Both the position numbers and the translations under genes were made by a program. From assembly GCA_028874985.1 (NCBI GenBank), contig JAPPGI010000030.1:1-64000 (forward strand): a stretch of 64,000 nucleotides of DNA. Direction: 5' to 3'. This DNA comes from Gemmatimonadota bacterium (GTDB taxonomy: Bacteria; Gemmatimonadota; Gemmatimonadetes; Longimicrobiales; Gaopeijiaceae). The notes below the pieces were generated by a model, which saw only the letters and a program-made list of their open reading frames with translations, was not told where the DNA came from and ran no database searches. Positions 1 to 64,000 of this stretch are shown here, piece by piece (within the stretch, counting starts at the first letter, position 1; each line of letters begins with the position of its first letter).

Positions 1-70
1 CCGCGGGGCAGCCGCAGAACCGGGACATTTTCCATGCCGATAACCGGGACATTTTACGTGCCGATTGACA
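1..70. mobile_element. Probable terminal end of an IS21-like insertion sequence, truncated by window start
   Basis: Two subterminal direct repeats AACCGGGACATTTTNCRTGCCGAT (18-41 and 42-65), ending in ..CGATTGACA at ~70 (reverse strand TGTCAATCGGC...). Multiple terminal repeats and TGT..ACA ends are typical of the IS21 family. No transposase visible in the window. Confidence 0.4.
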
Positions 71-602
71 CGGGGAAGGCGGGGGCCCGGACGGCCCGCG
101 ATGCCGCCCGCCGTGCCGGCCCCCGGCTTTCGACGGGGGACACGATGCGACCGGGCCAACCGCTCCCGAGATTGCGCACGTCCCGAGTTATCAGACCGCG
201 CGCGGATCTTCGGCCCCCGGTTCGGGGCACCGATCGACAGCCGCACCACCGGCGAGACAACGCGGGCGAGGCCCGCGTGCCGGGCGCAAGTGTTCGCCCC
301 GACGACACAGCCCGAGCGGCCCCCGAGGCCGCGAGCGTGGACGGGATGGCATGAGTACAGCCGAGGACGCGGCCCCAAGCGTAGGGGGGGCCGCCGCCAG
401 CGCATCCCACAACGGACTAGGCACCACGCGGGCCAGACAGGCAGGCGACAGCACGGCAGAGGCAGCGGTCTATTTCCTGCAAACTCGGGGGCGCGTGCTG
501 TCTTGTGGCGCGTCCCCACACTGGGAACGGTGCGCCCCGTGGGGGGCAGTCCTTCGACCGTGGGAGTAGCGCGGTAGGTACGCGTGATCGATCACACCCG
601 CA

Positions 603-682
603 GGCCGTGGCGGTTCGAGTCCGTCCGCACCATTGCCGGTCCCGTTCGGGGATCGGCTTCAACCTTGCAGGAGGTTACCCAC
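603..682 (+). promoter_or_regulatory. Repeated two-hairpin leader L1
   Basis: Hairpin 1 GGCGG-TTCGAGT-CCGTC; hairpin 2 GCCGGTCCCgttcGGGGATCGGC; then TTCAACCTTGCAGGAGGTTACCCAC-ATG. Confidence 0.7.
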
Positions 683-1264
683 ATGCTGTTGACGTTCACG
701 CACGACGGAACGGGGCGGCGGTCGCCCGGTTATCCCGACGACGACGCGTCCCGCGTTGAGGTGGAGATCACCGCCGCGCACCACACGGCGCACGGCGAGC
801 GCCAGAGCGGGCGCAACTGGCTGCTATGGCCCGAGGATCAGCGCGGCCCGTACCATGTGGACACGTTCGCGGAGGCGGTGTTCATCGCCGCGACCGAGGC
901 CGCCGAGATGTTCGGCGGTGTCGTGCTGTCCGCCGTGGCCGGCGTGCCGGTGCCCGAAGGTTGGGACGCGGTCGGGCGGCTGACCGAATCGTGGCAGGCC
1001 GACCCGCCGTTCTCGGACTTGGCCGAGGTCCTGGCCCGCAGGCGTGCCGCCGTGGTCTACCCGGCGCGGCCCTACCGCGACCCCTACCGCCGACGCGGTG
1101 CTCTGTGGTACCAGATCGCCGAGGAAGGCGCGCCGCGCCCCGTGTGCGGCTACGCGGGCGACCGTGGGCCGGTCTACCCGAGCGCCGCCGTTGCCGAGCG
1201 CGCGGCCCGTCTCGACGGTTACGACGATGTACGCGTGACCGACCGGGAGGCGTTGCCGCACTGA
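683..1264 (+). CDS. Hypothetical protein, first module of the array
   Basis: 193-aa ORF from ATG 683 after GCAGGAGGT; in-frame with track ORF 584..1264. Confidence 0.7.
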   Translation: MLLTFTHDGTGRRSPGYPDDDASRVEVEITAAHHTAHGERQSGRNWLLWPEDQRGPYHVDTFAEAVFIAATEAAEMFGGVVLSAVAGVPVPEGWDAVGRLTESWQADPPFSDLAEVLARRRAAVVYPARPYRDPYRRRGALWYQIAEEGAPRPVCGYAGDRGPVYPSAAVAERAARLDGYDDVRVTDREALPH

Positions 1265-1279
1265 TTCCCCCCCCCCGAT

Positions 1280-1366
1280 CCCGTCCGCACGGTTCGCACC
1301 CGTGCGGGCGGCTTGCCGGTGCTCGCCCCGAGCGCCGGATCACCGCAGGAAGAGGAGGATACCGAT
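1280..1366 (+). promoter_or_regulatory. Repeated two-hairpin leader L2
   Basis: Hairpin 1 CCGTCCGCACGG..CCGTGCGGGCGG; GCTTG; hairpin 2 CCGGTGCTCGCCCCGAGCGCCGG; AGAGGAGG. Confidence 0.75.
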
Positions 1367-1498
1367 ATGGTTCTCTACCAGATCACCAACGCGGCCCGCT
1401 GGCCGGTCGAAGTCTACCGCCGCCACTGTGGCCGGTGGGTGTTCGTCGGTGCCGCCGCAAGTCTCGACGTGGCCCGCAAGCGATGGGGGCCGAAATGA
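1367..1498 (+). CDS. Small hypothetical protein (43 aa)
   Basis: ATG 1367 after leader L2; MVLYQITNAARWPVEVYRRHCGRWVF... Confidence 0.6.
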   Translation: MVLYQITNAARWPVEVYRRHCGRWVFVGAAASLDVARKRWGPK

Positions 1499-1887
1499 GC
1501 GGCACCGCGCCGGACATCCGCGCATCGGTGGCCGAGGACTTGGGGTTGTTGATTCGGATACTGCGGGCCGCGCGCGTCATCATGCGCACGGGCCGGTATC
1601 ACTACACGCAACGCAACCTCACGCACGCGCTCACCGAGGCCGGGGCGCAGATCGAGGCGGCAACGGGCTACGAGGCGGGACCGCTGGTTCGGGCCGTCTA
1701 CTGCGCCCTTGCGTCTTCGGATCGCGTGCCGGACTCGGGCATCGATCCCGAAGCCGACGTCGACCGGTACGCCGAAGGTCTGCACCGTGCCGGAGCTGTC
1801 GCGCTCGTCAACGAGGCGTTGGCCGGACTGTCTGCGGCGCGCTACGCGCTCGACGAATGCGCCGGGATCGGCCATGGCAACGGCTGA
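1495..1887 (+). CDS. Hypothetical protein (130 aa)
   Basis: ATGA overlap with the upstream stop (translational coupling). Confidence 0.65.
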   Translation: MSGTAPDIRASVAEDLGLLIRILRAARVIMRTGRYHYTQRNLTHALTEAGAQIEAATGYEAGPLVRAVYCALASSDRVPDSGIDPEADVDRYAEGLHRAGAVALVNEALAGLSAARYALDECAGIGHGNG

Positions 1888-1910
1888 CCGCCTCCCGTGA
1901 CCCTTTCACC

Positions 1911-1997
1911 ACCGCCGCGCCGGTTCGCCCCGGTGCGGCGGCTTGCCGTCCCCGTTCGGGGGATGGCCGTACACTTCCCCGCAGGAGGTAGCCGGAA
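1911..1997 (+). promoter_or_regulatory. Repeated two-hairpin leader L3
   Basis: Hairpin 1 CCGCCGCGCCGGTTCGCCCCGGTGCGGCGG; GCTT; hairpin 2 GCCGTCCCCGTTCGGGGGATGGC; GCAGGAGGTAGCCGGAA-ATG. Confidence 0.8.
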
Positions 1998-2250
1998 ATG
2001 GCCCGTCAACCCGCTTTCCGTGTCGGTCTGGTGAGTGCCCGTCCCGCGTTTCAGCGGGTCGGATGCGTTGCCCGTGACCGGATGGACGTCTACGCCGACG
2101 ACCAGAGGCTCGGCCAGATCATCAAGAGACCGGGGCGGCTGGTTCATCCATCCGCCGACGCTTCGGCCCGCCCACATCGGGCGGGGCGCTCGGCACCGGA
2201 CGGCCCGCAGCGCCGCCCGCAACATGTCCGACGCCTACGCCATGACATGA
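1998..2250 (+). pseudogene. Small hypothetical ORF, possibly frameshifted
   Basis: ATG 1998 follows a canonical leader. The start frame (MARQPAFRVGLV...YADDQRLGQIIKRP) reads through the next leader to 2402, while another frame stops at 2250. Confidence 0.4.
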
Positions 2251-2260
2251 CCCCTTCACC

Positions 2261-2341
2261 CGTTCGCCCCTTCACCGGGGCGCTCGGGTTTCGCCGTCCC
2301 GGTTCGCGGGGCGGCTTCAACTCCCTACCAAGGGGGACACC
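2261..2341 (+). promoter_or_regulatory. Repeated two-hairpin leader L4
   Basis: CGCCCCTTCACCGGGGCG; hairpin 2 CCGTCCCGGTTCGCGGGGCGG; CTTCAACTCC... Confidence 0.75.
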
Positions 2342-2989
2342 ATGCAGGAAGGCCAAGAGGAAAGGCGGCTGCCGCCCGACGATGCGACATGGCAGCCGGT
2401 AGCCACGTTCCACTACCCGGCGCAGGCGTGGGACTACCGCGCCCCGCTACGCGGACGGTATCGGATTATCTGGAGACCGTGGTGCCGGACGTTCGTAGCG
2501 TTCCGTGACGCCGGTAGCGGTGTGGCGGACCGGCTGGGCGAGTGCGCTACGCTGTCCGGAATCCTGGATGCGGTCCAGAAGGACGCCGACCGGTCGGCGG
2601 TCACCATTCCGCGCGACCTCACGCCGGGGGAGGGACCATTCCCGAACGTGACCCGGTTTCGTGTCGGTGGCGTCCCGGTGGCGATCATCGAGCGCCCGCC
2701 GACGCTGCCGTCGTTCCGCGTTGCGGTGGCGGACAGTCCCGACGCCGCGTTCACGGAAACCGATTGGAGCGGCTGCGATCACGTGGACATGCTCCGGTTG
2801 GGGCCGGGACGGTGGACGGCGCGCGAGGACGGCGACGAGCAACGCCGCGACGGGTTGCCGTCGCTCGTCAACGGCGAGGGCGAGACGTGGAAAGACGCCT
2901 TGCGCGCGTGGCTTGCCGACCGCGACGCCATGCGCCGCGAGGCAACCGCGACGCTCGCCGACCAGATAGGCGGGAACGCCTACGCTTGA
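2342..2989 (+). CDS. Hypothetical protein (215 aa)
   Basis: ATG immediately after leader L4; full ORF. Confidence 0.7.
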   Translation: MQEGQEERRLPPDDATWQPVATFHYPAQAWDYRAPLRGRYRIIWRPWCRTFVAFRDAGSGVADRLGECATLSGILDAVQKDADRSAVTIPRDLTPGEGPFPNVTRFRVGGVPVAIIERPPTLPSFRVAVADSPDAAFTETDWSGCDHVDMLRLGPGRWTAREDGDEQRRDGLPSLVNGEGETWKDALRAWLADRDAMRREATATLADQIGGNAYA

Positions 2990-2996
2990 ACCCATT

Positions 2997-3085
2997 CCGC
3001 CCCGTCGCCGTCATTGGCGGCGGGGCGCTTGCCCGCTGCCCGTTCGGGGCGGCGGGACGCAACGCAGGAACAGGAGGAAAGACCC
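2997..3085 (+). promoter_or_regulatory. Repeated two-hairpin leader L5
   Basis: CGCCCCGTCGCCGTCATTGGCGGCGGGGCG; CTTGCC; hairpin 2 CCGCTGCCCGTTCGGGGCGGCGG; ACAGGAGGAAAG. Confidence 0.75.
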
Positions 3086-3490
3086 ATGCCGGGAACCATC
3101 ACCTACGGCGACGGCTTCAACGTCTTGGACGGTGCCCCGTGCGGCTGCGTCTATCTCGCGACCGACGACGGCACCGGGGAAAGATGGCTGCGCCGGTGCG
3201 GCGACCGCGACGGCTGCGTCTATGTCGGCGCGATCTTCAACGCCGACATCTGCATCGCGCCGAGCCACGGCACCACGGGCCAGATACCGGGCCACCGGAC
3301 GGTCACGGTACGCGGCCGCAAGGTCGGGGCGCTGGTTCGCACCGCCGGCCGCTGGCGGGTTGCGCTGCCCGCCTGGCACGGCACGCGGCACGGCAGTTTC
3401 GCCACCGAGCGCGACGCGGCCCGGTACGTCCGCGACCTTCTCACCGAAGAAGGCCCGCGCGTGCTCGCGCGAGAGATCGCCGCATGTTGA
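3086..3490 (+). CDS. Hypothetical protein (134 aa)
   Basis: ATG 3086 after leader L5. Confidence 0.65.
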   Translation: MPGTITYGDGFNVLDGAPCGCVYLATDDGTGERWLRRCGDRDGCVYVGAIFNADICIAPSHGTTGQIPGHRTVTVRGRKVGALVRTAGRWRVALPAWHGTRHGSFATERDAARYVRDLLTEEGPRVLAREIAAC

Positions 3491-3690
3491 GCGACGCCGG
3501 ACGCCATCACGCCGTCACGGTGGACAGGAGCGAGGCCGGTTTCGTGCGCGAGACGGCGCGCCGCGCCGGGATCGCGACGCAGGGCCGGTACTACCCCGAC
3601 CGGGTCCGGGTAGGCTACTGGACCGACACGACCGAGGACGCCGAGCGGCTGCGCCGTCTCGCGCTTCGCCGCGGCATCCGCGAACGCTGA
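3484..3690 (+). CDS. Hypothetical protein (68 aa)
   Basis: Start ATG overlaps the upstream stop (ATGTTGA); MLSDAGRHHAVTVDRSEAGFVRETARRAGI... Confidence 0.55.
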   Translation: MLSDAGRHHAVTVDRSEAGFVRETARRAGIATQGRYYPDRVRVGYWTDTTEDAERLRRLALRRGIRER

Positions 3691-3706
3691 ACCCTTCCAA
3701 CCCATA

Positions 3707-3787
3707 CCGTCCGCGACCCTTCACCGGGCCGGACGGACTGCCCGCTCCAACCGGGGGCGGGTGTCACTCCATCACAGGAGGCAGGAA
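3707..3787 (+). promoter_or_regulatory. Repeated two-hairpin leader L6
   Basis: CCGTCCGCGACCCTTCACCGGGCCGGACGG; hairpin 2 GCCCGCTCCAACCGGGGGCGGGT; TCACTCCATCACAGGAGGCAGGAA-ATG. Confidence 0.8.
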
Positions 3788-4504
3788 ATGGGACTGACCT
3801 ACCGCGAGCGCCGCGAGCGCCGCGCGGCCCGCCGCGAGGAATGGGCGGAGAAGCGCGAGACCAAGAGCGAGCAGAGCTTCGCCGATGCGGACCGGATCGC
3901 ACAGGGCATACCGCCCGGCCAACCGATCTTGGTAGGCCACCACAGCGAGAAGGGCCACCGCCGCGACCTGGACCGGATCGACCGGGGCATGAGAAAGGGT
4001 TTCGAGCACCGGAACATGGCACAGCACCACCGCCAGCGCGCGGCGGGCATCCGTCGCCAGCTCGACCAGTCGATCTACTCCGACGACCACGACGCCGCCG
4101 AGCGGCTGCGTGAGCGCATCGCCGAGCGCGAGGCCGAGCGCGACCGCATGAAGGCAATCAACCGCGAAGCGGCCAGGATCGCGCGAAAGCACGGGATCAA
4201 GAAGCGGACCGGCCATTGGTTGAACGCCATGACCGACGAACAGGCCGAGACCGTGCGGGCCGTGCTCGTCGAGGTGTGCAAGAAGGTCGAGGCCACCAAG
4301 CGCGAGGTTTCCGACATGATGGCCGGGCTACAACTCAACGGCACGTTGGGCTATCCGAGTTACGCCCTGTCGAATCTCGGGGCGAACATCCGGCGCGACC
4401 GGAACCGCCTTGCGAAGGCCGAGCGCGACGAGGCGCAGCGGGCGAAGGTGCGCGCGGCGCTGGCCGCCGAGCGGGCCGAGGAGACCGCCGAGGCCGCGGG
4501 CTGA
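3788..4504 (+). CDS. DUF3560-like domain protein
   Basis: MGLTYRERRERRAARREEWAEKRE...IPPGQPILVGHHSEKGHRRDLDRI matches the DUF3560 signature (GQPILVGHHSE). Confidence 0.8.
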   Translation: MGLTYRERRERRAARREEWAEKRETKSEQSFADADRIAQGIPPGQPILVGHHSEKGHRRDLDRIDRGMRKGFEHRNMAQHHRQRAAGIRRQLDQSIYSDDHDAAERLRERIAEREAERDRMKAINREAARIARKHGIKKRTGHWLNAMTDEQAETVRAVLVEVCKKVEATKREVSDMMAGLQLNGTLGYPSYALSNLGANIRRDRNRLAKAERDEAQRAKVRAALAAERAEETAEAAG

Positions 4505-4525
4505 CCCCCAACCCCCCCAACCGGG

Positions 4526-4607
4526 CCGGGGACGTGTCACAACGTCCCCAGTCCCATGCTCCCGCCAGTCCGGCGGGACGCTCACCCCCCTGCAGGAGGT
4601 AAGCACC
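4526..4607 (+). promoter_or_regulatory. Repeated two-hairpin leader L7
   Basis: GGGGACGTGTCACAACGTCCCC; CCCGCCAGTCCGGCGGG; TGCAGGAGGTAAGCACC-ATG. Confidence 0.75.
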
Positions 4608-4766
4608 ATGGAGAAGGCCCGATCCTGCTACATCGACCGGAACGGGCGGCTACGGCGGCCCGGTGGCCGCTTCGCGACGCTCGCCGACGTGAAGCGGCTG
4701 AACGCCGAGCGCATCCGCCGCGAGCTTCGCCGGTGGAAGGGCGCGCGCATCCTGCCCGCCCGGTGA
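4608..4766 (+). CDS. Small basic hypothetical protein (52 aa)
   Basis: ATG 4608 after leader L7; MEKARSCYIDRNGRLRRPGGRFATLADVKRLN... Confidence 0.6.
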   Translation: MEKARSCYIDRNGRLRRPGGRFATLADVKRLNAERIRRELRRWKGARILPAR

Positions 4767-4773
4767 TCCCTAC

Positions 4774-4857
4774 CCGCCCGTCCCCTCACACGGGGCGGGC
4801 GGGCCTGCCCCGTCCGTTCGGGACGGGGTGTTCACCCCTTTGCAGGAGGTAACCACC
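4774..4857 (+). promoter_or_regulatory. Repeated two-hairpin leader L8
   Basis: CCGCCCGTCCCCTCACACGGGGCGGGCGG; hairpin 2 GCCCCGTCCGTTCGGGACGGGGT; TTGCAGGAGGTAACCACC-ATG. Confidence 0.8.
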
Positions 4858-5343
4858 ATGCAGGCCATGAAGACGACGCCAGCGGCCACCGTGGCCGCGC
4901 TGCTGCTCGCGACGGCCGACCACATCGAGACCCACGGGTTGCTGCTCGGGATGTTCCAGTTTCACCCGACGGCGACGGGCGAGGACAGTACGCCCGTGTG
5001 CGGCTGCCTGCTCGGCACCATGCGCCACCATGCCGGACTGCCGCCTCCAGCGGCCACGGCGACGCCGGGCCATCCCGTGATGGCCCCCGCGCTCAAGGCG
5101 TTGGACGCCGTCACGCTCGCCGAGCGCCGCGAGTTGGGCGGAGACGACGGCCCGGTCGGGCTGATGGCTTGGAGCGACCATCACGCGGATTTGGTCGCGT
5201 TCACCTACGACGACAAGCTCGCCGGAGTGCGGCACCGCGACCCGCACAACAAAGACGGCGGGCCGCCGCACGGCGACCGGCTCAAGGTCATTTCGGCGCT
5301 TCGCCGGACGGCACACTCGGAGATCGCCAAGAATCTTCACTAG
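4858..5343 (+). CDS. DUF6197-like protein
   Basis: LLLATADHIETHGLLLGMF..CGCLLGTM...LMAWSD; resembles DUF6197-type pattern (AADxIExHGL...C..GA). Confidence 0.55.
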   Translation: MQAMKTTPAATVAALLLATADHIETHGLLLGMFQFHPTATGEDSTPVCGCLLGTMRHHAGLPPPAATATPGHPVMAPALKALDAVTLAERRELGGDDGPVGLMAWSDHHADLVAFTYDDKLAGVRHRDPHNKDGGPPHGDRLKVISALRRTAHSEIAKNLH

Positions 5344-5353
5344 CCGCCCGTGT

Positions 5354-5437
5354 CCCGCCCGTCACGGTTCGACCCGTGGCGGGCGCTTGCCCGGTCCACT
5401 CGGGACCGGGGTTCAACTCCGACAGGAGGCGGGAAAG
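5354..5437 (+). promoter_or_regulatory. Repeated two-hairpin leader L9
   Basis: CGCCCGTCACGGTTCGACCCGTGGCGGGCG; CTTG; hairpin 2 CCCGGTCCACTCGGGACCGGG; TTCAACTCCGACAGGAGGCGGGAAAG-ATG. Confidence 0.8.
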
Positions 5438-5692
5438 ATGACTGTTCGCTTCAGCTACTGCCGTAGCGACGACCCCGAGAGGCAGGTCGATTGCACGACC
5501 GCCGAGTGTCGCTTCGTGCATGAGGTGGCGACCACGGCGCGGAAACTCGCGGAAAACAACTGTCCCCCCGGCCAGGGTCATGTCGTGGTGGACGCCACGG
5601 CCCCCGATGGCACGCTACTGCTCGCGCTGTCGCTTGACGCCCGAGCGATTGGCACACGGACCGACGCGGGGGCAATGCGGCTCCCGTACTGA
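5438..5692 (+). CDS. Hypothetical protein (84 aa)
   Basis: ATG 5438 after leader L9. Confidence 0.6.
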   Translation: MTVRFSYCRSDDPERQVDCTTAECRFVHEVATTARKLAENNCPPGQGHVVVDATAPDGTLLLALSLDARAIGTRTDAGAMRLPY

Positions 5693-5700
5693 ATCCTCTC

Positions 5701-5784
5701 CCCGCCCGTTCCTTCACCGGAGCGGGCGGGCTTGCCGTCCCCGTCCGGGGGACGGCTTCACCACCTTGCAGGAGGTAGAAAGCC
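5701..5784 (+). promoter_or_regulatory. Repeated two-hairpin leader L10
   Basis: CCCGCCCGTTCCTTCACCGGAGCGGGCGGG; CTT; hairpin 2 GCCGTCCCCGTCCGGGGGACGGC; TTGCAGGAGGTAG. Confidence 0.8.
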
Positions 5785-6081
5785 ATGCCCACCACACAGC
5801 TAGACATGGTGGAGATCGTACGCGGAGGTTCCATCGTGCTATGGTCCATCGAAGGACCGGACCCCGACCGGGAGCGGTTCGCCTGGTTCGACGACTACGA
5901 CAAGGCCGTCGCCGCGTTCGCGGACCATCCGAAGGCTACGCACCTGATGGCGAACACGTTCACCGTCTCGCTGGAGGACAGCGACTTGGTGATGGAGCGG
6001 ACGCCGGAGGACGCCGAGGCGCTGGACGCGCGCGGGTGGACCGGATCAAGGCGGGCGAACCGCTGGACCCCGGCGAGTTGA
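5785..6081 (+). CDS. Hypothetical protein (98 aa)
   Basis: ATG 5785 after leader L10. Confidence 0.65.
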   Translation: MPTTQLDMVEIVRGGSIVLWSIEGPDPDRERFAWFDDYDKAVAAFADHPKATHLMANTFTVSLEDSDLVMERTPEDAEALDARGWTGSRRANRWTPAS

Positions 6082-6299
6082 TGGCGGAGGTGCGCGGCTA
6101 CGGCCACAGCGTGCCCAAGCTGTTGGAGATCGCCCGGCAGTGGCACGACAAGGCCACCGAATCCGCAGCCACCTACGGACAGAACCATTGGTGGGCGCGC
6201 GAGGCCCGCCAGCGCGCCGCAACGTTCCGGCTTGTCGCCGCCGAGATCGATTTCGGAGCCGTCTACGGTTCCGGTGCCGCCGTCCAGCCGACCGGCTGA
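6036..6299 (+). CDS. Hypothetical protein (GTG start, overlapping)
   Basis: VDRIKAGEPLDPGELMAEVRGYGHSVPKLLEIARQWHDKATESAATYGQNHWWAREARQRAATF; start uncertain. Confidence 0.5.
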   Translation: MDRIKAGEPLDPGELMAEVRGYGHSVPKLLEIARQWHDKATESAATYGQNHWWAREARQRAATFRLVAAEIDFGAVYGSGAAVQPTG

Positions 6300-6309
6300 A
6301 TCCCTTCCC

Positions 6310-6396
6310 CCCGTCCGGTCCCCTTCACCGGGGGCCGGACGCCTGGCCGTTCCTCACCCGGAGGACGGCGACACCCCACAGAAACAGGGGGCAACC
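6310..6396 (+). promoter_or_regulatory. Repeated two-hairpin leader L11
   Basis: CCGTCCGGTCCCCTTCACCGGGGGCCGGACG; hairpin 2 GCCGTTCCTCACCCGGAGGACGGC. Confidence 0.75.
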
Positions 6397-7281
6397 ATGC
6401 AGGAAGCCAAAGAAGGCGCACCGACCAAGGGCGAGCGCGAAACCGCTTGGCAAGCGGGATTCGACGACGCCACGGATGGCAAGCCGCAGCGCGAGGACTG
6501 GCCGGACCCGGCCACGGCGGGCGACTACCACAGCGGGCACCGCGACGGATTGGCCGCCGTTGCGCAGGCCGAGGCCCAAGAGGAGGAAGAGGCCGAGGCG
6601 TGCGCCGCCGCGACGCTCGCGTATGCGCGCAAGAAGGCCGCCCGTGAAGACGCTTGGGGCCAAGGCTACAGCGACGGAGGCGAAGGCAGGCCGCCGTCCT
6701 TTTCGGGTGACGACGACGACGCGCTGCCGGACTACGAGGCCGGACACGCTGACGGACTGGAGGACTACGAGGCCGCGAAGCGTGACCGGGCGCTACACCT
6801 CCGCGGCGCGTTCGTCACGCTCGAGAACCGGTTCGACAGACTGGCGGGCGACATCGCGGAACACGTCGCCTCCAAGACCGGCGAAGCGGTGGTCGACATC
6901 GCGGAAAACCTGTGCGTGACGTTTCGGGCGATGTGGAAGGCCATCGACCGGGGCGACGGGTCCGACGCCGTGTTCGCCTTGCGCGACACGTTGCGGCAGG
7001 TGGACACGATCGAGGCGGCACGCACCGCCACGGCGCTACCGCCCGGCCGCGCCGCGACCCGCGCCGGTCTCGCCCGCCAGATCGGCAGGAAGCGGGCACA
7101 GTTGGCGAAGATGGGCCGCGACCTGCTCAAGGTCGTGCCGCCCGCGTTCCTGGACGAAGCGGGCGGGGACTTGTGGACGGCGATGGAATCCGCCCAGTCC
7201 GTGACGGATCCGCGCGCCGCCGCCTGGCGGATCGTGCGCCGCGAGTTGGACGTGCTCGTTCACGCCTGGGACGTGCTGTAG
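6397..7281 (+). CDS. Hypothetical protein with two internally repeated AWxxGYxD..G motifs (possibly RMF-like)
   Basis: AWQAGFDDATDGKPQREDW..DYHSGHRDGL and AWGQGYSDGGEGRPPSF..DYEAGHADGL. Confidence 0.6.
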   Translation: MQEAKEGAPTKGERETAWQAGFDDATDGKPQREDWPDPATAGDYHSGHRDGLAAVAQAEAQEEEEAEACAAATLAYARKKAAREDAWGQGYSDGGEGRPPSFSGDDDDALPDYEAGHADGLEDYEAAKRDRALHLRGAFVTLENRFDRLAGDIAEHVASKTGEAVVDIAENLCVTFRAMWKAIDRGDGSDAVFALRDTLRQVDTIEAARTATALPPGRAATRAGLARQIGRKRAQLAKMGRDLLKVVPPAFLDEAGGDLWTAMESAQSVTDPRAAAWRIVRRELDVLVHAWDVL

Positions 7282-7288
7282 GTCCATC

Positions 7289-7516
7289 ATGGCCACCTAC
7301 TACGAAACCGGCATAACCGACAACGGCCCGTTGCGGTATCGCGTCCAGTTGCGCCAGCGCGCCGCGTTCATCGTGGACCAACGACATGTCTGGTATCCGC
7401 CGACGCCGCATGTCTCCAAGCCGACAGCCGAGGACTGGATACCATCGGCGGGCCACCGCATCCCGCCGCACTTCCAGAGGATCGCCGATCCCGACCGGGC
7501 GCTCGCCGACGCCTAA
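7289..7516 (+). CDS. Hypothetical protein (75 aa)
   Basis: ORF 7 nt downstream of the previous stop. Confidence 0.6.
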   Translation: MATYYETGITDNGPLRYRVQLRQRAAFIVDQRHVWYPPTPHVSKPTAEDWIPSAGHRIPPHFQRIADPDRALADA

Positions 7517-7529
7517 ACCCCGACACCAA

Positions 7530-7614
7530 CTCCCGCCCGGATCGCACCGGGCGGGAGGCCTGGCCGTGCTCCATCCGGGATCACGGCACCAACCCCGAGA
7601 CATAGGGGGACATC
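7530..7614 (+). promoter_or_regulatory. Repeated two-hairpin leader L12
   Basis: CTCCCGCCCGGATCGCACCGGGCGGGAG; GCCT; hairpin 2 GCCGTGCTCCATCCGGGATCACGGC. Confidence 0.75.
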
Positions 7615-8259
7615 ATGCAGGAAGGACAGGAAGGCCGCACCGAGCTACCCGAGCGGTTCCCGCCGATGGAGCGCCGGGAACAGCCGAGCATCGAGACGCG
7701 GGGCGACGTGATGGTGGCCTTGATGCGGATTGACGAGCAACTCCACCACAACCGGAACCGGGGGCTGGTCGACTGGCCGTTCAAGCCGCTGTCTTGCGCG
7801 CTGCGGGCGCTCGTCGCCCAGCTCGAAGCCGCCGAGGAAGGCCGCACGCCCGTCGAGGACCGGCCCAAGGGAGCTGGGCGGGTGCGCGCCGACGTGTTCG
7901 GCTTGGCCGTCACGGCGCTGGCGCGTTTCGACTCCGAACAGGCCGAGGCGCTTGAAGGGATGTGGGAGGACGCCACGCGGATCGAGTTTGAGCACGACCA
8001 ATGCCGCGAGAATGAAACGACCGACCGCATTGAGGCACTCAAGAAGGCGCTGCGCGAGCGGACGCCCGTGGCGTACTTCTCCTATGGTGCGATCAAGCAC
8101 ACGGGCGGCAAGCACTCGGCGCAGCACGCCAAGGGGGCGGAGAACACGCCCAACTACGCCGGATGGTTCTACCACGAATCGGAACATGACCAATGGGTAG
8201 GGCCGTTCCCCAACAGGGCGGACGCCCGCGCAGGCTGCGCCGATGTCGGCGACGAGTAG
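7615..8259 (+). CDS. Hypothetical protein (214 aa)
   Basis: ATG 7615 after leader L12. Confidence 0.65.
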   Translation: MQEGQEGRTELPERFPPMERREQPSIETRGDVMVALMRIDEQLHHNRNRGLVDWPFKPLSCALRALVAQLEAAEEGRTPVEDRPKGAGRVRADVFGLAVTALARFDSEQAEALEGMWEDATRIEFEHDQCRENETTDRIEALKKALRERTPVAYFSYGAIKHTGGKHSAQHAKGAENTPNYAGWFYHESEHDQWVGPFPNRADARAGCADVGDE

Positions 8260-8271
8260 CACCCTTCAACC

Positions 8272-8351
8272 CCCCGCACCCTTCACCGGGTGCGGCGGGC
8301 TTGCTCCCGGCCAATCGGGCCGGGGGATCAACTCCGACAGGAGGCAGGGTC
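8272..8351 (+). promoter_or_regulatory. Repeated two-hairpin leader L13
   Basis: CCCGCACCCTTCACCGGGTGCGGCGGG; CTTG; hairpin 2 CTCCCGGCCAATCGGGCCGGGGG; TCAACTCCGACAGGAGGCAGGGTC-ATG. Confidence 0.8.
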
Positions 8352-8972
8352 ATGCAGGAAGAGCACAGGGTAAAGGCGCTGGCCGCCGAGGACATCGCGA
8401 ACATGTCGCAGCAACAGATACACGACATGGGCGAGTCTGCCCGGTGGCTGTCGCGTGAGCAGATCGAAGCGATGTCCGAGTTTCAGGCGCGAGCGATTGA
8501 CGACCGGGCTGTCCGCAGGCTTCGGGAATCGCACGCCACGGAATACGCGCTGGCGCTTCGCGGTCGTACCAACCCGTTCGGAAAACGCTGGTTGAGCCGG
8601 AGACCCGAATCGAAGGTCGTACCATGCACGACAGACCGTCGAGGCCGGTTGACGGGTCACGGCTGGCGCATCTTCACGCGATTCGTGGGCACGGGCGAAT
8701 CCGTGTACTCCGCCGCGTTTCCTTCTCGGGAAGCCGCCGAAGAGGCGCTCGCGAAGATGAAGGCCGAGGACTCGCGGAAGGAGTGGGCACCGCGACCGGG
8801 CAGCAAGAAGGCGGAACGGGGCGTGTGGGCACCGTGGAGCACCAGGTACATGCGTACCAAGCACATGCGGTGGCTTCCGTCACCCGAGTATCTGGCGGAG
8901 GCGCCGGCCGAAGGCGAGGACGCCCGGGCCGACGATGAGTCCGGGCCCGAGCAACTCGCCATCGCAGTGTAG
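8352..8972 (+). CDS. Hypothetical protein (206 aa)
   Basis: ATG 8352 after leader L13. Confidence 0.65.
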   Translation: MQEEHRVKALAAEDIANMSQQQIHDMGESARWLSREQIEAMSEFQARAIDDRAVRRLRESHATEYALALRGRTNPFGKRWLSRRPESKVVPCTTDRRGRLTGHGWRIFTRFVGTGESVYSAAFPSREAAEEALAKMKAEDSRKEWAPRPGSKKAERGVWAPWSTRYMRTKHMRWLPSPEYLAEAPAEGEDARADDESGPEQLAIAV

Positions 8973-8980
8973 GGAACCCG

Positions 8981-9061
8981 GGCACGGCGGGGGTCACGCC
9001 CCGCCGTGCTCTTGCCGGTCCCAGCCGGGGACCGGCTTCACTCCGTACAGGAGGCAGGAAA
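8981..9061 (+). promoter_or_regulatory. Repeated two-hairpin leader L14
   Basis: GCACGGCGGGGGTCACGCCCCGCCGTGC; TCTT; hairpin 2 GCCGGTCCCAGCCGGGGACCGGC; TTCACTCCGTACAGGAGGCAGGAAA-ATG. Confidence 0.8.
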
Positions 9062-9616
9062 ATGCAGACACCGATTGAGGTGCGTCTAGCACTTCGCCAA
9101 GGGTTCCCCGTGCGTTCGCTGGCCAGCCTTGTGCGCGTGGCGATCAAGGATGGGCGGGAAATGCTCGCAAGCGGCAAGGCCGAGCCCGATTTCAGATGGT
9201 TCTACATGCGCCATCGGGACGGCGAATGTACCGCGTGTCTCGCCGGATCCGTGATGTTCGGCACGCTGCGCGAAAAAGGCGAGTTTCAGCCCGAGGGCTA
9301 CGGCGACCTCTTCGACCGCTACCGGGAGACAACGGCCCACGCGCTTCTCGCTCTGGATGATGTGCGCCGGGGCAATGTGGTCACGGCGTACCGGAGACTG
9401 GAAGACGGCGACGACGACGACCGGCACGAGGCCACGCCCATCGAGCAGGCCGCCCAAGGCTACGAGCACGCGAAGGCCGGGGCCGTGGTCGCCGAGTCCT
9501 CTTTCACCGACCGGGAGACCTTTGCGCGGCACCTTGCCAGTCTCGCAGGGCTGGCCACCGACTTGGAAGCGATCGAGTCAGCCGTGGCCGCCGCTCCGGA
9601 AGGCGGGGACAAATGA
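9062..9616 (+). CDS. Hypothetical protein (184 aa)
   Basis: ATG 9062 after leader L14; includes an ECTACLAGSVM motif comparable to the C..GA motif of the DUF6197-like ORFs. Confidence 0.65.
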   Translation: MQTPIEVRLALRQGFPVRSLASLVRVAIKDGREMLASGKAEPDFRWFYMRHRDGECTACLAGSVMFGTLREKGEFQPEGYGDLFDRYRETTAHALLALDDVRRGNVVTAYRRLEDGDDDDRHEATPIEQAAQGYEHAKAGAVVAESSFTDRETFARHLASLAGLATDLEAIESAVAAAPEGGDK

Positions 9617-9816
9617 CCGTCGAGATTCGCGCCACCATCACGGATTTCACCGCTACGGCAACGATCGAAGCGACCAACACCCGCGACGCGATGCGCTACG
9701 CCCGCACATGGGGCGGTAGCAATCTCGCCGAGGAAGTGGCCCGCGACATCGGGCGGGCCGCCTCTGCCGTCCGCTACGGCCACGATCCCGAGGGCTGGCG
9801 GGCGGTCCCGTTGTAG
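9613..9816 (+). CDS. Hypothetical protein (67 aa)
   Basis: ATGA overlap with the upstream stop. Confidence 0.6.
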   Translation: MTVEIRATITDFTATATIEATNTRDAMRYARTWGGSNLAEEVARDIGRAASAVRYGHDPEGWRAVPL

Positions 9817-9833
9817 GCCCCACGGTTCCCCAA

Positions 9834-9920
9834 ACGGACGAAAAGCCGTCGGAAGGCTCTTCGTCCCATGCTCCCGTCAATCGGACGGGGGCGGAAACTC
9901 CGATTACAGGAGGGCGGGAA
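9834..9920 (+). promoter_or_regulatory. Repeated two-hairpin leader L15 (divergent)
   Basis: GACGAAAAGCCGTCGGAAGGCTCTTCGTC; CTCCCGTCAATCGGACGGGGG; TTACAGGAGGGCGGGAA-ATG. Confidence 0.6.
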
Positions 9921-10512
9921 ATGAACGACACAACGATCATCCACGACGGGACGGCGGCGCTCGGGCCCGTTCCGCCCGTTCGGACGCTGAAGGTGGCCCG
10001 CAATGCCGCCGAATGCCTAGAGATGGCGGCGGACCAGATCGAGCGGCACGGCCTGGTCTGCAACGAATGGGGCGACCGCGACGGGCCGTCGTGCGTGGTG
10101 GCCGCAATCCACTGCGCCGCCGGGCTCACTGTGGCCGACTCGGCAACCGGCATTGTCGGGACCGTCGAGGAGATGGAGGCCGCCGGTTACCGCGAACTCG
10201 AACCGCTGGACCGAGGGGCTTGCCGCCGCGTTCTGGACCGTGGACGGCTCCCGGCGAAACAAGGTTCACGCCGAGCACCGCCGCCGCCGCGCGGTGGCGT
10301 ATGCGGCTCTTGGGATGCTGTACGACTGGTTGCACGCCAGCGGACGGCTGACCGACGATGGCACACTGACCGGCCCCGAAAGCCGCCGGGCCGCGCTCAT
10401 GGCGTGGAGCGACGTTCACGATGGCGGGCGGGACGGTTGGGACGCCGCCGTCGTGGTCGCCGCGCTGCGCGGTGCCGCCATCTCGGCCAAGGGCACGATG
10501 GTGACGGGCTAA
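9921..10512 (+). pseudogene. DUF6197-like gene with an apparent frameshift near 10200
   Basis: N-terminal frame ...NAAECLEMAADQIERHGL..VEEMEAAGYRELEPL continues in another frame as TEGLAAAFWTVDGSRRNKVHAEHRRRRAVAYAALGMLYDWLH..LMAWSDVHDGG to 10512; C-terminal LMAWSD shared with the 4858 ORF. Confidence 0.55.
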
Positions 10513-10629
10513 AAAACGCCGAGAATCGCCTCTGACGCCATCGGAGGCCGTGCCGGGGCATCACCGCGGCCCGGAGGCTTGATCGCCCCACGGCGGCTAC
10601 GTGCGGTGGCTTCCTCGCCGTTTCCGTAT

Positions 10630-10715
10630 CCCGTCCGGTCCCTTCGCCGGGGGCCGGGCGGCTTGCCGTCCGAATCGCGGACGGCTGAACCCCACTCCAG
10701 ACAGGAGGCAGGAAC
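10630..10715 (+). promoter_or_regulatory. Repeated two-hairpin leader L16
   Basis: CCGTCCGGTCCCTTCGCCGGGGGCCGGGCGG; CTT; hairpin 2 GCCGTCCGAATCGCGGACGGC; GACAGGAGGCAGGAAC-ATG. Confidence 0.8.
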
Positions 10716-11237
10716 ATGCCCAAACCCAACGTGCCCGCGCTCAAGATGCTCGCAGCCCGGATGTCCGGGCTGCCGAGCCATGCGGCGAGCGGCGACCCGG
10801 ATGGCCCGGCTGTCTACATGTGCGCCTGGATCGAGCACGACCACCAACGGCCCGGCTGCGGCACCGTCGGTTGCATCGCCGGACACGCCGTGGCGCTGGC
10901 CGACGGCCACGAAGCGGCGTCGCGGTTGGCCGCTGAGGGCGGAGTGTCCGACATCCCGCGCCGGGCGCAGGCGGTGCTCGGACTCCACGATCCCGAGGCG
11001 AACTTCCAAGGCAACTACTCGGGGCGGCTGGATCGCGTGGCTCATGCGCTGTTCTATCCGCCGGGTGCGAGGTCCGAGGAGCCCAGGATCCGCGAGATCC
11101 TGGACGCCATCGACGGCGACGACTGCGCGCGGGTGCTGCTGCACATCGCCGACAACCCGGACACCGTGACCGCCGACTCCGTCCGGCTGCTATGGCAAGA
11201 TGTCGAGGACATCCGCCGCGACGCGCTGTACGGCTGA
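10716..11237 (+). CDS. Hypothetical protein with CGTVGCIAGH motif
   Basis: HQRPGCGTVGCIAGHAVALADG; paralogous to the 13207 ORF. Confidence 0.7.
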   Translation: MPKPNVPALKMLAARMSGLPSHAASGDPDGPAVYMCAWIEHDHQRPGCGTVGCIAGHAVALADGHEAASRLAAEGGVSDIPRRAQAVLGLHDPEANFQGNYSGRLDRVAHALFYPPGARSEEPRIREILDAIDGDDCARVLLHIADNPDTVTADSVRLLWQDVEDIRRDALYG

Positions 11238-11329
11238 CTTCACCCTTCGGCGGAAGACACCGAAAGCGGCGAACGCCAAATCCCCCAAGGCGCGCGCCGA
11301 AACCGCCGGAAACGGCGCTGAACATTCCC

Positions 11330-11415
11330 CAACAGGACCGCGACGGGTCAAGCCGTCGCCGTCCCCTGCTCATTGCCGCTGTGGCGTGAGCGCAACCCCC
11401 TACAAGGAGGCAGGA
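11330..11415 (+). promoter_or_regulatory. Repeated two-hairpin leader L17 (divergent)
   Basis: GCGACGGGTCAAGCCGTCGC; GCTCATTGCCGCTGTGGCGTGAGC; TACAAGGAGGCAGGA-ATG. Confidence 0.6.
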
Positions 11416-11892
11416 ATGGAACAACAGACGGAAGCGCCAACGGTGGACGTGCCGTCCGGCAGGTCCGTGCCCCAGCGCGGCCGCAAGGTGCGGGACCAAC
11501 GGGTCTACCGAACGGGCATGTTCAACGTGGCTGTCACGGCAGACAAGCGGTGGGCTTACGTCGAAGTCCGCGACCCGGACGGCAAGCGGCTGATCATCGT
11601 GTCGGTGGTGCAGGGCGTCACCCGGCAGCACATCCGGCAGGCCGAACAGCAGGCCAACGCGGTGGCGGTCGCATTGGCTGACGCGGCGGGCCCGGGCGCG
11701 CTAGCGTTCGTTGACCGGATGGCCGCGGCACGGCAAAGCCGCATCGACGCCATCGACGCGACCCGCGACCACGGCGTGCTCGACGACGAAGCCGCCGAGG
11801 AAGCCTACGATCTGTCGCTTGAGCGCGCGGCGCTGACCAAGACACGGGCGCTGATCCGGCGCGAGATCGCCAGACGGAACGACCCCCGATGA
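11416..11892 (+). CDS. Hypothetical protein (158 aa)
   Basis: ATG 11416 after leader L17. Confidence 0.65.
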   Translation: MEQQTEAPTVDVPSGRSVPQRGRKVRDQRVYRTGMFNVAVTADKRWAYVEVRDPDGKRLIIVSVVQGVTRQHIRQAEQQANAVAVALADAAGPGALAFVDRMAAARQSRIDAIDATRDHGVLDDEAAEEAYDLSLERAALTKTRALIRREIARRNDPR

Positions 11893-12104
11893 GCGGCGAC
11901 GACCACATCGACCGCTTCTTCCTCATGGACGCCGAGGGTGTCCATGCCGGAGAAATCCACCGGACGGAAAGCGGGGCGGTGGCCGCCGCCGAAGCGCATC
12001 CCGGGAAGGTCGCGGTGCAGCGACGCAGCTACTTCCTCAACGACATGGCCGACAAGGTGGTGTGGATGCCGGACGGTTGCGACGACTGGCCACCGGACGA
12101 ATGA
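11889..12104 (+). CDS. Hypothetical protein (71 aa)
   Basis: ATGA overlap with the upstream stop. Confidence 0.6.
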   Translation: MSGDDHIDRFFLMDAEGVHAGEIHRTESGAVAAAEAHPGKVAVQRRSYFLNDMADKVVWMPDGCDDWPPDE

Positions 12105-12130
12105 GCATCCGCGCCAAAGGCTGAACCCCC

Positions 12131-12216
12131 ACCGACCGGGGGCGGCTCGAACCCGCCCCCGGTCCTTGCGCTCGCCATCCGGGCGAGTGCGTGACTCCAT
12201 CACAAGGAGGCAGGAA
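12131..12216 (+). promoter_or_regulatory. Repeated two-hairpin leader L18
   Basis: ACCGGGGGCGGCTCGAACCCGCCCCCGGT; CCTT; hairpin 2 GCGCTCGCCATCCGGGCGAGTGC; GACTCCATCACAAGGAGGCAGGAA-ATG. Confidence 0.8.
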
Positions 12217-12606
12217 ATGAGCACATCCAAGGCTCACTCGGCGCTGTGGGATGCCTTGTCCGCAATCGTGGAAAGCGGGGCGCTCAAGGCGTTCCACGCA
12301 TCCAACACGGACGCGCTGCACGACCGGGCGGTGAAGGCGCTCGACTTGGCGGCCGCCGAGCGGGCAGCCGGGAACGGCAACGGCAGAATCACCGTGACCG
12401 TCCACCATGGCGAGCACCGGCACGACGACGACATCGGGCTGGACAACGCCCGGCAGTGGGCCGCGAACCGGCTCGCCGAGTGCGGCGAGATCGAGCTTCC
12501 CGCCGACGACAGCGATCCCGACCCGTCGGGCATCGACGACGCCACCGTCGTGCAGATGGTCGCCGACGACATCGGGGCGAACCTCGACTACGAGAAACTC
12601 CGGTAG
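12217..12606 (+). CDS. Hypothetical protein (129 aa)
   Basis: ATG 12217 after leader L18. Confidence 0.65.
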   Translation: MSTSKAHSALWDALSAIVESGALKAFHASNTDALHDRAVKALDLAAAERAAGNGNGRITVTVHHGEHRHDDDIGLDNARQWAANRLAECGEIELPADDSDPDPSGIDDATVVQMVADDIGANLDYEKLR

Positions 12607-12610
12607 TCCC

Positions 12611-12931
12611 ATGCGGCACACGACCAACTTCGCCACCGCTGCCAAGCGGCTGGCCCCCCATCTTGGCATCACGATGACGAGCACGGGCCGCACCTGGCTG
12701 ATCGAAAACGATGAAGGACCGTGGCCGGCGCCCTTGAGCGCGGCGCAGGTGCTCGGAAGGCTCATCATGTTCGCGACCGCCGACCACGGCATGACGTACC
12801 GCCAGGTGGCCGGTCTGTGCCGCTTGCGGTGCAACGTCCGGCCCGACCGGCTCATGGTTGGCCGGGGGGCCGGTTGGTGGACCCGCGAGATCGCACGGAT
12901 GCTGGTCGCCGCCAACGGGAAACGGCCATGA
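12611..12931 (+). CDS. Hypothetical protein (106 aa)
   Basis: Starts 5 nt after the previous stop. Confidence 0.6.
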   Translation: MRHTTNFATAAKRLAPHLGITMTSTGRTWLIENDEGPWPAPLSAAQVLGRLIMFATADHGMTYRQVAGLCRLRCNVRPDRLMVGRGAGWWTREIARMLVAANGKRP

Positions 12932-13113
12932 ACCGGCCCGCATGGACCGAACGCGCCCCGCGCAAGCTCACCGACCGCCTGAAATGGCACATGCGGCACA
13001 TGGGCTACCGCCCGTGCCCGAAGTGCGGGGCATGGCGCAAGGCGAGGTCGCCGCACTGTCCCATCGAGGGAAGTTGCCCGCCGGCGCACCCCCGCGTAAG
13101 ACCTGTAGCGTAA
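12928..13113 (+). CDS. Small zinc-ribbon-like protein (61 aa)
   Basis: ATGA overlap; CPKCGAWRKARSPHCPIEGSC. Confidence 0.55.
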   Translation: MNRPAWTERAPRKLTDRLKWHMRHMGYRPCPKCGAWRKARSPHCPIEGSCPPAHPRVRPVA

Positions 13114-13115
13114 CC

Positions 13116-13206
13116 CCCCGCCGGGGCGCTTCACCGCGTCCCGGCGGCTTGGCCGGACTCGAACCCGTCGAGACCCGGCATCACTCCCCAACAGGAGGCA
13201 CGGACC
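13116..13206 (+). promoter_or_regulatory. Repeated two-hairpin leader L19
   Basis: CCGCCGGGGCGCTTCACCGCGTCCCGGCGG; CTTG; hairpin 2 GCCGGACTCGAACCCGTCGAGACCCGGC; TCACTCCCCAACAGGAGGCACGGACC-ATG. Confidence 0.8.
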
Positions 13207-13683
13207 ATGAAGGACACAACGCGACTCCTCGAAATGGCGGACTACTTCGACGGACTGCCGAGTGCGCACGACGTTCACGCCGGTGACGCCGCGGTCGATA
13301 TGAGTGCCTGGCGGTGCTCGATCCGCAGCAAGCGAGGCTGCGGCACCGTCGGTTGCATCGCCGGGCACACCGTCATGCGCTACGACGGAAGGACGCCTTC
13401 CGGCTTGTCATGGGCGGCCAGGGCTGCGGACTTGCTCGGACTCTGCGACGCGAAGGACTACACAGTGGGGGGACCGTATGGACGCATCTTCGAGGGCGAT
13501 CCCGTCCGCTACCGCCGGGTCACCGTGGCCGGTGCGCTGTTTCACCCGCCTTCGGAGGTCGGCGACGTGACCCACATCGACGGCAGCCAGTGCGCGACCG
13601 TGATGCGGGCCGTCGCCGAGGATGCCGACACCATCACCGCCGACGAGGTAGGAGAGTTGTGGCGGCGGGTCACCGCCGGGTAG
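13207..13683 (+). CDS. Hypothetical protein with CGTVGCIAGH motif
   Basis: KRGCGTVGCIAGHTVMRYDG; ALFHPP and C-terminal DADTITADEVGELW match the 10716 paralog (ALFYPP, NPDTVTADSVRLLW). Confidence 0.7.
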   Translation: MKDTTRLLEMADYFDGLPSAHDVHAGDAAVDMSAWRCSIRSKRGCGTVGCIAGHTVMRYDGRTPSGLSWAARAADLLGLCDAKDYTVGGPYGRIFEGDPVRYRRVTVAGALFHPPSEVGDVTHIDGSQCATVMRAVAEDADTITADEVGELWRRVTAG

Positions 13684-13699
13684 CACCACCCTTTGGATC

Positions 13700-13778
13700 G
13701 GGACGGACCAAACCGCTTCGGTCCCTTGCGCCGTCCACTCGCGGACGGCGCTTCACTCCCCACAGGAGGCAGGAACCA
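13700..13778 (+). promoter_or_regulatory. Repeated two-hairpin leader L20
   Basis: GGACGGACCAAACCGCTTCGGTCC; CTT; hairpin 2 GCGCCGTCCACTCGCGGACGGCGC; TTCACTCCCCACAGGAGGCAGGAACC-AATG. Confidence 0.75.
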
Positions 13779-13955
13779 ATGTCAAGAGCCAACGCGCGAC
13801 GGACACTGACCACGGGGGACGGTCGCAGGGTGACCGTTCTCGGCGACTTCGTTCTCGCGGACCCCGACCTGATGCGGGAGGTCGAGGACGGCGAACACCC
13901 GGGCATCGTGGCCGATCTGAAGAAGATCGCCGCCGCCTCGCACCCGAACGCCTAG
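13779..13955 (+). CDS. Small hypothetical protein (58 aa)
   Basis: ATG 13779 after leader L20; MSRANARRTLTTGDGRRVTVLGDFVLADPDLMREVEDGEHPG... Confidence 0.6.
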   Translation: MSRANARRTLTTGDGRRVTVLGDFVLADPDLMREVEDGEHPGIVADLKKIAAASHPNA

Positions 13956-13968
13956 AAGCCCCCCTTCT

Positions 13969-14053
13969 TCGCCGGAACACCTTCGCCGGTGCTCCGGCGC
14001 TTGCGCCGTCCGTTCGGGGCGGTGCTTCACTCCACGACAGGAGGCAGGAAACC
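13969..14053 (+). promoter_or_regulatory. Repeated two-hairpin leader L21
   Basis: GCCGGAACACCTTCGCCGGTGCTCCGGC; GCTT; hairpin 2 GCGCCGTCCGTTCGGGGCGGTGC; TTCACTCCACGACAGGAGGCAGGAAACC-ATG. Confidence 0.8.
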
Positions 14054-14554
14054 ATGCCCAACTGGGTAACCAACAACGTCAGCATCTTCCACGAGGACCA
14101 ATCGGTCATCGACGAGATGTTCGACATGCTCACCCGCACGCCCGAGAACGGCGAAGAGAACGACGACGATCGCCGCGTCACGTTCACGAAGCTCGTGCCG
14201 ATGCCGCCGGTGCTCGAAGGCGCGATCGACAGCCGCCACCGCAAGGTGCTCACGATCATATACACCGACGACGAAGGCCGCCACCGAGAGCGGCCCGCGA
14301 CGGAGAAGGAGGTGGCCGAAATGGAGAAGGTCGGCCACACGAACTGGTACGATTGGCGCGAAGCACATTGGGGCGTGAAGTGGGATGCCAGCCACAGCAC
14401 GGCCACGAAGGGCGACCGCAGCATCTCGCTACGCTTCGACACGCCTTGGGGACCGCCCGAACCGATCATCGACGCGATCCGCGAACGCTGGCCCGAGGCC
14501 GAGGTCGGCGGCGGCTGGCTCGAAGAAGGCCACCAAAGCTGCGGGCCGTTCTAA
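14054..14554 (+). CDS. Api92-like / DUF1281-type ferredoxin-fold protein
   Basis: MPNWVTNNVSIF...FTKLVPMP...NWYDWREAHWGVKWDA...SLRFDTPWGPPEPIIDAIRERWP is characteristic of Api92-like proteins. Confidence 0.8.
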   Translation: MPNWVTNNVSIFHEDQSVIDEMFDMLTRTPENGEENDDDRRVTFTKLVPMPPVLEGAIDSRHRKVLTIIYTDDEGRHRERPATEKEVAEMEKVGHTNWYDWREAHWGVKWDASHSTATKGDRSISLRFDTPWGPPEPIIDAIRERWPEAEVGGGWLEEGHQSCGPF

Positions 14555-14646
14555 CCCCCCGGCGGGGCGCACCGTCACGGGTGTCCCCGCCCCTTTCGTC
14601 TCGCCGTTCGGGCGGGACACTCACTCCGAATCAGGAGGCAGGAACC
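14555..14646 (+). promoter_or_regulatory. Repeated two-hairpin leader L22
   Basis: GGCGGGGCGCACCGTCACGGGTGTCCCCGCC; hairpin 2 GTCTCGCCGTTCGGGCGGGAC; TCACTCCGAATCAGGAGGCAGGAACC-ATG. Confidence 0.8.
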
Positions 14647-15015
14647 ATGACCAGATGCACAGCGCCCGACTGCGCAAACGCGACCAAGGCGTACCGCTGG
14701 TGCGTCAGGATGGGACGGAAGTACGGCCTGCTGCTCGGGGCGGACACCGACAACCACGCCATGATCGCGACGCCGCACGCGCAGCGCCGGGCGAGCATCC
14801 GGCGGGCCGTCCTGGACTGCTGCGGTCTCGCCCGCTTCGAGGCCCCGAGCGACGAGGCCGCGGACAAGGCGTCCACCAAGATCGCGGACCAGGCGCGCCG
14901 CAACGCGCTCATCACGTCGGCCTACGCGGGCAACGTCTCGATCGCGACCCCGGCGACGCAACGCCGTGACGGGTCACGTGGCCGCGTGCTCGCCATGCAC
15001 CGCATGACCGAATGA
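14647..15015 (+). CDS. Hypothetical protein (122 aa)
   Basis: ATG 14647 after leader L22. Confidence 0.65.
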   Translation: MTRCTAPDCANATKAYRWCVRMGRKYGLLLGADTDNHAMIATPHAQRRASIRRAVLDCCGLARFEAPSDEAADKASTKIADQARRNALITSAYAGNVSIATPATQRRDGSRGRVLAMHRMTE

Positions 15016-15024
15016 ACCACCAAC

Positions 15025-15104
15025 CCGACCGGAGGCGGTCGAACGCCCCCGGTCGCATGTTCCGTCAGGAGGACGGGACTTCACTCCATCACAGGAGGCA
15101 GGAA
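15025..15104 (+). promoter_or_regulatory. Repeated two-hairpin leader L23
   Basis: CGACCGGAGGCGGTCGAACGCCCCCGGTCG; hairpin 2 GTTCCGTCAGGAGGACGGGAC; TTCACTCCATCACAGGAGGCAGGAA-ATG. Confidence 0.75.
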
Positions 15105-15602
15105 ATGGGCAACACCAACTTGCTTGAGGGCGTGAAGTGTCCACGCTGCGGCAACGACGAGCGGCTGCGCATCGCCGGGACGGTCTGGCTCGACATGACC
15201 GACGACGGCACGGTGCCGTCCGACGAACCTGGACGGGGCGACCACGAATGGGACGGAGACTCAATCGCCGAGTGCCCGAAGTGCGACTACATGGGCAGGT
15301 TCGCGGCGTTCCACGGGATACCGAGAGGCACAATCGTGCTCGGCCAGAACACCGAGCGAATGGCCGAGGCCGCCAAGCGGGATCCGGCGGTCCAGGCCGT
15401 GCGGCGAGACCTCGACGGCGAGCGCATCACGAAGCTGGAGGCCAAGGCCGCCCACTTCGATCTCGCGCTCGACAACCTGCTGCACCACGCGACCGTGCGG
15501 CCCGCCGGTTCGCCCAAACAGGTCCGCGACATGATCTGCGACGCGGTCACCGACGCGAACCGGGGCGTCAACAGCGAGACCCGGATGCGGAGGGAGCCAT
15601 GA
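15105..15602 (+). CDS. Zinc-ribbon-like hypothetical protein (165 aa)
   Basis: VKCPRCGNDERLRI...ECPKCDYMG (two CxxC pairs). Confidence 0.65.
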   Translation: MGNTNLLEGVKCPRCGNDERLRIAGTVWLDMTDDGTVPSDEPGRGDHEWDGDSIAECPKCDYMGRFAAFHGIPRGTIVLGQNTERMAEAAKRDPAVQAVRRDLDGERITKLEAKAAHFDLALDNLLHHATVRPAGSPKQVRDMICDAVTDANRGVNSETRMRREP

Positions 15603-16123
15603 CCCCGATCGACATCCACCCGCCGGAGGACTTCGGACTTGACATCTCGGTGCGGCAGGTCGCCCCCGACGACGAGCGGCACAAGAGGCTTCGCAGCGTC
15701 TTGAGCGTGCCGACCACGCGGCACCTCTGGACGCCGGAGGACGCGATCACGTTCACGCCGCCGCTGTCGGACCTCGTCTACGGTGACGGGCGCGCGCTGC
15801 TGGCCATCACGACGACCCACGACCGGCCCGCGTTCTGGCTGGTGCGGATCGACAGCCGGTGGGACATCGGAACCCCTTCGTTTCCGGCCGAGAACGCCCC
15901 CTACGTTGGGGAGTACGTCGATCTCATCGTGGCCAACCTCGAGTCGGAGTTCGGCAACGGCACACCCGGCTACTACGACTGCCAAGAGGAAGAGGAACGC
16001 GACCCCTATCCGGCCATCAACGCGAACGACGGCCAGTCCTGGAGTTGGCACAGCTGGCCGGTCGAAGCGGGACCGGTCGAACCTCACTCGTACTGGCCGC
16101 ACACCACCATCGCGACGCAGTGA
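15599..16123 (+). CDS. Hypothetical protein (174 aa)
   Basis: ATGA overlap with the upstream stop. Confidence 0.65.
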   Translation: MTPIDIHPPEDFGLDISVRQVAPDDERHKRLRSVLSVPTTRHLWTPEDAITFTPPLSDLVYGDGRALLAITTTHDRPAFWLVRIDSRWDIGTPSFPAENAPYVGEYVDLIVANLESEFGNGTPGYYDCQEEEERDPYPAINANDGQSWSWHSWPVEAGPVEPHSYWPHTTIATQ

Positions 16124-16213
16124 CCCGCCCCCGCCGGGGCGCTTTCGACGGCACCCCGGCGCTTGCCCGGTCCACTCGGGACCGGGCTCGACTCCACAAC
16201 AGGAGGCAGGAAA
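16124..16213 (+). promoter_or_regulatory. Repeated two-hairpin leader L24
   Basis: CGCCGGGGCGCTTTCGACGGCACCCCGGCG; CTTG; hairpin 2 CCCGGTCCACTCGGGACCGGG; CGACTCCACAACAGGAGGCAGGAAA-ATG. Confidence 0.8.
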
Positions 16214-16684
16214 ATGAGCATCTTGGAAGACATCCACGGCCCCGACGACGGGCCGGGGAAATGGGTCTGCCGCGAGTGCGGCAGCGCCGACCTGTCGTTC
16301 TCGGGAACCGGCACCTGGAACGCCGAGACGCAGCAGATGGACTTCGAGGAGGACTGCGAGAAGCCGTTCTGCCAGATCTGCGAGTGCCGGGGATGGGCGA
16401 AGTTCGTGCTGTTCGCCGACATGGAGAAGCGGAAGCGCGCCGCACCGCGGCTGAACCGCGACTACTACGGCGATCTCTTCGTCGTCGTGGACGATGACGG
16501 CGAACCCATCGCGCCGTACCGGCTTTCGCTCAAGCGGGCGAGAGAGGACCGCGAGGACCACGGCGACGGGGCCGAGCACTACCGCATCGTCAGGGTGGTC
16601 TACAAGGCATTGCCGCGCGACGACGGCGAACCCGACGAGATCATCGACGATCCCCGCCCGCCCGTGCCGGAGGCCGTGGCGTGA
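16214..16684 (+). CDS. Zinc-ribbon-like hypothetical protein (156 aa)
   Basis: WVCRECGSADLSF...CEKPFCQICECRGW. Confidence 0.65.
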   Translation: MSILEDIHGPDDGPGKWVCRECGSADLSFSGTGTWNAETQQMDFEEDCEKPFCQICECRGWAKFVLFADMEKRKRAAPRLNRDYYGDLFVVVDDDGEPIAPYRLSLKRAREDREDHGDGAEHYRIVRVVYKALPRDDGEPDEIIDDPRPPVPEAVA

Positions 16685-16863
16685 GCGGCGCCGGCGACGA
16701 AAGGAAGCCGCCGCGCTTCGACTGCCCGCTGTGCCGGTTCGCCTACGAGTGCGGATCGAGAGCCTGGGAATGCGGCTGCGGCCGCCGTGTCGATCTGCGC
16801 GAGGACTCGCAACTGGCACTGCTTCGAGACGACGGCGAGGTGAACACGCTCGCCGTCAAGTAG
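16681..16863 (+). CDS. Small cysteine-rich hypothetical protein (60 aa)
   Basis: GTGA overlap; FDCPLCRFAYECGSRAWECGCGRR. Confidence 0.55.
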   Translation: MSGAGDERKPPRFDCPLCRFAYECGSRAWECGCGRRVDLREDSQLALLRDDGEVNTLAVK

Positions 16864-17113
16864 AAAAACCAACACCGGGATTCCGGGGATCGCGCCCCGG
16901 CGTCCCCTTCTTGCGCTTCGTCGCCCACTGGGGGTCCAGTCAGGCCCTTCTCAAACGGGCGAGCCCGCATTGCAGCGGCTACAGGAAGCGACATGAATCC
17001 CCGCCGGGCGGAAGTGCGGAAGAGACCGCACCCGGCGATCACACATCCAGGTACATTTGAGCTCCGGGACGCGGGGCCAATGTGCCAGAACACCGCCAGA
17101 GAGGACAGCCAGC

Positions 17114-18121
17114 ATGAGTTCCAAACCAACCAGCCCGGTGCGCGCCGCCACCCGTTCCCAACCAACCGATTTGAAGGCATCCCATGTCGAGTCCGTGGTC
17201 GCAGCCGCCGTGGAATCCCACTCCGCGGCCACGCGGAGGGCATACGACGTGGCTTGGCGACAGTTCGCCGACTGGTGCAGGGCGGAGGGATATGACGCCT
17301 TTCCGGCCGATTCGCATACGGTCGCGGCCTACCTGACCCAGCGGGCCGATTCGGGCGTCACGCCTTCCACGCTCAAGGTAGATCGCGCGGGCATCCGCTA
17401 CTACCACGAAACCCGTGGGGTCGATAGTCCCACGCAGTCGGCGGGGGTCAGCCGCGTACTGCGCGGTCTCCGCCGCAGGGCGGCCGCATCCGAAACGATC
17501 CAAGGCCGCGGACAGGTGACGGGGCTCTTGCGGACACACTTGGCCGCGATCCGTGCCACCGCCCACCGGCGTCGGACCTACCGGAACGGGGCCCGGGAAT
17601 CGGAAGCGAGGGCGCAGCAGCGGGGTGACGTGGACATAGCGCTGATCTCGGTCATGCGCGACGCGCTGCTACGCCGGTCAGAAGCCATCCGCCTCACTTG
17701 GAACGACGTTGAGTTCAGCGACGACGGAACGGCTTTGGTGACCATCCGCCGCTCGAAGACCGACCAGGAGGGTTCTGGAGCCATCCAGTTCATCGGACGG
17801 GACGCAACGGACGCCCTGACGGCCATCCGGCCCGACGGCGAGGACGAGGCTCTGATCGCGTCGCGGTTGGTCTTCGGGCTCAAGACCGGCGAGGCTGTTT
17901 CCAAGCGCATCCGCGCGGCGGCTTCGGCGGCTGGGCTCAAAGGCCGCTTCCGCGGCCACAGCCCACGCGTCGGAATGAGCCAAGACTTGGTCGAGGCCGG
18001 AGCATCCACGACCGATCTCATGGTCGTTGGCAGATGGAGCGCTCACCGAATGCCCGCCTCCTATACCAGAGGGCAGGCGGCGCGAAAGGGGGCCGTGGCC
18101 AGGTATTATCGGGCACGCTGA
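17114..18121 (+). CDS. Tyrosine-type site-specific recombinase/integrase
   Basis: SAM-like N-terminal region; catalytic motifs LLRRSEAIRLTW, HSPRVGMSQDL, GRW, SYTRGQ. Confidence 0.85.
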   Translation: MSSKPTSPVRAATRSQPTDLKASHVESVVAAAVESHSAATRRAYDVAWRQFADWCRAEGYDAFPADSHTVAAYLTQRADSGVTPSTLKVDRAGIRYYHETRGVDSPTQSAGVSRVLRGLRRRAAASETIQGRGQVTGLLRTHLAAIRATAHRRRTYRNGARESEARAQQRGDVDIALISVMRDALLRRSEAIRLTWNDVEFSDDGTALVTIRRSKTDQEGSGAIQFIGRDATDALTAIRPDGEDEALIASRLVFGLKTGEAVSKRIRAAASAAGLKGRFRGHSPRVGMSQDLVEAGASTTDLMVVGRWSAHRMPASYTRGQAARKGAVARYYRAR

Positions 18122-18430
18122 ACGCGTCGGCGGGACGGCGGGACCGACACAGCCGACGCGCTCCGACACGGTGAAGGGGGGGGCCGAGCGAGTCGGTTCG
18201 GGGCGGACGCGACTTCGCCGCCGCGTTGACGGGGAAGGGGCGGGCCCGCGGGCGCGCGGCACGCTCGGGCCGGTCGTCCCGTGGCCCGTCACCTTCCCCC
18301 TGTCCACCCCCCGACCCGGCGCCGGACTCGCCAACGGGCCGAACCTGCGGATTCTCTACACTACCGTGGACGCTCGGCAGAAACAGGGGGCCGGGGGGAT
18401 TTGCGCCGGGACATGCGGGGCCGCCTGAAC

Positions 18431-18590
18431 TGACAGGACCGGGCGGGGGTGACAGGGTGACAGGGGTGACAGCAAACGCATCGGAGTACAAGTTCTTCAC
18501 GATGCGTAGGCGCATGAAGAACCACCTCTCCTTAAGAAACCCGTCACCGGTGTCACCGCGTCACCGGGCGGTGTGTCGCCCGGTGACGCG
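18431..18590. repeat. GGTGACAG direct repeats, imperfect palindrome and 14-bp perfect hairpin (candidate att/origin region)
   Basis: TGACAGG x4 (18431-18473); palindrome GTTCTTCA..TGCG/CGCATGAAGAAC (18492-18522); GTCACCGGTGTCACCG; hairpin CGCGTCACCGGGCG-GTGTGT-CGCCCGGTGACGCG (18557-18590). Confidence 0.7.
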
Positions 18591-19326
18591 CCCAGCCCGC
18601 ACTGCCCGCCTGTTACCTCGGCGAGCCTCGGGCCGACGCTCCCTAGAGGTCGCGCGCGGTGCCCCGTCCCCCCGCGTTCCCCAAGCTGGCCAACGCCGCC
18701 GGGGCGGGCCGCAACGCCGCCGAGCGGGCGGAAACCGGCGACCCGACACGCTGGGAGGATGGGGCCGTGCTTCGGTGTCTATTAAGTCACCGGTACTAAA
18801 AGACTACCAAGAGACCTACTACCTACCGGTGAACCGCGCGCGCGGCACAGGCGCACACGTGAGGAATCGGGCCGGATTCCCGAGGACGCCGCCACGGTCG
18901 CGAGCGGTGCGAAAGGGGGGGGGCGACACACCACGACACGCCGACCGACACACCCGAGCCGGGGGCAGTGTGTCGGTGCCGGGACGGTCACGAGCGCCGC
19001 CAAACCCCTACACCTACACACCGACACGCCAAAAGAGGTATATACCCCAAGAAGGAGGAGGAGGAGAGAATGGGCGCCGGGGGGGGTCAGGGAGGTTTCA
19101 GCCCCCAAAAAGGGGTTGGCCGTTTTCGCCCGCTCGCCAGGGGGATTCGAGCCATCTGACCGGTGTCGGTAGGCGAGGTTGGGCCTGCTCGTGACCGTTG
19201 CAACCCCGTTGTCGGTTGCTGCTCTTCACCCCGAATCGCTGTGTGTTGGGGGGCGACTGTCGAACGTGCTCGGGTTGCCCGCTATGACGGACACCTTTCC
19301 ATTGGGTCCAACCAAGGAGGTGAGTC

Positions 19327-19875
19327 ATGGCGAGAAGGAGACGAGGGCGGTATCCGCGCGACTGGACGGAAGGCGGCGCGGACCGCGCGGACGCGGGCAA
19401 GTGGGGCGGCCAAATGACCCAGACCCTGGAATACTGGACGGCCGACACAGGCCACCGCGCGGACTACGTCCTCCCCGCGGAGTCCTCCGGGATGCTTGCC
19501 ATGCTGGTCCCCATGATCGCGGGCCGGGCCGGATTCGTCCCCGGTTTCGAGGGGTGGACCTGGACCGCCCGGACCGTGCCCCCCGGCGCCCTTGACTGGA
19601 CGATCCGAAGCCCCGGGGGCACCGACGTGCTTAGGTGCGCGGCCTCTTCTGGAGGTGATCGGGCGGCGTGGGGCGTCGTCGCGGACGCGGCCAGCCTTCC
19701 GGGAGGGGTCGATCCCGCGAGCGCCCCCCCGGCCGGACCGTGGTTGCTCGCGGCGATCCGTCCGGGCGCGGCGGATCATGTCGAGGCCCTGGACTGGCTG
19801 CCGTCGTTCTGCCGCGCTTTGGCCTGGCTGTGGATCGAGCGACGGTCCGCGGCCGGGGAACGGACGGACGGGTGA
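19327..19875 (+). CDS. Hypothetical protein (182 aa)
   Basis: Preceded by AAGGAGGTGAGTC-ATG; W-rich soluble ORF. Confidence 0.55.
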   Translation: MARRRRGRYPRDWTEGGADRADAGKWGGQMTQTLEYWTADTGHRADYVLPAESSGMLAMLVPMIAGRAGFVPGFEGWTWTARTVPPGALDWTIRSPGGTDVLRCAASSGGDRAAWGVVADAASLPGGVDPASAPPAGPWLLAAIRPGAADHVEALDWLPSFCRALAWLWIERRSAAGERTDG

Positions 19876-20388
19876 GCGCGCGGGCACGCTCCCCCGGATG
19901 CGAAGGACATTCCGGGACGGCACACCGGGACAAGCCCACTGCGCAAAGACCGGCCGTCGCGCAACCTTGGGAACCCGTGCTCGAGACCCCGAACTTCCAG
20001 GCGATTCGCGGATCCGGCGCGCTGAAACCAGCCGGATTGCGTTGCAACCGGCGCGAAAACGATGCTTCAGGATCGCCCGTAAGCTCCATCCCAGGGGCGG
20101 CAAGGGTACGGGCACGGTCGGAGTCGCACCGGACCGGGGCGAACCCTTGACCCACGGAGGCGTGCCGTGAAGCTGGCCGTCGGCGCGACTGCCCGCCCGG
20201 TGCGCCGCCGCATGGCCGCCGCATCGCCGGGCGGGAAGGGGCGGGGGGCGGGACGCCGGGGCACGGGCCGGACGCGAACCGGCCCGCAGGCGACCCGATC
20301 CTCCCCTCTCCCGGCCCCCCAAGCGGGCCGAACGCACGGCCGGGGACGGGCCGGACGGTGCGGTGGCCGCTCGAGTTGACGGCCCTCG

Positions 20389-20425
20389 GTTCTCCCTATT
20401 ACACTATCGAGTGTATAGGGAGAAC
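20389..20425. promoter_or_regulatory. Long inverted repeat, candidate operator or 5'UTR hairpin
   Basis: GTTCTCCCTAT(T)ACACT-ATCG-AGTGTATAGGGAGAAC; near-perfect arms with one bulge, 31 nt before the ATG at 20456. Confidence 0.7.
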
Positions 20426-20455
20426 TATACGAACCCGAACACAGGAGGTCGGCGG

Positions 20456-20890
20456 ATGTCGCAGCCGTCGATGGAGGACACGCTTCGCAGGATCGTCCGG
20501 GAGGAGACCCGGAACGCCGTCCAGCAATATGCTGGCCTCACGCTGTCACAGGTCCGGGAAATCGTCCGCGAGGAGCTGGGGGTAGTCGAAAAGCGGTTGG
20601 ACTCGCTGGAAGGGCGGCTGGACTCGCTGGAGAAGCGGGTCGAGGACGGCTTCACCTGGGTTGAGGAGCAATTCGAGTGGGTCGGCCAGCGGTTCGATGC
20701 CATGGACAAGCGGCTAGACGCTGTGGACAGGCGGCTGGATGCTGTAGGGGACGCCGTGGTCCTCCTGGCACAGAACCTCCCCGGCTCCATTCCCGGTAAG
20801 GACTCCCACATCGTTCGGAAGGTGCGGAAGACCCTACGGAGTGGCGGCCCTCCCACGACAGGCAAGATCGCGGCGAAGGGGGGATCATGA
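20456..20890 (+). CDS. Coiled-coil hypothetical protein
   Basis: ACAGGAGG SD; heptad-like repeats EKRLDSLEGRLDSLEKRVEDGF...DAMDKRLDAVDRRLDAVGD. Confidence 0.7.
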   Translation: MSQPSMEDTLRRIVREETRNAVQQYAGLTLSQVREIVREELGVVEKRLDSLEGRLDSLEKRVEDGFTWVEEQFEWVGQRFDAMDKRLDAVDRRLDAVGDAVVLLAQNLPGSIPGKDSHIVRKVRKTLRSGGPPTTGKIAAKGGS

Positions 20891-21460
20891 ACAGGAAGCC
20901 GGAAGCCGAACGGAGCCACCCGACGACGACGTTCGAAGCACCCGGACCTCCGCAAGGCGACGCCCGAGGCGCTGGCGAAGGCGCTGCTACGGCCCAAGAC
21001 GCCTGCTGACCCGTCGCTACGAGTGTCCGCCAGGAGGGAGGATTGAGGCGGTGAAGGCCACCGCCACCTCCCACCAACACCGCCTACCTCTCGAAAAGTC
21101 GGTGTCCTCCAAGGTGGAGTGCCGGGACAACCTGGTGTTTCTGCGGGGTATCCCGGCGGCACATCTCGGCGTCCACCAGACCGATTACCGCTTCAATCTC
21201 CTCCCACAAGGCAGGCTTATGGGTCATCAGGTACGTACCGTACTACGAGCGGGACCTGCTGAACGTAATCCGGCAAGGTCGCGGCGTCCCAGCCGTCCCG
21301 CTGGTCCTGATCGGAGTCGCGCCATGAACCTGGCAACGTTCGGTAGCCTCGCGAACATCCGAGGGGCTACTAGGGGGGTACCACCCCCTACGGGGTTGCG
21401 TGGGGGGAACGTCTCACCCAAGTTACCAACCCTTTTTCCCCAAAGAGGAACCAAGGCAAG

Positions 21461-21859
21461 ATGACACATGGAGGCCACCCCGTCCTGATCGGTATTCCTG
21501 AACCTATCCCCTGGGAGAGGAGGCAGGACCCTGATTCGGATGCGTTCGTGGCGGTCTGCCAGCCCTTCAGGCTTGCCGCGTGGGGAAGCACGGAGGACGA
21601 GATGGAGGACTGCAAGGGTAAGGTGATGACCCTTTTGCTCGCCTATCTATCGGAACGGGGGGTTATGGAGTCTTTCATGGCCGAACGCGGGTTCTCGGTA
21701 GAGGTCGTTCCGATCGTCCCCCTTCCTGACCGGAAGCATCTCACCACCAAGCCTAAGAAAGCACGGCGAAAGGCGTCATCGGGCCGCAGGAGACAGCAGC
21801 CCGCGAAGGCGGACAGGCGGCAAGTCTACGTCCGCTCGCTCACGCACGCCTACGTATGA
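21461..21859 (+). CDS. HicB-like (type II antitoxin-like) protein
   Basis: DSDAFVAVCQPFRLAAWGSTEDEMEDCKGKVMTLLLAYLSERG resembles the HicB fold; C-terminal basic tail. Confidence 0.45.
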   Translation: MTHGGHPVLIGIPEPIPWERRQDPDSDAFVAVCQPFRLAAWGSTEDEMEDCKGKVMTLLLAYLSERGVMESFMAERGFSVEVVPIVPLPDRKHLTTKPKKARRKASSGRRRQQPAKADRRQVYVRSLTHAYV

Positions 21860-22050
21860 GGAAACGAGACGCGGAACTGTATTACGCAGTCCGCGAGGGA
21901 TACGAGCTATGGGGCGGGCTCAACGGGGTTGAGCTATGGGTACACCCGGACGATCCCGAAAAGTACCGGATCATTCCAGCCAATCCTGACGTACCCCCGT
22001 TCGTGCTAGGGGAACTGCTCAAACTCTATGACGAGGGAAGCAACTCCTAA
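21856..22050 (+). CDS. Small hypothetical protein
   Basis: ATGA overlap with the HicB-like ORF; MRKRDAELYYAVREGYELWGGLNG... Confidence 0.45.
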   Translation: MRKRDAELYYAVREGYELWGGLNGVELWVHPDDPEKYRIIPANPDVPPFVLGELLKLYDEGSNS

Positions 22051-22218
22051 CATCAGGTCCTGGTACATCAGCCGTTTCCCCACCAGTCCGGCCACCATGT
22101 CCGTCATCTGGTCGATGGTGTCCTGATCCCGGACATTCTGCCGTCCGCAGAACTCGTTGACGTACCGCTGTAGATGCTTCGGCGACAGCCGGTGAAAGGT
22201 TCCCTTGTGAGCCCGCTT
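22006..22218 (-). pseudogene. C-terminal fragment of an IS1595-family transposase
   Basis: Minus-strand translation KRAHKGTFHRLSPKHLQRYVNEFCGRQNVRDQDTIDQMTDMVAGLVGKRLMYQDLM..* matches the IS1595 C-terminal signature (KRGxxGTYHxxSPKHLxRYxxEFxxRxNxR). Confidence 0.7.
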
Positions 22219-23300
22219 GCCTGTGGCGGCAAGATGGCGGTCCGCGAAGGCGAACGCGGCACCCTGGCCAAGTGCTGGGGCGGCGATTGCACCGGTGCGC
22301 AGGTCGCGGACGCGATCCGGCCCCGGACACGGCCCGGATTCCGCCGTAGGGCTGGAGGCGCGGGGGGGAGACGCGACGATCGCCGCGCGAGCCGTGGCAA
22401 ATCCCGTCCAAAGGGAAAAAGCGCGTCAGAGGCGATTTCTCGCGGTTTTGGAGGAGGTGACCCCCCGAAACCGGCGAAATCCGGCGGTCCGCCGAAAAGC
22501 GACGCTCATAGATCGCCTCCAACGCGATCCGGTGGACCGTGGACCGCGACGGGCGGTGGCTCCCTGATCGCCTGTTTCGCTGCCTTCCCGCACTGGCGGC
22601 GCGAGTCCCCCCGAACCCCGTCGGCGTCCAGCTCGTCCACGTCGGCGCCCTTCGGCCCCGAGCAACGGGGCTGCGTTCCGATGAACCTGGTCGAGGCCCT
22701 AACGGCAGCGGAGACGGACGCGGAAGTGCTGGCAGCGCTGGCGCGCGGAATCGATCCCGGCGCGGAGGCGCGCTGCTGGTGACAGCCGGGGTGGCTTCGC
22801 TGACCGGCCTCACCGTGTCCATGGTCGCGGTTCGGAAAACACGCGACCGGGGAAAGTGAACGGGCACCTTCGCGCGGCGTTCCTGCTCGCGGCCATCGGC
22901 ATGTTGTTGGCGGTGGTGGGAATGTCTGTCGTGAAGGCGTAGCGGTCGCCTCTACGGGACCGTTCGCTGGAAGACGCTTCCGGCGGGTGGTCCTAAGCGC
23001 GACGGCTGGCGCCGTGCGAAGTGCGGGCGGCCGAGCCGGCTGGAGGTTCACCATGTCCGTGCCGACCGCGAGGGGGGAAGGATGTGGGATCCAAGCCAAA
23101 CCTGCGGGCGCTGTGCCGGGAACTGTTTGTTTCCAAGCTGGATCGGAAGGACACGCGGACGGTGGGGCGGGACGCGCGGGCGAGGGGAGACTTGACTTGA
23201 CATTGACCGGATGGACCCGTCCCGGGTATTATACTGGTGCCCTGCCAAGCCTGTTCGTGAATCTCGCAGCGACCACCCGTGAAAGAGGATTCCTGACTCT

Positions 23301-23540
23301 GTGAACGTCATATCCGCCATTCTCCAGATCGGTGCGGTCGTGTTCGCCGTCGTGGCGACGATCGCGTTCAACTGGGCGGAGGCCCGGGTCCTTGAAGAGC
23401 GCGAGAGCGAAATGGCCGAACCCGACCTGTCCGACGTGCCGTGTTGGGACGACGACGAGGAGACGGCCAAGGCCAAGAGGAGGCGGATGCACTTGGCCGT
23501 GTACGGGGAACGGCACCCTGGGCCGCCGGAGAACCGTTGA
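23301..23540 (+). CDS. Small single-pass membrane hypothetical protein
   Basis: MNVISAILQIGAVVFAVVATIAFNWAEARVLEERESEMAEPDLSD. Confidence 0.5.
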   Translation: MNVISAILQIGAVVFAVVATIAFNWAEARVLEERESEMAEPDLSDVPCWDDDEETAKAKRRRMHLAVYGERHPGPPENR

Positions 23541-23803
23541 CGACCGTCCGGCACAGTGACTTGGTGCGAATCGTTGCCCGCCCCTGTTCGCTAACCATCA
23601 AGCAGGCGGTCGAAGTGGTGAACGAGCTGTTCGGGAAGGTCGTTTACGGCGGACTATTGGCCGGACCCCTCCTGCTGCAGGAGGCGGTGGCGCACGGCCA
23701 TTTCGTGCGGATTATCGGGTCCGACCGGCCCGAGGCGAAAGGCAGTCGCGACGATCCGGGCAACGCCTTTCTCGCGCGGCCCGCGGAGGCAATTCACGGG
23801 TAG
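23537..23803 (+). CDS. HU/IHF-like DNA-binding protein (divergent)
   Basis: TTGA overlap; SDLVRIVARPCSLTIKQAVEVVNELFGKVVYGGLLAGPLLLQEAVAHGHFVRII follows the HU/IHF pattern. Confidence 0.4.
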   Translation: MTTVRHSDLVRIVARPCSLTIKQAVEVVNELFGKVVYGGLLAGPLLLQEAVAHGHFVRIIGSDRPEAKGSRDDPGNAFLARPAEAIHG

Positions 23804-24083
23804 TCGGGTTGACTTGAGCCACGCTACGAGGCTCAGGCAGCCTTATATCCGGTTACACACGGCGGGGTTAGCGAGGGCCTCGTGCGGCCCGGCCACCCTG
23901 AGTGCGAATCTCGGTCAGCCACGCTCCTCACGGCTTTGAGGGGGATTTCCCCGCACGAGGAAACCGGGGATCTCCCGTCAAAAGTTAGGGGTTTCCCCTC
24001 TGGGAGCATTGAGACGCGGTGCCGAGATTGAAAGCACAGTAGGAAGTCCGGCCCCATCACTACCCAAACGGAGGCAGCGATTC

Positions 24084-24227
24084 ATGAAGCACTGGATTCG
24101 CTATACGCTGTTCGCTGCGGTGGTTGCGATCCTGACCACCGTGACCCCCGCCAGCGAGATCCAGCCCTCTTCGGCAACCACGAGCGCCGATCCGGTCGAC
24201 CGGCTGAGGCGGGCCGGGCTGATCTGA
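24084..24227 (+). CDS. Short exported or membrane-anchored hypothetical peptide
   Basis: MKHWIRYTLFAAVVAILTTVTPASE; upstream GGAGGCAG. Confidence 0.35.
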   Translation: MKHWIRYTLFAAVVAILTTVTPASEIQPSSATTSADPVDRLRRAGLI

Positions 24228-24336
24228 ACGTGGCCCGGCGCGCACCCCGACAGCCATTTCCGCCGCGCATCTCGTGGTTGAGCGTTGCGGTTGCGGGGAG
24301 AACCGCCCTCTCCCGAAACAGACAGGAGATTGAACG

Positions 24337-24606
24337 GTGATCGTGGCGATCGGAGTCCAGCCCGCGAAGCGAGGCGGCCCGGACGAGCATGTGTGGCTCA
24401 CCGAGGTCGCGACCGCTGGGGAGATGTTCAATGCGCTGGCCGCTACCGCGCGGCATTACACCAAGGTCCGAAATCGATACCACCGCGCCACGGCCCGGTC
24501 CTCGAACGGACGGGTATTGGCGTCCGTAGGCATGGATCCGCGCGCCGTTGCGCGAGAACGATCCCACCCTGTCCTCTCGACCCGGAAAGGCGTCCCAGGC
24601 CCCTGA
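24337..24606 (+). CDS. Hypothetical protein (89 aa)
   Basis: MIVAIGVQPAKRGGPDEHVWLTEVATAGEMFNALAATARHYTKVRNRYHRA...; GTG start after ACAGGAG. Confidence 0.4.
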   Translation: MIVAIGVQPAKRGGPDEHVWLTEVATAGEMFNALAATARHYTKVRNRYHRATARSSNGRVLASVGMDPRAVARERSHPVLSTRKGVPGP

Positions 24607-24608
24607 CA

Positions 24609-24833
24609 TCAAGGTAGGGGTGGTTCGTGCAGGGCCTCGTCTTCGTCCACACTACCCTTGTTGGGCCGCCCCGCTATCCACGCATCCACATCCTCCCTCC
24701 GCCAACCGACGCGGCGAGGACCCAGCTTGATCGGCGGTGGGAATCGTCCAGAGCGGATCCACCTGTAGAGGGACGCTTTGCTGACTCCGATCTCCTCAAC
24801 TACCTCGGGTGGGCGGAGGATTCTTGATCCCAT
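24609..24833 (-). CDS. AlpA-family / MerR-like HTH regulator (excisionase-like)
   Basis: MGSRILRPPEVVEEIGVSKASLYRWIRSGRFPPPIKLGPRRVGWRREDVDAWIAGR. Confidence 0.85.
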   Translation of the reverse strand: MGSRILRPPEVVEEIGVSKASLYRWIRSGRFPPPIKLGPRRVGWRREDVDAWIAGRPNKGSVDEDEALHEPPLP

Positions 24834-24915
24834 TTGGCTCTCCTTGAAGGCTCTTGGTGCCGAATGAGACAACGGTAGCGCCACCTTGGGGCCATGGTCA
24901 TTAACGATAAATCGG

Positions 24916-25479
24916 CTATTTTTTTCGCGCCCGTCGGTACCGATTCCAGATGTTGCGGACAGAACTCGGGTCCAGAAGCAACCTGGCGGCGACCATATGA
25001 CAGGCGGAGGGAGCGGATGACAGCGGAGACGACCGGTCCCACGGTTTGTTCGACGATGCCGGACGCAGGCCGACGGCCGCTATCTCGTCCACGATGGCGC
25101 CGATCGCATGGTCCCGGAAGAGGGGATGGCCTTTCGCTGGCCGTCCCCGGGCTGCCGGCGGTGGTCGCAACGTGCCATCCGCCACATCGACAGCCCAGTC
25201 CAACAGCGGCGATACGAGCAGTGCGATGCCGTCATTCTCCTTCAGCCAACGCACGACCAACATGAGCGCCACCCACGCACGGCGGTCTGTCTTGGAGGCT
25301 TCGATCATGTCCAACGGGGCGAAGTCACGTCGCTCGATCATCAACCTGGCAACCGCGAATTCAGCATTGGCGGGGAGTTCGCGTTCCACGTAGTTGGCGA
25401 GCATGTCGAGGAACTGCCGTTCCCAAGCTTCCTTCTCGGCACTCGTTCCACCCTCAGCCATCGCCATCTCGCGCGACAT
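24916..25479 (-). CDS. Hypothetical protein (187 aa), integrase-associated
   Basis: Intact ORF between alpA-like gene and integrase; overlaps the integrase 3' end. Confidence 0.6.
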   Translation of the reverse strand: MSREMAMAEGGTSAEKEAWERQFLDMLANYVERELPANAEFAVARLMIERRDFAPLDMIEASKTDRRAWVALMLVVRWLKENDGIALLVSPLLDWAVDVADGTLRPPPAARGRPAKGHPLFRDHAIGAIVDEIAAVGLRPASSNKPWDRSSPLSSAPSACHMVAARLLLDPSSVRNIWNRYRRARKK

Positions 25480-26635
25480 AGTCGCTCCATGCCTGCGCGA
25501 CCTCCCGCCGGCGCTCCAGCAGGTCCGAGCGGGCGTAGGCGGCCTCCACTTTGTTCTTCACGATGTGCGCCAGGCACGCCTCGGCAACCTCACGGGAAAC
25601 GCCGGTCTCCGAGCACCAATCGCGGAACGACGACCGGAAACCGTGCGGCACGGCCTCGATCTCCAGCCGCCGAACAAGCCTGGAGAGGGCCTTGGCCGAA
25701 AACGGCTTGTCGCCCTGCGTCCCGGGGAACACAAACGTCGTTCTCCGGCCGACGGCGGCCTTGGCCTCCTTCAGCACGCTCAACGCTCCAGAGGACAGCG
25801 GGACGCGGTGCTCCCGGCCCGTCTTCGTACGCTCCCCCGGAATTGTCCACAGGCGCTCCTTCAGGTCGACCTCGGACCATCGGGACAGCCGGACCTCTCC
25901 GCTGCGGCACGCCGTCAGGACCACCATCTCGAAGAGCAGCTTCACCATCGGCCGTGCCGTCGACGATCGCACCGCCTCGAGCGCGGCCGCGACCTCACCG
26001 TGCGGCAGTGCCTTCTGATGCGTCACACGGTGCCCATTCCTCGGAAGCGCGGCCGAGATGGCGTCGCCGGCAGGGTTGTCCTCCCGGTAGCCCTGGGCCA
26101 CCGCCCACTTCATCACCGCGCCGATACGCTGGCGAACGCGCTGCGCCGTGTGGCGCTTTTGGTTCCACAGGTCGTCGGTGAGCAGGACGCCCATAACGTC
26201 GGCCGTCGTGATCTTGTTCACCCGTTTCGAGCCGATCCGAGGGAACACATACTGCCGCATACTCCCTCTCCAGATCTCTTCGCTGCGACCTCCGGGCCGC
26301 CACGTCCCGCGGTGCATCGCAATCACCCTCTCAACGGCCTCGGCGAACGTGGGGATCCCGCCAGCCCGCGGATCGCGCCCCTGAATGACCTCCCGCCGGT
26401 TCTCCAGTGCCTGCTTGCGGGCCTCCGCCAACGTTACCAGCGGATACGACCCGAGGCCCATGTTGACGGGTTGGTCGTGGACGCGTAGCCTTTGGCTCCA
26501 GGTCTTCGACAAGCGCCCGGTAGTCGTCGGCTTCACGAGCATGGAAAGCCCGTGGCCGCCCCGGCCATCACCGTACCGGCCAGGCCGCGTGACAGTCTTC
26601 ACAAAGGCCGCGCTGAGTTTCTTCGGTCGTTTCAT
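25454..26635 (-). CDS. P4-type tyrosine integrase
   Basis: MKRPKKLSAAFVKTVTRPGRYGDGRGGHGLSMLV..KTWSQRLRVHDQPVNMGLGSYPLVTLAEARKQALENR; LTACRSGEVRLSRW; HGFRSSFRDWCSE. Confidence 0.9.
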   Translation of the reverse strand: MKRPKKLSAAFVKTVTRPGRYGDGRGGHGLSMLVKPTTTGRLSKTWSQRLRVHDQPVNMGLGSYPLVTLAEARKQALENRREVIQGRDPRAGGIPTFAEAVERVIAMHRGTWRPGGRSEEIWRGSMRQYVFPRIGSKRVNKITTADVMGVLLTDDLWNQKRHTAQRVRQRIGAVMKWAVAQGYREDNPAGDAISAALPRNGHRVTHQKALPHGEVAAALEAVRSSTARPMVKLLFEMVVLTACRSGEVRLSRWSEVDLKERLWTIPGERTKTGREHRVPLSSGALSVLKEAKAAVGRRTTFVFPGTQGDKPFSAKALSRLVRRLEIEAVPHGFRSSFRDWCSETGVSREVAEACLAHIVKNKVEAAYARSDLLERRREVAQAWSDYVARDGDG

Positions 26636-26827
26636 CGGTACCCTCCTGGTTACCAGTTTTCTAGTGATACTGAATGATACCCAATGAGGACATTTGAGAC
26701 AACAGACGCCCGGTGGTCTCGCCGGAGCGGGTTCGCGACAGGATACCGTAAGTCCATGACACATAGTCATTTACGACACGACATGACACGTCTTGACACC
26801 ATCTGATCCCTCCTGCGACAACCGACC

Positions 26828-29800
26828 CTACAAACCTGTGTCCGTAACCGTCACGGTTACGGTCGCCGTGCCCTCGGCGTCTCCCGCAACGGTGACCGTG
26901 TCGCCCGAAACCTCGACCGCTGCGACCGCCGCGTTCGATGAAGTCGCGGCGTAGGTCAGGTCGTCGCCGTCAGGGTCGGTGAAATGCGGCGACACCCCGA
27001 CCCACGCGGAGGTGCCGGGTTCGACGAACAGATCGTCCATCGCGCCCGCCGGCTCCGGGGCCCGGTTGGGGACCGTCACCACGAAGAGCTGTTCGGCCGC
27101 CGACCCACCCGGATCCGTGGCGGTCACGGTAACCGTCGCGCTTCCCCCGGCCACCCCCCTCGCGGTGACGACGCTGCCGGATGACGACACGGCCACCCGG
27201 GCCGCATCCGACGAGGTCGCGCCATACCGCAGTTCGTCCCCGTCGGGATCCCTGAAGTAGGCGGCGACATCCACCGCTTCCGCACTGTCGGCCTCCACCT
27301 CCCTGTCCGCGATCGCACCCACGGCTACGGGCGGCCGGTTCGGCACTGTGACCCGGAAGGTCTGTACGGCCGTCAGTTCACCCGGGTCCCTGGCCGTCAC
27401 GGTTACGGTGGCGGTGCCGTGGGCCACACCCTCCAGGAACATGGTGGTGCCGGACACCGTGGCCGTCGCCGTGGCGGAGTCCGACGACACGCTGGAGTAC
27501 CGGAGCGCCTGGCCATCCGGGTCCGTGAAGTACTCCGCCACATCGAACACCGAGAAGGAATCCTTCACCAGCACCGCGTCCGGGATCGTGCCGACCGCCG
27601 CCGGCGGCCGGTTGGGCACCGTCACCCGGAACCGCTGCCCAGCCGCCAGCCCCCCGGGATCCGTTGCCGTCACCGTCACGGTCAGGCTCCCCACGGTCAC
27701 GCCGGCAACCGTGAGCAGGCTTGCCGACACATCGACCGTCGCCGTTCCCGTGCTCGACGGGACCGCCGTGTACGCCAACTCCTCTCCGTCCGGGTCCGAG
27801 AAGTACCCGGCGACATCCACGACCACCGCGTCGCGCACGTGGACCTCCGCGTCCGGGATCGTGCCGACCGCCTGCGGCGCCCGGTTGGGCACCGACACCG
27901 CGAAGCGCTGCTCGGCCGCCAGTCCCTCCGGGTCCCGCGCCGTCACCGTCACGGTCGCGTTCCCCACACCCGCACCCCGCACCGCCATGGCGCTTCCCGA
28001 CAACGAGACCCGCACGCGGGTCGGATCCGAGGATGCGACCGCATACTCCAGGGAGTGGCCGTCGGGGTCGGTGAAGTGCGCCTCGACATCCGCCACCACC
28101 GTGTCGCCCACATGGACCTCCCGGTCTCCCATGGTGCCCACCGGCTCCGGCGCCCGGTTCGGGACCGTCACCCGAAAGCGCTGCTCGGCGGCCAACCCCT
28201 CCTGGTCCCGGGCCGTCACGGTGACGGTGACCCCACCGACGCCCCGGCCCCGCACCGTCATCGTGCTCCCCGAGATGGAGACGGAGGCGCGGGCCGCGTC
28301 GGAGGAGGCCGCAGCGTAGGCCAGGGTGTCCCCGTCCGGGTCGCTGAAGTACGCCTCCATGTCCACCGCAACCGTATCGCCCACGAACAGTTCCCGGTCC
28401 GTGACCGTCCCCACCGCCAGCGGCGGCCGGTTCGGAACCAGCACCCCGAAGCTCTGCTCGGCCCGGAGTCCGCCGGGGTCCGTCGCCCGCACCGTCACCG
28501 TGGTGCGGCCCGCGGCCACACCCGTCACCGTCATCGTGCTGCCGGAAACCGTCACCGCCGCCCGTTCCGGATTCGTCGAGGTGGCCGAGTACTCCAGCAC
28601 CTGACCATCCGGTTCCGCGAAATACCGCGCGACATCCAGCTCCCCCACGCTGTCCACCTCCACCTCCCGGTCGGCGATCGTCCCCACCGGCACCGGCGCC
28701 CGGTTCGGAACCGTCACCACGAAGACCTGCTCGGCGCGAAGTCCGCCGGGATCCTCCGCGGTCACGGTGACGGTCGCGCTTCCGACCTCCTTGCCCGCGA
28801 CCTTCACCGTACTCCCGGCAGCCGAAACCGTCACCGTCGCCCCGCTCGACGAGCCCGCCGCGTACTGCAGCGTCTGCCCGTCCGGGTCCGTGAAGTGGGC
28901 CGCGACATCCACCGCGACCGTATCGCCCACATGAATCTCCCGGTCCGAAATACCGCCCACCGGCACCGGCGGCCGGTTCGGGATCGTCACCCCGAAGGAC
29001 TGCCCCGCCTCGAGTCCGGCCGTATCCCTCGCGGTGACCGCCACGGTCGTGCTCCCCACCGTCGCTCCCGCTATCGTGACCATGCTTCCCGACACCGAGA
29101 CCGACGCGCGGGCGGTGTCCGCCGCAGTCGCCGCGTACTCCAGGGCATCACCGTCCGGGTCCGCGAAATAGTCGGCGAGATCGACCGCAACCGTGTCGCC
29201 GACATGCACCTCCCGGTCCCCGATCCGGCCCGTCACGACCGGCGGCCGGTTCGGGACCGCCACGTCGAAGACCTGCTCGGCCGTCAATCCGCCCGGATCC
29301 GCCGCCGTCACGGTCACCGTTGTGCCGCCCGAGGCCACGCCGGTCACGGTGAGCGTGCCGTCCGAGAGCTCGACGGTCGCGCGGGTGGCGTCGGACGAGG
29401 TCGCCGAGTATGCCAGCGAGTCCCGGTCGGGATCGGTGAAGTAGGCCGCCACCCCCACCGTCACCACACTGTCGACCGCCACCACCCGGTCTTCGATCGC
29501 GTCCACCGCGCGGGGCGCACGGTTCGGGACCGTAACCTCGAAGACCTGCTCCGCCGCCAGGCCCGCCGGGTCCGTTGCCGTGACCGTCATCGTCGCGTTC
29601 CCCACGGCCATGCCCGTCACCGTCACCGCCGCACCCGACACCTCCACCGCCACCCGCGACGCGTCCGACGAGGCCGCCGCGTACGCCAGGGCGTCCCCGT
29701 CCGGGTCGGTGAAGCGTTCCGCGACATCGATCGTCGCCGTGCTGTCCACGTGGACCGACCGGTCCGCGATCGTGCCGACGGCCAGGGGGGCCCGGTTCGG

Positions 29801-30259
29801 AACCGTCACGCCGAAGACCTGCTCCGCCGTCAGTCCCTCCGGATCGCGCGCGGTCACGGTCACGCTCGTGCTCCCCGCCGCCACCCCCGTCACCGTGACC
29901 ATGCTCCCGGACACGGCCACCGCGGCCGTCGCCGTGCCGGAGGAGGTCGCCGCATAGGTCAGCGTGTCGCCGTCCGGATCGGCAAAGTACGGACGGACAT
30001 CCACCACGACCGCGCTGTCCACCGCGACCGCCTGGTCCGGGATCCGTCCGACGGCCGAGGGGGGCTTGTTAACGGGCTTCGTGCCCCCCTCTCCGCACGT
30101 CAGGGTTCCCGCAACGGCCAGGGCGACCCAGAGTCGCGGGCCGATGCGGGGAAACAGCGGCCTGCGTGACACGCCGCTCGCGCTGCCGGGAGCCCGCGGA
30201 CGGAATCCCCACGGCATTCGACCGCGCGGGTTCATCCACGGACTCCCAGGCTCATGCAA
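26828..30259 (-). CDS. Cadherin/Ig-like tandem-repeat lipoprotein (12 repeats), possibly 3'-truncated
   Basis: Lipobox-like VAGTLTCGEGG; 12 repeats of PNRxP.AVGTI.DR.V.VDS...DV..YF.DPDGD.L.Y.A.SSD...TVTVTA.DPGGL.AEQ.F.VTV. Confidence 0.85.
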   Translation of the reverse strand: MHEPGSPWMNPRGRMPWGFRPRAPGSASGVSRRPLFPRIGPRLWVALAVAGTLTCGEGGTKPVNKPPSAVGRIPDQAVAVDSAVVVDVRPYFADPDGDTLTYAATSSGTATAAVAVSGSMVTVTGVAAGSTSVTVTARDPEGLTAEQVFGVTVPNRAPLAVGTIADRSVHVDSTATIDVAERFTDPDGDALAYAAASSDASRVAVEVSGAAVTVTGMAVGNATMTVTATDPAGLAAEQVFEVTVPNRAPRAVDAIEDRVVAVDSVVTVGVAAYFTDPDRDSLAYSATSSDATRATVELSDGTLTVTGVASGGTTVTVTAADPGGLTAEQVFDVAVPNRPPVVTGRIGDREVHVGDTVAVDLADYFADPDGDALEYAATAADTARASVSVSGSMVTIAGATVGSTTVAVTARDTAGLEAGQSFGVTIPNRPPVPVGGISDREIHVGDTVAVDVAAHFTDPDGQTLQYAAGSSSGATVTVSAAGSTVKVAGKEVGSATVTVTAEDPGGLRAEQVFVVTVPNRAPVPVGTIADREVEVDSVGELDVARYFAEPDGQVLEYSATSTNPERAAVTVSGSTMTVTGVAAGRTTVTVRATDPGGLRAEQSFGVLVPNRPPLAVGTVTDRELFVGDTVAVDMEAYFSDPDGDTLAYAAASSDAARASVSISGSTMTVRGRGVGGVTVTVTARDQEGLAAEQRFRVTVPNRAPEPVGTMGDREVHVGDTVVADVEAHFTDPDGHSLEYAVASSDPTRVRVSLSGSAMAVRGAGVGNATVTVTARDPEGLAAEQRFAVSVPNRAPQAVGTIPDAEVHVRDAVVVDVAGYFSDPDGEELAYTAVPSSTGTATVDVSASLLTVAGVTVGSLTVTVTATDPGGLAAGQRFRVTVPNRPPAAVGTIPDAVLVKDSFSVFDVAEYFTDPDGQALRYSSVSSDSATATATVSGTTMFLEGVAHGTATVTVTARDPGELTAVQTFRVTVPNRPPVAVGAIADREVEADSAEAVDVAAYFRDPDGDELRYGATSSDAARVAVSSSGSVVTARGVAGGSATVTVTATDPGGSAAEQLFVVTVPNRAPEPAGAMDDLFVEPGTSAWVGVSPHFTDPDGDDLTYAATSSNAAVAAVEVSGDTVTVAGDAEGTATVTVTVTDTGL
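30188..30247. repeat. Hairpin repeat copy 1
   Basis: GGAGCCCGCGGACGGAATCCCC...ATCCACGGACTCC; matches 32440-32482 in reverse orientation. Confidence 0.65.
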
Positions 30260-30384
30260 ACCTCTTGAACAGAAAGGACATTACTCGACTGGTTCATGCA
30301 CGAATGCTGCGTCGGCTCACACCAAAACGTGGTCGACCGCAACCGCTCTGGCAACGCTTCGGACCCCACCTCCACCCCGCGGAC

Positions 30385-31260
30385 TCAGCAACGCGGGCCG
30401 CGGGCGGCGTCCCGCCGCAGCGGGGTCGTCTGAGGCGCCCCGGTATCACTGCCGGGCCCGGGGTGCCCGGTGACCCGGAGCGGCCACCCATACACCTCTT
30501 CCAGCATTTCCCGCGACAGCACGGCGGCCGGAACGCCGCTCGCCCGCACACGGCCGCGGTCCAGCAGGAGCAGGCGGTCCGCAAAGCGGGCGGCGAGGTT
30601 CAGGTCATGTGTGATGACGAGCACGGCGAGCCCGTCGTCACCAAGTTCCCGCAGCAGATGAAAGAGCTCCATCCGGTAGCGCAGGTCCAGGCCGGCCGCC
30701 GGTTCGTCGAGGAGGAGGACCGGGGCCTCCTGAGCCAATGCGCGGGCGATCCTGGCACGCTGGCTTTCCCCTCCCGAGAGCTGGTCCAGCCGTCGGCCGG
30801 CGAGCGGCAGGAGCGCGCATCTTTCCAGTGCGGACTCCACGACGGCGCGGTCCCGGCTCGTGGCGCGCTCCCACGAACCCAGGTGCGCGTATCTTCCCAT
30901 CCCCACCATCTCCCGCACCGTCACGGGATACGGTGAGGACTCGGACTGGGGCACCACGGCAACGGCCCGCGCCCGTTCCCGGTCTGCGAATTCAGCCAGC
31001 GACCGCTCGTCGAGGCGTACCTCGCCCCCCTGCGGCCCGAGCGATCCCGCGAGCAGTCTGAGCAGCGTGGTCTTCCCGGCCCCGTTGGGCCCCGCCACCG
31101 CCAGGAGTCGTCCCGGCGCGACCGATACCGAGACCTCCCGCACGGCGGGCTTCACCGCACGCGGATGCGAAAAGGTGAGTCCGAGGCCCCGCAACACCGG
31201 ACGCCAGCTTCCCGGGGGCCCGCCCGCTCCCGGCGCCGTGCCAGCTCCAGCGCCGTTCAT
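30385..31260 (-). CDS. ABC transporter ATP-binding protein (FepC/BtuD type)
   Basis: GPNGAGKTTLLRLLAGSL, LSGGESQRARIARALAQEAPVLLLDEPAAGLD, ITHDLNLAARFADRLLLLDRGRV. Confidence 0.93.
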   Translation of the reverse strand: MNGAGAGTAPGAGGPPGSWRPVLRGLGLTFSHPRAVKPAVREVSVSVAPGRLLAVAGPNGAGKTTLLRLLAGSLGPQGGEVRLDERSLAEFADRERARAVAVVPQSESSPYPVTVREMVGMGRYAHLGSWERATSRDRAVVESALERCALLPLAGRRLDQLSGGESQRARIARALAQEAPVLLLDEPAAGLDLRYRMELFHLLRELGDDGLAVLVITHDLNLAARFADRLLLLDRGRVRASGVPAAVLSREMLEEVYGWPLRVTGHPGPGSDTGAPQTTPLRRDAARGPRC

Positions 31261-32291
31261 CGCCGTCCCCCACGCATCAGGAGAACCACGAAGAAGGGAA
31301 CCCCGAAGACCGCGGTGACCACTCCGGTCGGCAGTTCCACCGGAGACACCACGATCCGCGCCAGGGTGTCCGCCAGCAGCAGGAAGGCCGACCCCGCGAG
31401 GAACGAGGCGGGGAGGAGAAGCCGGTGGTCGTTCCCCCAGGCCAGTCTCACGGCATGCGGCACGATCAGCCCGACGAACCCTATCACACCGGCCGCCGCC
31501 ACCGCCGCCGCCACCATCAGGGACGCGGCCAGGTACGCGGTCAGCTTCACCCGCGGCACCGAAGCGCCGAGGTAGTACGCAACCTCCTCCCCGCGCGAGA
31601 GAAGGTTGAAGGGGCGGGCGAGCGACAGCACCGCCGCGGCGGCTGGCACGAGCAGCGCGGCTAGCAGCGCGTTGGGTCCCCAGGCGGCCGCCGAGAGGTT
31701 CCCCATCATCCAGAAGATCGCCGAACGGAACGACTCGACATCGGCGAGCGACAGCAGGAGCAGGATGACCGCGTTGAAGAAGGCGCCGGCGATCACGCCG
31801 GAGAGGATCAGAACGCGTGTGTCGAGGCCGCCGGGCGACGCCCGTCGGGCAATCGCCATTACGAGCGCCATCGCGGCCATCGCTCCCGCAAGGGCGCTCA
31901 GCGGAAGGGCCCACGGAAGGAAAACCCCGAGACCGGTCACGACCACCACTACGGCGCCGACGGCGGCCCCCCCCGAGATGCCCAGCACGTACGGCTCCGC
32001 GAGCGGATTGCGCAGGAGCGCCTGGAAGGTGCAGCCGCTCAGGGCCAGCGCGCCTCCGACCAGCGCGGCGAGAGCGGCGCGAGGAAGCCTCAGTTGCAGC
32101 ACGATGGTGCGCGCCGAGGGGTCGGCGTGACCCCGGAGGGCGTGCCACAGGTCGCCCGGCCCCACCCCGGAGGCGCCGATGGATACGCTGATCACCGTCG
32201 CAGCGAGCACGGCCAGCGCGAGGCAGCCGATTCGGGCGCCGAAGTGCGTCACGGCCCGGCCGGAGCGGACGCTCGCCGGAAGGCCCGCCAC
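31257..32291 (-). CDS. FecCD-family (BtuC-type) ABC transporter permease
   Basis: RLPRAALAALVGGALALSGCTFQALLRNPLAEPYVLGISGGAAVGAV; GVIGFVGLIVPHAVRL; ATGA overlap with the ATPase gene. Confidence 0.93.
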   Translation of the reverse strand: MAGLPASVRSGRAVTHFGARIGCLALAVLAATVISVSIGASGVGPGDLWHALRGHADPSARTIVLQLRLPRAALAALVGGALALSGCTFQALLRNPLAEPYVLGISGGAAVGAVVVVVTGLGVFLPWALPLSALAGAMAAMALVMAIARRASPGGLDTRVLILSGVIAGAFFNAVILLLLSLADVESFRSAIFWMMGNLSAAAWGPNALLAALLVPAAAAVLSLARPFNLLSRGEEVAYYLGASVPRVKLTAYLAASLMVAAAVAAAGVIGFVGLIVPHAVRLAWGNDHRLLLPASFLAGSAFLLLADTLARIVVSPVELPTGVVTAVFGVPFFVVLLMRGGRR

Positions 32292-32344
32292 CTGTAAGTC
32301 CGGACGTACACCGGCTCCCCTCCCTCGAAGGATGGTGCGTGGGG

Positions 32345-32440
32345 ACGAGGGGACCGCGTCTCCTGGCTCGAGGCGAACATCGCTCGCCTTCCCGGGGTGC
32401 CGACCCGGTGGCGACCGAGCGAGTCGTTGCGGATCCTTCG
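32345..32440 (-). ncRNA. Probable cobalamin riboswitch (5' boundary uncertain)
   Basis: Minus strand: GGATCCGCAACGACTC..GCCACCGGGTCGGCACCCCGGGAAGGCGAGCGATG..CTCGAGCCAGGAGACGCGGTCC; contains the B12-box-like GAGCCAGGAGAC and GGGAAGG elements upstream of the FecCD/BtuCD-type operon. Confidence 0.6.
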
Positions 32441-32482
32441 GAGTCCGTGGATCGATCCGCGGGGATTTCGTCCACGGGCTCC
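32440..32482. repeat. Hairpin repeat copy 2
   Basis: GGAGTCCGTGGATCGATCCGCGGGGATTTCGTCCACGGGCTCC; reverse-complement relative of 30188-30247. Confidence 0.65.
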
Positions 32483-32630
32483 GTGGGACCCGGGCCTCCT
32501 ACAGTGGCGGGGCCGCGCCGGCTTCAGACCGGACTTCCGGTGGCCCTCCTCGCTGTTTCGCGGCAACGATAGCGCCGTCGGGCCCGGCAGGCAACAGTCC
32601 CCAGGGCCGCAAGATGACGGCAAGGTCTAG

Positions 32631-32740
32631 TGACAGATTACCCCTAACATCTGGCACAACATCTGTCATGGGCGTTTCCTGGGGGTCGGCACCGCACGAT
32701 ACCGGCAACTCGACGGACAGATATATGCTATAATCTGTCC
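32631..32740. promoter_or_regulatory. Two GACAGAT/ATCTGTC dyads (candidate operators)
   Basis: TGACAGAT(32631)..ATCTGTCA(32661); GGACAGAT(32715)-ATATGCTATA-ATCTGTCC(32733-32740); TATAAT embedded. Confidence 0.6.
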
Positions 32741-32743
32741 ATT

Positions 32744-34438
32744 CTACCTTCGTACCGGCCTGTTGTCCTCTTCCGGCAGCACATTCTCCGGCGGTTCGGG
32801 CCAGTAGCCCACGTTGTGCTGCACATTCCCGCTCCCATCCTGGAACACGGTGACGTGGCAGAGCGTTGTCTCGTACCCGTTCTCGGCGACATCGACGTGG
32901 CCGCCATTGGTCCAGCTCCCCACCCGAGTGGGCCGGTCTTCGTCCTTTCCTTCCCCCGCGGTCACGTCCAGAATCGCCAGCGACGACCCCTCGAAGTCAC
33001 TGCAGATGTACTTCTTCGCGCCGTCGCGCGAATGCCACCAGTGCATGTCCTCGCCGAAAGCGGCCGTGTACGGCTTCCACAGGACCGAGGGCCGCCCGCC
33101 GATCTCGGCCGGCACGCGCTGCTCGCCCACGAAGGTCGTGGAATCGGTAACCCGGTCCGTCACCCACAGCCCCCACCACTTCCCTTCATCCACCTCCCCA
33201 CCCGGTCCCTCCTTCAATTCGAAGCGGTACTCGCGTTCCCCCACCCATTCGTACTGGAACATGATCTGATAGCACCCGCACTCTTCGTTTTCCGGATTCA
33301 CCAGGCCATCGGTGCGCGCCGAGTCCGAACCCCAGACGGCAAAGTTCACGACCTTCCCCCACCGATCCCCATCGTCGGTCCTGAGGTGTCCGTCCGACTG
33401 GAATCCGGCGTATCCCCGCCCCACTTCCGTGGTCGAGTTCAGCAGATGGAACTGATAGGCGTAGTAGTGGAGCAGATCCTTCTCGCGGAGGCTCTCCGGC
33501 GGGTCGACCGCGGGAAGGAAGGTCCAGGCCAGACTCTCGTACGCGGTGTCCGGGAACCGGTAGTCGCTGTAGGTGTTGGCGGGGCCCCACCTGCCACGCT
33601 CCGGGTTGACGGAGAAGTGCGCCGCGATCTCGTGATCCCCGGCCAGCTGCATCTCGTAGACGGAATCGGTGGACAGGGTCGCACCGCCCTCGCTCCAACG
33701 GACGAAGTCGTACCCGGGGTTGCCCGTTCCCACGAGAACCGCCGTGAATACCTCGTCGAGCGGAAGCTCCCAGGACCCTCCGCCAGAGCGAATCCCCCCG
33801 TTCGTCGGTACCGACGGCATCTCCACCGACCGCACGGGCGGCGGCACAACCACGGAAATCCCGGACGCGGATTCCACTTCGCCCGCGGACGCGGTGACCG
33901 ACGCGATTCCCACTCCGGCGGCCGAGATCAGGCCCGATTCGACGCCCGCGACCGTGGAGTCGGTCGTGCTCCAGGCGAAGGACACCCCGGGCATGGGGTG
34001 CCCATTGGCATCCCAGGCTTCCGCCGACGCCCGCACCGAACCTCGCCGGATCAGCTTGAACGCCTCGGGAACGACGAGAATGGCATCCACCTCCTGTGCC
34101 ACGGTGACGCTCGCGGCTGCCGACGCCGCCCCGGCCGAAGCGGTCACGGCGGCACGTCCGTTGCGCGCGGCAGTCACCAGACCGGCCGCATTCACCGTTG
34201 CAACGGAGGTGTCGCGACTGGACCACATGATGGAGGCATCGGCAATGGCCCGCCCGTTCTGGTCCTGAACGGCGGCAGTCAGCCGCACGGTGTCGCCGAG
34301 GGAACGCAACGTCGCCGAGACCGGCAGGATCCTGACCGTGGCGGGCACGGGCGGCTCCGCGCACGCCCCCCACAGGCATGCGGCGGGAGCCGCGACCACG
34401 ACCGCGACCACACTGCTCCTGCACGGATTCCAACTCAT
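32744..34438 (-). CDS. Big_2-type Ig-like domain lipoprotein with DUF3472-like C-terminal region
   Basis: Lipobox-like ACLWGAC; LRSLGDTVRLTAAVQDQNGRAIADASIMWSSRDTSVATVNAAGLVTAARNGRAAVTASAG. Confidence 0.75.
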   Translation of the reverse strand: MSWNPCRSSVVAVVVAAPAACLWGACAEPPVPATVRILPVSATLRSLGDTVRLTAAVQDQNGRAIADASIMWSSRDTSVATVNAAGLVTAARNGRAAVTASAGAASAAASVTVAQEVDAILVVPEAFKLIRRGSVRASAEAWDANGHPMPGVSFAWSTTDSTVAGVESGLISAAGVGIASVTASAGEVESASGISVVVPPPVRSVEMPSVPTNGGIRSGGGSWELPLDEVFTAVLVGTGNPGYDFVRWSEGGATLSTDSVYEMQLAGDHEIAAHFSVNPERGRWGPANTYSDYRFPDTAYESLAWTFLPAVDPPESLREKDLLHYYAYQFHLLNSTTEVGRGYAGFQSDGHLRTDDGDRWGKVVNFAVWGSDSARTDGLVNPENEECGCYQIMFQYEWVGEREYRFELKEGPGGEVDEGKWWGLWVTDRVTDSTTFVGEQRVPAEIGGRPSVLWKPYTAAFGEDMHWWHSRDGAKKYICSDFEGSSLAILDVTAGEGKDEDRPTRVGSWTNGGHVDVAENGYETTLCHVTVFQDGSGNVQHNVGYWPEPPENVLPEEDNRPVRR

Positions 34439-34676
34439 CCCGGGTATCCTGGCGTGCGCTGACAAACATGGGTGAATGCACCCGAGTTTCAGGCTACGTG
34501 CCCCCCGAGTCCGGATCAAGATCGAGCCGCATTCGCCATCGAGCCGCATTCGCGTTCCCGACCGGATTCGCAGGCAACCCGCCGGTATCTCCTTTTCCGT
34601 CCGCGTGGTAGGATCACTCGAGGAATCCGCTTCTCCCGGGGACACGCCCGCCACTCACACCAGCCGCCCGCGCGCC

Positions 34677-35267
34677 ATGCCACCCACCGACGAGGATCCG
34701 GCCGCTGCCGTCCCGGCCGATCCGCTCGAGCCGCTCATGGCCGCCATCCGCCGCGGCTCGGAGTCCGCGCTGGCCCGGTTGATGGACCTGTGCTGGCCTG
34801 AACTGGTGCGCTACGCCGCGCGCCAGCTCGGCGAAGTCGAACCCGCGCGCGACCTGGCCCAGGAGGCCTTCATCCAGATCTGGGAGCGCAGGCGCGCCTG
34901 GAAGCCCCGGGGGTCCGCGCGCGCGTACCTGTACCGCATCGTGCGCAACCTCGTGATCGACGAAAAGCGCAAGCTGGCGGTGCGCCGGCGCTGGGTGGCG
35001 CACCACGAACTCTCACCACCCGCCCACCCGTCGACCCCCGCCGACGAACTGGACGCGGCGATTCTGGGGGAGGTCTTCGAAACCGCGGTTGCGTCGCTCC
35101 CGGACCGGCGCCGCGAGGTCTTCGAGCTGGTCTTCATGAGGGGTCTTTCGCACGGAGAGGCCGCGGGGGTGATGGGCATCTCGGCGCAGACGGTGGCCAA
35201 CCAGATGAGTTCGGCGCTCCGGGCGGTCCGCAAGGCGGTGGCCGACGCGGGGGTGATGGACGGGTGA
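34677..35267 (+). CDS. ECF RNA polymerase sigma factor
   Basis: DLAQEAFIQIWERR..AYLYRIVRNLVIDEKRK; LPDRRREVFELVFMRGLSHGEAAGVMGISAQTVANQMSSALRAVRKAV. Confidence 0.93.
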   Translation: MPPTDEDPAAAVPADPLEPLMAAIRRGSESALARLMDLCWPELVRYAARQLGEVEPARDLAQEAFIQIWERRRAWKPRGSARAYLYRIVRNLVIDEKRKLAVRRRWVAHHELSPPAHPSTPADELDAAILGEVFETAVASLPDRRREVFELVFMRGLSHGEAAGVMGISAQTVANQMSSALRAVRKAVADAGVMDG

Positions 35268-35349
35268 ATGGTAGCTCAGGGCGGGGTGCTCGCTTACAGG
35301 GGTAGGCGCTCCGGCCGAAGAGGAGAACGCCGGACAGGATGGGAGACGA

Positions 35350-36372
35350 ATGGACGAATTGCTGTTCCGTTACCTGCGCGGGCAGACGACGGAGGAAGAA
35401 AACAGGTCGGTCGACGCATGGCGGATCCGCTCCGCCGATGCGGACCGCGTCCTGACCGGCCTCGGCCACCTGATCGAGGCCGGGCGGGCGGCGGATCTGA
35501 CGGTGGATCCCGGTGATCCGCCTGCGGCCGGGCGGGTGATCCGGAGGGCGGAGGCCCGCAGGTTCCGGTCCCCGGCACACCGGTCCCCGGGGAGCAACCG
35601 GTTCGTCCACTACGGCGGCTGGGCGGCGGCCGCGGCGGTCGCCGGCCTCGCCCTCTGGAACGCTCTCGCCGACTCTCACGCACGCGTGGTGAACGGCACC
35701 CCGGCCTCGCAGGAGTTCATCACGGCCTCGGGCGAGACGGCCATGGTGCGCCTGGAAGACGGCAGCGTGATCCGGCTCGGCCCCGGGAGCCGCCTCGCCA
35801 CCGCCGTCGCTTCGGTCTCCCAGGACCAGTCACCGGGTTCGTTCACCCGCCAGGTCACTCTGCACGGGGAGGCTTTCTTCGCCATCGCGACGAACGAGGA
35901 GCAGCCGTTCCGGGTCACGACCGCGGCCGGCACGGCGAAGGTGCTGGGGACGCGCTTCCACCTGGCCGCGCAGGCCGGGGAGCTCGCCGTCGTCGTGGTG
36001 GAGGGCAGGGTCGCCCTGGACGGACCGGACCAGGGAGTGGAGGTGGGAGCGGGCCAGGCGACGCGGCTCGTGCGGGGCACCCCCGGGCCGGTTACAAGCG
36101 CGCCGCCGATCGAGGAGGTGGCGGGGTGGATGCGCGGCTTCCTCATCTTTCAGGACACGCCGCTGGACGCGGCGATGCACGAGGTCGGCGAGCACTACGG
36201 CATCGAGGTGGAGATCGGTGAGCCCGCCCTGCTCGAACGGACGCTGACGATGTGGTTCTCTTCGAAGTCGCTCGAGGAGGTGATGACCGTCGTGTGCGGC
36301 GTGATAGGCGCGAGTTGCAGTATCGGCGAGGGCGTGGTGCGGATCAGGGCCCGCGAGGAGGTGGAGTCGTGA
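35350..36372 (+). CDS. FecR-family anti-sigma factor
   Basis: ASGETAMVRLEDGSVIRLGPGSRL...FFAIATNEEQPFRVTTAAGTAKVLGTRFHLAAQAGELAVVVVEGRVAL; C-terminal STN-like domain. Confidence 0.92.
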   Translation: MDELLFRYLRGQTTEEENRSVDAWRIRSADADRVLTGLGHLIEAGRAADLTVDPGDPPAAGRVIRRAEARRFRSPAHRSPGSNRFVHYGGWAAAAAVAGLALWNALADSHARVVNGTPASQEFITASGETAMVRLEDGSVIRLGPGSRLATAVASVSQDQSPGSFTRQVTLHGEAFFAIATNEEQPFRVTTAAGTAKVLGTRFHLAAQAGELAVVVVEGRVALDGPDQGVEVGAGQATRLVRGTPGPVTSAPPIEEVAGWMRGFLIFQDTPLDAAMHEVGEHYGIEVEIGEPALLERTLTMWFSSKSLEEVMTVVCGVIGASCSIGEGVVRIRAREEVES

Positions 36373-39158
36373 GGTATCTTCTCCTGGCCGTCCTCCTCCT
36401 CCCGGCCACCCTCGCCGCACAGGATCCCGGGCAGGTCGCGCTGCTCCGAGGCCAGATCGGCGTGGAGCCCGAACGCGGCTCCCTCCTGGCCACCCCCGCC
36501 CGCCTCACGGTGAGCGGGCTGCCCCTCGCGGACGCCCTCTCCCGGCTCGCCGAACGCTCGCGCGTCCAGATCGCCTTCAGCCCCACCCTGCTGCCCGCCC
36601 GCCACCGGGTCGAATGCGCCTGCACGGCCCTCAGCACGGCCCGCGCCCTCGACCGGCTCCTGGCGGGCACCGGTCTGGGATACGTGGAGCTGGGGTCGCA
36701 GGTCGTCGTGGTGCCCCTGGCGAAACCCGGGATCCCCGTTGCGGACGGGGACATTCGAGGCCGGGGTCACGCCGCGGCAACCCTCTCCGGCGTCGTTCGA
36801 GACAGCGTCAGCCTGGAACCGGTCGCCTTCGCCCGGGTCACGGTGACGCCGCTCGGCAGCGAGACGGCGGCGGGGGCGGGGATCTCGGACCGGTTCGGCG
36901 CGTTCGTGGTGCCGGCGGTTCCGGATTCGGTGCCCGTGCGGGTCGACGCAGGCGCTCTCGGCTACGCCTGGGCCCGCACCTACCCCCTACTGCCTGCCAG
37001 CCCGTTGCGCGCGTTGCTCAGTCCCGCGCCGATCGGCCTCGAACGTCTGGACGTGGCCGGCGGCGAACGTCCCGGGGACCCGGTCTCCTCGTTCCGCGAC
37101 GGCTTCGTCATCGACACGGTCCTTCTCCGGAGACTCCCGGCGATGCTCGAAACGGACGTGGGCCGCGCGACCGCGGTCGCGCCCTCCGCGTCGGCGCCCT
37201 CCGACTTCACCTCGCTCCCCTACATCCGGGGCGGCTCCAGCCACGGCACGCCCGTGCTGCTCGACGGCGTGCGGCTCTTCAACGCCTTTCACTTCGGGGG
37301 CTTCATCTCCGCGATCAACCCCGAGGTCGTGAAGCGCGCGACGGTGCTGGCCGGGCCGGGCGTGGAGGGACTCGCCATCGGGTCGCTGTCGGGCGCCATC
37401 GACATCGCGACCCGGGACGGCTCCCGCGACCGGCTGCGAACGGCCGGCTCCGTGGGTCTGGTCTCGTCCCGGTTCTCCGTGGAGGGACCGGTCGGCGGGA
37501 GCGCATCCTACCTGGTCGGCGCCCGGCGCACCCATCCCGGCGTCCTGCTCGAGCTTGTCACTCTGGGATTGGAGAAGACGAGTTGGCTCGGAGACCTGGA
37601 CCGCACTCCCGACCCCGAAGACGTGCGTCCCTATTCCTTCGGCGATCTGTACGCCAAGGCCACCTTTGATCCGGGCGGGATCCGCCGGTTGTCGGTGAGC
37701 GGCTATGTGAACTCCGAATCGATGAACCACGCGGACAAACTCCCGAGAGGGCACAGAGAAGGGTACCGCGCAATGCTGGGCAGTACCGCCGTAACGCTGG
37801 GCAGTACCGTCTTCTCGGCCCGCTACCGCGACCGGCTCCCGGCGGGTGCGATCGTCGAAGCCACTCTGGGACACGGCCGCTTCACCAGCGATCTGCTCGA
37901 CACGGAGATTCTCTGGATAGGATTCGCTTCAGAGCCGCCCGACACGACGCTGTTCGGCGACGGGTCGATGAGCGAGACGCGCGCCGACCTGCGGGCGACC
38001 TGGCACGCGGGCGGTGTCGCGATCCTCGCCGGGACGCAGGCAACACGGTTCCAGGGCCGCCACGTCTACCTCCACCGCCCCAACGTTCTGGGCAAACGTC
38101 GCTTTCTGGAGGGAATCAACGATGTCCTTCCACAGCTCGATCTGCGCGGTGACCGCTGGCGTCTGGCCGCCTACTCGAGCGTGGAGGCACCTCTGCGGAG
38201 CGGGTTCTCGACGCGGGCGGGCCTGCGGGTGGACCGCTTCCGGGGACTCGCGACCACGCTCGCCCCGTTCGCCGAGCTGAGCTACGGAGCCTCCTGGTGG
38301 AACGCACGCATCTCGGGATCCCGCTCGCACCAGGCGCTGGCCTCGTTGCGCGACGAGGAGACGCCCCTTGCGAGCCTGCTCGCATACGATCTCCTTCTTC
38401 CCGTCGGCGATGCACCGGTTCCGCGCAATACCGAGTTCTCGATCGGGTGGGAGGGTACGCGGGGGAGGCTGCGGGTCCGCCTGGACGCCTACACACGGAT
38501 CCTGGACCACCTCAGGCTGCCGGACCCGGGAGCGAACCCGGGCACGGGCACCGTGCTCACGGATCCGTCGCTCTGGAAGCTGGCCACCGGGACCGCGCGC
38601 GGAATCGAGGCCGCGTGGAGCTGGACCGGGGACCGGGGACTTTCGGTCCTGGGCAGCTATCGCTGGGCCCGCGTGTCCCGGACCGTGGGTTCGCGCACCT
38701 ACACGCCGCGCTTCCACCGAGACCACGAGTTCGAACTCGCATCATCCTACGGGCACGGTGCATCCTCCTGGTCCGCACGGGTTTCCCTCGCCTCGGGGCA
38801 ACCGGAGACTCCGTGGCTGGTCATCGTCCGGGCCCCGGACGTACGCTTCAGCGAACGCTACGACAACGCCGTACTGCTCGCCGGCGAATACAACTCCGCG
38901 AGGCTCCCCTACTACGCCCGGGTCGATGTGGGGTGGCGCCGCGAGAGCGAGGTGTCGTGGTTCGGCGGCGGATCGGTGGTGCCGTACGTGACCGTGGCCA
39001 ACCTCCTCAACCGGCGCAATGTGGTGGGCTGGCGGCCGGCGACATCGGATGCCGGTTGCTTCCAACTCTATTGTGACGCCCCGGCTATTGCCGACCGCAA
39101 GGCCTATCGGCGGCAGCTGCCGATCGTCCCCTTCATCGGCGTGGAGTTCCGGTTTTGA
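36369..39158 (+). CDS. TonB-dependent outer-membrane receptor with N-terminal STN domain (copy 1)
   Basis: GTGA overlap with fecR; ADALSRLAERSRVQIAFSPTLL; SLPYIRGGSSHGTPVLLDGVRLFN; terminal aromatic ..GVEFRF. Confidence 0.9.
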   Translation: MRYLLLAVLLLPATLAAQDPGQVALLRGQIGVEPERGSLLATPARLTVSGLPLADALSRLAERSRVQIAFSPTLLPARHRVECACTALSTARALDRLLAGTGLGYVELGSQVVVVPLAKPGIPVADGDIRGRGHAAATLSGVVRDSVSLEPVAFARVTVTPLGSETAAGAGISDRFGAFVVPAVPDSVPVRVDAGALGYAWARTYPLLPASPLRALLSPAPIGLERLDVAGGERPGDPVSSFRDGFVIDTVLLRRLPAMLETDVGRATAVAPSASAPSDFTSLPYIRGGSSHGTPVLLDGVRLFNAFHFGGFISAINPEVVKRATVLAGPGVEGLAIGSLSGAIDIATRDGSRDRLRTAGSVGLVSSRFSVEGPVGGSASYLVGARRTHPGVLLELVTLGLEKTSWLGDLDRTPDPEDVRPYSFGDLYAKATFDPGGIRRLSVSGYVNSESMNHADKLPRGHREGYRAMLGSTAVTLGSTVFSARYRDRLPAGAIVEATLGHGRFTSDLLDTEILWIGFASEPPDTTLFGDGSMSETRADLRATWHAGGVAILAGTQATRFQGRHVYLHRPNVLGKRRFLEGINDVLPQLDLRGDRWRLAAYSSVEAPLRSGFSTRAGLRVDRFRGLATTLAPFAELSYGASWWNARISGSRSHQALASLRDEETPLASLLAYDLLLPVGDAPVPRNTEFSIGWEGTRGRLRVRLDAYTRILDHLRLPDPGANPGTGTVLTDPSLWKLATGTARGIEAAWSWTGDRGLSVLGSYRWARVSRTVGSRTYTPRFHRDHEFELASSYGHGASSWSARVSLASGQPETPWLVIVRAPDVRFSERYDNAVLLAGEYNSARLPYYARVDVGWRRESEVSWFGGGSVVPYVTVANLLNRRNVVGWRPATSDAGCFQLYCDAPAIADRKAYRRQLPIVPFIGVEFRF

Positions 39159-39982
39159 GCGCGCGCGGGAGATTGGGAGCAGCCGGCCCGGGGCATCGCC
39201 ACTCCCGGGGTTCGCGCGGATTGGTCCGCGGGCTGCCGGCCGCGCTGGCCGTGGCGGGCCTCGCGGCGTGCGAGGAGGTCCGTCCGCCCGATCTGGACCC
39301 GGCGGTCGTGCTTTCGCTTCTGGTCGAGTCCGGACAGCGAACGGCCCGCATGCAAGCCGGACACCCCCACGCGGACGAAGCCCCGCGCGACATCAGCGCG
39401 ACCCTGGAGGGACCGGGCTGGACCGCCGAGTTCGTGCCTACCGGGTCGCCGGAGAGGTGCGGATACCGGCCCTTCGGCAGTGCCTTCACCTGCTTCATCG
39501 CGTCGCTTCCGGAGGCCGCCGCACCGGGCAGGTATCGTCTCCGCGGAACAGCGCCCCCGGGTCCGTTCACCGGCGAGATGACGGTTCCGGCAATCCCGCT
39601 CATGGAGAAACCGGCGGATACCGTTCGGATCCCTTCGCCGGACACTTCGGGGTTCTTCCCCATTCCGCTTCGCTACCAGGTCGACTCGGGGACCGCCGCG
39701 CTGTTGGTCGACAGGGTGCGCGGCCGGCTCGATTCGCTGGGGACGGCGTTGGTGGAGGTCGGCGACACGCTCCACGAATGGTACGACGGAAGCCCCTACA
39801 CCCTGGACGTGCGCGTTCGTGGGATCGGCCCCAACTTCACCGACTGGGTCAGGCACACGGGCGACAAGCTCGTGCTGCCCCCGTGGCCGAGCTTCGGGAT
39901 CGAGGGCGAGGGCGTGTACGGGTACTTCGACGGCATCTCGGCTCCCGCGCCGTGGGTGCGCATAATCGTGGGCGAACCGTGA
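39155..39982 (+). CDS. Receptor-associated lipoprotein (copy 1)
   Basis: LAVAGLAACEEVRPPDLDPAVVLSLLVESGQRTARMQAGHPHADEAPRDISATLEGPGW; TTG start overlapping receptor stop. Confidence 0.7.
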   Translation: MSARGRLGAAGPGHRHSRGSRGLVRGLPAALAVAGLAACEEVRPPDLDPAVVLSLLVESGQRTARMQAGHPHADEAPRDISATLEGPGWTAEFVPTGSPERCGYRPFGSAFTCFIASLPEAAAPGRYRLRGTAPPGPFTGEMTVPAIPLMEKPADTVRIPSPDTSGFFPIPLRYQVDSGTAALLVDRVRGRLDSLGTALVEVGDTLHEWYDGSPYTLDVRVRGIGPNFTDWVRHTGDKLVLPPWPSFGIEGEGVYGYFDGISAPAPWVRIIVGEP

Positions 39983-42753
39983 CGCCGGCGCGGATACGAG
40001 GTCCCGGGCGCTCCGGCATCGACCGTGACCGGACGGCGAGCGCCGCCGTCACACTCCTTCTGTTGGCCCTCCTCCTCCCGGCCACCCTCGCCGCACAGGA
40101 TCCCAGGCAGGTCGCGCTGCTCCGAGGCCAAGTCGGCGTCGACCCCGAACCCGGCTCCCTGCTCGCCACCCCCGCCCGCCTCGCGGTGAGCGGGCTGCCC
40201 CTCGCGGACGCCCTCTCGCGGCTCTCCGAGCGCTCACGCGTCCGGATCGCCTTCAGCCCCACCCTGCTGCCCGCCCCCCACCGGGTCGAATGCCCCTGCA
40301 TGGCCCTCACAACAGCCCGCGCCCTCGACCGGCTCCTGGCGGGCACCGATCTGGGATACGTGGAGCTGGGGTCGCAGGTCGTCGTGGTGCCCCTGGCGGA
40401 GCCGAAGACTCCCGGCGGGGGTGGAAACGCCCGCGGCCCGGCCCACGCCGTGGCAACCCTCACCGGCGTCGTTCGAGACAGCGTCAGCCTCGAACCGGTC
40501 GCCTTCGCCCTGGTCGCGGTGACGCCGCTCGGCAGCCGGGAGGCCGCCACCGGAGTCTCGGACCGCTTCGGCGGGTTCGTGGTGCCGGGAGTCCCGGCCT
40601 CGGTGCAGGTGCGCGTCGACGCGGGCGCGTTCGGATACGCCTGGACTCGCACCTACGAAGCGCTGCCCACCACCCCGATCCGCGCCCTGCTCGGTCCCGC
40701 GCCGATCGGGCTCGAGGGTCTCGACGTGGTCGGCAGCGGCCGCCCCGGCGATCCGACGTCGTTGTCCCGGGACGCCTTCGTGATCGATACGGTCCTGCTC
40801 CGGAGTCTCCCGACGCTGCTGGAGACCGACATGCTGCGCGCGACCGGGGTCTCGCCCTCCGCGTCGGCGCCCTCCGACTACGCCTCGGTCCCCTTCGTCC
40901 GGGGCGGCACCAGCGATGGCACGCCGGTTCTGCTCGACGGGATGCGCCTCTTCAACGGCTTTCATATGGGGGGCCTCATCTCGGCGATCAGCCCCGAGGC
41001 CGTGAAGCGCACGACTCTGCTGGCGGGGTCGGGCGGGGACGGACTCGCCGTCGGGTCGCTGTCGGGCGCCATCGACATTGCAACCCGGGACGGTTCCCGC
41101 GATCGCAGGCGGGCGGCCGGTTCCCTGGGCCTCGCTTCATCCCGGTTCTCCGTGGAAGGGCCGATCGGCGAGCGCGCGTCGTATCTGGTCGGCGGCCGGC
41201 GCACCTGGCTCGACGGACTCGTCAAGGCGCTCGACATGGAAGAGTTTCTCCCCAACTCCTTCGGGGATTTGCACGCGAAGGTCACGACCGATCCTGGCGG
41301 AGTCCGCAGGTTGTCGGTGAGCAGCTACCTGAGCTGGGAATCGATAAGTTACGACGAACTCATCGAGGGCCGCGAGAACCGGGAGACGGCGCTGGCGTGG
41401 GGTAACGCGGCCTTGTCGGTTCACTACCGCGACCGGTTCGGCGCGAAGGGAATCCTCGACGCCAACCTGGGACACAGCCGGTTCAGGAGCGATCTGGCCT
41501 ACGTGGAACAGTCCTTTGCGGCGGTGGACAACCGGGGTGCTATCTACAGGCCACCTCCCGACACGATGCTGTTCGGAGACGGCCTGATGAGCGAGACGCG
41601 CGCGGACGTGCGGGTCACCTGGCACGCGGCGGGCCGTACCATGATCACGGGGGGCGCACAGGCGACGCGGTTTCATGGCCGTCATGTCTACCACCTCGAC
41701 GAACGTGTTGACGGGGGCAATGTCTCCGGAATCTCCGATTTCCTGGTGCCGCTGGCCCTGCGCGAGAGCCGGTGGCGGCTGGCCGCCCACTCCAGGGTGG
41801 ACGTCCCGCTGAGGCGGGGGTTCTCGACGCGCGCGGGGTTGCGGGTGGACCACTTCGCGGGTCTCGCCACCACCCTCGCGCCGTTTGCCGAGCTGGGTTA
41901 CGCGGGCTCCTGGTGGGACGCGCGCATCGCGGCATCCCGCTCCCACCAGGCGCTGGCCTCGTTGCGCAACGAGGAGGTTCGCCTTGCGAGGTTCGTCGCG
42001 TACGACCTGCTCCTCCCGGTTCCCGGGGGGCCGGTTCCCCGCAACACCGAGTTCTCGATCGGGTGGCAGGGCACGCGGGGCGGACTCCGGGTCCGCGTCG
42101 ACGCCTACACCCGCTCTCTGGACCACCTGAGGCTGCCGGACCTGGGAGCCCGGCCGGACAGGGGCGGCGTGCTGGTGGATCCGTCGCTGTGGGAGATGGC
42201 GAGCGGCAGAGCGCACGGGGTCGAGGCGTCCTGGAGCTGGACGCGGGGGCGGGGGATCTCCGTTCTGGGGAGCTACCGCTGGGCCGGCGCGTCCCGCACC
42301 GTGGGTTCGCTGACCTACACGCCCAGCTTCCACCGGGATCACGAGTTCGAGCTGGGGTCGTCCTACCGGCGCGGCGCGTCTTCGTGGTCCGCCCGGGTGT
42401 GCCTGCGCTCGGGGCAGCCCGATACCCCATGGTACGCCAGCGTTACGGGTCCCCTGTACGGGGACGACCGCACCGGAACCGTTCTGGTCGGGGGCGAGTA
42501 CAACTCGGCCAGGCTGCCGCACTACGCCAGGATCGACGTGGGATGGCGCCGCGAGAGCCAGGTGTCGTGGTTCGGGGGCGGGTCGGTCGTGGGGTACGTC
42601 TCGGTCGCCAACGTCCTCAATCGCCGGAACGTGGTTGGTGCGCGGCCGGACTACCGGACGGACAGCTGGGGTTCCCAATCGGCGAGGGCCGAAAAGGTCT
42701 ATCGGCGGCAACTGCCGATCTTCCCGTTCATGGGCATGGAGTTCCGGTTTTGA
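39979..42753 (+). CDS. TonB-dependent receptor with STN domain (copy 2)
   Basis: Collinear paralog of 36369-39158; GTGA overlap with the upstream gene. Confidence 0.9.
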   Translation: MTPARIRGPGRSGIDRDRTASAAVTLLLLALLLPATLAAQDPRQVALLRGQVGVDPEPGSLLATPARLAVSGLPLADALSRLSERSRVRIAFSPTLLPAPHRVECPCMALTTARALDRLLAGTDLGYVELGSQVVVVPLAEPKTPGGGGNARGPAHAVATLTGVVRDSVSLEPVAFALVAVTPLGSREAATGVSDRFGGFVVPGVPASVQVRVDAGAFGYAWTRTYEALPTTPIRALLGPAPIGLEGLDVVGSGRPGDPTSLSRDAFVIDTVLLRSLPTLLETDMLRATGVSPSASAPSDYASVPFVRGGTSDGTPVLLDGMRLFNGFHMGGLISAISPEAVKRTTLLAGSGGDGLAVGSLSGAIDIATRDGSRDRRRAAGSLGLASSRFSVEGPIGERASYLVGGRRTWLDGLVKALDMEEFLPNSFGDLHAKVTTDPGGVRRLSVSSYLSWESISYDELIEGRENRETALAWGNAALSVHYRDRFGAKGILDANLGHSRFRSDLAYVEQSFAAVDNRGAIYRPPPDTMLFGDGLMSETRADVRVTWHAAGRTMITGGAQATRFHGRHVYHLDERVDGGNVSGISDFLVPLALRESRWRLAAHSRVDVPLRRGFSTRAGLRVDHFAGLATTLAPFAELGYAGSWWDARIAASRSHQALASLRNEEVRLARFVAYDLLLPVPGGPVPRNTEFSIGWQGTRGGLRVRVDAYTRSLDHLRLPDLGARPDRGGVLVDPSLWEMASGRAHGVEASWSWTRGRGISVLGSYRWAGASRTVGSLTYTPSFHRDHEFELGSSYRRGASSWSARVCLRSGQPDTPWYASVTGPLYGDDRTGTVLVGGEYNSARLPHYARIDVGWRRESQVSWFGGGSVVGYVSVANVLNRRNVVGARPDYRTDSWGSQSARAEKVYRRQLPIFPFMGMEFRF

Positions 42754-43559
42754 AGGCGCGCGAACGAGCTGGACGGCCGGCCCGCGGGCTGCTCGCCGTG
42801 CTTGCGCCGGCCTTCCTGTCGGCCTGCGAAATCACCAGGCCGGCCGGCCTGGAGCAGGACGCCGTTTCGCTGACGCTTCTTCTGGTCGCCGGAATGCGGG
42901 AAGCCTTCATGCTGGCCGTCCATCCCCACCGCGAACGGGACGATGCCCCACCGGATATCAGCGCAAGTCTGGAGGGACCGGGATGGACGGCCCGGTTTTC
43001 CGACACGCGTGCGGGTGGTGTTTGCGAAGACTATCGGGGGATCGGCCCGGCAACGTGCCTGCGTGCATGGCTCTCGGAGCCCGTTCAGCCGGGGAGCAGG
43101 TACGTCCTCCGCGGCACGGCGCCTCCGGGTTCGTTCACCGGCGAAGCGGCGGTGCCCACCGCTCCGGTCGTGCCTGCGGACACCTTGCGGTTCCCCTTGC
43201 CGGACAGCGGGAGGGTGGTCCGCATACCGCTTCGCTACCGGGTCGACCCGCAGACCGGCACGGTGCTGGCGGATCTGGTCGTCACCCACTCCGGCCGCGG
43301 GTCCGGGTACTGGACGGAGCGCCTCGACGCCGGCGGGGTCGACACGCTCGAGATAAACCAGAGCGGAAAACCCATGAGCATCCGCCTGCGGCTTCAGGCG
43401 ATCGGCTGGAACTACACCAACTTCCGTAAGCACGCGGGCGGCGGCCTCGTACCACCGCCGTGGCCGACCTTCGGGATCGACGGCGAAGGCGTGTACGGGT
43501 ACTTCGACGGGGTGTCGCGCCATTCGCCGATCGTGCACATCCTCGTGGGTGAACCATAG
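42750..43559 (+). CDS. Receptor-associated lipoprotein (copy 2)
   Basis: APAFLSACEITRPAGLEQDAVSLTLLLVAGMREAFMLAVHPHRERDDAPPDISASLEGPGW; paralog of 39155-39982. Confidence 0.7.
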   Translation: MKARERAGRPARGLLAVLAPAFLSACEITRPAGLEQDAVSLTLLLVAGMREAFMLAVHPHRERDDAPPDISASLEGPGWTARFSDTRAGGVCEDYRGIGPATCLRAWLSEPVQPGSRYVLRGTAPPGSFTGEAAVPTAPVVPADTLRFPLPDSGRVVRIPLRYRVDPQTGTVLADLVVTHSGRGSGYWTERLDAGGVDTLEINQSGKPMSIRLRLQAIGWNYTNFRKHAGGGLVPPPWPTFGIDGEGVYGYFDGVSRHSPIVHILVGEP

Positions 43560-44149
43560 TGTCCGCCCGGCCGCCCGACCTTCCACGACACCCCTCCGGC
43601 CGTGGCCGCGCGCGAGGTGGAGTCGTCAGGTATCTTCTCCTCACCCTCCTCTTTCTCTTCCCGGCTGGGCTCGCCGCCCAGGACCCCCGGCAGACCGTGC
43701 TGCTCAAGGGCCGGGTCGGCGTCGACCCGGCACCCGGTTCCCTCCTCGCCACCCCCGCCCGCCTCGCGGCGAGCGGGCTGCCCCTCTCCGAGGCCCTCGC
43801 CCGGCTCGCGGAGCGCTCCCGCGTCCTGATCGCCTTCAGCCCCACCCTGCTGCCCCGGGACCACCACGTCGACTGCGACTGCACGGCCCTCAACACGGCC
43901 CGCGCCCTAGACCGGCTCCTCGCCGGCACCGGCCTCGGCTACGTCGAACTGGGGTCGCAGGTGGTGGTGGTTCCCTTGGCGCCGCCGGACCCCCCGCCCC
44001 CCGGCGGGACGATCCGCAGCCGTATAAGAACCGAGGTCGCGGTCCTTCTCCAGGTCCAAGGACGTCCGGCGCACGTCCCAGGTTCGCGGCCGACTCCGCC
44101 GTGCGCCGGCCGGAACCGGGGTCAACGATTCCGGGACTCTCGTGCGTAG
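43559..44149 (+). pseudogene. Truncated third receptor copy (STN domain only)
   Basis: LLATPARLAASGLPLSEALARLAERSRVLIAFSPTLLP..RALDRLLAGTGLGYVELGSQVVVVPLAPP then unrelated C-terminus. Confidence 0.75.
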
Positions 44150-44232
44150 TGCATGCCGAGGACTTGATTCGGCGGGGTAGTCCCGGGACCTTCCCGGCAG
44201 GATGCCCCCAACGCCAAGAGAAAGGTGACCCA

Positions 44233-44754
44233 ATGGACCACGTGACCTCCTGTCGCTCCTGCAACATCGAACCCGGACCCGGCACCCGGTGGTGCCCGCT
44301 CTGCCGTGGCCATCTCACCGAGCCCGCTCTCGGCCGCCTGGCTCCGCCGCTCAAGCGGCTCGGCGCGTACATTCTCGACATCCTGATCCCCGTCGGCGTG
44401 GGCGTGTTCATGCTCTCCTTCGCATTTGCGGGCAGCGTCGCCGCCGGGGGCCCTTCCGAACCCATCGGCAACACCGTGGCCATCCTGATCAGCTTCGGGA
44501 TCCTCATCGCCTACGCCATCCTGGCCCTCGTTCTCTTCGCTCGGGGAACCACACCGGGCAAACACCTTCTCCACATGCGCGTCATCAAGGAGAATGGCGC
44601 CGCCGCCGGGTTTCTGACCATGCTGGGCCGCGAATGGATCGGAAAGTGGATTTCCGGAATGATCTTCTCGCTGGGGTACATCTGGATCCTCATCGACCGC
44701 GAGCACCAGGGCTGGCACGACAAGTTGCTGGCCACGTACGTGGTGGAGGCTTAG
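44233..44754 (+). CDS. RDD-family membrane protein with N-terminal zinc-ribbon-like motif
   Basis: CRSCNIEPGPGTRWCPLC; RLGAYILDILIPV; GTTPGKHLLHMRVI; HQGWHDKLLATYVV. Confidence 0.88.
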   Translation: MDHVTSCRSCNIEPGPGTRWCPLCRGHLTEPALGRLAPPLKRLGAYILDILIPVGVGVFMLSFAFAGSVAAGGPSEPIGNTVAILISFGILIAYAILALVLFARGTTPGKHLLHMRVIKENGAAAGFLTMLGREWIGKWISGMIFSLGYIWILIDREHQGWHDKLLATYVVEA

Positions 44755-44783
44755 GCAGGCGCAGGCGCGGTCCCCCCTCGCCT

Positions 44784-45863
44784 CTACCGAACCCGGTCGA
44801 AGAAGACCCTCTCCCCCACACTGCGCAGCAGGTTGCGCGTAACGAGTCCCGTCTCCAGCACCCGGGCCACTGGCAGGCGGTCATAGCTCCAGCGCGCAGC
44901 ATGCTTCAGCAGGAGTCTCGGATACGCGCGCCGAACAACCTCTCCGGGGTCGGGACCGCCCGCCTCGAGGTGGTCCGCCACGGCGTCGGCGGCGAGTCTG
45001 CCGTACCGATAGGCGTTGTGGATGCCCCCGGCCGTGAGCGGTGACACCATTCCGGCCGCATCTCCGATGAGCAGGACCCTGTCCGCGTGGAAGTTGCCGA
45101 GCAGGCCGCCGATCGGAATGACCCCACCCCGTTTCCCCAGCACCGGTCTCCCCGAAAACCCGAACAGCCCATCGATCCTCCGGACGAACTTCGCGAGGTC
45201 GGCGCGGTCCTTTCGGTGGACCGCCATTCCCACCTGGGTCGTCCGGACGCCCGGAACCACCCAGCCGATGTAGCCGCGCGCGCATTCCGGATCGATAAAG
45301 CAGTGCAGACAGTCGCCGGCGCCGGACAGAGGTTCGAACTCCCACTCCACACCCTTGAGAAACCGGTGGTTGCGGTCGAGCCCGACGCTCGCGGCAACCC
45401 TGGATCTCGCTCCGTCGGCTCCCACCAGATACCGGCAGCGCACCCCCGACCCTGCGAGGGACAGGTGGACCCCTTCCGGCGTGACGCCCTGATACTTCTC
45501 CCCGAAACGCACTTCGGCGCCCGCCCGCCGGGTCTCGTGCACCAGATGGCGCATCAGGCGCACGGTGTCCGTCGCCATGAAGAAGTAGCTCTCGCGCTCC
45601 AGCTCCACGAAGCGGTGGCTGGGCGTGTAGACCCTCACCCGGCTGATCTTCCGGACCAGGTGGGACGGAACCGCCCACTCCTCCCAGGCCTCCTTGACCA
45701 GTATCCCGGTTGTGTGAATGCGGTCGCCGGGTTCGGACTGGCGCTCCAGGACCACGACCGAGAGGCCTCGCCGTGCCGCCCGCCGGGCGCAGGCGAGTCC
45801 TGCGAAACCGGCACCCACCACGACCACATCGCACGGGCGGGCCCGCGCCCTCGGGTCAGGCAA
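44784..45863 (-). CDS. NAD(P)/FAD-dependent oxidoreductase, geranylgeranyl reductase family
   Basis: CDVVVVGAGFAGLACARRAARRGLSVVVLERQ; VLLIGDAAGMVSPLTAGGIHNAYRYGRLAA. Confidence 0.9.
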   Translation of the reverse strand: MPDPRARARPCDVVVVGAGFAGLACARRAARRGLSVVVLERQSEPGDRIHTTGILVKEAWEEWAVPSHLVRKISRVRVYTPSHRFVELERESYFFMATDTVRLMRHLVHETRRAGAEVRFGEKYQGVTPEGVHLSLAGSGVRCRYLVGADGARSRVAASVGLDRNHRFLKGVEWEFEPLSGAGDCLHCFIDPECARGYIGWVVPGVRTTQVGMAVHRKDRADLAKFVRRIDGLFGFSGRPVLGKRGGVIPIGGLLGNFHADRVLLIGDAAGMVSPLTAGGIHNAYRYGRLAADAVADHLEAGGPDPGEVVRRAYPRLLLKHAARWSYDRLPVARVLETGLVTRNLLRSVGERVFFDRVR

Positions 45864-45902
45864 CGGGCGCCGCCCGCGATCCCGTGAAACCCGGCCCCGG
45901 AT

Positions 45903-46298
45903 TCAGCACCCGCAGACGATCGCCGTCCCGGCCCGCGAGCCCTCGCCCGCCGTCGCGTAGCCGTCACGTTTCCACCAGTCGAGGCCACCCATGAGTTCAC
46001 GAACCCGGAATCCCAGGACCAGAAGCTTGAGCGCCGTCTTCGTGGATGCGTTGCAACCGATTCCGTCGCAGTAGCAGACGTACAGTCCGGATCTGTCGAG
46101 CGACGCCGTGGTCTTCTCATCGATCTCCCGGTGCGGGAGGTTCACCGCACCTGGAATGTGCTCGCGGGCATACGCCGCGGCAGCGCGGCCATCGACCACC
46201 ACCACCGGCTCGTTGCGATTCAACGCTTCGTAGAGGTCCCACGCATCGGTCTCGAAGGCCAGCTTGTTCCTGTAGTGATTCATCTGATCGGTGTTCAC
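45903..46298 (-). CDS. Rhodanese-like domain protein
   Basis: VVVVDGRAAAAYAREHIPGAVNLPHREID; YVCYCDGIGCNASTKTALKLLVLGFRVRELMGGLDWWKRDGY. Confidence 0.9.
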   Translation of the reverse strand: MNTDQMNHYRNKLAFETDAWDLYEALNRNEPVVVVDGRAAAAYAREHIPGAVNLPHREIDEKTTASLDRSGLYVCYCDGIGCNASTKTALKLLVLGFRVRELMGGLDWWKRDGYATAGEGSRAGTAIVCGC

Positions 46299-46636
46299 GG
46301 GGTGACGTAGTCCTCCTGAGGGTGATGGGAACCGGCCGGGATGGTCGCGCGGCGGACCTCCGGAGCCTTGGGGTCGATTGGCATCATGGGAACCAATCTA
46401 TACCCCCCCGATACCCTTGTCGCTCGACTCGGACCGTTTGGCGCAGGGACGTTCCCGGTCATGCAGCGGAACTCGACGGAAAACGCGGCCGGAGAGGACG
46501 TAAAGCAGTTCCCTTGCGCCTCGATACCGTTATGTTCCACCTTGATGGTTTCGAACCGCCTTCTCTCCAAGTTGCGCGGTCCGAACGGCTTCCCCCCACT
46601 CGCAACCGCCGGGGCACTCCCGGTCAGGAGACCAAG

Positions 46637-47083
46637 ATGAACATGACGCGCTCTAACGGACGGCTTGTACGCGGAACACTCCTCGCGTTCTCCCTGGTCC
46701 TGCTCGCCGGTTGCGGCGACGACCCGGTGGTGGAGGAGGACCCGAAACTCACCGGGGAGTGGACCGGCCAGGCGGAGTTGACCATTCCCGGTTTCGGTAG
46801 CGTACCGGTCATGGTTACCCTCGGGTTGTCCGAAAACGACGCGGGGATGGTGACCGGCACGATGACGTGGAACGCCGTGGGACAAACGGGCACCAGTCCG
46901 GTCACGGGGACCCACAAATACCCTGACGTGTCGCTGAACCTCAGCGTCACCCTGGCCGGGACTGAGGTGAAGGGCAAGTACGAGGGCAAGCTGACCACTG
47001 ACGACCGCATGGAAGGCACCTTCAGCAGCGAGGACGGCTCGATTACAGGACCGCTGGCCCTGACACGCAAGGCCGCGACATAG
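46637..47083 (+). CDS. Small lipoprotein
   Basis: FSLVLLAGCGDDPVVEEDPKLTGEWTGQAEL. Confidence 0.7.
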   Translation: MNMTRSNGRLVRGTLLAFSLVLLAGCGDDPVVEEDPKLTGEWTGQAELTIPGFGSVPVMVTLGLSENDAGMVTGTMTWNAVGQTGTSPVTGTHKYPDVSLNLSVTLAGTEVKGKYEGKLTTDDRMEGTFSSEDGSITGPLALTRKAAT

Positions 47084-47136
47084 CCGTACCCTGAACGTCA
47101 CGCCGGCAGGCGGCCCCGCCTCCCTGGAAGACGAGC

Positions 47137-48891
47137 TTGGATTCGCCAGCGAAGGGCGGCGGTCCCGGCGTCCGCTACCAGCCTGACGAAAAGCCGCCGT
47201 GGCCGCTGGCGGCCGGGCTTGCGCTCCAGTACTGCATTCTCGCGCTCGGGGGCATCGTCCTCACGGTCGCGATCGTCATCCGCAGCGCGGAGAGGGGCGA
47301 GGTCTACCTCGCGTGGGCCGCCTTCGGAGCGCTGCTGGTAAGCGGGGTCGCAACCATCATCCAGGCCGCGCGGCTGGGCAGGCTGGGGGCGGGGTACGTG
47401 CTCACCATGGGCACATCGGGGGCGTTCATCGCGGTTTCGGTGGCCGCCCTGCAGCAGGGTGGTCCCATCCTGCTGGCGACGCTGGTGATCGCCTCGTCGC
47501 TCTTCCAGTTCCTCCTCGCGGGCCGTCTGTCGCTGCTCAGACGGATCCTCACGCCGACCGTGGCCGGCACCGTCATCATGCTGATCGCGGTGAACGTGAT
47601 GCCGTTCCTCTTCGATTTCCTGGACAACGTGCCGGAGGCCGCGGACCCGCTGGCCGCGCCCGCGACCGTGCTTGTGACGCTGGGCGTCACGCTGGCGGTG
47701 ATGCTGCGGTTCACGGGACCCGCGCGGCTGTGGGGGCCCCTGATCGGGATCGTGGCCGGGTGCTTGGCGGCGTGGTTCTTCGGCATCCTGGACGGCCACC
47801 CCGTCGCGCAGGCCATGTGGGTCGGAGTACCCGTTGCCGGCTCGCCCGGGATCGGCTTCGACTTCGGACCCGCCTTCTGGGGCCTGCTCCCGGCCTACAC
47901 CTTCGTCACCCTGGTGGGGGCGATAGAGACGATCGGGGACGCGGTGGGAATCCAGCGCGTTTCGTGGCGCGACCCGCGCGCGACGGACTACCGGGCGGTG
48001 CAGGGGGCGGTGGCCGCCGACGGCCTGGGCAATCTCCTGTCGGGGCTCTTCGCCACCGTCCCCAACACCACCTACTCGAGCAGCGTCTCGATCGTCGAGA
48101 TCACCGGGATCGCGGCGCGACGCGTCGGGGTGTGCATCGGGTTGATCTTCTGTGCTCTCGCCTTCCTGCCGAAGGTGACGCAACTGCTTCTCATCATCCC
48201 CGACCCCGTGATAGGCGCCTACGCCATGGTGATCATCGCGGTGCTGTTCATGCTCGGAACGAGAATCGTCCTGCAGGACGGCATGGACTACCGCAAGGCC
48301 ACGATCGTCGGGTTCTCATTCTGGGTCGGAGTCGGCTTTCAGAGCGGCCAGATCTCGACCGAGGGACTCTCGCCCTTTCTACAGCAGATGCTCGCCAACG
48401 GAATGACGTCGGGCGGACTCACGGCGCTGCTGCTGACGGCGTTCGCGGAGCTCGCGGGGCGTCGGCGCGTCCGCATGCAGACCGCGCTCGGAGTGGAATC
48501 GCTGACGGCGATCCATCGGTTCCTCGAGGACTTCGCCGACCGCGAGGGGCTGGCCGGGGAAACGGCCGGCCGGCTCGCGCACGCCGCGGAGGAGACGCTG
48601 CTGCTCCTCGTCGGGGAGGCGGACCAGGACGGGCGCCCCGGCGAGCGAAGGCTCCGCCTGACCGCACGGACCAATGCCGGAGGCGTTGAACTGGAGTTTC
48701 TCGCGGCCGGGAGCGAGGGCAACATCGAGGACCGCCTGGCCGTAATCGGGGGGCATGTGGCGGAGGCGCCCGGAGAACACGAGTTCTCGCTGCGGCTGCT
48801 CCGGCACATCGCCACCTCGGTGCAGCACCACAAGTACGCGGACACCGACGTGGTGACCGTGCGGGTCGATCCGGTAACCCAGCCGGCGTAG
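47137..48891 (+). CDS. Nucleobase:cation symporter-2 family permease with C-terminal ATPase-like domain (copy 1)
   Basis: Uracil/xanthine permease core (FVTLVGAIETIGDAVGIQRVSWRDP; NTTYSSSVSIVEITGIAARRVGVCIG); C-terminal IHRFLEDFADREGLAGETAGRLAHAAEETLLLLVGE. Confidence 0.85.
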   Translation: MDSPAKGGGPGVRYQPDEKPPWPLAAGLALQYCILALGGIVLTVAIVIRSAERGEVYLAWAAFGALLVSGVATIIQAARLGRLGAGYVLTMGTSGAFIAVSVAALQQGGPILLATLVIASSLFQFLLAGRLSLLRRILTPTVAGTVIMLIAVNVMPFLFDFLDNVPEAADPLAAPATVLVTLGVTLAVMLRFTGPARLWGPLIGIVAGCLAAWFFGILDGHPVAQAMWVGVPVAGSPGIGFDFGPAFWGLLPAYTFVTLVGAIETIGDAVGIQRVSWRDPRATDYRAVQGAVAADGLGNLLSGLFATVPNTTYSSSVSIVEITGIAARRVGVCIGLIFCALAFLPKVTQLLLIIPDPVIGAYAMVIIAVLFMLGTRIVLQDGMDYRKATIVGFSFWVGVGFQSGQISTEGLSPFLQQMLANGMTSGGLTALLLTAFAELAGRRRVRMQTALGVESLTAIHRFLEDFADREGLAGETAGRLAHAAEETLLLLVGEADQDGRPGERRLRLTARTNAGGVELEFLAAGSEGNIEDRLAVIGGHVAEAPGEHEFSLRLLRHIATSVQHHKYADTDVVTVRVDPVTQPA

Positions 48892-48898
48892 CCGCCTC

Positions 48899-50650
48899 AT
48901 GGCAACCCGTTCCGACCGCCACCGGGACCTTCGCTACCAGGCCGACGAAACCCCCAGCTACCCGGTTTCCCTGGGGCTTGCGTTCCAGTACGTCCTGCTC
49001 AACATAGCCGGGATCGTGATTACGGTGGCGATCGTCGTGCGGGCCGGCGGCGGCGGCGAGGCGTACCTGGCATGGGCGGCCTTCGCGGCGCTGGCCGTGT
49101 GCGGGATCTCGACCCTGCTCCAGGCGCGGCCGCTCGGGAGGATCGGCGCCGGGTACATCCTGCTCATGGGCACCTCCGGGGTCTTCATCGCCGTATCGGT
49201 GGCGGCGCTGCAGCTGGGCGGCGCCGGGCTGTTGGCCACGCTGATCGTCGCGTCGTCGCTCTTCCAGTTCCTGATCTCCTCGCGGCTCTCGCTGCTCCGG
49301 CGCATCATCACACCCACGGTAGCCGGCACCGTGATCATGCTGATCGCGGTGACGGTCATGCCCATCGGCTTCGACCTGAGCTTCCAGGTGCCGGAAGGAG
49401 CCGGACCGGCGGCCGCGCCGCTCACCGCGCTCGCGACGATGCTGATCACCATCGTGATCGTGCTGCGTGCGAAGGGTGCGCTGCGCCTCTGGGGGTCGGT
49501 GATCGGGGCCGTGGGGGGGTGCCTGGTCGCAGCCGGGTTCGGCACCTACGACATGGGAATCGTGGGCGACGCGCGCTGGTTCGGGGTGCCGGCGGGGGGG
49601 TGGCCGGGCTTCGACCTGAGCCTGAGTCCGGAGTTCTGGGCCATGCTCCCGGCCTTCATCTTCGTGACCCTCGTGGGCGCCATCGAGACGATCGGGGACG
49701 GCATGGCCATCCAGCGCGTCTCGTGGCGGGAGCGACGGGCCACCGACTTCCGCGCGGTGCAGGGGGCCGTGGCCGCCGACGGGGTCGGCAACCTGCTCTC
49801 CGGCCTCTTCGCGACGGTCCCGAACACCACCTACTCGAACAGCGTCTCGATCGTCGACATCACCGGGATCGCCGCGCGCCGGGTGGGGGTCTGCATCGGG
49901 CTGACCTTCATCGCGCTCGCCTTCTTTCCCAAGGCCACGGCGGTGCTGCTGGCCATACCCGACGCCGTCGTGGGCGCCTACATCATCGTCCTGATCGCGA
50001 TTCTCTTCGTGCTGGGGGTGGAAATGGTCGCCCAGGACGGGATCGACTACCGGAAGGCCACGATCATAGGAGTCTCCTTCTGGGTCGGGGCGGGGTTTCA
50101 GAGCGGGCAGATTCCGTCGGAGTACTTCGGCAGTTGGGCCGGGCAGCTTCTGGAGAACGGAATGACCTCCGGCGGGTTGGTCGCGATCGTTCTCTCCGCC
50201 TTCATGGAGCTGTCGGGACCCAGGCGGCGCCGCATCGAGACCCGGCTGAATGTGGAGGCGCAGCCGAAGATCCAGGCGTTCCTGCAGGATTTCGCCGCGG
50301 GTGCGGGAATGGGAGAGGATATGGTCGGGCGCCTGGGGCTCGCGGCCGAGGAAACGCTGCTCGTCCTCCTCGACCAGAAGGATGACGACGACGCCCTCGG
50401 CCTGCGCCGTCTGCGCGTGACCGCCCGGAAGGACGGAGGCGGCGCCGAACTCGAGTTCCTGGCCGCCGCGGGCGAAGGCAACATCGAGGACCGCCTCGCG
50501 TTCGTGGGCGGGCGCGCGGCGGAGGTCCCGGTGGAGCACGACTTCTCATTGCGGCTACTGAGCCACATCGCAACATCCGTGCGGCACCAGAAGTACCACG
50601 ATACCGACATCGTGAGCGTGCGCGTGGATCCGGTGGCGGCCAAGGCGTAG
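48899..50650 (+). CDS. Nucleobase:cation symporter-2 family permease with C-terminal ATPase-like domain (copy 2)
   Basis: Tandem paralog of 47137-48891 with the same fused C-terminal domain. Confidence 0.85.
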   Translation: MATRSDRHRDLRYQADETPSYPVSLGLAFQYVLLNIAGIVITVAIVVRAGGGGEAYLAWAAFAALAVCGISTLLQARPLGRIGAGYILLMGTSGVFIAVSVAALQLGGAGLLATLIVASSLFQFLISSRLSLLRRIITPTVAGTVIMLIAVTVMPIGFDLSFQVPEGAGPAAAPLTALATMLITIVIVLRAKGALRLWGSVIGAVGGCLVAAGFGTYDMGIVGDARWFGVPAGGWPGFDLSLSPEFWAMLPAFIFVTLVGAIETIGDGMAIQRVSWRERRATDFRAVQGAVAADGVGNLLSGLFATVPNTTYSNSVSIVDITGIAARRVGVCIGLTFIALAFFPKATAVLLAIPDAVVGAYIIVLIAILFVLGVEMVAQDGIDYRKATIIGVSFWVGAGFQSGQIPSEYFGSWAGQLLENGMTSGGLVAIVLSAFMELSGPRRRRIETRLNVEAQPKIQAFLQDFAAGAGMGEDMVGRLGLAAEETLLVLLDQKDDDDALGLRRLRVTARKDGGGAELEFLAAAGEGNIEDRLAFVGGRAAEVPVEHDFSLRLLSHIATSVRHQKYHDTDIVSVRVDPVAAKA

Positions 50651-50684
50651 TCATCGAACGTCTCCCTCCGGCCCCGGCGCTGTT

Positions 50685-51953
50685 TCATTTCGCCTCCACT
50701 ACGAAGTAGCGCCTCTTCCCGGTCCGGACAATGAGAAAGCGCCCTTCGATACAGTCCTCCACGCTCACCGCTCCCGACCATTCCGTCCTGCGACTCCCGT
50801 TCACGTACACCCCGCCCCCCTTCATCAGCCGCCGCGCCTCGTTGCGGGACCCGGCCATCCCGTGGTCGGCCATCAGCGCGGCCAGCTCGATCCCCTCCCC
50901 CTCCAGCGCCGACCTCGGCACCACCGCTGACGGCACGTCGGCAAGGATCTCCACGATGTCGTCGGCCCCCAGCCCCTCGAGGCTTCCCCCGAAGAGCACC
51001 CTCGACGCGCGCTCGGCGCCCCCCAGCCCCTCGTCCCCGTGGACCGCGCGGGTCATCTCCGCCGCCAGGCGCCTCTGCGCCTCGCGCCGGTGCGGCCGCT
51101 CCGCCACGGCGTGGGCGAGTTCGTCCACGGCGCGCCGGTCCAGCAGCGTGAACAGCTTGAGGTAGCGGATCACGTCGCCATCGCCGGTGTTCAGCCAGAA
51201 CTGGTAGAAGCGGTAGGGCGAGGTGCGCCGGGGGTCCAGCCAGACCGTACCCTCCTCCGTCTTGCCGAACTTGACGCCGGCCGCCGACTCCACGAGCGGG
51301 AAGACCACGCCGTGACACCGGGGACCGCCCAGCCGGCGCACCAGGTCGATCCCGGCGGTGATGTTGCCCCACTGGTCCGAGCCCCCCATCTGCAGAGTAC
51401 AGCCGTAGCGGCGGTTCAGCTCCCGGAAGTCGTAGGCCTGGAGCAGCTGGTAGCTGAACTCGGTGAACGAGATGCCCGACTCCTCGTCGGCGATTCGCCG
51501 GCGCACCGATTCCTTGCGCAGCATGGCGTTCACCGAAAAGTGCTTGCCAACGTCGCGCAGGAAGTCCACCAGCCCGAGTCCGTCGAGCCAGTCCAGGTTG
51601 TTCGCCACGCGGGCCGGGGCCGAGCGCGATTCGAAGTCCAGGAACGAAGCCAGCTGCGTGCGGATGCCCGCCGCGTTCTCCTCCGCCCGCTCCCGGTCGA
51701 GGAGGGCGCGCTCCGAGGCCTTGCCCGAGGGGTCGCCGATGAGCCCCGTGCCGCCGCCGACCAGCGCGATGGGGCAGTGCCCGGACCGCTGGAGGTGCAC
51801 GAGTCCCATTATCGGGACGAGTGACCCCACGTGCAGAGACGAAGCCGTCGGATCGAAACCGATGTATCCGGTCACCCGGCCGGCCGCGAGCGCCGCCGCC
51901 GCGTGTTCGGTCGCGTCGGCGAGCAGGCCGCGCCAGCGGAGTTCCTCGATCAT
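50685..51953 (-). CDS. tyrS: Tyrosine--tRNA ligase
   Basis: YIGFDPTASSLHVGSLVPI; GGGTGLIGDPSGK; QMGGSDQWGNITAG; GVKFGKTEEG (KMSKS equivalent); C-terminal S4-like domain. Confidence 0.96.
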   Translation of the reverse strand: MIEELRWRGLLADATEHAAAALAAGRVTGYIGFDPTASSLHVGSLVPIMGLVHLQRSGHCPIALVGGGTGLIGDPSGKASERALLDRERAEENAAGIRTQLASFLDFESRSAPARVANNLDWLDGLGLVDFLRDVGKHFSVNAMLRKESVRRRIADEESGISFTEFSYQLLQAYDFRELNRRYGCTLQMGGSDQWGNITAGIDLVRRLGGPRCHGVVFPLVESAAGVKFGKTEEGTVWLDPRRTSPYRFYQFWLNTGDGDVIRYLKLFTLLDRRAVDELAHAVAERPHRREAQRRLAAEMTRAVHGDEGLGGAERASRVLFGGSLEGLGADDIVEILADVPSAVVPRSALEGEGIELAALMADHGMAGSRNEARRLMKGGGVYVNGSRRTEWSGAVSVEDCIEGRFLIVRTGKRRYFVVEAK

Positions 51954-53476
51954 GTTTCGCTCCTCGCGCCGAGTCCGGGTCCCAGGCCCTCCCGCACGCG
52001 CGACCGCATCACCTTGCCGGTCCAGGTGCGGGGCATTTCGTCCACCACAACGGTGCGCGTGGGGCACCGGCCGCGTACCAGCCGGCCGCGGCAGTGGCGG
52101 TCCACCGCAGCCGGAGTGACCCTCCGCGGGTCGCCCTCGACCACCGCCGCCACCACCTCGCCCCATTCTTCATCGGGCAGTCCGAAGACCACCGCCTCGC
52201 GCACCCCCGGGAGAGTCTCGATCACCCGCTCGACCTCGGCGGGACTCACCTTCAGCCCCCCGCTCACAATCATCGCGTCCGCACGCCCTTCGATCCAGAC
52301 CAGGCCGTCACGGTCGACGCGACCGAGGTCGCGGGTCGCGAACCAGCCCTCCGAATCGGTGGCCAGCGGTTCCGGGAGCGCGCCGGGGCCATGCACGACC
52401 ATGGAGGCGAGGGTGGGTCCGCGAACGCAAAGCACCCCGGCCGGGTCGCGCCGGACCTCGACGCCGTGCAGGGGAGGTCCCGCCGTTCCGGGGTGTTCCC
52501 GGGCCAGGGCGGGAGGGGCCGTCGCGATCTGTGACGACGTCTCGGTCATGCCCCAGGTGGTGGCGACCGGCAGGCCGGCCGCCCAGGCCTCGTCCAGGAG
52601 AGCTCGCGACGCGGCGGCGCCGCCGACGAGAACACCGCGCAGGGTCGGCGGTACGCTCTCGCCCCCGAGCCGGCCGAGTATCCGTCTCAGCATGAGCGGA
52701 ACCACCGCCAGATGGGTCACCTTCCCCCCCAGCACCGAGCGCACCACGGCGCCGGCGTCGAACGACGGCCAGAGCCGCACCGACGACCCGTTCATCACCG
52801 CGCGCACTATGAGCGCCAGTCCGCCGATGTGTCCCGGCGACAGGCAAAGCCCCCACCGGTCGGCGGCGGTCAGTCCCAGCCGCCGCCCAACGGCCGCGGC
52901 GGAGGCGGCTAGGGTATCGCGGGTGAATCCGATCGCCCTGGGTGCACCGGAGGATCCCGAGGTGAGGATGAGCGTTCCGACCTCCGGGAAGCCGGAGTAG
53001 CGGCGCTGCCGCCCCACACCCCCGGCGGCGGCGGCGATTCCGCCCTGGACCCCACGGGGAACCGATGACCCAGCGGATCCGGATGTCTTATGTAAAGTAT
53101 AGTTGTCAATATGTAAATTAGACATCACAATTTGACGCGCTCTACGTACCTCCGAGGTCGTGAGCCTCTGGTGGAGGGGCACCGCCACGCACCCGCTCCT
53201 CCACAGTCCGAAGAGAGCGGCCACGGCATCCGCGCCGGGGGTCGCGCAGAGCGTCACCGCTTCGCCGGGCACGGCGCCGCGCGCGCGAAAGCGGTTCGCG
53301 AGCATCGCGGCACCGGCGTCCAGCCGGCCGTATGACCATCGCCCGCCGTCCCATGACAGCGCGGTGGCCGACGGCGTCTCCGAGGCTCGCGCCGCGAGGT
53401 CGTCGGCGGGCGTCGCCGGCCGGCCGGCCGGCACCTCCGCACGCCGGTGCTCCGGACGCCCAGGTGCGCCGGTCAT
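51950..53476 (-). CDS. menE: o-Succinylbenzoate--CoA ligase (AMP-forming)
   Basis: LILTSGSSGAPRAIGFT; TTWGMTETSSQIAT; GWFATRDLGRVDRDGLVWIEGRADAMIVSGG; men operon context. Confidence 0.88.
   Translation of the reverse strand: MTGAPGRPEHRRAEVPAGRPATPADDLAARASETPSATALSWDGGRWSYGRLDAGAAMLANRFRARGAVPGEAVTLCATPGADAVAALFGLWRSGCVAVPLHQRLTTSEVRRARQIVMSNLHIDNYTLHKTSGSAGSSVPRGVQGGIAAAAGGVGRQRRYSGFPEVGTLILTSGSSGAPRAIGFTRDTLAASAAAVGRRLGLTAADRWGLCLSPGHIGGLALIVRAVMNGSSVRLWPSFDAGAVVRSVLGGKVTHLAVVPLMLRRILGRLGGESVPPTLRGVLVGGAAASRALLDEAWAAGLPVATTWGMTETSSQIATAPPALAREHPGTAGPPLHGVEVRRDPAGVLCVRGPTLASMVVHGPGALPEPLATDSEGWFATRDLGRVDRDGLVWIEGRADAMIVSGGLKVSPAEVERVIETLPGVREAVVFGLPDEEWGEVVAAVVEGDPRRVTPAAVDRHCRGRLVRGRCPTRTVVVDEMPRTWTGKVMRSRVREGLGPGLGARSET
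53082..53126. repeat. AT-rich insert-like segment bounded by GATGTCT/AGACATC
   Basis: GATGTCTTATGTAAAGTATAGTTGTCAATATGTAAATTAGACATC inside GC-rich menE; internal TATGTAAA direct repeats. Confidence 0.5.
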
Positions 53477-54417
53477 GGTCCGCCGAGGGGTCCCACCGCT
53501 CCCAGGAGTGCGCCGGCCCCGAGCCCCACCCCGTAGAGCGCCACGCCCCGGGCCGTCATTCCGAGAGCGGGATTCAGGGCGCGCCGGTCGGTGAAACCCA
53601 GAACGCGTCGCGACGCCGCGGCGCAGGGCGCGAGGCCCGCAAGAGCCAGAAGGGTCCAGGGCGACCACCCCATCGATGCGACCCCGACGACGGGAACGGC
53701 CGCGGCCGCCGCCAGGGATGCGAAGTACTGCGCGACGGTGAAGCGGTCCCCGAACCGCACGGCCAGGGTCCGCTTCCCCGCGGCCGCGTCGGTCTCGCGG
53801 TCCCGCAGATTGTTCACCACCAGCATCGCCGTGCTGAAGGCGCCGAGTCCCGCACCCGCCAGGACCGCCCCCGCGGACCAGAACTGTGCCTGCACGTAGT
53901 AGGTGGCCGCGGTCGCGACCGGACCGAAGAAAACGAAGACGAAGACGTCGCCCAGGCCATGATACGAGAGCGGGTACGGCCCACCCGTGTAGCAGACTCC
54001 CATGAGCATCGACACCAACCCCACCACGATCACCGGCCACCCCGCGATCCAGGCGAGATAGACCCCGATCAGGGTGGCCAGTCCAAGCGCCGCCATCATG
54101 CCCCGGAACACCGCCTGCGGCGCCAGGATGCCGGCCTGGGTCACGCGCACCGGACCCAGCCGCTCCTCGGTGTCGCCCCCCTTGACGAAGTCGTAGTAGT
54201 CGTTCGCCAGGTTGGTCGCGATCTGGATGAAGAGGGCACCCGCGAGGGCGGCCAGCGCGGGCAGGGGGGCGAAGACCTCGTCCGCGGCCGCGAAGCCCGA
54301 GCCGGCCACGACCGGTGCCGCCGCCGCGGACAGCGTCCGTGGACGGGTCGCGAGGACCCAGGCGTGGAAGCTCGGGCCGGGAACCTCCCCGCGGGGCCCG
54401 GTCACCAGGGCAGCCAC
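53473..54417 (-). CDS. menA: 1,4-Dihydroxy-2-naphthoate polyprenyltransferase
   Basis: [75 protein letters not shown]. Confidence 0.93.
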
Positions 54418-55244
54418 GGGTATTTCCGGAAGTCGGGCTTGCGCTTCTGCAGGTATGCGTCGCGCCCCTCCTGTCCCTGCTCGGTCATGTAGAAGAGCAG
54501 GGTGGCGTTGCCCGCCAGCTCCTGGAGCCCCGCCTGCCCGTCCACGTCGGCGTTCATCGCCGACTTGAGCAGACGGATCGCCAGCGGGCTGTGCTGGAGG
54601 ATCCGCTGCGCCCAGCGAAACCCCTCCTCCTCCAGCTCCGCCACGGGGACGACCTTGTTCACCAATCCCATCCCGGCCGCCTCGTCAGCGTTGTACTGAC
54701 GGCACAGATACCAGATCTCGCGCGCCTTCTTCTGCCCCACGATGCGTGCCAGGTACGACGACCCGAAGCCGCCGTCGAAGCTCCCCACCTTGGGACCGGT
54801 CTGCCCGAAGACGGCGTTGTCCGCGGCGATGGTCAGGTCGCAGACGACGTGCAGCACATGACCCCCGCCGATCGCGTAGCCGGCGACCAGCGCGATGACG
54901 GGCTTGGGCATCGTACGAATGAGTCTCTGCAGCACCAGGACGTTCAGGCGCGGCACGCCGTCGCCGCCCACGTAGCCCGCGTCACCGCGCACGCGCTGGT
55001 CCCCTCCCGAGCAGAAGGCGTACTTGCCGTCCCGTGCGGGTCCCTCGCCGGTGAGCAGCACGACGCCGACCGACGGATCCTCGTTGGCGTCGTTGAAGGC
55101 GTCGAGAAGCTCGAAGAGGGTCTCCGGGCGGAAGGCGTTGCGCACCTCCGGCCGATTGATCGCGACCCTGGCGACGCCGTCGCGTTTCCGGTAGGTGATG
55201 TCCTCGTACGACTTGACGGTCTGCCAACAGCTGGTGGCGCTCAT
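54402..55244 (-). CDS. menB: 1,4-Dihydroxy-2-naphthoyl-CoA synthase
   Basis: [100 protein letters not shown]. Confidence 0.96.
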
Positions 55245-57106
55245 GGTTCTTCCCGGTTGAGGATCTCGTGCGCCCGGCGGGCTACCCGCGCGCGTGTGCG
55301 TTCATGGCTCCGCCGATTCCGCTCGCGGTCGGTCCGGACCCGGACGATCTCCGTCCCGGCGCGCCCCACGCCGGCCGCGATCGCCTCCTCGAGCTCCGCC
55401 GGGGTCGACGCCTCCGTGAACGGCAGCCCGTAGAGCCTTGCCGCGTGGCGGAGGTCGAGCCCGTGCGGCGTCGCGAAGCAGGGCGTGAAGACCGGTTCGA
55501 AGTGGCGGATGGGAAGCATGTGAAAGATGCCCCCTCCGTCGTTGTCCACCAAGACGAAGACGACGTTCAGCTGCTTGTCGCGCGCGGCCAGGAGGCCGTT
55601 CATGTCGTGGTAGAAGGCGATGTCCCCAACCAGCCCGACCACGGGACCGGCGCCACCGCCGGCGCACCCCATCACCGTCGAGACGATGCCGTCGATGCCG
55701 CTGGCTCCGCGGTTGCCGAGCACCTGAATGTCCAGCGCCGCCGGCCGGCAGTACGAATCCACGTCCCGCACGGGCATCGAGGAGGACACGAACAGGGTCG
55801 CCCCGGGTGGGAGGGCACGGATGGTGGCCGCCGCATAGGCGCCCTCGTGGTCCGCGTCGGAGAGGTCCTTCTCGATGGCCGCCCAGGCCGCCGTTTCCAT
55901 CTCCATCCAGTCGCTCATCCAGCGGCGGCGGTGCGGGGCAAGGGGGGGCGACGGCCTGTCCCCTTCGCCGGAACGACCGTCGCCGGCAAGCCGGTTCAGG
56001 ACGGCGGCGGCGGACGCGCGCAGGTAGTGCGTTGCGAGGCGCTGGTGGTCCTTGCGGTGCGCCCCGTCGTCGATGACGACCTGGATGGACCGGTGCCAGG
56101 CCGCCAAAGCCCGTTCCAGCGTCCCCGACGTGGGGGTCCGCCCAACCCGTATGATCAGGTCGGGGCGAAGCCGCTCGAGCGCCTCGGGTAGGCGCAGAAA
56201 GTGGTCGTAGGCGCCCATGACCGGTGCCCCCTCCGCGCCGGCGAGGCCCTGGTCGAAGCGAGCGCCGGAGAGGGGATCGGCCAGCGTCGGCACACCCCTT
56301 CGGGCCGCGAGGCGGGTTGCCGCCGGCCCGTCCAGACCCGGATCGCCGGCGGGGCCGGCCACTAGGAGGGGACGGCGCGAGATGGCGAGGCGGTGGGCAA
56401 CCAGCGTGTCCTGGTCGCGACCCCGCAGGCGTTTCCCCGGCCGGCGGCGCCATGTCCCGGGGGTGTCGCCGCCCCGCTCGATCGCTTCCGCCTCCGAAGC
56501 CAGGTCGGGGAGCGGGGAGTCGGCCGGATCCTCCAGTCCGAGCCCTTCCGGCGACTCCGGCTGCAACGGCTTTTCGAAGGGAACGTTGAGGTGGACGGGC
56601 CCACTCGGAGGACCGGCCGCCTGCCGGGCGGCCCGGCGTACTACTTCGACGACCGAGCGGGGGCCGTCCTTGTTCAGCTCGTCCACGGACGGCAACGGGA
56701 GGTCGGCGTCGAAGCGCACCCGCTCCCCGAAGATTCCCGGCTGCATGATCGTCTGGTTGGCGTCGGCGCCCCGCATCGCCGGTGGTCGGTCGGCGCTGAC
56801 GACTATCAGAGGAACGTCGGATTGGTCCGCTTCGACGACCGCCGGCAGCAGGTTGGCCACGGCGGTTCCCGATGTCGTGACGATCGCGGCCGGACCGAGG
56901 TGGGCACGACCGTAGCCCAGGGCGAAGAAACCGGCGCAGCGCTCGTCCAAGTGCACCCGGATCCGCAGCCCGGGCGTGATCTGGGCGGCCAGAACCAGGG
57001 GCGCGCACCGCGAGCCGGGACCGATCTCCACCTCTTCCACACCGTATTCGGCCAGTGCCGAGAATATGGCTCGGGCCCACGCGAGGTTGAGTTCCCCGCC
57101 GTTCAC
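55241..57106 (-). CDS. menD: 2-Succinyl-5-enolpyruvyl-6-hydroxy-3-cyclohexene-1-carboxylate synthase
   Basis: [94 protein letters not shown]. Confidence 0.95.
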
Positions 57107-57113
57107 CGGCCAC

Positions 57114-58556
57114 TCACGCCGAGCCGATGGCGCTGCGGGGGGCGACCTCCGCTCGCACCATCGCCCGGAGCACCGCATCGAACTTGAGCTCCGTCTCTTC
57201 CCACTCGAGACCCGGGTCCGACCCCGGCACGATCCCCGCACCCGCGAAGAGGCGCCAGCCAACGCCCCGGGACACGGCCGAACGGAGAGCGGGCACGAAG
57301 ATTCCCCTCCCGTCCGACGCGAGCCAGCCCACCGGCCCCGCATACCAACCCCGGTCGAAGGCTTCGTTCCCGGTCAGGATCGACAGGGCCACGTTGCGGG
57401 GCATGCCGCACACGGCCGGGGTGGGATGGAGGGACGCGACGATGTCCAGCAAGGTGACCCCGTCCGGAATCCCGGCGGCGATCTTGGTCTCCAGATGCTG
57501 GATCCGGGCCAGGGTGAGCACATGCGGCTCCACGTCCCTCCGGACGCTGCACCCGAGCGCGGTGAGCCGCGCCACCATGTCCTGGACCACGAAGTCGTGC
57601 TCCGCCCGGTCCTTTTCGCTGCTGAAGAGCCGGCGCGCCAACTGAGCGGTCTCCACCGAGTCCGCCCCCACCCCGACGCTCCCGGCCACCGCCGTCGCGC
57701 GCACCACGCCGTTCACCAGGGAGGCGATCGTCTCGGGCGCCGCCCCCACCACCGCCTCCCCGGCCACGGGTTCGAAGAGGAATACATGACTTCCGTGGCT
57801 CTCCTCCCAGAGGGAGAGGGCCAGGTCTAGGGGCGCCACCCGCATCGCCGGCGTTACATCCAGGGTCCGCGCCAGCACCACCTTCTGCGCCTCCCCGGCC
57901 CTGATCCTCCGCAAAGTCCGCCAGACCATGCGGCTCCAGGCCGCCCGGTCGCCACGCGGAGTCGTTCTCCCTCCCATGGCTTCGGGACTCCGCCGGCGTG
58001 CGACCCCCGGCGCTTCGATGGTGCATTCCTGCGCCAGCGCCTCCGCCCACCGGATCCATCGCTGCTCCGCTTCTTCCCTGCCCCGGCCGCGAACCAGCAG
58101 CGAGCACCTTCCCGCACGGGGGTCATGCTCCAGCTCGGCCGCGGGCAGCTGGAAACGCGCCGGTGGAAAACGAGACCACACCCGATCGCCGCGCGGCTGC
58201 GCGGAGAAGGCGAATCCTCCGAAGATTCGCGCCCGCCCTTCGCCCCCGATACGCGCAAACAACTTCGCCGCCCGGTTCTGCACGGAACCGAAGCGGCAGC
58301 GTCCCTCGCCGTGCTCCGGACCTCCGGTGCCGTCGCCCACCGTCAGTTCGTGCAGTGCACCCGCATGGGCCACCCAGCGATTCCCGGAGGCCCAGAGTCC
58401 GCGACCCCCGCCTTCCCCCAGCCGGAGGAAGGCGGCGGCCGAAACCGCGCCGATATCGCGCCGGATCTGATACAGGCGCAGCCGTTTCTTCTCCCGTGCG
58501 GGTCGCGCCAAAGTTGTGGGTGGTCTAGCGGCCCGTGGCAGAGGACCCCGCTGCAT
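57114..58556 (-). CDS. menF: Isochorismate synthase
   Basis: QKVVLARTLDV; FLFEPVAGEAVVGAAPETIASL; LFSSEKDRAEHDFVVQDM; LHPTPAVCGMPR; EAFDRGWYAGPVGW. Confidence 0.93.
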   Translation of the reverse strand: MQRGPLPRAARPPTTLARPAREKKRLRLYQIRRDIGAVSAAAFLRLGEGGGRGLWASGNRWVAHAGALHELTVGDGTGGPEHGEGRCRFGSVQNRAAKLFARIGGEGRARIFGGFAFSAQPRGDRVWSRFPPARFQLPAAELEHDPRAGRCSLLVRGRGREEAEQRWIRWAEALAQECTIEAPGVARRRSPEAMGGRTTPRGDRAAWSRMVWRTLRRIRAGEAQKVVLARTLDVTPAMRVAPLDLALSLWEESHGSHVFLFEPVAGEAVVGAAPETIASLVNGVVRATAVAGSVGVGADSVETAQLARRLFSSEKDRAEHDFVVQDMVARLTALGCSVRRDVEPHVLTLARIQHLETKIAAGIPDGVTLLDIVASLHPTPAVCGMPRNVALSILTGNEAFDRGWYAGPVGWLASDGRGIFVPALRSAVSRGVGWRLFAGAGIVPGSDPGLEWEETELKFDAVLRAMVRAEVAPRSAIGSA

Positions 58557-58588
58557 TCGGCCGGCGATGCATCCGGGCCAGGAGACTG

Positions 58589-59137
58589 CTAGCGCCCGAC
58601 CGCGAAGCCGCGGTCCGCCCGTGACGGAACCCCGTCACGAGCCGTCGCGCCCTCCAGCGCGAAGTCCTCCCCGTCAGGGGGCGGACCGGTGATGCCGGTT
58701 ACGCCGCAGTTCTGCAGGAGCGTCTGGGCATCGGCCTTGCCGGTCTCGGAAGGTGCCAGTACGTCCTCCCCCTCCTCCGGCCCATCGTTGGCGGTGAAGC
58801 CCGCAGAGGCGTCCTGGTCCGCAATGCGCGTGACCGTGACCCTGATGTTGGTCTCACCGGTCTGGGGATTGTCGTAGGCGGTTGCCGTCAACACATCGTG
58901 GTGGGTGTTGCCCGTGAAGAGCTGCAGGCCCAGCCCTGAGGTCTGCTTGCGTCCCTTCACCAGGATTCCCTCGGTCGCCTCTTCGATCGTGTAGCCCATC
59001 ATGTTCAGCTGGGCCACCGCACACTTGTAGGCGGTCTCCATGCCCGGGGGCGCCACGCCGTAGTACTGGACGGGAGCGGAGGAGCAGGCAGCCGAAAGGA
59101 CGGCGAGGAAGGCGGCGTGTTTTCTCATTTTCTTCAC
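58589..59137 (-). CDS. Hypothetical lipoprotein
   Basis: MKKMRKHAAFLAVLSAACSSAPVQYYGV. Confidence 0.7.
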   Translation of the reverse strand: MKKMRKHAAFLAVLSAACSSAPVQYYGVAPPGMETAYKCAVAQLNMMGYTIEEATEGILVKGRKQTSGLGLQLFTGNTHHDVLTATAYDNPQTGETNIRVTVTRIADQDASAGFTANDGPEEGEDVLAPSETGKADAQTLLQNCGVTGITGPPPDGEDFALEGATARDGVPSRADRGFAVGR

Positions 59138-59272
59138 CCTGTCTTATCCTTCTCATCTGATGGTGGGTTATGGCCGGGCCACAGAAGCAACTTGGCCGCA
59201 CCCCTCCCGCTCGTCAACCAACCGGAAGGGCCCGATGTTTGCTCCCAAGACCGCGTTACCATATGTTTACGG

Positions 59273-61552
59273 ATGTCCGACACCCCCCTCCAACGTGACG
59301 TCTCTGTGGCCGTGGAAGAAGGCCTCGGGGATTCCGCACCTGTTACCCCGGGAGTAACGGAGCGTTCCGCCCAGCCATCCGCTCCGACTCCGTTTCAAAC
59401 CCCGGCGGACCCCACCCCTTTAGCGGAGGCGAAGCGGCATGATCTCGGCAAACCCGAGTACTACCTAAACCGCGAGCTTACCTGGCTCAACTTCAACTTC
59501 CGGGTTCTGCACGAGGCCGAAGACCCGCGCACGCCGCTTCTGGAACGTCTGAAGTTCCTGGCGATCGTGGGATCGAACCTCGACGAGTTCTTCATGAAGC
59601 GCATCGGGGGGCTCAAGCAACAGGTGGAGGCGGGAATCACCGAGCGCACGGTGGACGGCCGCACGCCCGGCGAGCAGATCGAGCAGTGCTACACCGTCGT
59701 GCGGGAGCTGGAGGCGGGGCAGCGGAAGGCGGCGGCCGAAGTCCTGAAGGCCCTGGCCGGCGAGGGGATCCGGGTAGTGGACTGGAAGGAGCTGAACCGC
59801 GCGCACCGCAGGTGGCTCCGCAAACACTACGTGCGCAACATCTACCCCCTGGTCACCCCCCAGGCGACCGATCCGGCTCATCCCTTCCCGTTCATCTCCA
59901 ACCTGTCGCTCAACCTGCTGGTCACCCTGCGCTACGAGAGCGACGAGCACACGTCGCTGGCAAGGGTCAAGGTACCGGTGGGCGCCGGCATCCCGCGCTT
60001 CGTACGGGTTGCGGAGTCGAGCGAGTGGGTGCCGCTGGAGAGCGTCATGGCCAACAACCTCGATCTGCTCTTCCCGGGCATGGAGATCCTGGCCTGCGAG
60101 ATCTTCCGCGTCACCCGGAATGCCATCTACGATGTCGACGAGGACACGGCCGATGACCTTCTCGAACTCATCGAAGCCGGGTTGCGGAAACGTCACCTGG
60201 CCCCGATCGTGCGCCTGCAGGTGGAAGGGGGGTTCGACCTCGGACGCCGACACATGCTCGCCCACGAACTCGGCCTGAAGGAGAGCGACATTTTCGAGGG
60301 CGAGCGTCTGCTGGGGTATCGGGACCTGCTGGCGTTGCATGATCTGCCGCGCCCCGGTCTCAAGGACCCCGCGCACCACCCCTCGGAGCACCCGGAGCTG
60401 CTGACGAACCGGCCCATCTTCCACGTGATCCGGGAAGAAGGGCCGGTCCTGCTGCATCATCCCTACCAGGCTTTCGACACATCCGTGCTGCGTTTTCTGC
60501 GAGAAGCCTCGCACGACCCGAAGGTGCGGGCCATAAAGATGACCTTCTACCGGATGGCGCCGCGGAGCAGCATCATAGACCACCTCGTGCACGCCGCGCG
60601 CCAGGGGAAGCAGGTCGCGGTCGTGATCGAGCTGCAGGCCCGTTTCGACGAAGCGGCCAATATTCGTTGGGCGAACGCCCTCTCGGCCCACGGCATCCAC
60701 GTGACCTACGGGGTACTGGGCCTGAAGACGCACTGCAAGCTCATCCTGGTGGTGCGCCAGGATCACGACGGGCTTCGCCGCTACGCGCACGTCGGCACCG
60801 GCAACTACCATGTGGGCACCGCCCGCCTCTACTGCGATCACGGGATCCTGACCTGCGATCCCGCGATCGGAGCGGACCTGACCGAACTCTTCAACTACCT
60901 GACCACCGGCTACCGCCCCAAGCGCAAGTACTGGAAGCTGCTCGTGGCGCCGAAACACCTGCGCGGCGCCATCCTGAAGCGTATCGAGCGCGAGATCGCG
61001 CTTCACTCCGGGAAGTCGCCGGGAAGGATCCAGTTCCAGATGAACGCCCTGGAGGACCCCGAGGTCACCCGGGCATTGTATATCGCCTCGGCGAAGGGCG
61101 TCTCGGTGGACCTCATCGTGCGGGACAGCTGCCGCATTCGTCCGGGAATTCCCGGGCTGTCCGAGAATATCCGCGTGGTGAGCATCGTGGGCCGGTTCCT
61201 GCAGCACTCCCGCATCTACTATTTCCGCAACGGCGGGGACGAGGAGTACTACATCGGCTCGGCGGACTGCATGGGTCGGAACCTGGGCGCCCGCGTCGAA
61301 GCGCTGGTGCCGGTGGAGGACGTGGCGCTCCGCGCCGAACTCAGACAGGTGCTGGACATCCAGCTTGCGGACCGCCGATGCGCCTGGGAGATGTCGGCGG
61401 ACGGCAGCTACACGCAGCTGACCCCGCCGGCACACCGCGAAACCGGCACGTTCCAGTCCATGATCGCGTGGGCGCACGCGAGGGAATTCGAGGGCACCCG
61501 GCTGCGCAACCGGCGGGCTGTGGGGTTGCTCGAGCGCTGGAAGCGGGACTGA
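59273..61552 (+). CDS. ppk1: Polyphosphate kinase 1
   Basis: YYLNRELTWLNFNFRVLHEAED; SNLDEFFMKRIGGLK; KLILVVRQDHDGLRRYAHVGTGNYHVGTARLYCD; HSRIYYFRNGGDEEYYIGSADCMGRNL. Confidence 0.96.
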   Translation: MSDTPLQRDVSVAVEEGLGDSAPVTPGVTERSAQPSAPTPFQTPADPTPLAEAKRHDLGKPEYYLNRELTWLNFNFRVLHEAEDPRTPLLERLKFLAIVGSNLDEFFMKRIGGLKQQVEAGITERTVDGRTPGEQIEQCYTVVRELEAGQRKAAAEVLKALAGEGIRVVDWKELNRAHRRWLRKHYVRNIYPLVTPQATDPAHPFPFISNLSLNLLVTLRYESDEHTSLARVKVPVGAGIPRFVRVAESSEWVPLESVMANNLDLLFPGMEILACEIFRVTRNAIYDVDEDTADDLLELIEAGLRKRHLAPIVRLQVEGGFDLGRRHMLAHELGLKESDIFEGERLLGYRDLLALHDLPRPGLKDPAHHPSEHPELLTNRPIFHVIREEGPVLLHHPYQAFDTSVLRFLREASHDPKVRAIKMTFYRMAPRSSIIDHLVHAARQGKQVAVVIELQARFDEAANIRWANALSAHGIHVTYGVLGLKTHCKLILVVRQDHDGLRRYAHVGTGNYHVGTARLYCDHGILTCDPAIGADLTELFNYLTTGYRPKRKYWKLLVAPKHLRGAILKRIEREIALHSGKSPGRIQFQMNALEDPEVTRALYIASAKGVSVDLIVRDSCRIRPGIPGLSENIRVVSIVGRFLQHSRIYYFRNGGDEEYYIGSADCMGRNLGARVEALVPVEDVALRAELRQVLDIQLADRRCAWEMSADGSYTQLTPPAHRETGTFQSMIAWAHAREFEGTRLRNRRAVGLLERWKRD

Positions 61553-61577
61553 CCGCCGGGCGCCAGGGCACCCGCAA

Positions 61578-62321
61578 TCACGCCTTCCCGGCCAACACGC
61601 CCAGCTCGGCCAACGTCACCACCCGCCCCCTCTCCGCCCAGCGCGCCAGCGTTTCGGCTTCCGGTTCGAGTCCAAGCCCCCACGTCGCGTCCCGCACGGC
61701 CGTCACCGCGTAGCCGCGCGCCTGCAGCCCTTCGACGGCCTGGGTGACGCACACATCGCGCGCCACCCCGATCACCACGAACTCCGGCTCGCGGCCCAGC
61801 TCCTCTCGCAGCAAACGCACGAAGGCCTCGCAGGCGGGGTTGCCCTCGAACACGTTGAAGCGCGTCTTGCGCACGAAGACGGGGCGGCGCTCCGTCACGG
61901 CCCGGCGTGCCACGCGCGCGGCGTCCTCCGCGGAAGCATCGTGGGCCAGCACCACCGGGTCGACCGGGCGGATCTCCTCGATCACCTCGGCCCCCGCACG
62001 CTCTTCCGGGTCCGGCGACCTTCCCATGCAGTGCGGAGGATAGGTTTCGCGGGCCGGGTCCGGAGCGACCGGGTCGATCTCGGGGTCGTCGAGGCCGTGC
62101 CAGTCGCCCGTGTAGACGAGGACGTCACAATGCCTGCGCATCCACGCCGCGGCAGCCTCCAGCGCGGGAACCACCCTCACCGCTCCCGGGTCGGAATCGT
62201 CGCGGAGATCGCGCACGTACAGACGGCCCAGGGGACTCATGAAGTCCTCCTGCACGTCCACGATCCACCCCACGCGCGCGGGCCCGGCCACCGCCCGTCC
62301 TCCCGCCGGCCGTTCGCTCAT
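61578..62321 (-). CDS. Nicotinamidase/isochorismatase-family hydrolase
   Basis: WIVDVQEDFMSPLGRLYV; VYTGDWHGLDDPEI; TYPPHCMG; VIGVARDVCVTQAVEGL. Confidence 0.88.
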   Translation of the reverse strand: MSERPAGGRAVAGPARVGWIVDVQEDFMSPLGRLYVRDLRDDSDPGAVRVVPALEAAAAWMRRHCDVLVYTGDWHGLDDPEIDPVAPDPARETYPPHCMGRSPDPEERAGAEVIEEIRPVDPVVLAHDASAEDAARVARRAVTERRPVFVRKTRFNVFEGNPACEAFVRLLREELGREPEFVVIGVARDVCVTQAVEGLQARGYAVTAVRDATWGLGLEPEAETLARWAERGRVVTLAELGVLAGKA

Positions 62322-63442
62322 TCCACCCGCTCCAGTCTCTCGTTCGGCCGGTGCCAGCGCCCGGCCTTTGCCCTCGGCTCACCCTCAACCAGTACCACGT
62401 CGGCCGTGTAGTCGAAGGATCCTCGCATCAGCGACGATCCCACTCCGTAGGAATCGACCGGTACTCCCGCCTCCTCGAAGGCCCGGATCTTCGCGGCGTC
62501 GAACCCGCCCGAAACCACGATGTGGACATGCCCGAATCCCCTGCCGTCCAGCGCATCCCGCACCTTGCGCACCAGCCGGGGATTCACGCCGCGCGGATCG
62601 AAGTCGCCCATCTCGCCCTCCACGGACCGGTCTACCATGGTGCCCGAGGTGTCGAGACGTACCCCCCACAGGCGCTCCCCGAGAGCGTTGGCCACCGCCA
62701 GCGACGTCTTCACGCTGTCATTGTCGAAATCCACGAGCGACACGATGTGCACGTCGTCGGCGAGCGAATCGGCCAGGGAAACCGTCGCGGCCACGGTGTC
62801 GCCTCCGAAGGCGGCAATCAGACCGTGCGGAACCGTGCCGATCCCGGACGAACCCCACCACGAGGCCTGCGCGTCGGTCGAAACCCCGATCGCGCCCGCC
62901 ACGTGTGCCGCCCAGCCGTCACCGGTCTGCACCCTCCAGTGATCGTGCCGGGCGGGGAAGAACATGATCGGCTTGGGCCACGCGGCCTCGACGACGGCAC
63001 GCGTATTGGTGGCGATGCGGGTGCGGCGCCCCAGCACCCCCGCGCAGAGCGTCTCCAGGTGGATGAAGGCCGGGTACGGCCCGGTGATGAGCATGACCGT
63101 TTCCCAAGGGCGGGCCCGGTCCCCGTCGCGCAGGGAGAGAACTTCGAGGTCGGCGAAGTCATAGCCCTCGGTGAGGCACACCTTCAGCATGCCGATGGCC
63201 TCGTCGGTACCCGCCACCACGGCGTCGCGCTTCTGGAAGACCTGCATGGTGACCGATGGACCGCGCCCGCACGCCAGCAGAAGGTCTCGCGCGCGCACGA
63301 AATACTTGTCCGAGTAGTAGCCGCTCCGCATCTTCCCGGCGGGGAATTCGAAGATGGCGGGGTCGAGCCGATCCGCGTGCCGTATGGGGGCGGGGGGTGC
63401 TGTTGTGGCGGCTGACGCCGCCGTGCCGGAAAGCAGGCGCAC
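62318..63442 (-). CDS. Nicotinate phosphoribosyltransferase
   Basis: GYYSDKYFVRARDLL; GVLGRRTRIATNTRAVVEAA; VDFDNDSVKTSLAVANAL; VVSGGFDAAKIRAFEEAGVPVDSYGVGSSLM; ATGA overlap with the nicotinamidase. Confidence 0.9.
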   Translation of the reverse strand: MRLLSGTAASAATTAPPAPIRHADRLDPAIFEFPAGKMRSGYYSDKYFVRARDLLLACGRGPSVTMQVFQKRDAVVAGTDEAIGMLKVCLTEGYDFADLEVLSLRDGDRARPWETVMLITGPYPAFIHLETLCAGVLGRRTRIATNTRAVVEAAWPKPIMFFPARHDHWRVQTGDGWAAHVAGAIGVSTDAQASWWGSSGIGTVPHGLIAAFGGDTVAATVSLADSLADDVHIVSLVDFDNDSVKTSLAVANALGERLWGVRLDTSGTMVDRSVEGEMGDFDPRGVNPRLVRKVRDALDGRGFGHVHIVVSGGFDAAKIRAFEEAGVPVDSYGVGSSLMRGSFDYTADVVLVEGEPRAKAGRWHRPNERLERVE

Positions 63443-63569
63443 GACGACCGGTGCCTGTCAGGACCGGGCGGGGCACCACCCTCGGTCCCGCCGAGGGATT
63501 GGCGCCCCGCCCGGGTCCATCAGGCCCGGTCGCCGAGCGGCTGGGCTCCCGGGACCGCCGGAGCCGCTG

Positions 63570-64000
63570 CTAACGTTGTTGGGGCGTACAGTTGATGGGC
63601 CAGGTGTAGCTCTCCAACGGGTCGCTCTGCTCCCCGATCCAGCGGCCCTCCCACGGAACACTCTCATCTCCGCCCCAGAATGCGCCCGTGTTGTCGTAGA
63701 AGCGGAAGACGCGCACGAACATCGATCCCGTCACCATCACGCGCCGCAGGGTCCGCCGACAGATGTCGTCGGGCAGCAAACCCCACCACGTCAGGGCCGG
63801 CTTCCTCACGTCGTTGATGTCCTCCGACAGTTCGAGGAGGCCGTATTCCGTGTGGGTCTTCTCCCACACGTTGGTGATCCTCGATATGAAGTACCCCGCG
63901 AATTCTCTCTCGAGATTGAGCTCGAATCCGTGGATCGAGTCAACGGCCTCGTCGGTGATCCCCCAGCCGAGAGTGTCGCCGAACAGGTACAGGAGTGAGA
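63570..64000 (-). CDS. Hypothetical protein, partial (continues beyond window end)
   Basis: Minus-strand frame open to the window edge: ..FGDTLGWGITDEAVDSIHGFELNLEREFAGYFISRITNVWEKTHTEYGLLELSEDIND.. Confidence 0.65.
   Translation of the reverse strand, partial: SLLYLFGDTLGWGITDEAVDSIHGFELNLEREFAGYFISRITNVWEKTHTEYGLLELSEDINDVRKPALTWWGLLPDDICRRTLRRVMVTGSMFVRVFRFYDNTGAFWGGDESVPWEGRWIGEQSDPLESYTWPINCTPQQR

Follow-up and report, generated by a model that had tools for sequence, protein, structure and literature searches.

What are the hairpins that stand before almost every gene in the first part of this contig, and do they act as DNA or as RNA? The window, that is, the whole 64-kb stretch of DNA that was analyzed, had been described in a sequence-only reading as carrying about 24 copies of a two-hairpin leader before gene modules, and all 24 were recovered at 602-16213, in agreement with the claimed span, every one on the + strand. 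Leaders mostly lie 6-25 nt past the preceding stop codon (median distance from stop to hairpin 1, 12 nt) with the start codon directly 3' of the leader, and where a module holds more than one gene the leader stands before the first gene only. From 5' to 3', a leader consists of hairpin 1 (H1; 12 bp, loop N-UCR-NN), a CUU linker, hairpin 2 (H2; 9 bp with a 5-nt loop of RNNCG type) and often a weak helix over a strong Shine-Dalgarno (SD) sequence, with 79-89 nt from the start of H1 to the ATG in all 24 copies. The hairpins quoted in the sequence-only reading were correct, as was its order of H1, linker, H2 and ATG, to which the weak third helix, in which CTCC or CCCC pairs with the SD, is added here. 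Its claim of two hairpins at nearly every module stood overall, the exception being leader 1, in which H1 is degenerate and H2 intact.

A covariance model (R1) was built on 13 of the 24 leaders. The leaders, all on the + strand and with R1 scores in bits, were located at 604..682 (leader 1, 42.8), 1281..1366 (leader 2, 40.7), 1912..1997 (leader 3, 73.6), 2259..2341 (leader 4, 63.7), 2998..3085 (leader 5, 44.6), 3707..3787 (leader 6, 59.5), 4523..4607 (leader 7, 50.2), 4773..4857 (leader 8, 74.4), 5356..5437 (leader 9, 78.9), 5701..5784 (leader 10, 82.4), 6312..6396 (leader 11, 53.0), 7529..7614 (leader 12, 39.2), 8270..8351 (leader 13, 61.0), 8981..9061 (leader 14, 77.4), 9836..9920 (leader 15, 62.3), 10631..10715 (leader 16, 50.5), 11335..11415 (leader 17, 57.3), 12134..12216 (leader 18, 77.3), 13118..13206 (leader 19, 55.3), 13695..13778 (leader 20, 71.7), 13970..14053 (leader 21, 84.3), 14561..14646 (leader 22, 39.8), 15026..15104 (leader 23, 59.7) and 16132..16213 (leader 24, 83.5). 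The SD reads GGGGG in leaders 4, 11 and 12, with the partner CCC in leader 4 and CCCC in the other two. Scores over all 24 leaders were 39-84 bits (39-61 bits for the 11 outside the training set), and the best other match in the 64 kb reached 21 bits. Across nine more genomes of this Gemmatimonadota genus the model found approximately 125 further leaders, and it found none in 371 genomes from elsewhere in the class; the sole match outside the genus (G366, 31 bits) was isolated and was treated as chance. Hits to random high-GC sites had been named beforehand as a finding that would count against the leaders, and R1 proved specific. No Rfam family matched above its gathering score in the window, and an Rfam search with the leaders returned only weak matches (E 0.7-0.9) on the opposite strand.

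The leaders are restricted to mobile elements of this one genus. Arrays are the cargo of integrative elements, with a tyrosine integrase at the array end and a primase-helicase nearby, and four solo leaders are located after IS1595 transposase genes. In the window the integrase gene (17057..18121, + strand; Pfam PF00589, E 3e-14) lies directly 3' of the array and has no leader, and a homologue occupies the same place in the other arrays. Cargo genes, all on the + strand, include a DUF6197 family member at 4858..5343 (PF19698, E 6.9e-8; one of several array paralogues), an Api92-like (DUF1281_C) gene at 14054..14554 (PF18406, E 1e-7; family in 7 array contigs), and genes with CxxC motifs at 15105..15602 and 16214..16684, assigned by comparison across array contigs to families present in 9 of the 10. 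The two best-conserved cargo proteins gave no informative family match. Of two conserved cargo proteins taken to structure level, one gave a low-confidence model and the other had no PDB match; the Api92-like model matched no solved fold. PADLOC returned no match for 57 cargo proteins, and anti-phage defence was rejected as the nature of the cargo. A phage origin was likewise rejected, as 68 viral contigs encoding relatives of the Api92-like protein were all without a leader; a search of viral contigs for one CxxC protein family and for the leader pattern gave no match, nor did searches for phage DNA and plasmid protein matches. Circular contigs were also sought, and no end overlap was found.

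That stems vary between copies while pairing is kept had been claimed with a handful of hairpins as examples. In a MAFFT alignment of 13 leaders, 93.8% of cells pair, compared with 59.3 ± 2.4% in shuffles, and both sides change in 19 of 21 pairs. For 146 leaders, in an alignment fitted to the model, pairing was 95.9% versus 56.9% and the covariation score 0.889 versus 0.213; pairing and covariation lay far over both shuffled and slid controls. In an unstructured alignment the predicted pairs made up 14 of the 15 strongest of approximately 3,500 column pairs, and this held after an 85% redundancy filter. Lack of covariation was the other outcome held to count against the leaders, and this ranking was positive.

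The strand that folds was then read from the mismatch classes. With symmetric weights, G-U pairs exceed A-C pairs by 200:23 in H1 and 139:53 in H2, and one-sided transitions between near-orthologous leaders keep sense-strand pairing in 82 cases, with 29 in the mirror class. Since G-U pairs greatly exceed A-C pairs and folding is better on the sense than on the antisense strand in 127 of 138 leaders, the folded molecule is the mRNA-sense strand and not a DNA palindrome. Covariation, G-U bias and sense-strand folding together support the earlier view that selection acts on structure, as opposed to duplication of a fixed repeat. One mark of a cis-regulatory structured RNA leader, a covarying sense-strand structure at a fixed distance before start codons, is present here.

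The constant parts of the leader lie in its loops and spacing. UCR is found in loop 1 of 143 of 149 leaders, where T and C carry 1.9 bits each, while most stem positions carry less than 1 bit. The end of H2 lies a median of 27 nt before the AUG (IQR 25-28), and GGAGG is mostly 6-9 nt from the start codon. The region after H2 plus the SD folds at -6.12 kcal/mol, compared with -5.35 ± 0.15 when the upstream part is shuffled, and somewhat better than when parts are swapped between leaders (-5.77 ± 0.14). The SD is weakly sequestered, with a mean unpaired probability of 0.44, and its pairing partner is harder to make out in the G016 and G017 arrays.

The stems drift but the loops, the linker and the geometry do not, and for this reason we regard a post-transcriptional switch common to all leaders, recognized by a single putative protein or RNA, as the most likely reading. 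The sequence-only reading had suggested such a switch, with which these data are compatible, although no trans factor was found. The same fold, written in different letters before almost every cargo gene, suggests one common signal for dozens of genes at the RNA level, and the fixed 27-nt distance between H2 and the AUG favours translation initiation as the controlled step, acted on by a putative trans factor common to all leaders. We see about an even chance that the leaders form a new family of mRNA structures, cis-acting and located between cistrons, by which one such factor sets the translation initiation of the cargo. The array would be transcribed as long polycistronic mRNAs, in which the RNA between cistrons would fold into H1, CUU linker and H2; the weak third helix would cover the SD, and the end of H2, approximately 27 nt 5' of the AUG, would fall close to the upstream border of the 30S footprint. 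With loops, linker and spacing all constant, the leaders may then offer a common face to a single trans-acting factor, either a protein of element or host or an RNA, which would set initiation of all cargo cistrons together. Cargo might, for example, be held down while the element is integrated and released on transfer or induction.

Intercistronic hairpins near a ribosome site could also serve mRNA processing or stabilisation. A host nuclease might cut or stop at H1 and H2 and leave separate, end-protected cistrons, shielded at the upstream 3' end and the downstream 5' end, and the strictly intercistronic position, the very stable stems (median free energies -23 kcal/mol for H1 and -14 kcal/mol for H2) and the start of H1 a median 12 nt past the upstream stop are all in keeping with this. 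However, neither the near-invariant UCR of loop 1 nor the fixed 27 nt to the AUG is needed for pure protection, and the usual RNase III substrates have longer stems than these leaders. We consider this explanation unlikely, while still a real contender.

Action on transcription appears improbable. The RNA would recruit or block a factor on RNA polymerase or Rho, either in an antitermination-like manner or by covering the gap against Rho loading. Arrays are long, with an untranslated gap of approximately 95 nt at every junction, and C makes up 55% and G 14% of the gap before H1; phage HK022 put RNAs, two tandem hairpins acting in cis on RNA polymerase, provide a precedent. A put-like signal, however, is needed once per transcript and not once per gene, and action on transcription would not account for how closely the leader is tied to SD and AUG. 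Nor are the hairpins intrinsic terminators: at least 5 T in 8 nt followed H1 in 9 of 149 leaders and H2 in 2 of 149, and a scan found no excess of terminator-like sites. A promoter reading was rejected as well, as the promoter scan found 0 promoter-like sites in the array, and the short distance from stop to H1 leaves no room for one.

A site acting as DNA, with a single-stranded hairpin serving cassette recombination as in attC, ssDNA promotion or replication priming, is very unlikely and is largely refuted by the strand and motif tests. The adjacent tyrosine integrase would suit it, as would module swaps, whose junctions fall at leaders: the homology block shared with G014 stops at the ATG after leader 22, and the homologous leader there stands before a different gene. 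Cargo also includes SSB, DUF3560 and DUF2958, which we take to resemble genes of transferred plasmid regions. Yet the leader is consistently tied to neither of its flanking genes, strict linkage with the upstream as with the downstream gene having been rejected, and at the DNA level a fixed SD and start codon would serve no purpose. Integron attC sites share with the leaders a structure kept without sequence, a position between promoterless genes and a tyrosine recombinase adjoining the array, but fold on the bottom strand (PMC2727003). Leaders, in contrast, are two separate hairpins folding on the top strand, as G-U excess and lower energy indicate, and when scanned for R' and R'' boxes (RYYYAAC and GTTRRRY, both in attC arrangement) 0 of 149 had the pair. 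The integrase gave only weak NCBIfam matches to XerC/XerD-type models, below cut-offs, and the name integron integrase arose only through the broad NF040815 (22 bits; cut-off 220). The Frpo/ssi single-strand promoters of plasmid leading regions likewise place hairpins before mobile-element cargo including SSB, but need -35 and -10 elements in the stem (PMC11541004). Leader stems are short, variable and weakly conserved, without conserved -35/-10, and fold on the sense strand; an ssDNA promoter, considered in view of the SSB, DUF3560 and DUF2958 cargo, was not supported.

Two further readings, palindromes arising by chance at 70% genomic GC and a repeat duplicated recently, are refuted: short stems are cheap because the arms are 83% G+C, but the model finds no leader elsewhere in the window or in the 371 other genomes of the class, and pairing holds although stems differ between copies.

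Among known systems, the SAS/ESAS elements of cluster K mycobacteriophages, to which the leaders had been likened, resemble them in layout only: many copies per mobile genome in one orientation, directly before start codons, with an inverted repeat upstream of an SD-containing motif (PMC3203893). ESAS is one 17-bp repeat pair of conserved sequence, whereas leaders, from different hosts and of different sequence, have two hairpins with free stems, strong covariation and fixed loops; the pairing evidence is opposite, since ESAS repeat changes generally do not support RNA pairing and its authors favour a DNA-binding site (PMC3203893). Membership was rejected: the SAS core GGGATAGGAGCCC is absent beside the start codon, where the leader consensus is TTCACTCC-N-ACAGGAGGCAGGAA, and in place of a shared arm consensus without RNA covariation, leader arms vary freely and covary. 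By analogy with T4 RegA, a translational repressor of approximately 30 mRNAs, one factor could act on dozens of mobile-element genes at their initiation regions, although RegA sites have no clear sequence or structure and leader sites are highly structured (PMC3014915). Catalogued candidate cis-regulatory RNAs (e.g. 104 motifs, largely in Rfam) are also covarying structured leaders recognized by comparative genomics, with a fold before the start codon (PMC2864571). The present leaders differ in having no Rfam match. To our knowledge, no catalogued motif recurs in this way, ahead of nearly all genes in an array of 16-25.

In an operon, a cis-regulatory RNA structure normally occurs a single time. 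Here one structure, its loops constant and its stems free, occurs approximately 13-25 times per array, once per module. In effect, nature has supplied some 150 compensatory mutants of a single RNA, which can serve directly as a benchmark for covariation and give a clear starting point in the search for the putative factor that reads this RNA. Tentatively, the integrative elements and IS1595 transposons of this genus may share an RNA code extending over the mobile element, in which each cargo cistron is tagged, the whole cargo is switched or licensed for translation by a single dedicated putative factor, and new genes enter the regulon once they land behind a leader. Should the leader prove to be a switch, it would offer a rare example of a mobile element coordinated as a whole after transcription, and would reveal how genes, once captured, come under common control.

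Twenty-four two-hairpin leaders were found at 602-16213 of the window, every one on the + strand, in agreement with the sequence-only reading, which had proposed about 24 copies with the layout hairpin 1 (H1), linker, hairpin 2 (H2), short motif and ATG, and whose example hairpins were correct. In these leaders H1 consists of 12 bp with a 6-7 nt loop, the linker is most commonly CTT, and H2 consists of 9 bp with a loop of 5 nt in most. On the 3' side of H2 a short stretch such as TTCACTCC is followed by a strong Shine-Dalgarno sequence (SD) and then the ATG, which lies 79-89 nt from the H1 start in all 24. SD-to-start spacing is 6-9 nt in most leaders, the start codon lies 27 nt past the H2 end (IQR 25-28), and the upstream open reading frame ends no more than 60 nt from H1 in 120 of 136 inter-leader intervals (median 12 nt). 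In most leaders the short gap separating the stop codon from H1 is rich in C (55%) and poor in G (14%). Two weak antisense model matches inside the array, at 4586-4635 (-) with 19 bits and 15000-15055 (-) with 21 bits, are excluded as leaders by their position. The genome is a draft (4.25 Mb), the window begins at base 1 of the 122-kb contig C114, and the array may extend past that contig's start.

A covariance model (R1) trained on 13 of the window's leaders recovered every one of the 24 with 39-84 bits, the 11 outside the training set among them, while the next-best match in the 64 kb reached 21 bits. In a plain MAFFT alignment 93.8% of cells were paired, compared with 59.3% when shuffled and 41-52% when slid, and 19 of the 21 pairs varied on both sides. 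When 146 leaders from the genus were analyzed in an alignment fitted to the model, 95.9% of cells were paired and the covariation score was 0.889 versus 0.213. To avoid model-fitting bias, column pairs were also ranked by a corrected G statistic in structure-free alignments of 138 leaders, and of 91 after a redundancy filter. In both sets the predicted pairs made up 14 of the 15 top-ranked among approximately 3,500 column pairs. Many of the leaders share descent. The plain and structure-free alignments bear out the earlier claim that the stems differ between copies with pairing kept.

With respect to the strand that folds, G-T pairs outnumbered A-C pairs by 200 to 23 in H1 and by 139 to 53 in H2, with both pair types weighted alike. 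A comparison of near-orthologous leaders from different genomes gave 82 one-sided transitions that preserve sense-strand pairing and 29 of the mirror class, although the leader pairs overlap, which makes the counts interdependent. In 127 of 138 leaders the better fold was that of the sense strand rather than of its complement. A strand-biased mutation process may add to this asymmetry, but is unlikely to produce a nine-fold excess. On this evidence the selected molecule is a single strand of mRNA sense.

Most stem positions carry less than 1 bit of information. In contrast to these free stems, bases 2 and 3 of loop 1 (T and C) carry 1.92 bits each and base 4 is a purine, with UCR present within loop 1 of 143 of 149 leaders; the first linker base, C, carries 1.31 bits, and loop 2 tends towards RNNCG. 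Free stems combined with fixed unpaired bases would be expected from recognition by a common partner. A weak third helix covering the SD can be formed in most window leaders, with a GGGGG SD pairing with CCC or CCCC in leaders 4, 11 and 12. Over 141 leaders the SD region was 0.8 kcal/mol more stable than with the upstream part shuffled (about 5 standard deviations), and its margin over versions assembled by exchanging parts among leaders was 0.35 kcal/mol (about 2.5 standard deviations). We regard this predicted helix as likely. A promoter scan of the array gave no promoter-like site, and the gap before H1 is too short to hold one; the array cistrons are therefore probably co-transcribed. Since the leaders are closely tied to SD and AUG, have constant loops and would cover the SD with a helix, we consider it an even prospect that a common partner would control translation initiation through them. 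Action in RNA processing or stability is a less probable alternative, and an effect on transcription elongation or polarity a still less probable one. Roles at the DNA level are unlikely, given which strand folds and the lack of R boxes and promoter elements.

With a second model (R2, at E 0.001, the E-values being rough) leaders were present in 10 of the 23 genomes of the genus, whereas 371 genomes from elsewhere in the class gave none. When R1 was run on 395 genomes from the phylum, its sole out-of-genus match was isolated (31 bits). No Rfam family matched the leader. The named relatives were assembled from metagenomes as Gemmatimonadetes/Gemmatimonadota genomes, for example SB0662_bin_23 and RHO3_bin_72, and their isolate names suggest a possible marine or sponge origin.

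A homologous tyrosine integrase lies at or beside the array end in nine contigs, and a D5/Toprim or VapE-like primase-helicase, or a Prim-Pol, lies near the array in several. The window's own integrase gene is not preceded by a leader. In relative G021 a BCCT transporter gene lies near the array on a contig of 301 kb, and the array is therefore integrated there. Cargo includes DUF6197, Api92-like DUF1281_C, DUF3560, DUF2958, LPD29, SSB and RusA-like proteins, and such cargo is typical of plasmids and integrative elements. Prim-Pol and D5_N/DUF5906 genes diverge from the array start in G027:C16 (L055:6800-9534), and a Toprim-D5 gene lies beyond the integrase in G016 and G017; these gene orders are one circular order cut at different points. 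Also divergent from an array start, in G019:C88 (L066:7703-10117), is a fusion of GmrSD-type nuclease and Schlafen AlbA_2 domains, possibly a defence gene. Approximately 7 kb past the window's array is a second integrase (25457-26770, -; Arm-DNA-bind_3 and Phage_int_M domains), which adjoins the gene (26831-30259, -) of a 1143-aa protein made up of Ig-like repeats. At 47137-50650 two adjoining genes of the Xan_ur_permease family carry C-terminal extensions, and one of them matches HATPase_c_2 weakly.

Arrays of close species are largely collinear, with modules gained, lost and moved. At leader 22, homologous leaders precede different genes in G000 and its relative G014, and the homology block stops at the ATG. 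Four solo leaders were found outside arrays, in G000:C29 (L070:2137-3339), G017:C349, G027:C78 and G014:C214 (other locus handles L069, L152 and L153), all placed just 3' of an IS1595/ISXO2-type transposase stop codon and 5' of a short open reading frame. The other IS1595-type genes identified in these genomes mostly have no leader. The leader is thus common to two unrelated kinds of mobile element in one genus. The G014:C214 solo leader has further hairpin-forming sequence before its start codon, and in G027:C78 a second leader-like structure (L165:2729-2809, 31 bits), with no obvious SD or start codon, lies downstream of the IS1595 cargo open reading frame.

Integron attC sites (PMC2727003) and the single-strand promoter Frpo (PMC11541004) were tested as readings and do not fit the leaders. 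Nearest in layout are the extended start-associated sequences of cluster K mycobacteriophages, although their authors argue against RNA hairpins (PMC3203893). Nearest in logic is T4 RegA, one factor acting on about 30 mRNAs, although its sites are unstructured (PMC3014915). We place the leaders, as a new family, in the general category of cis-acting structured leaders. Their use here is unusual, each module of an entire mobile element having one copy.
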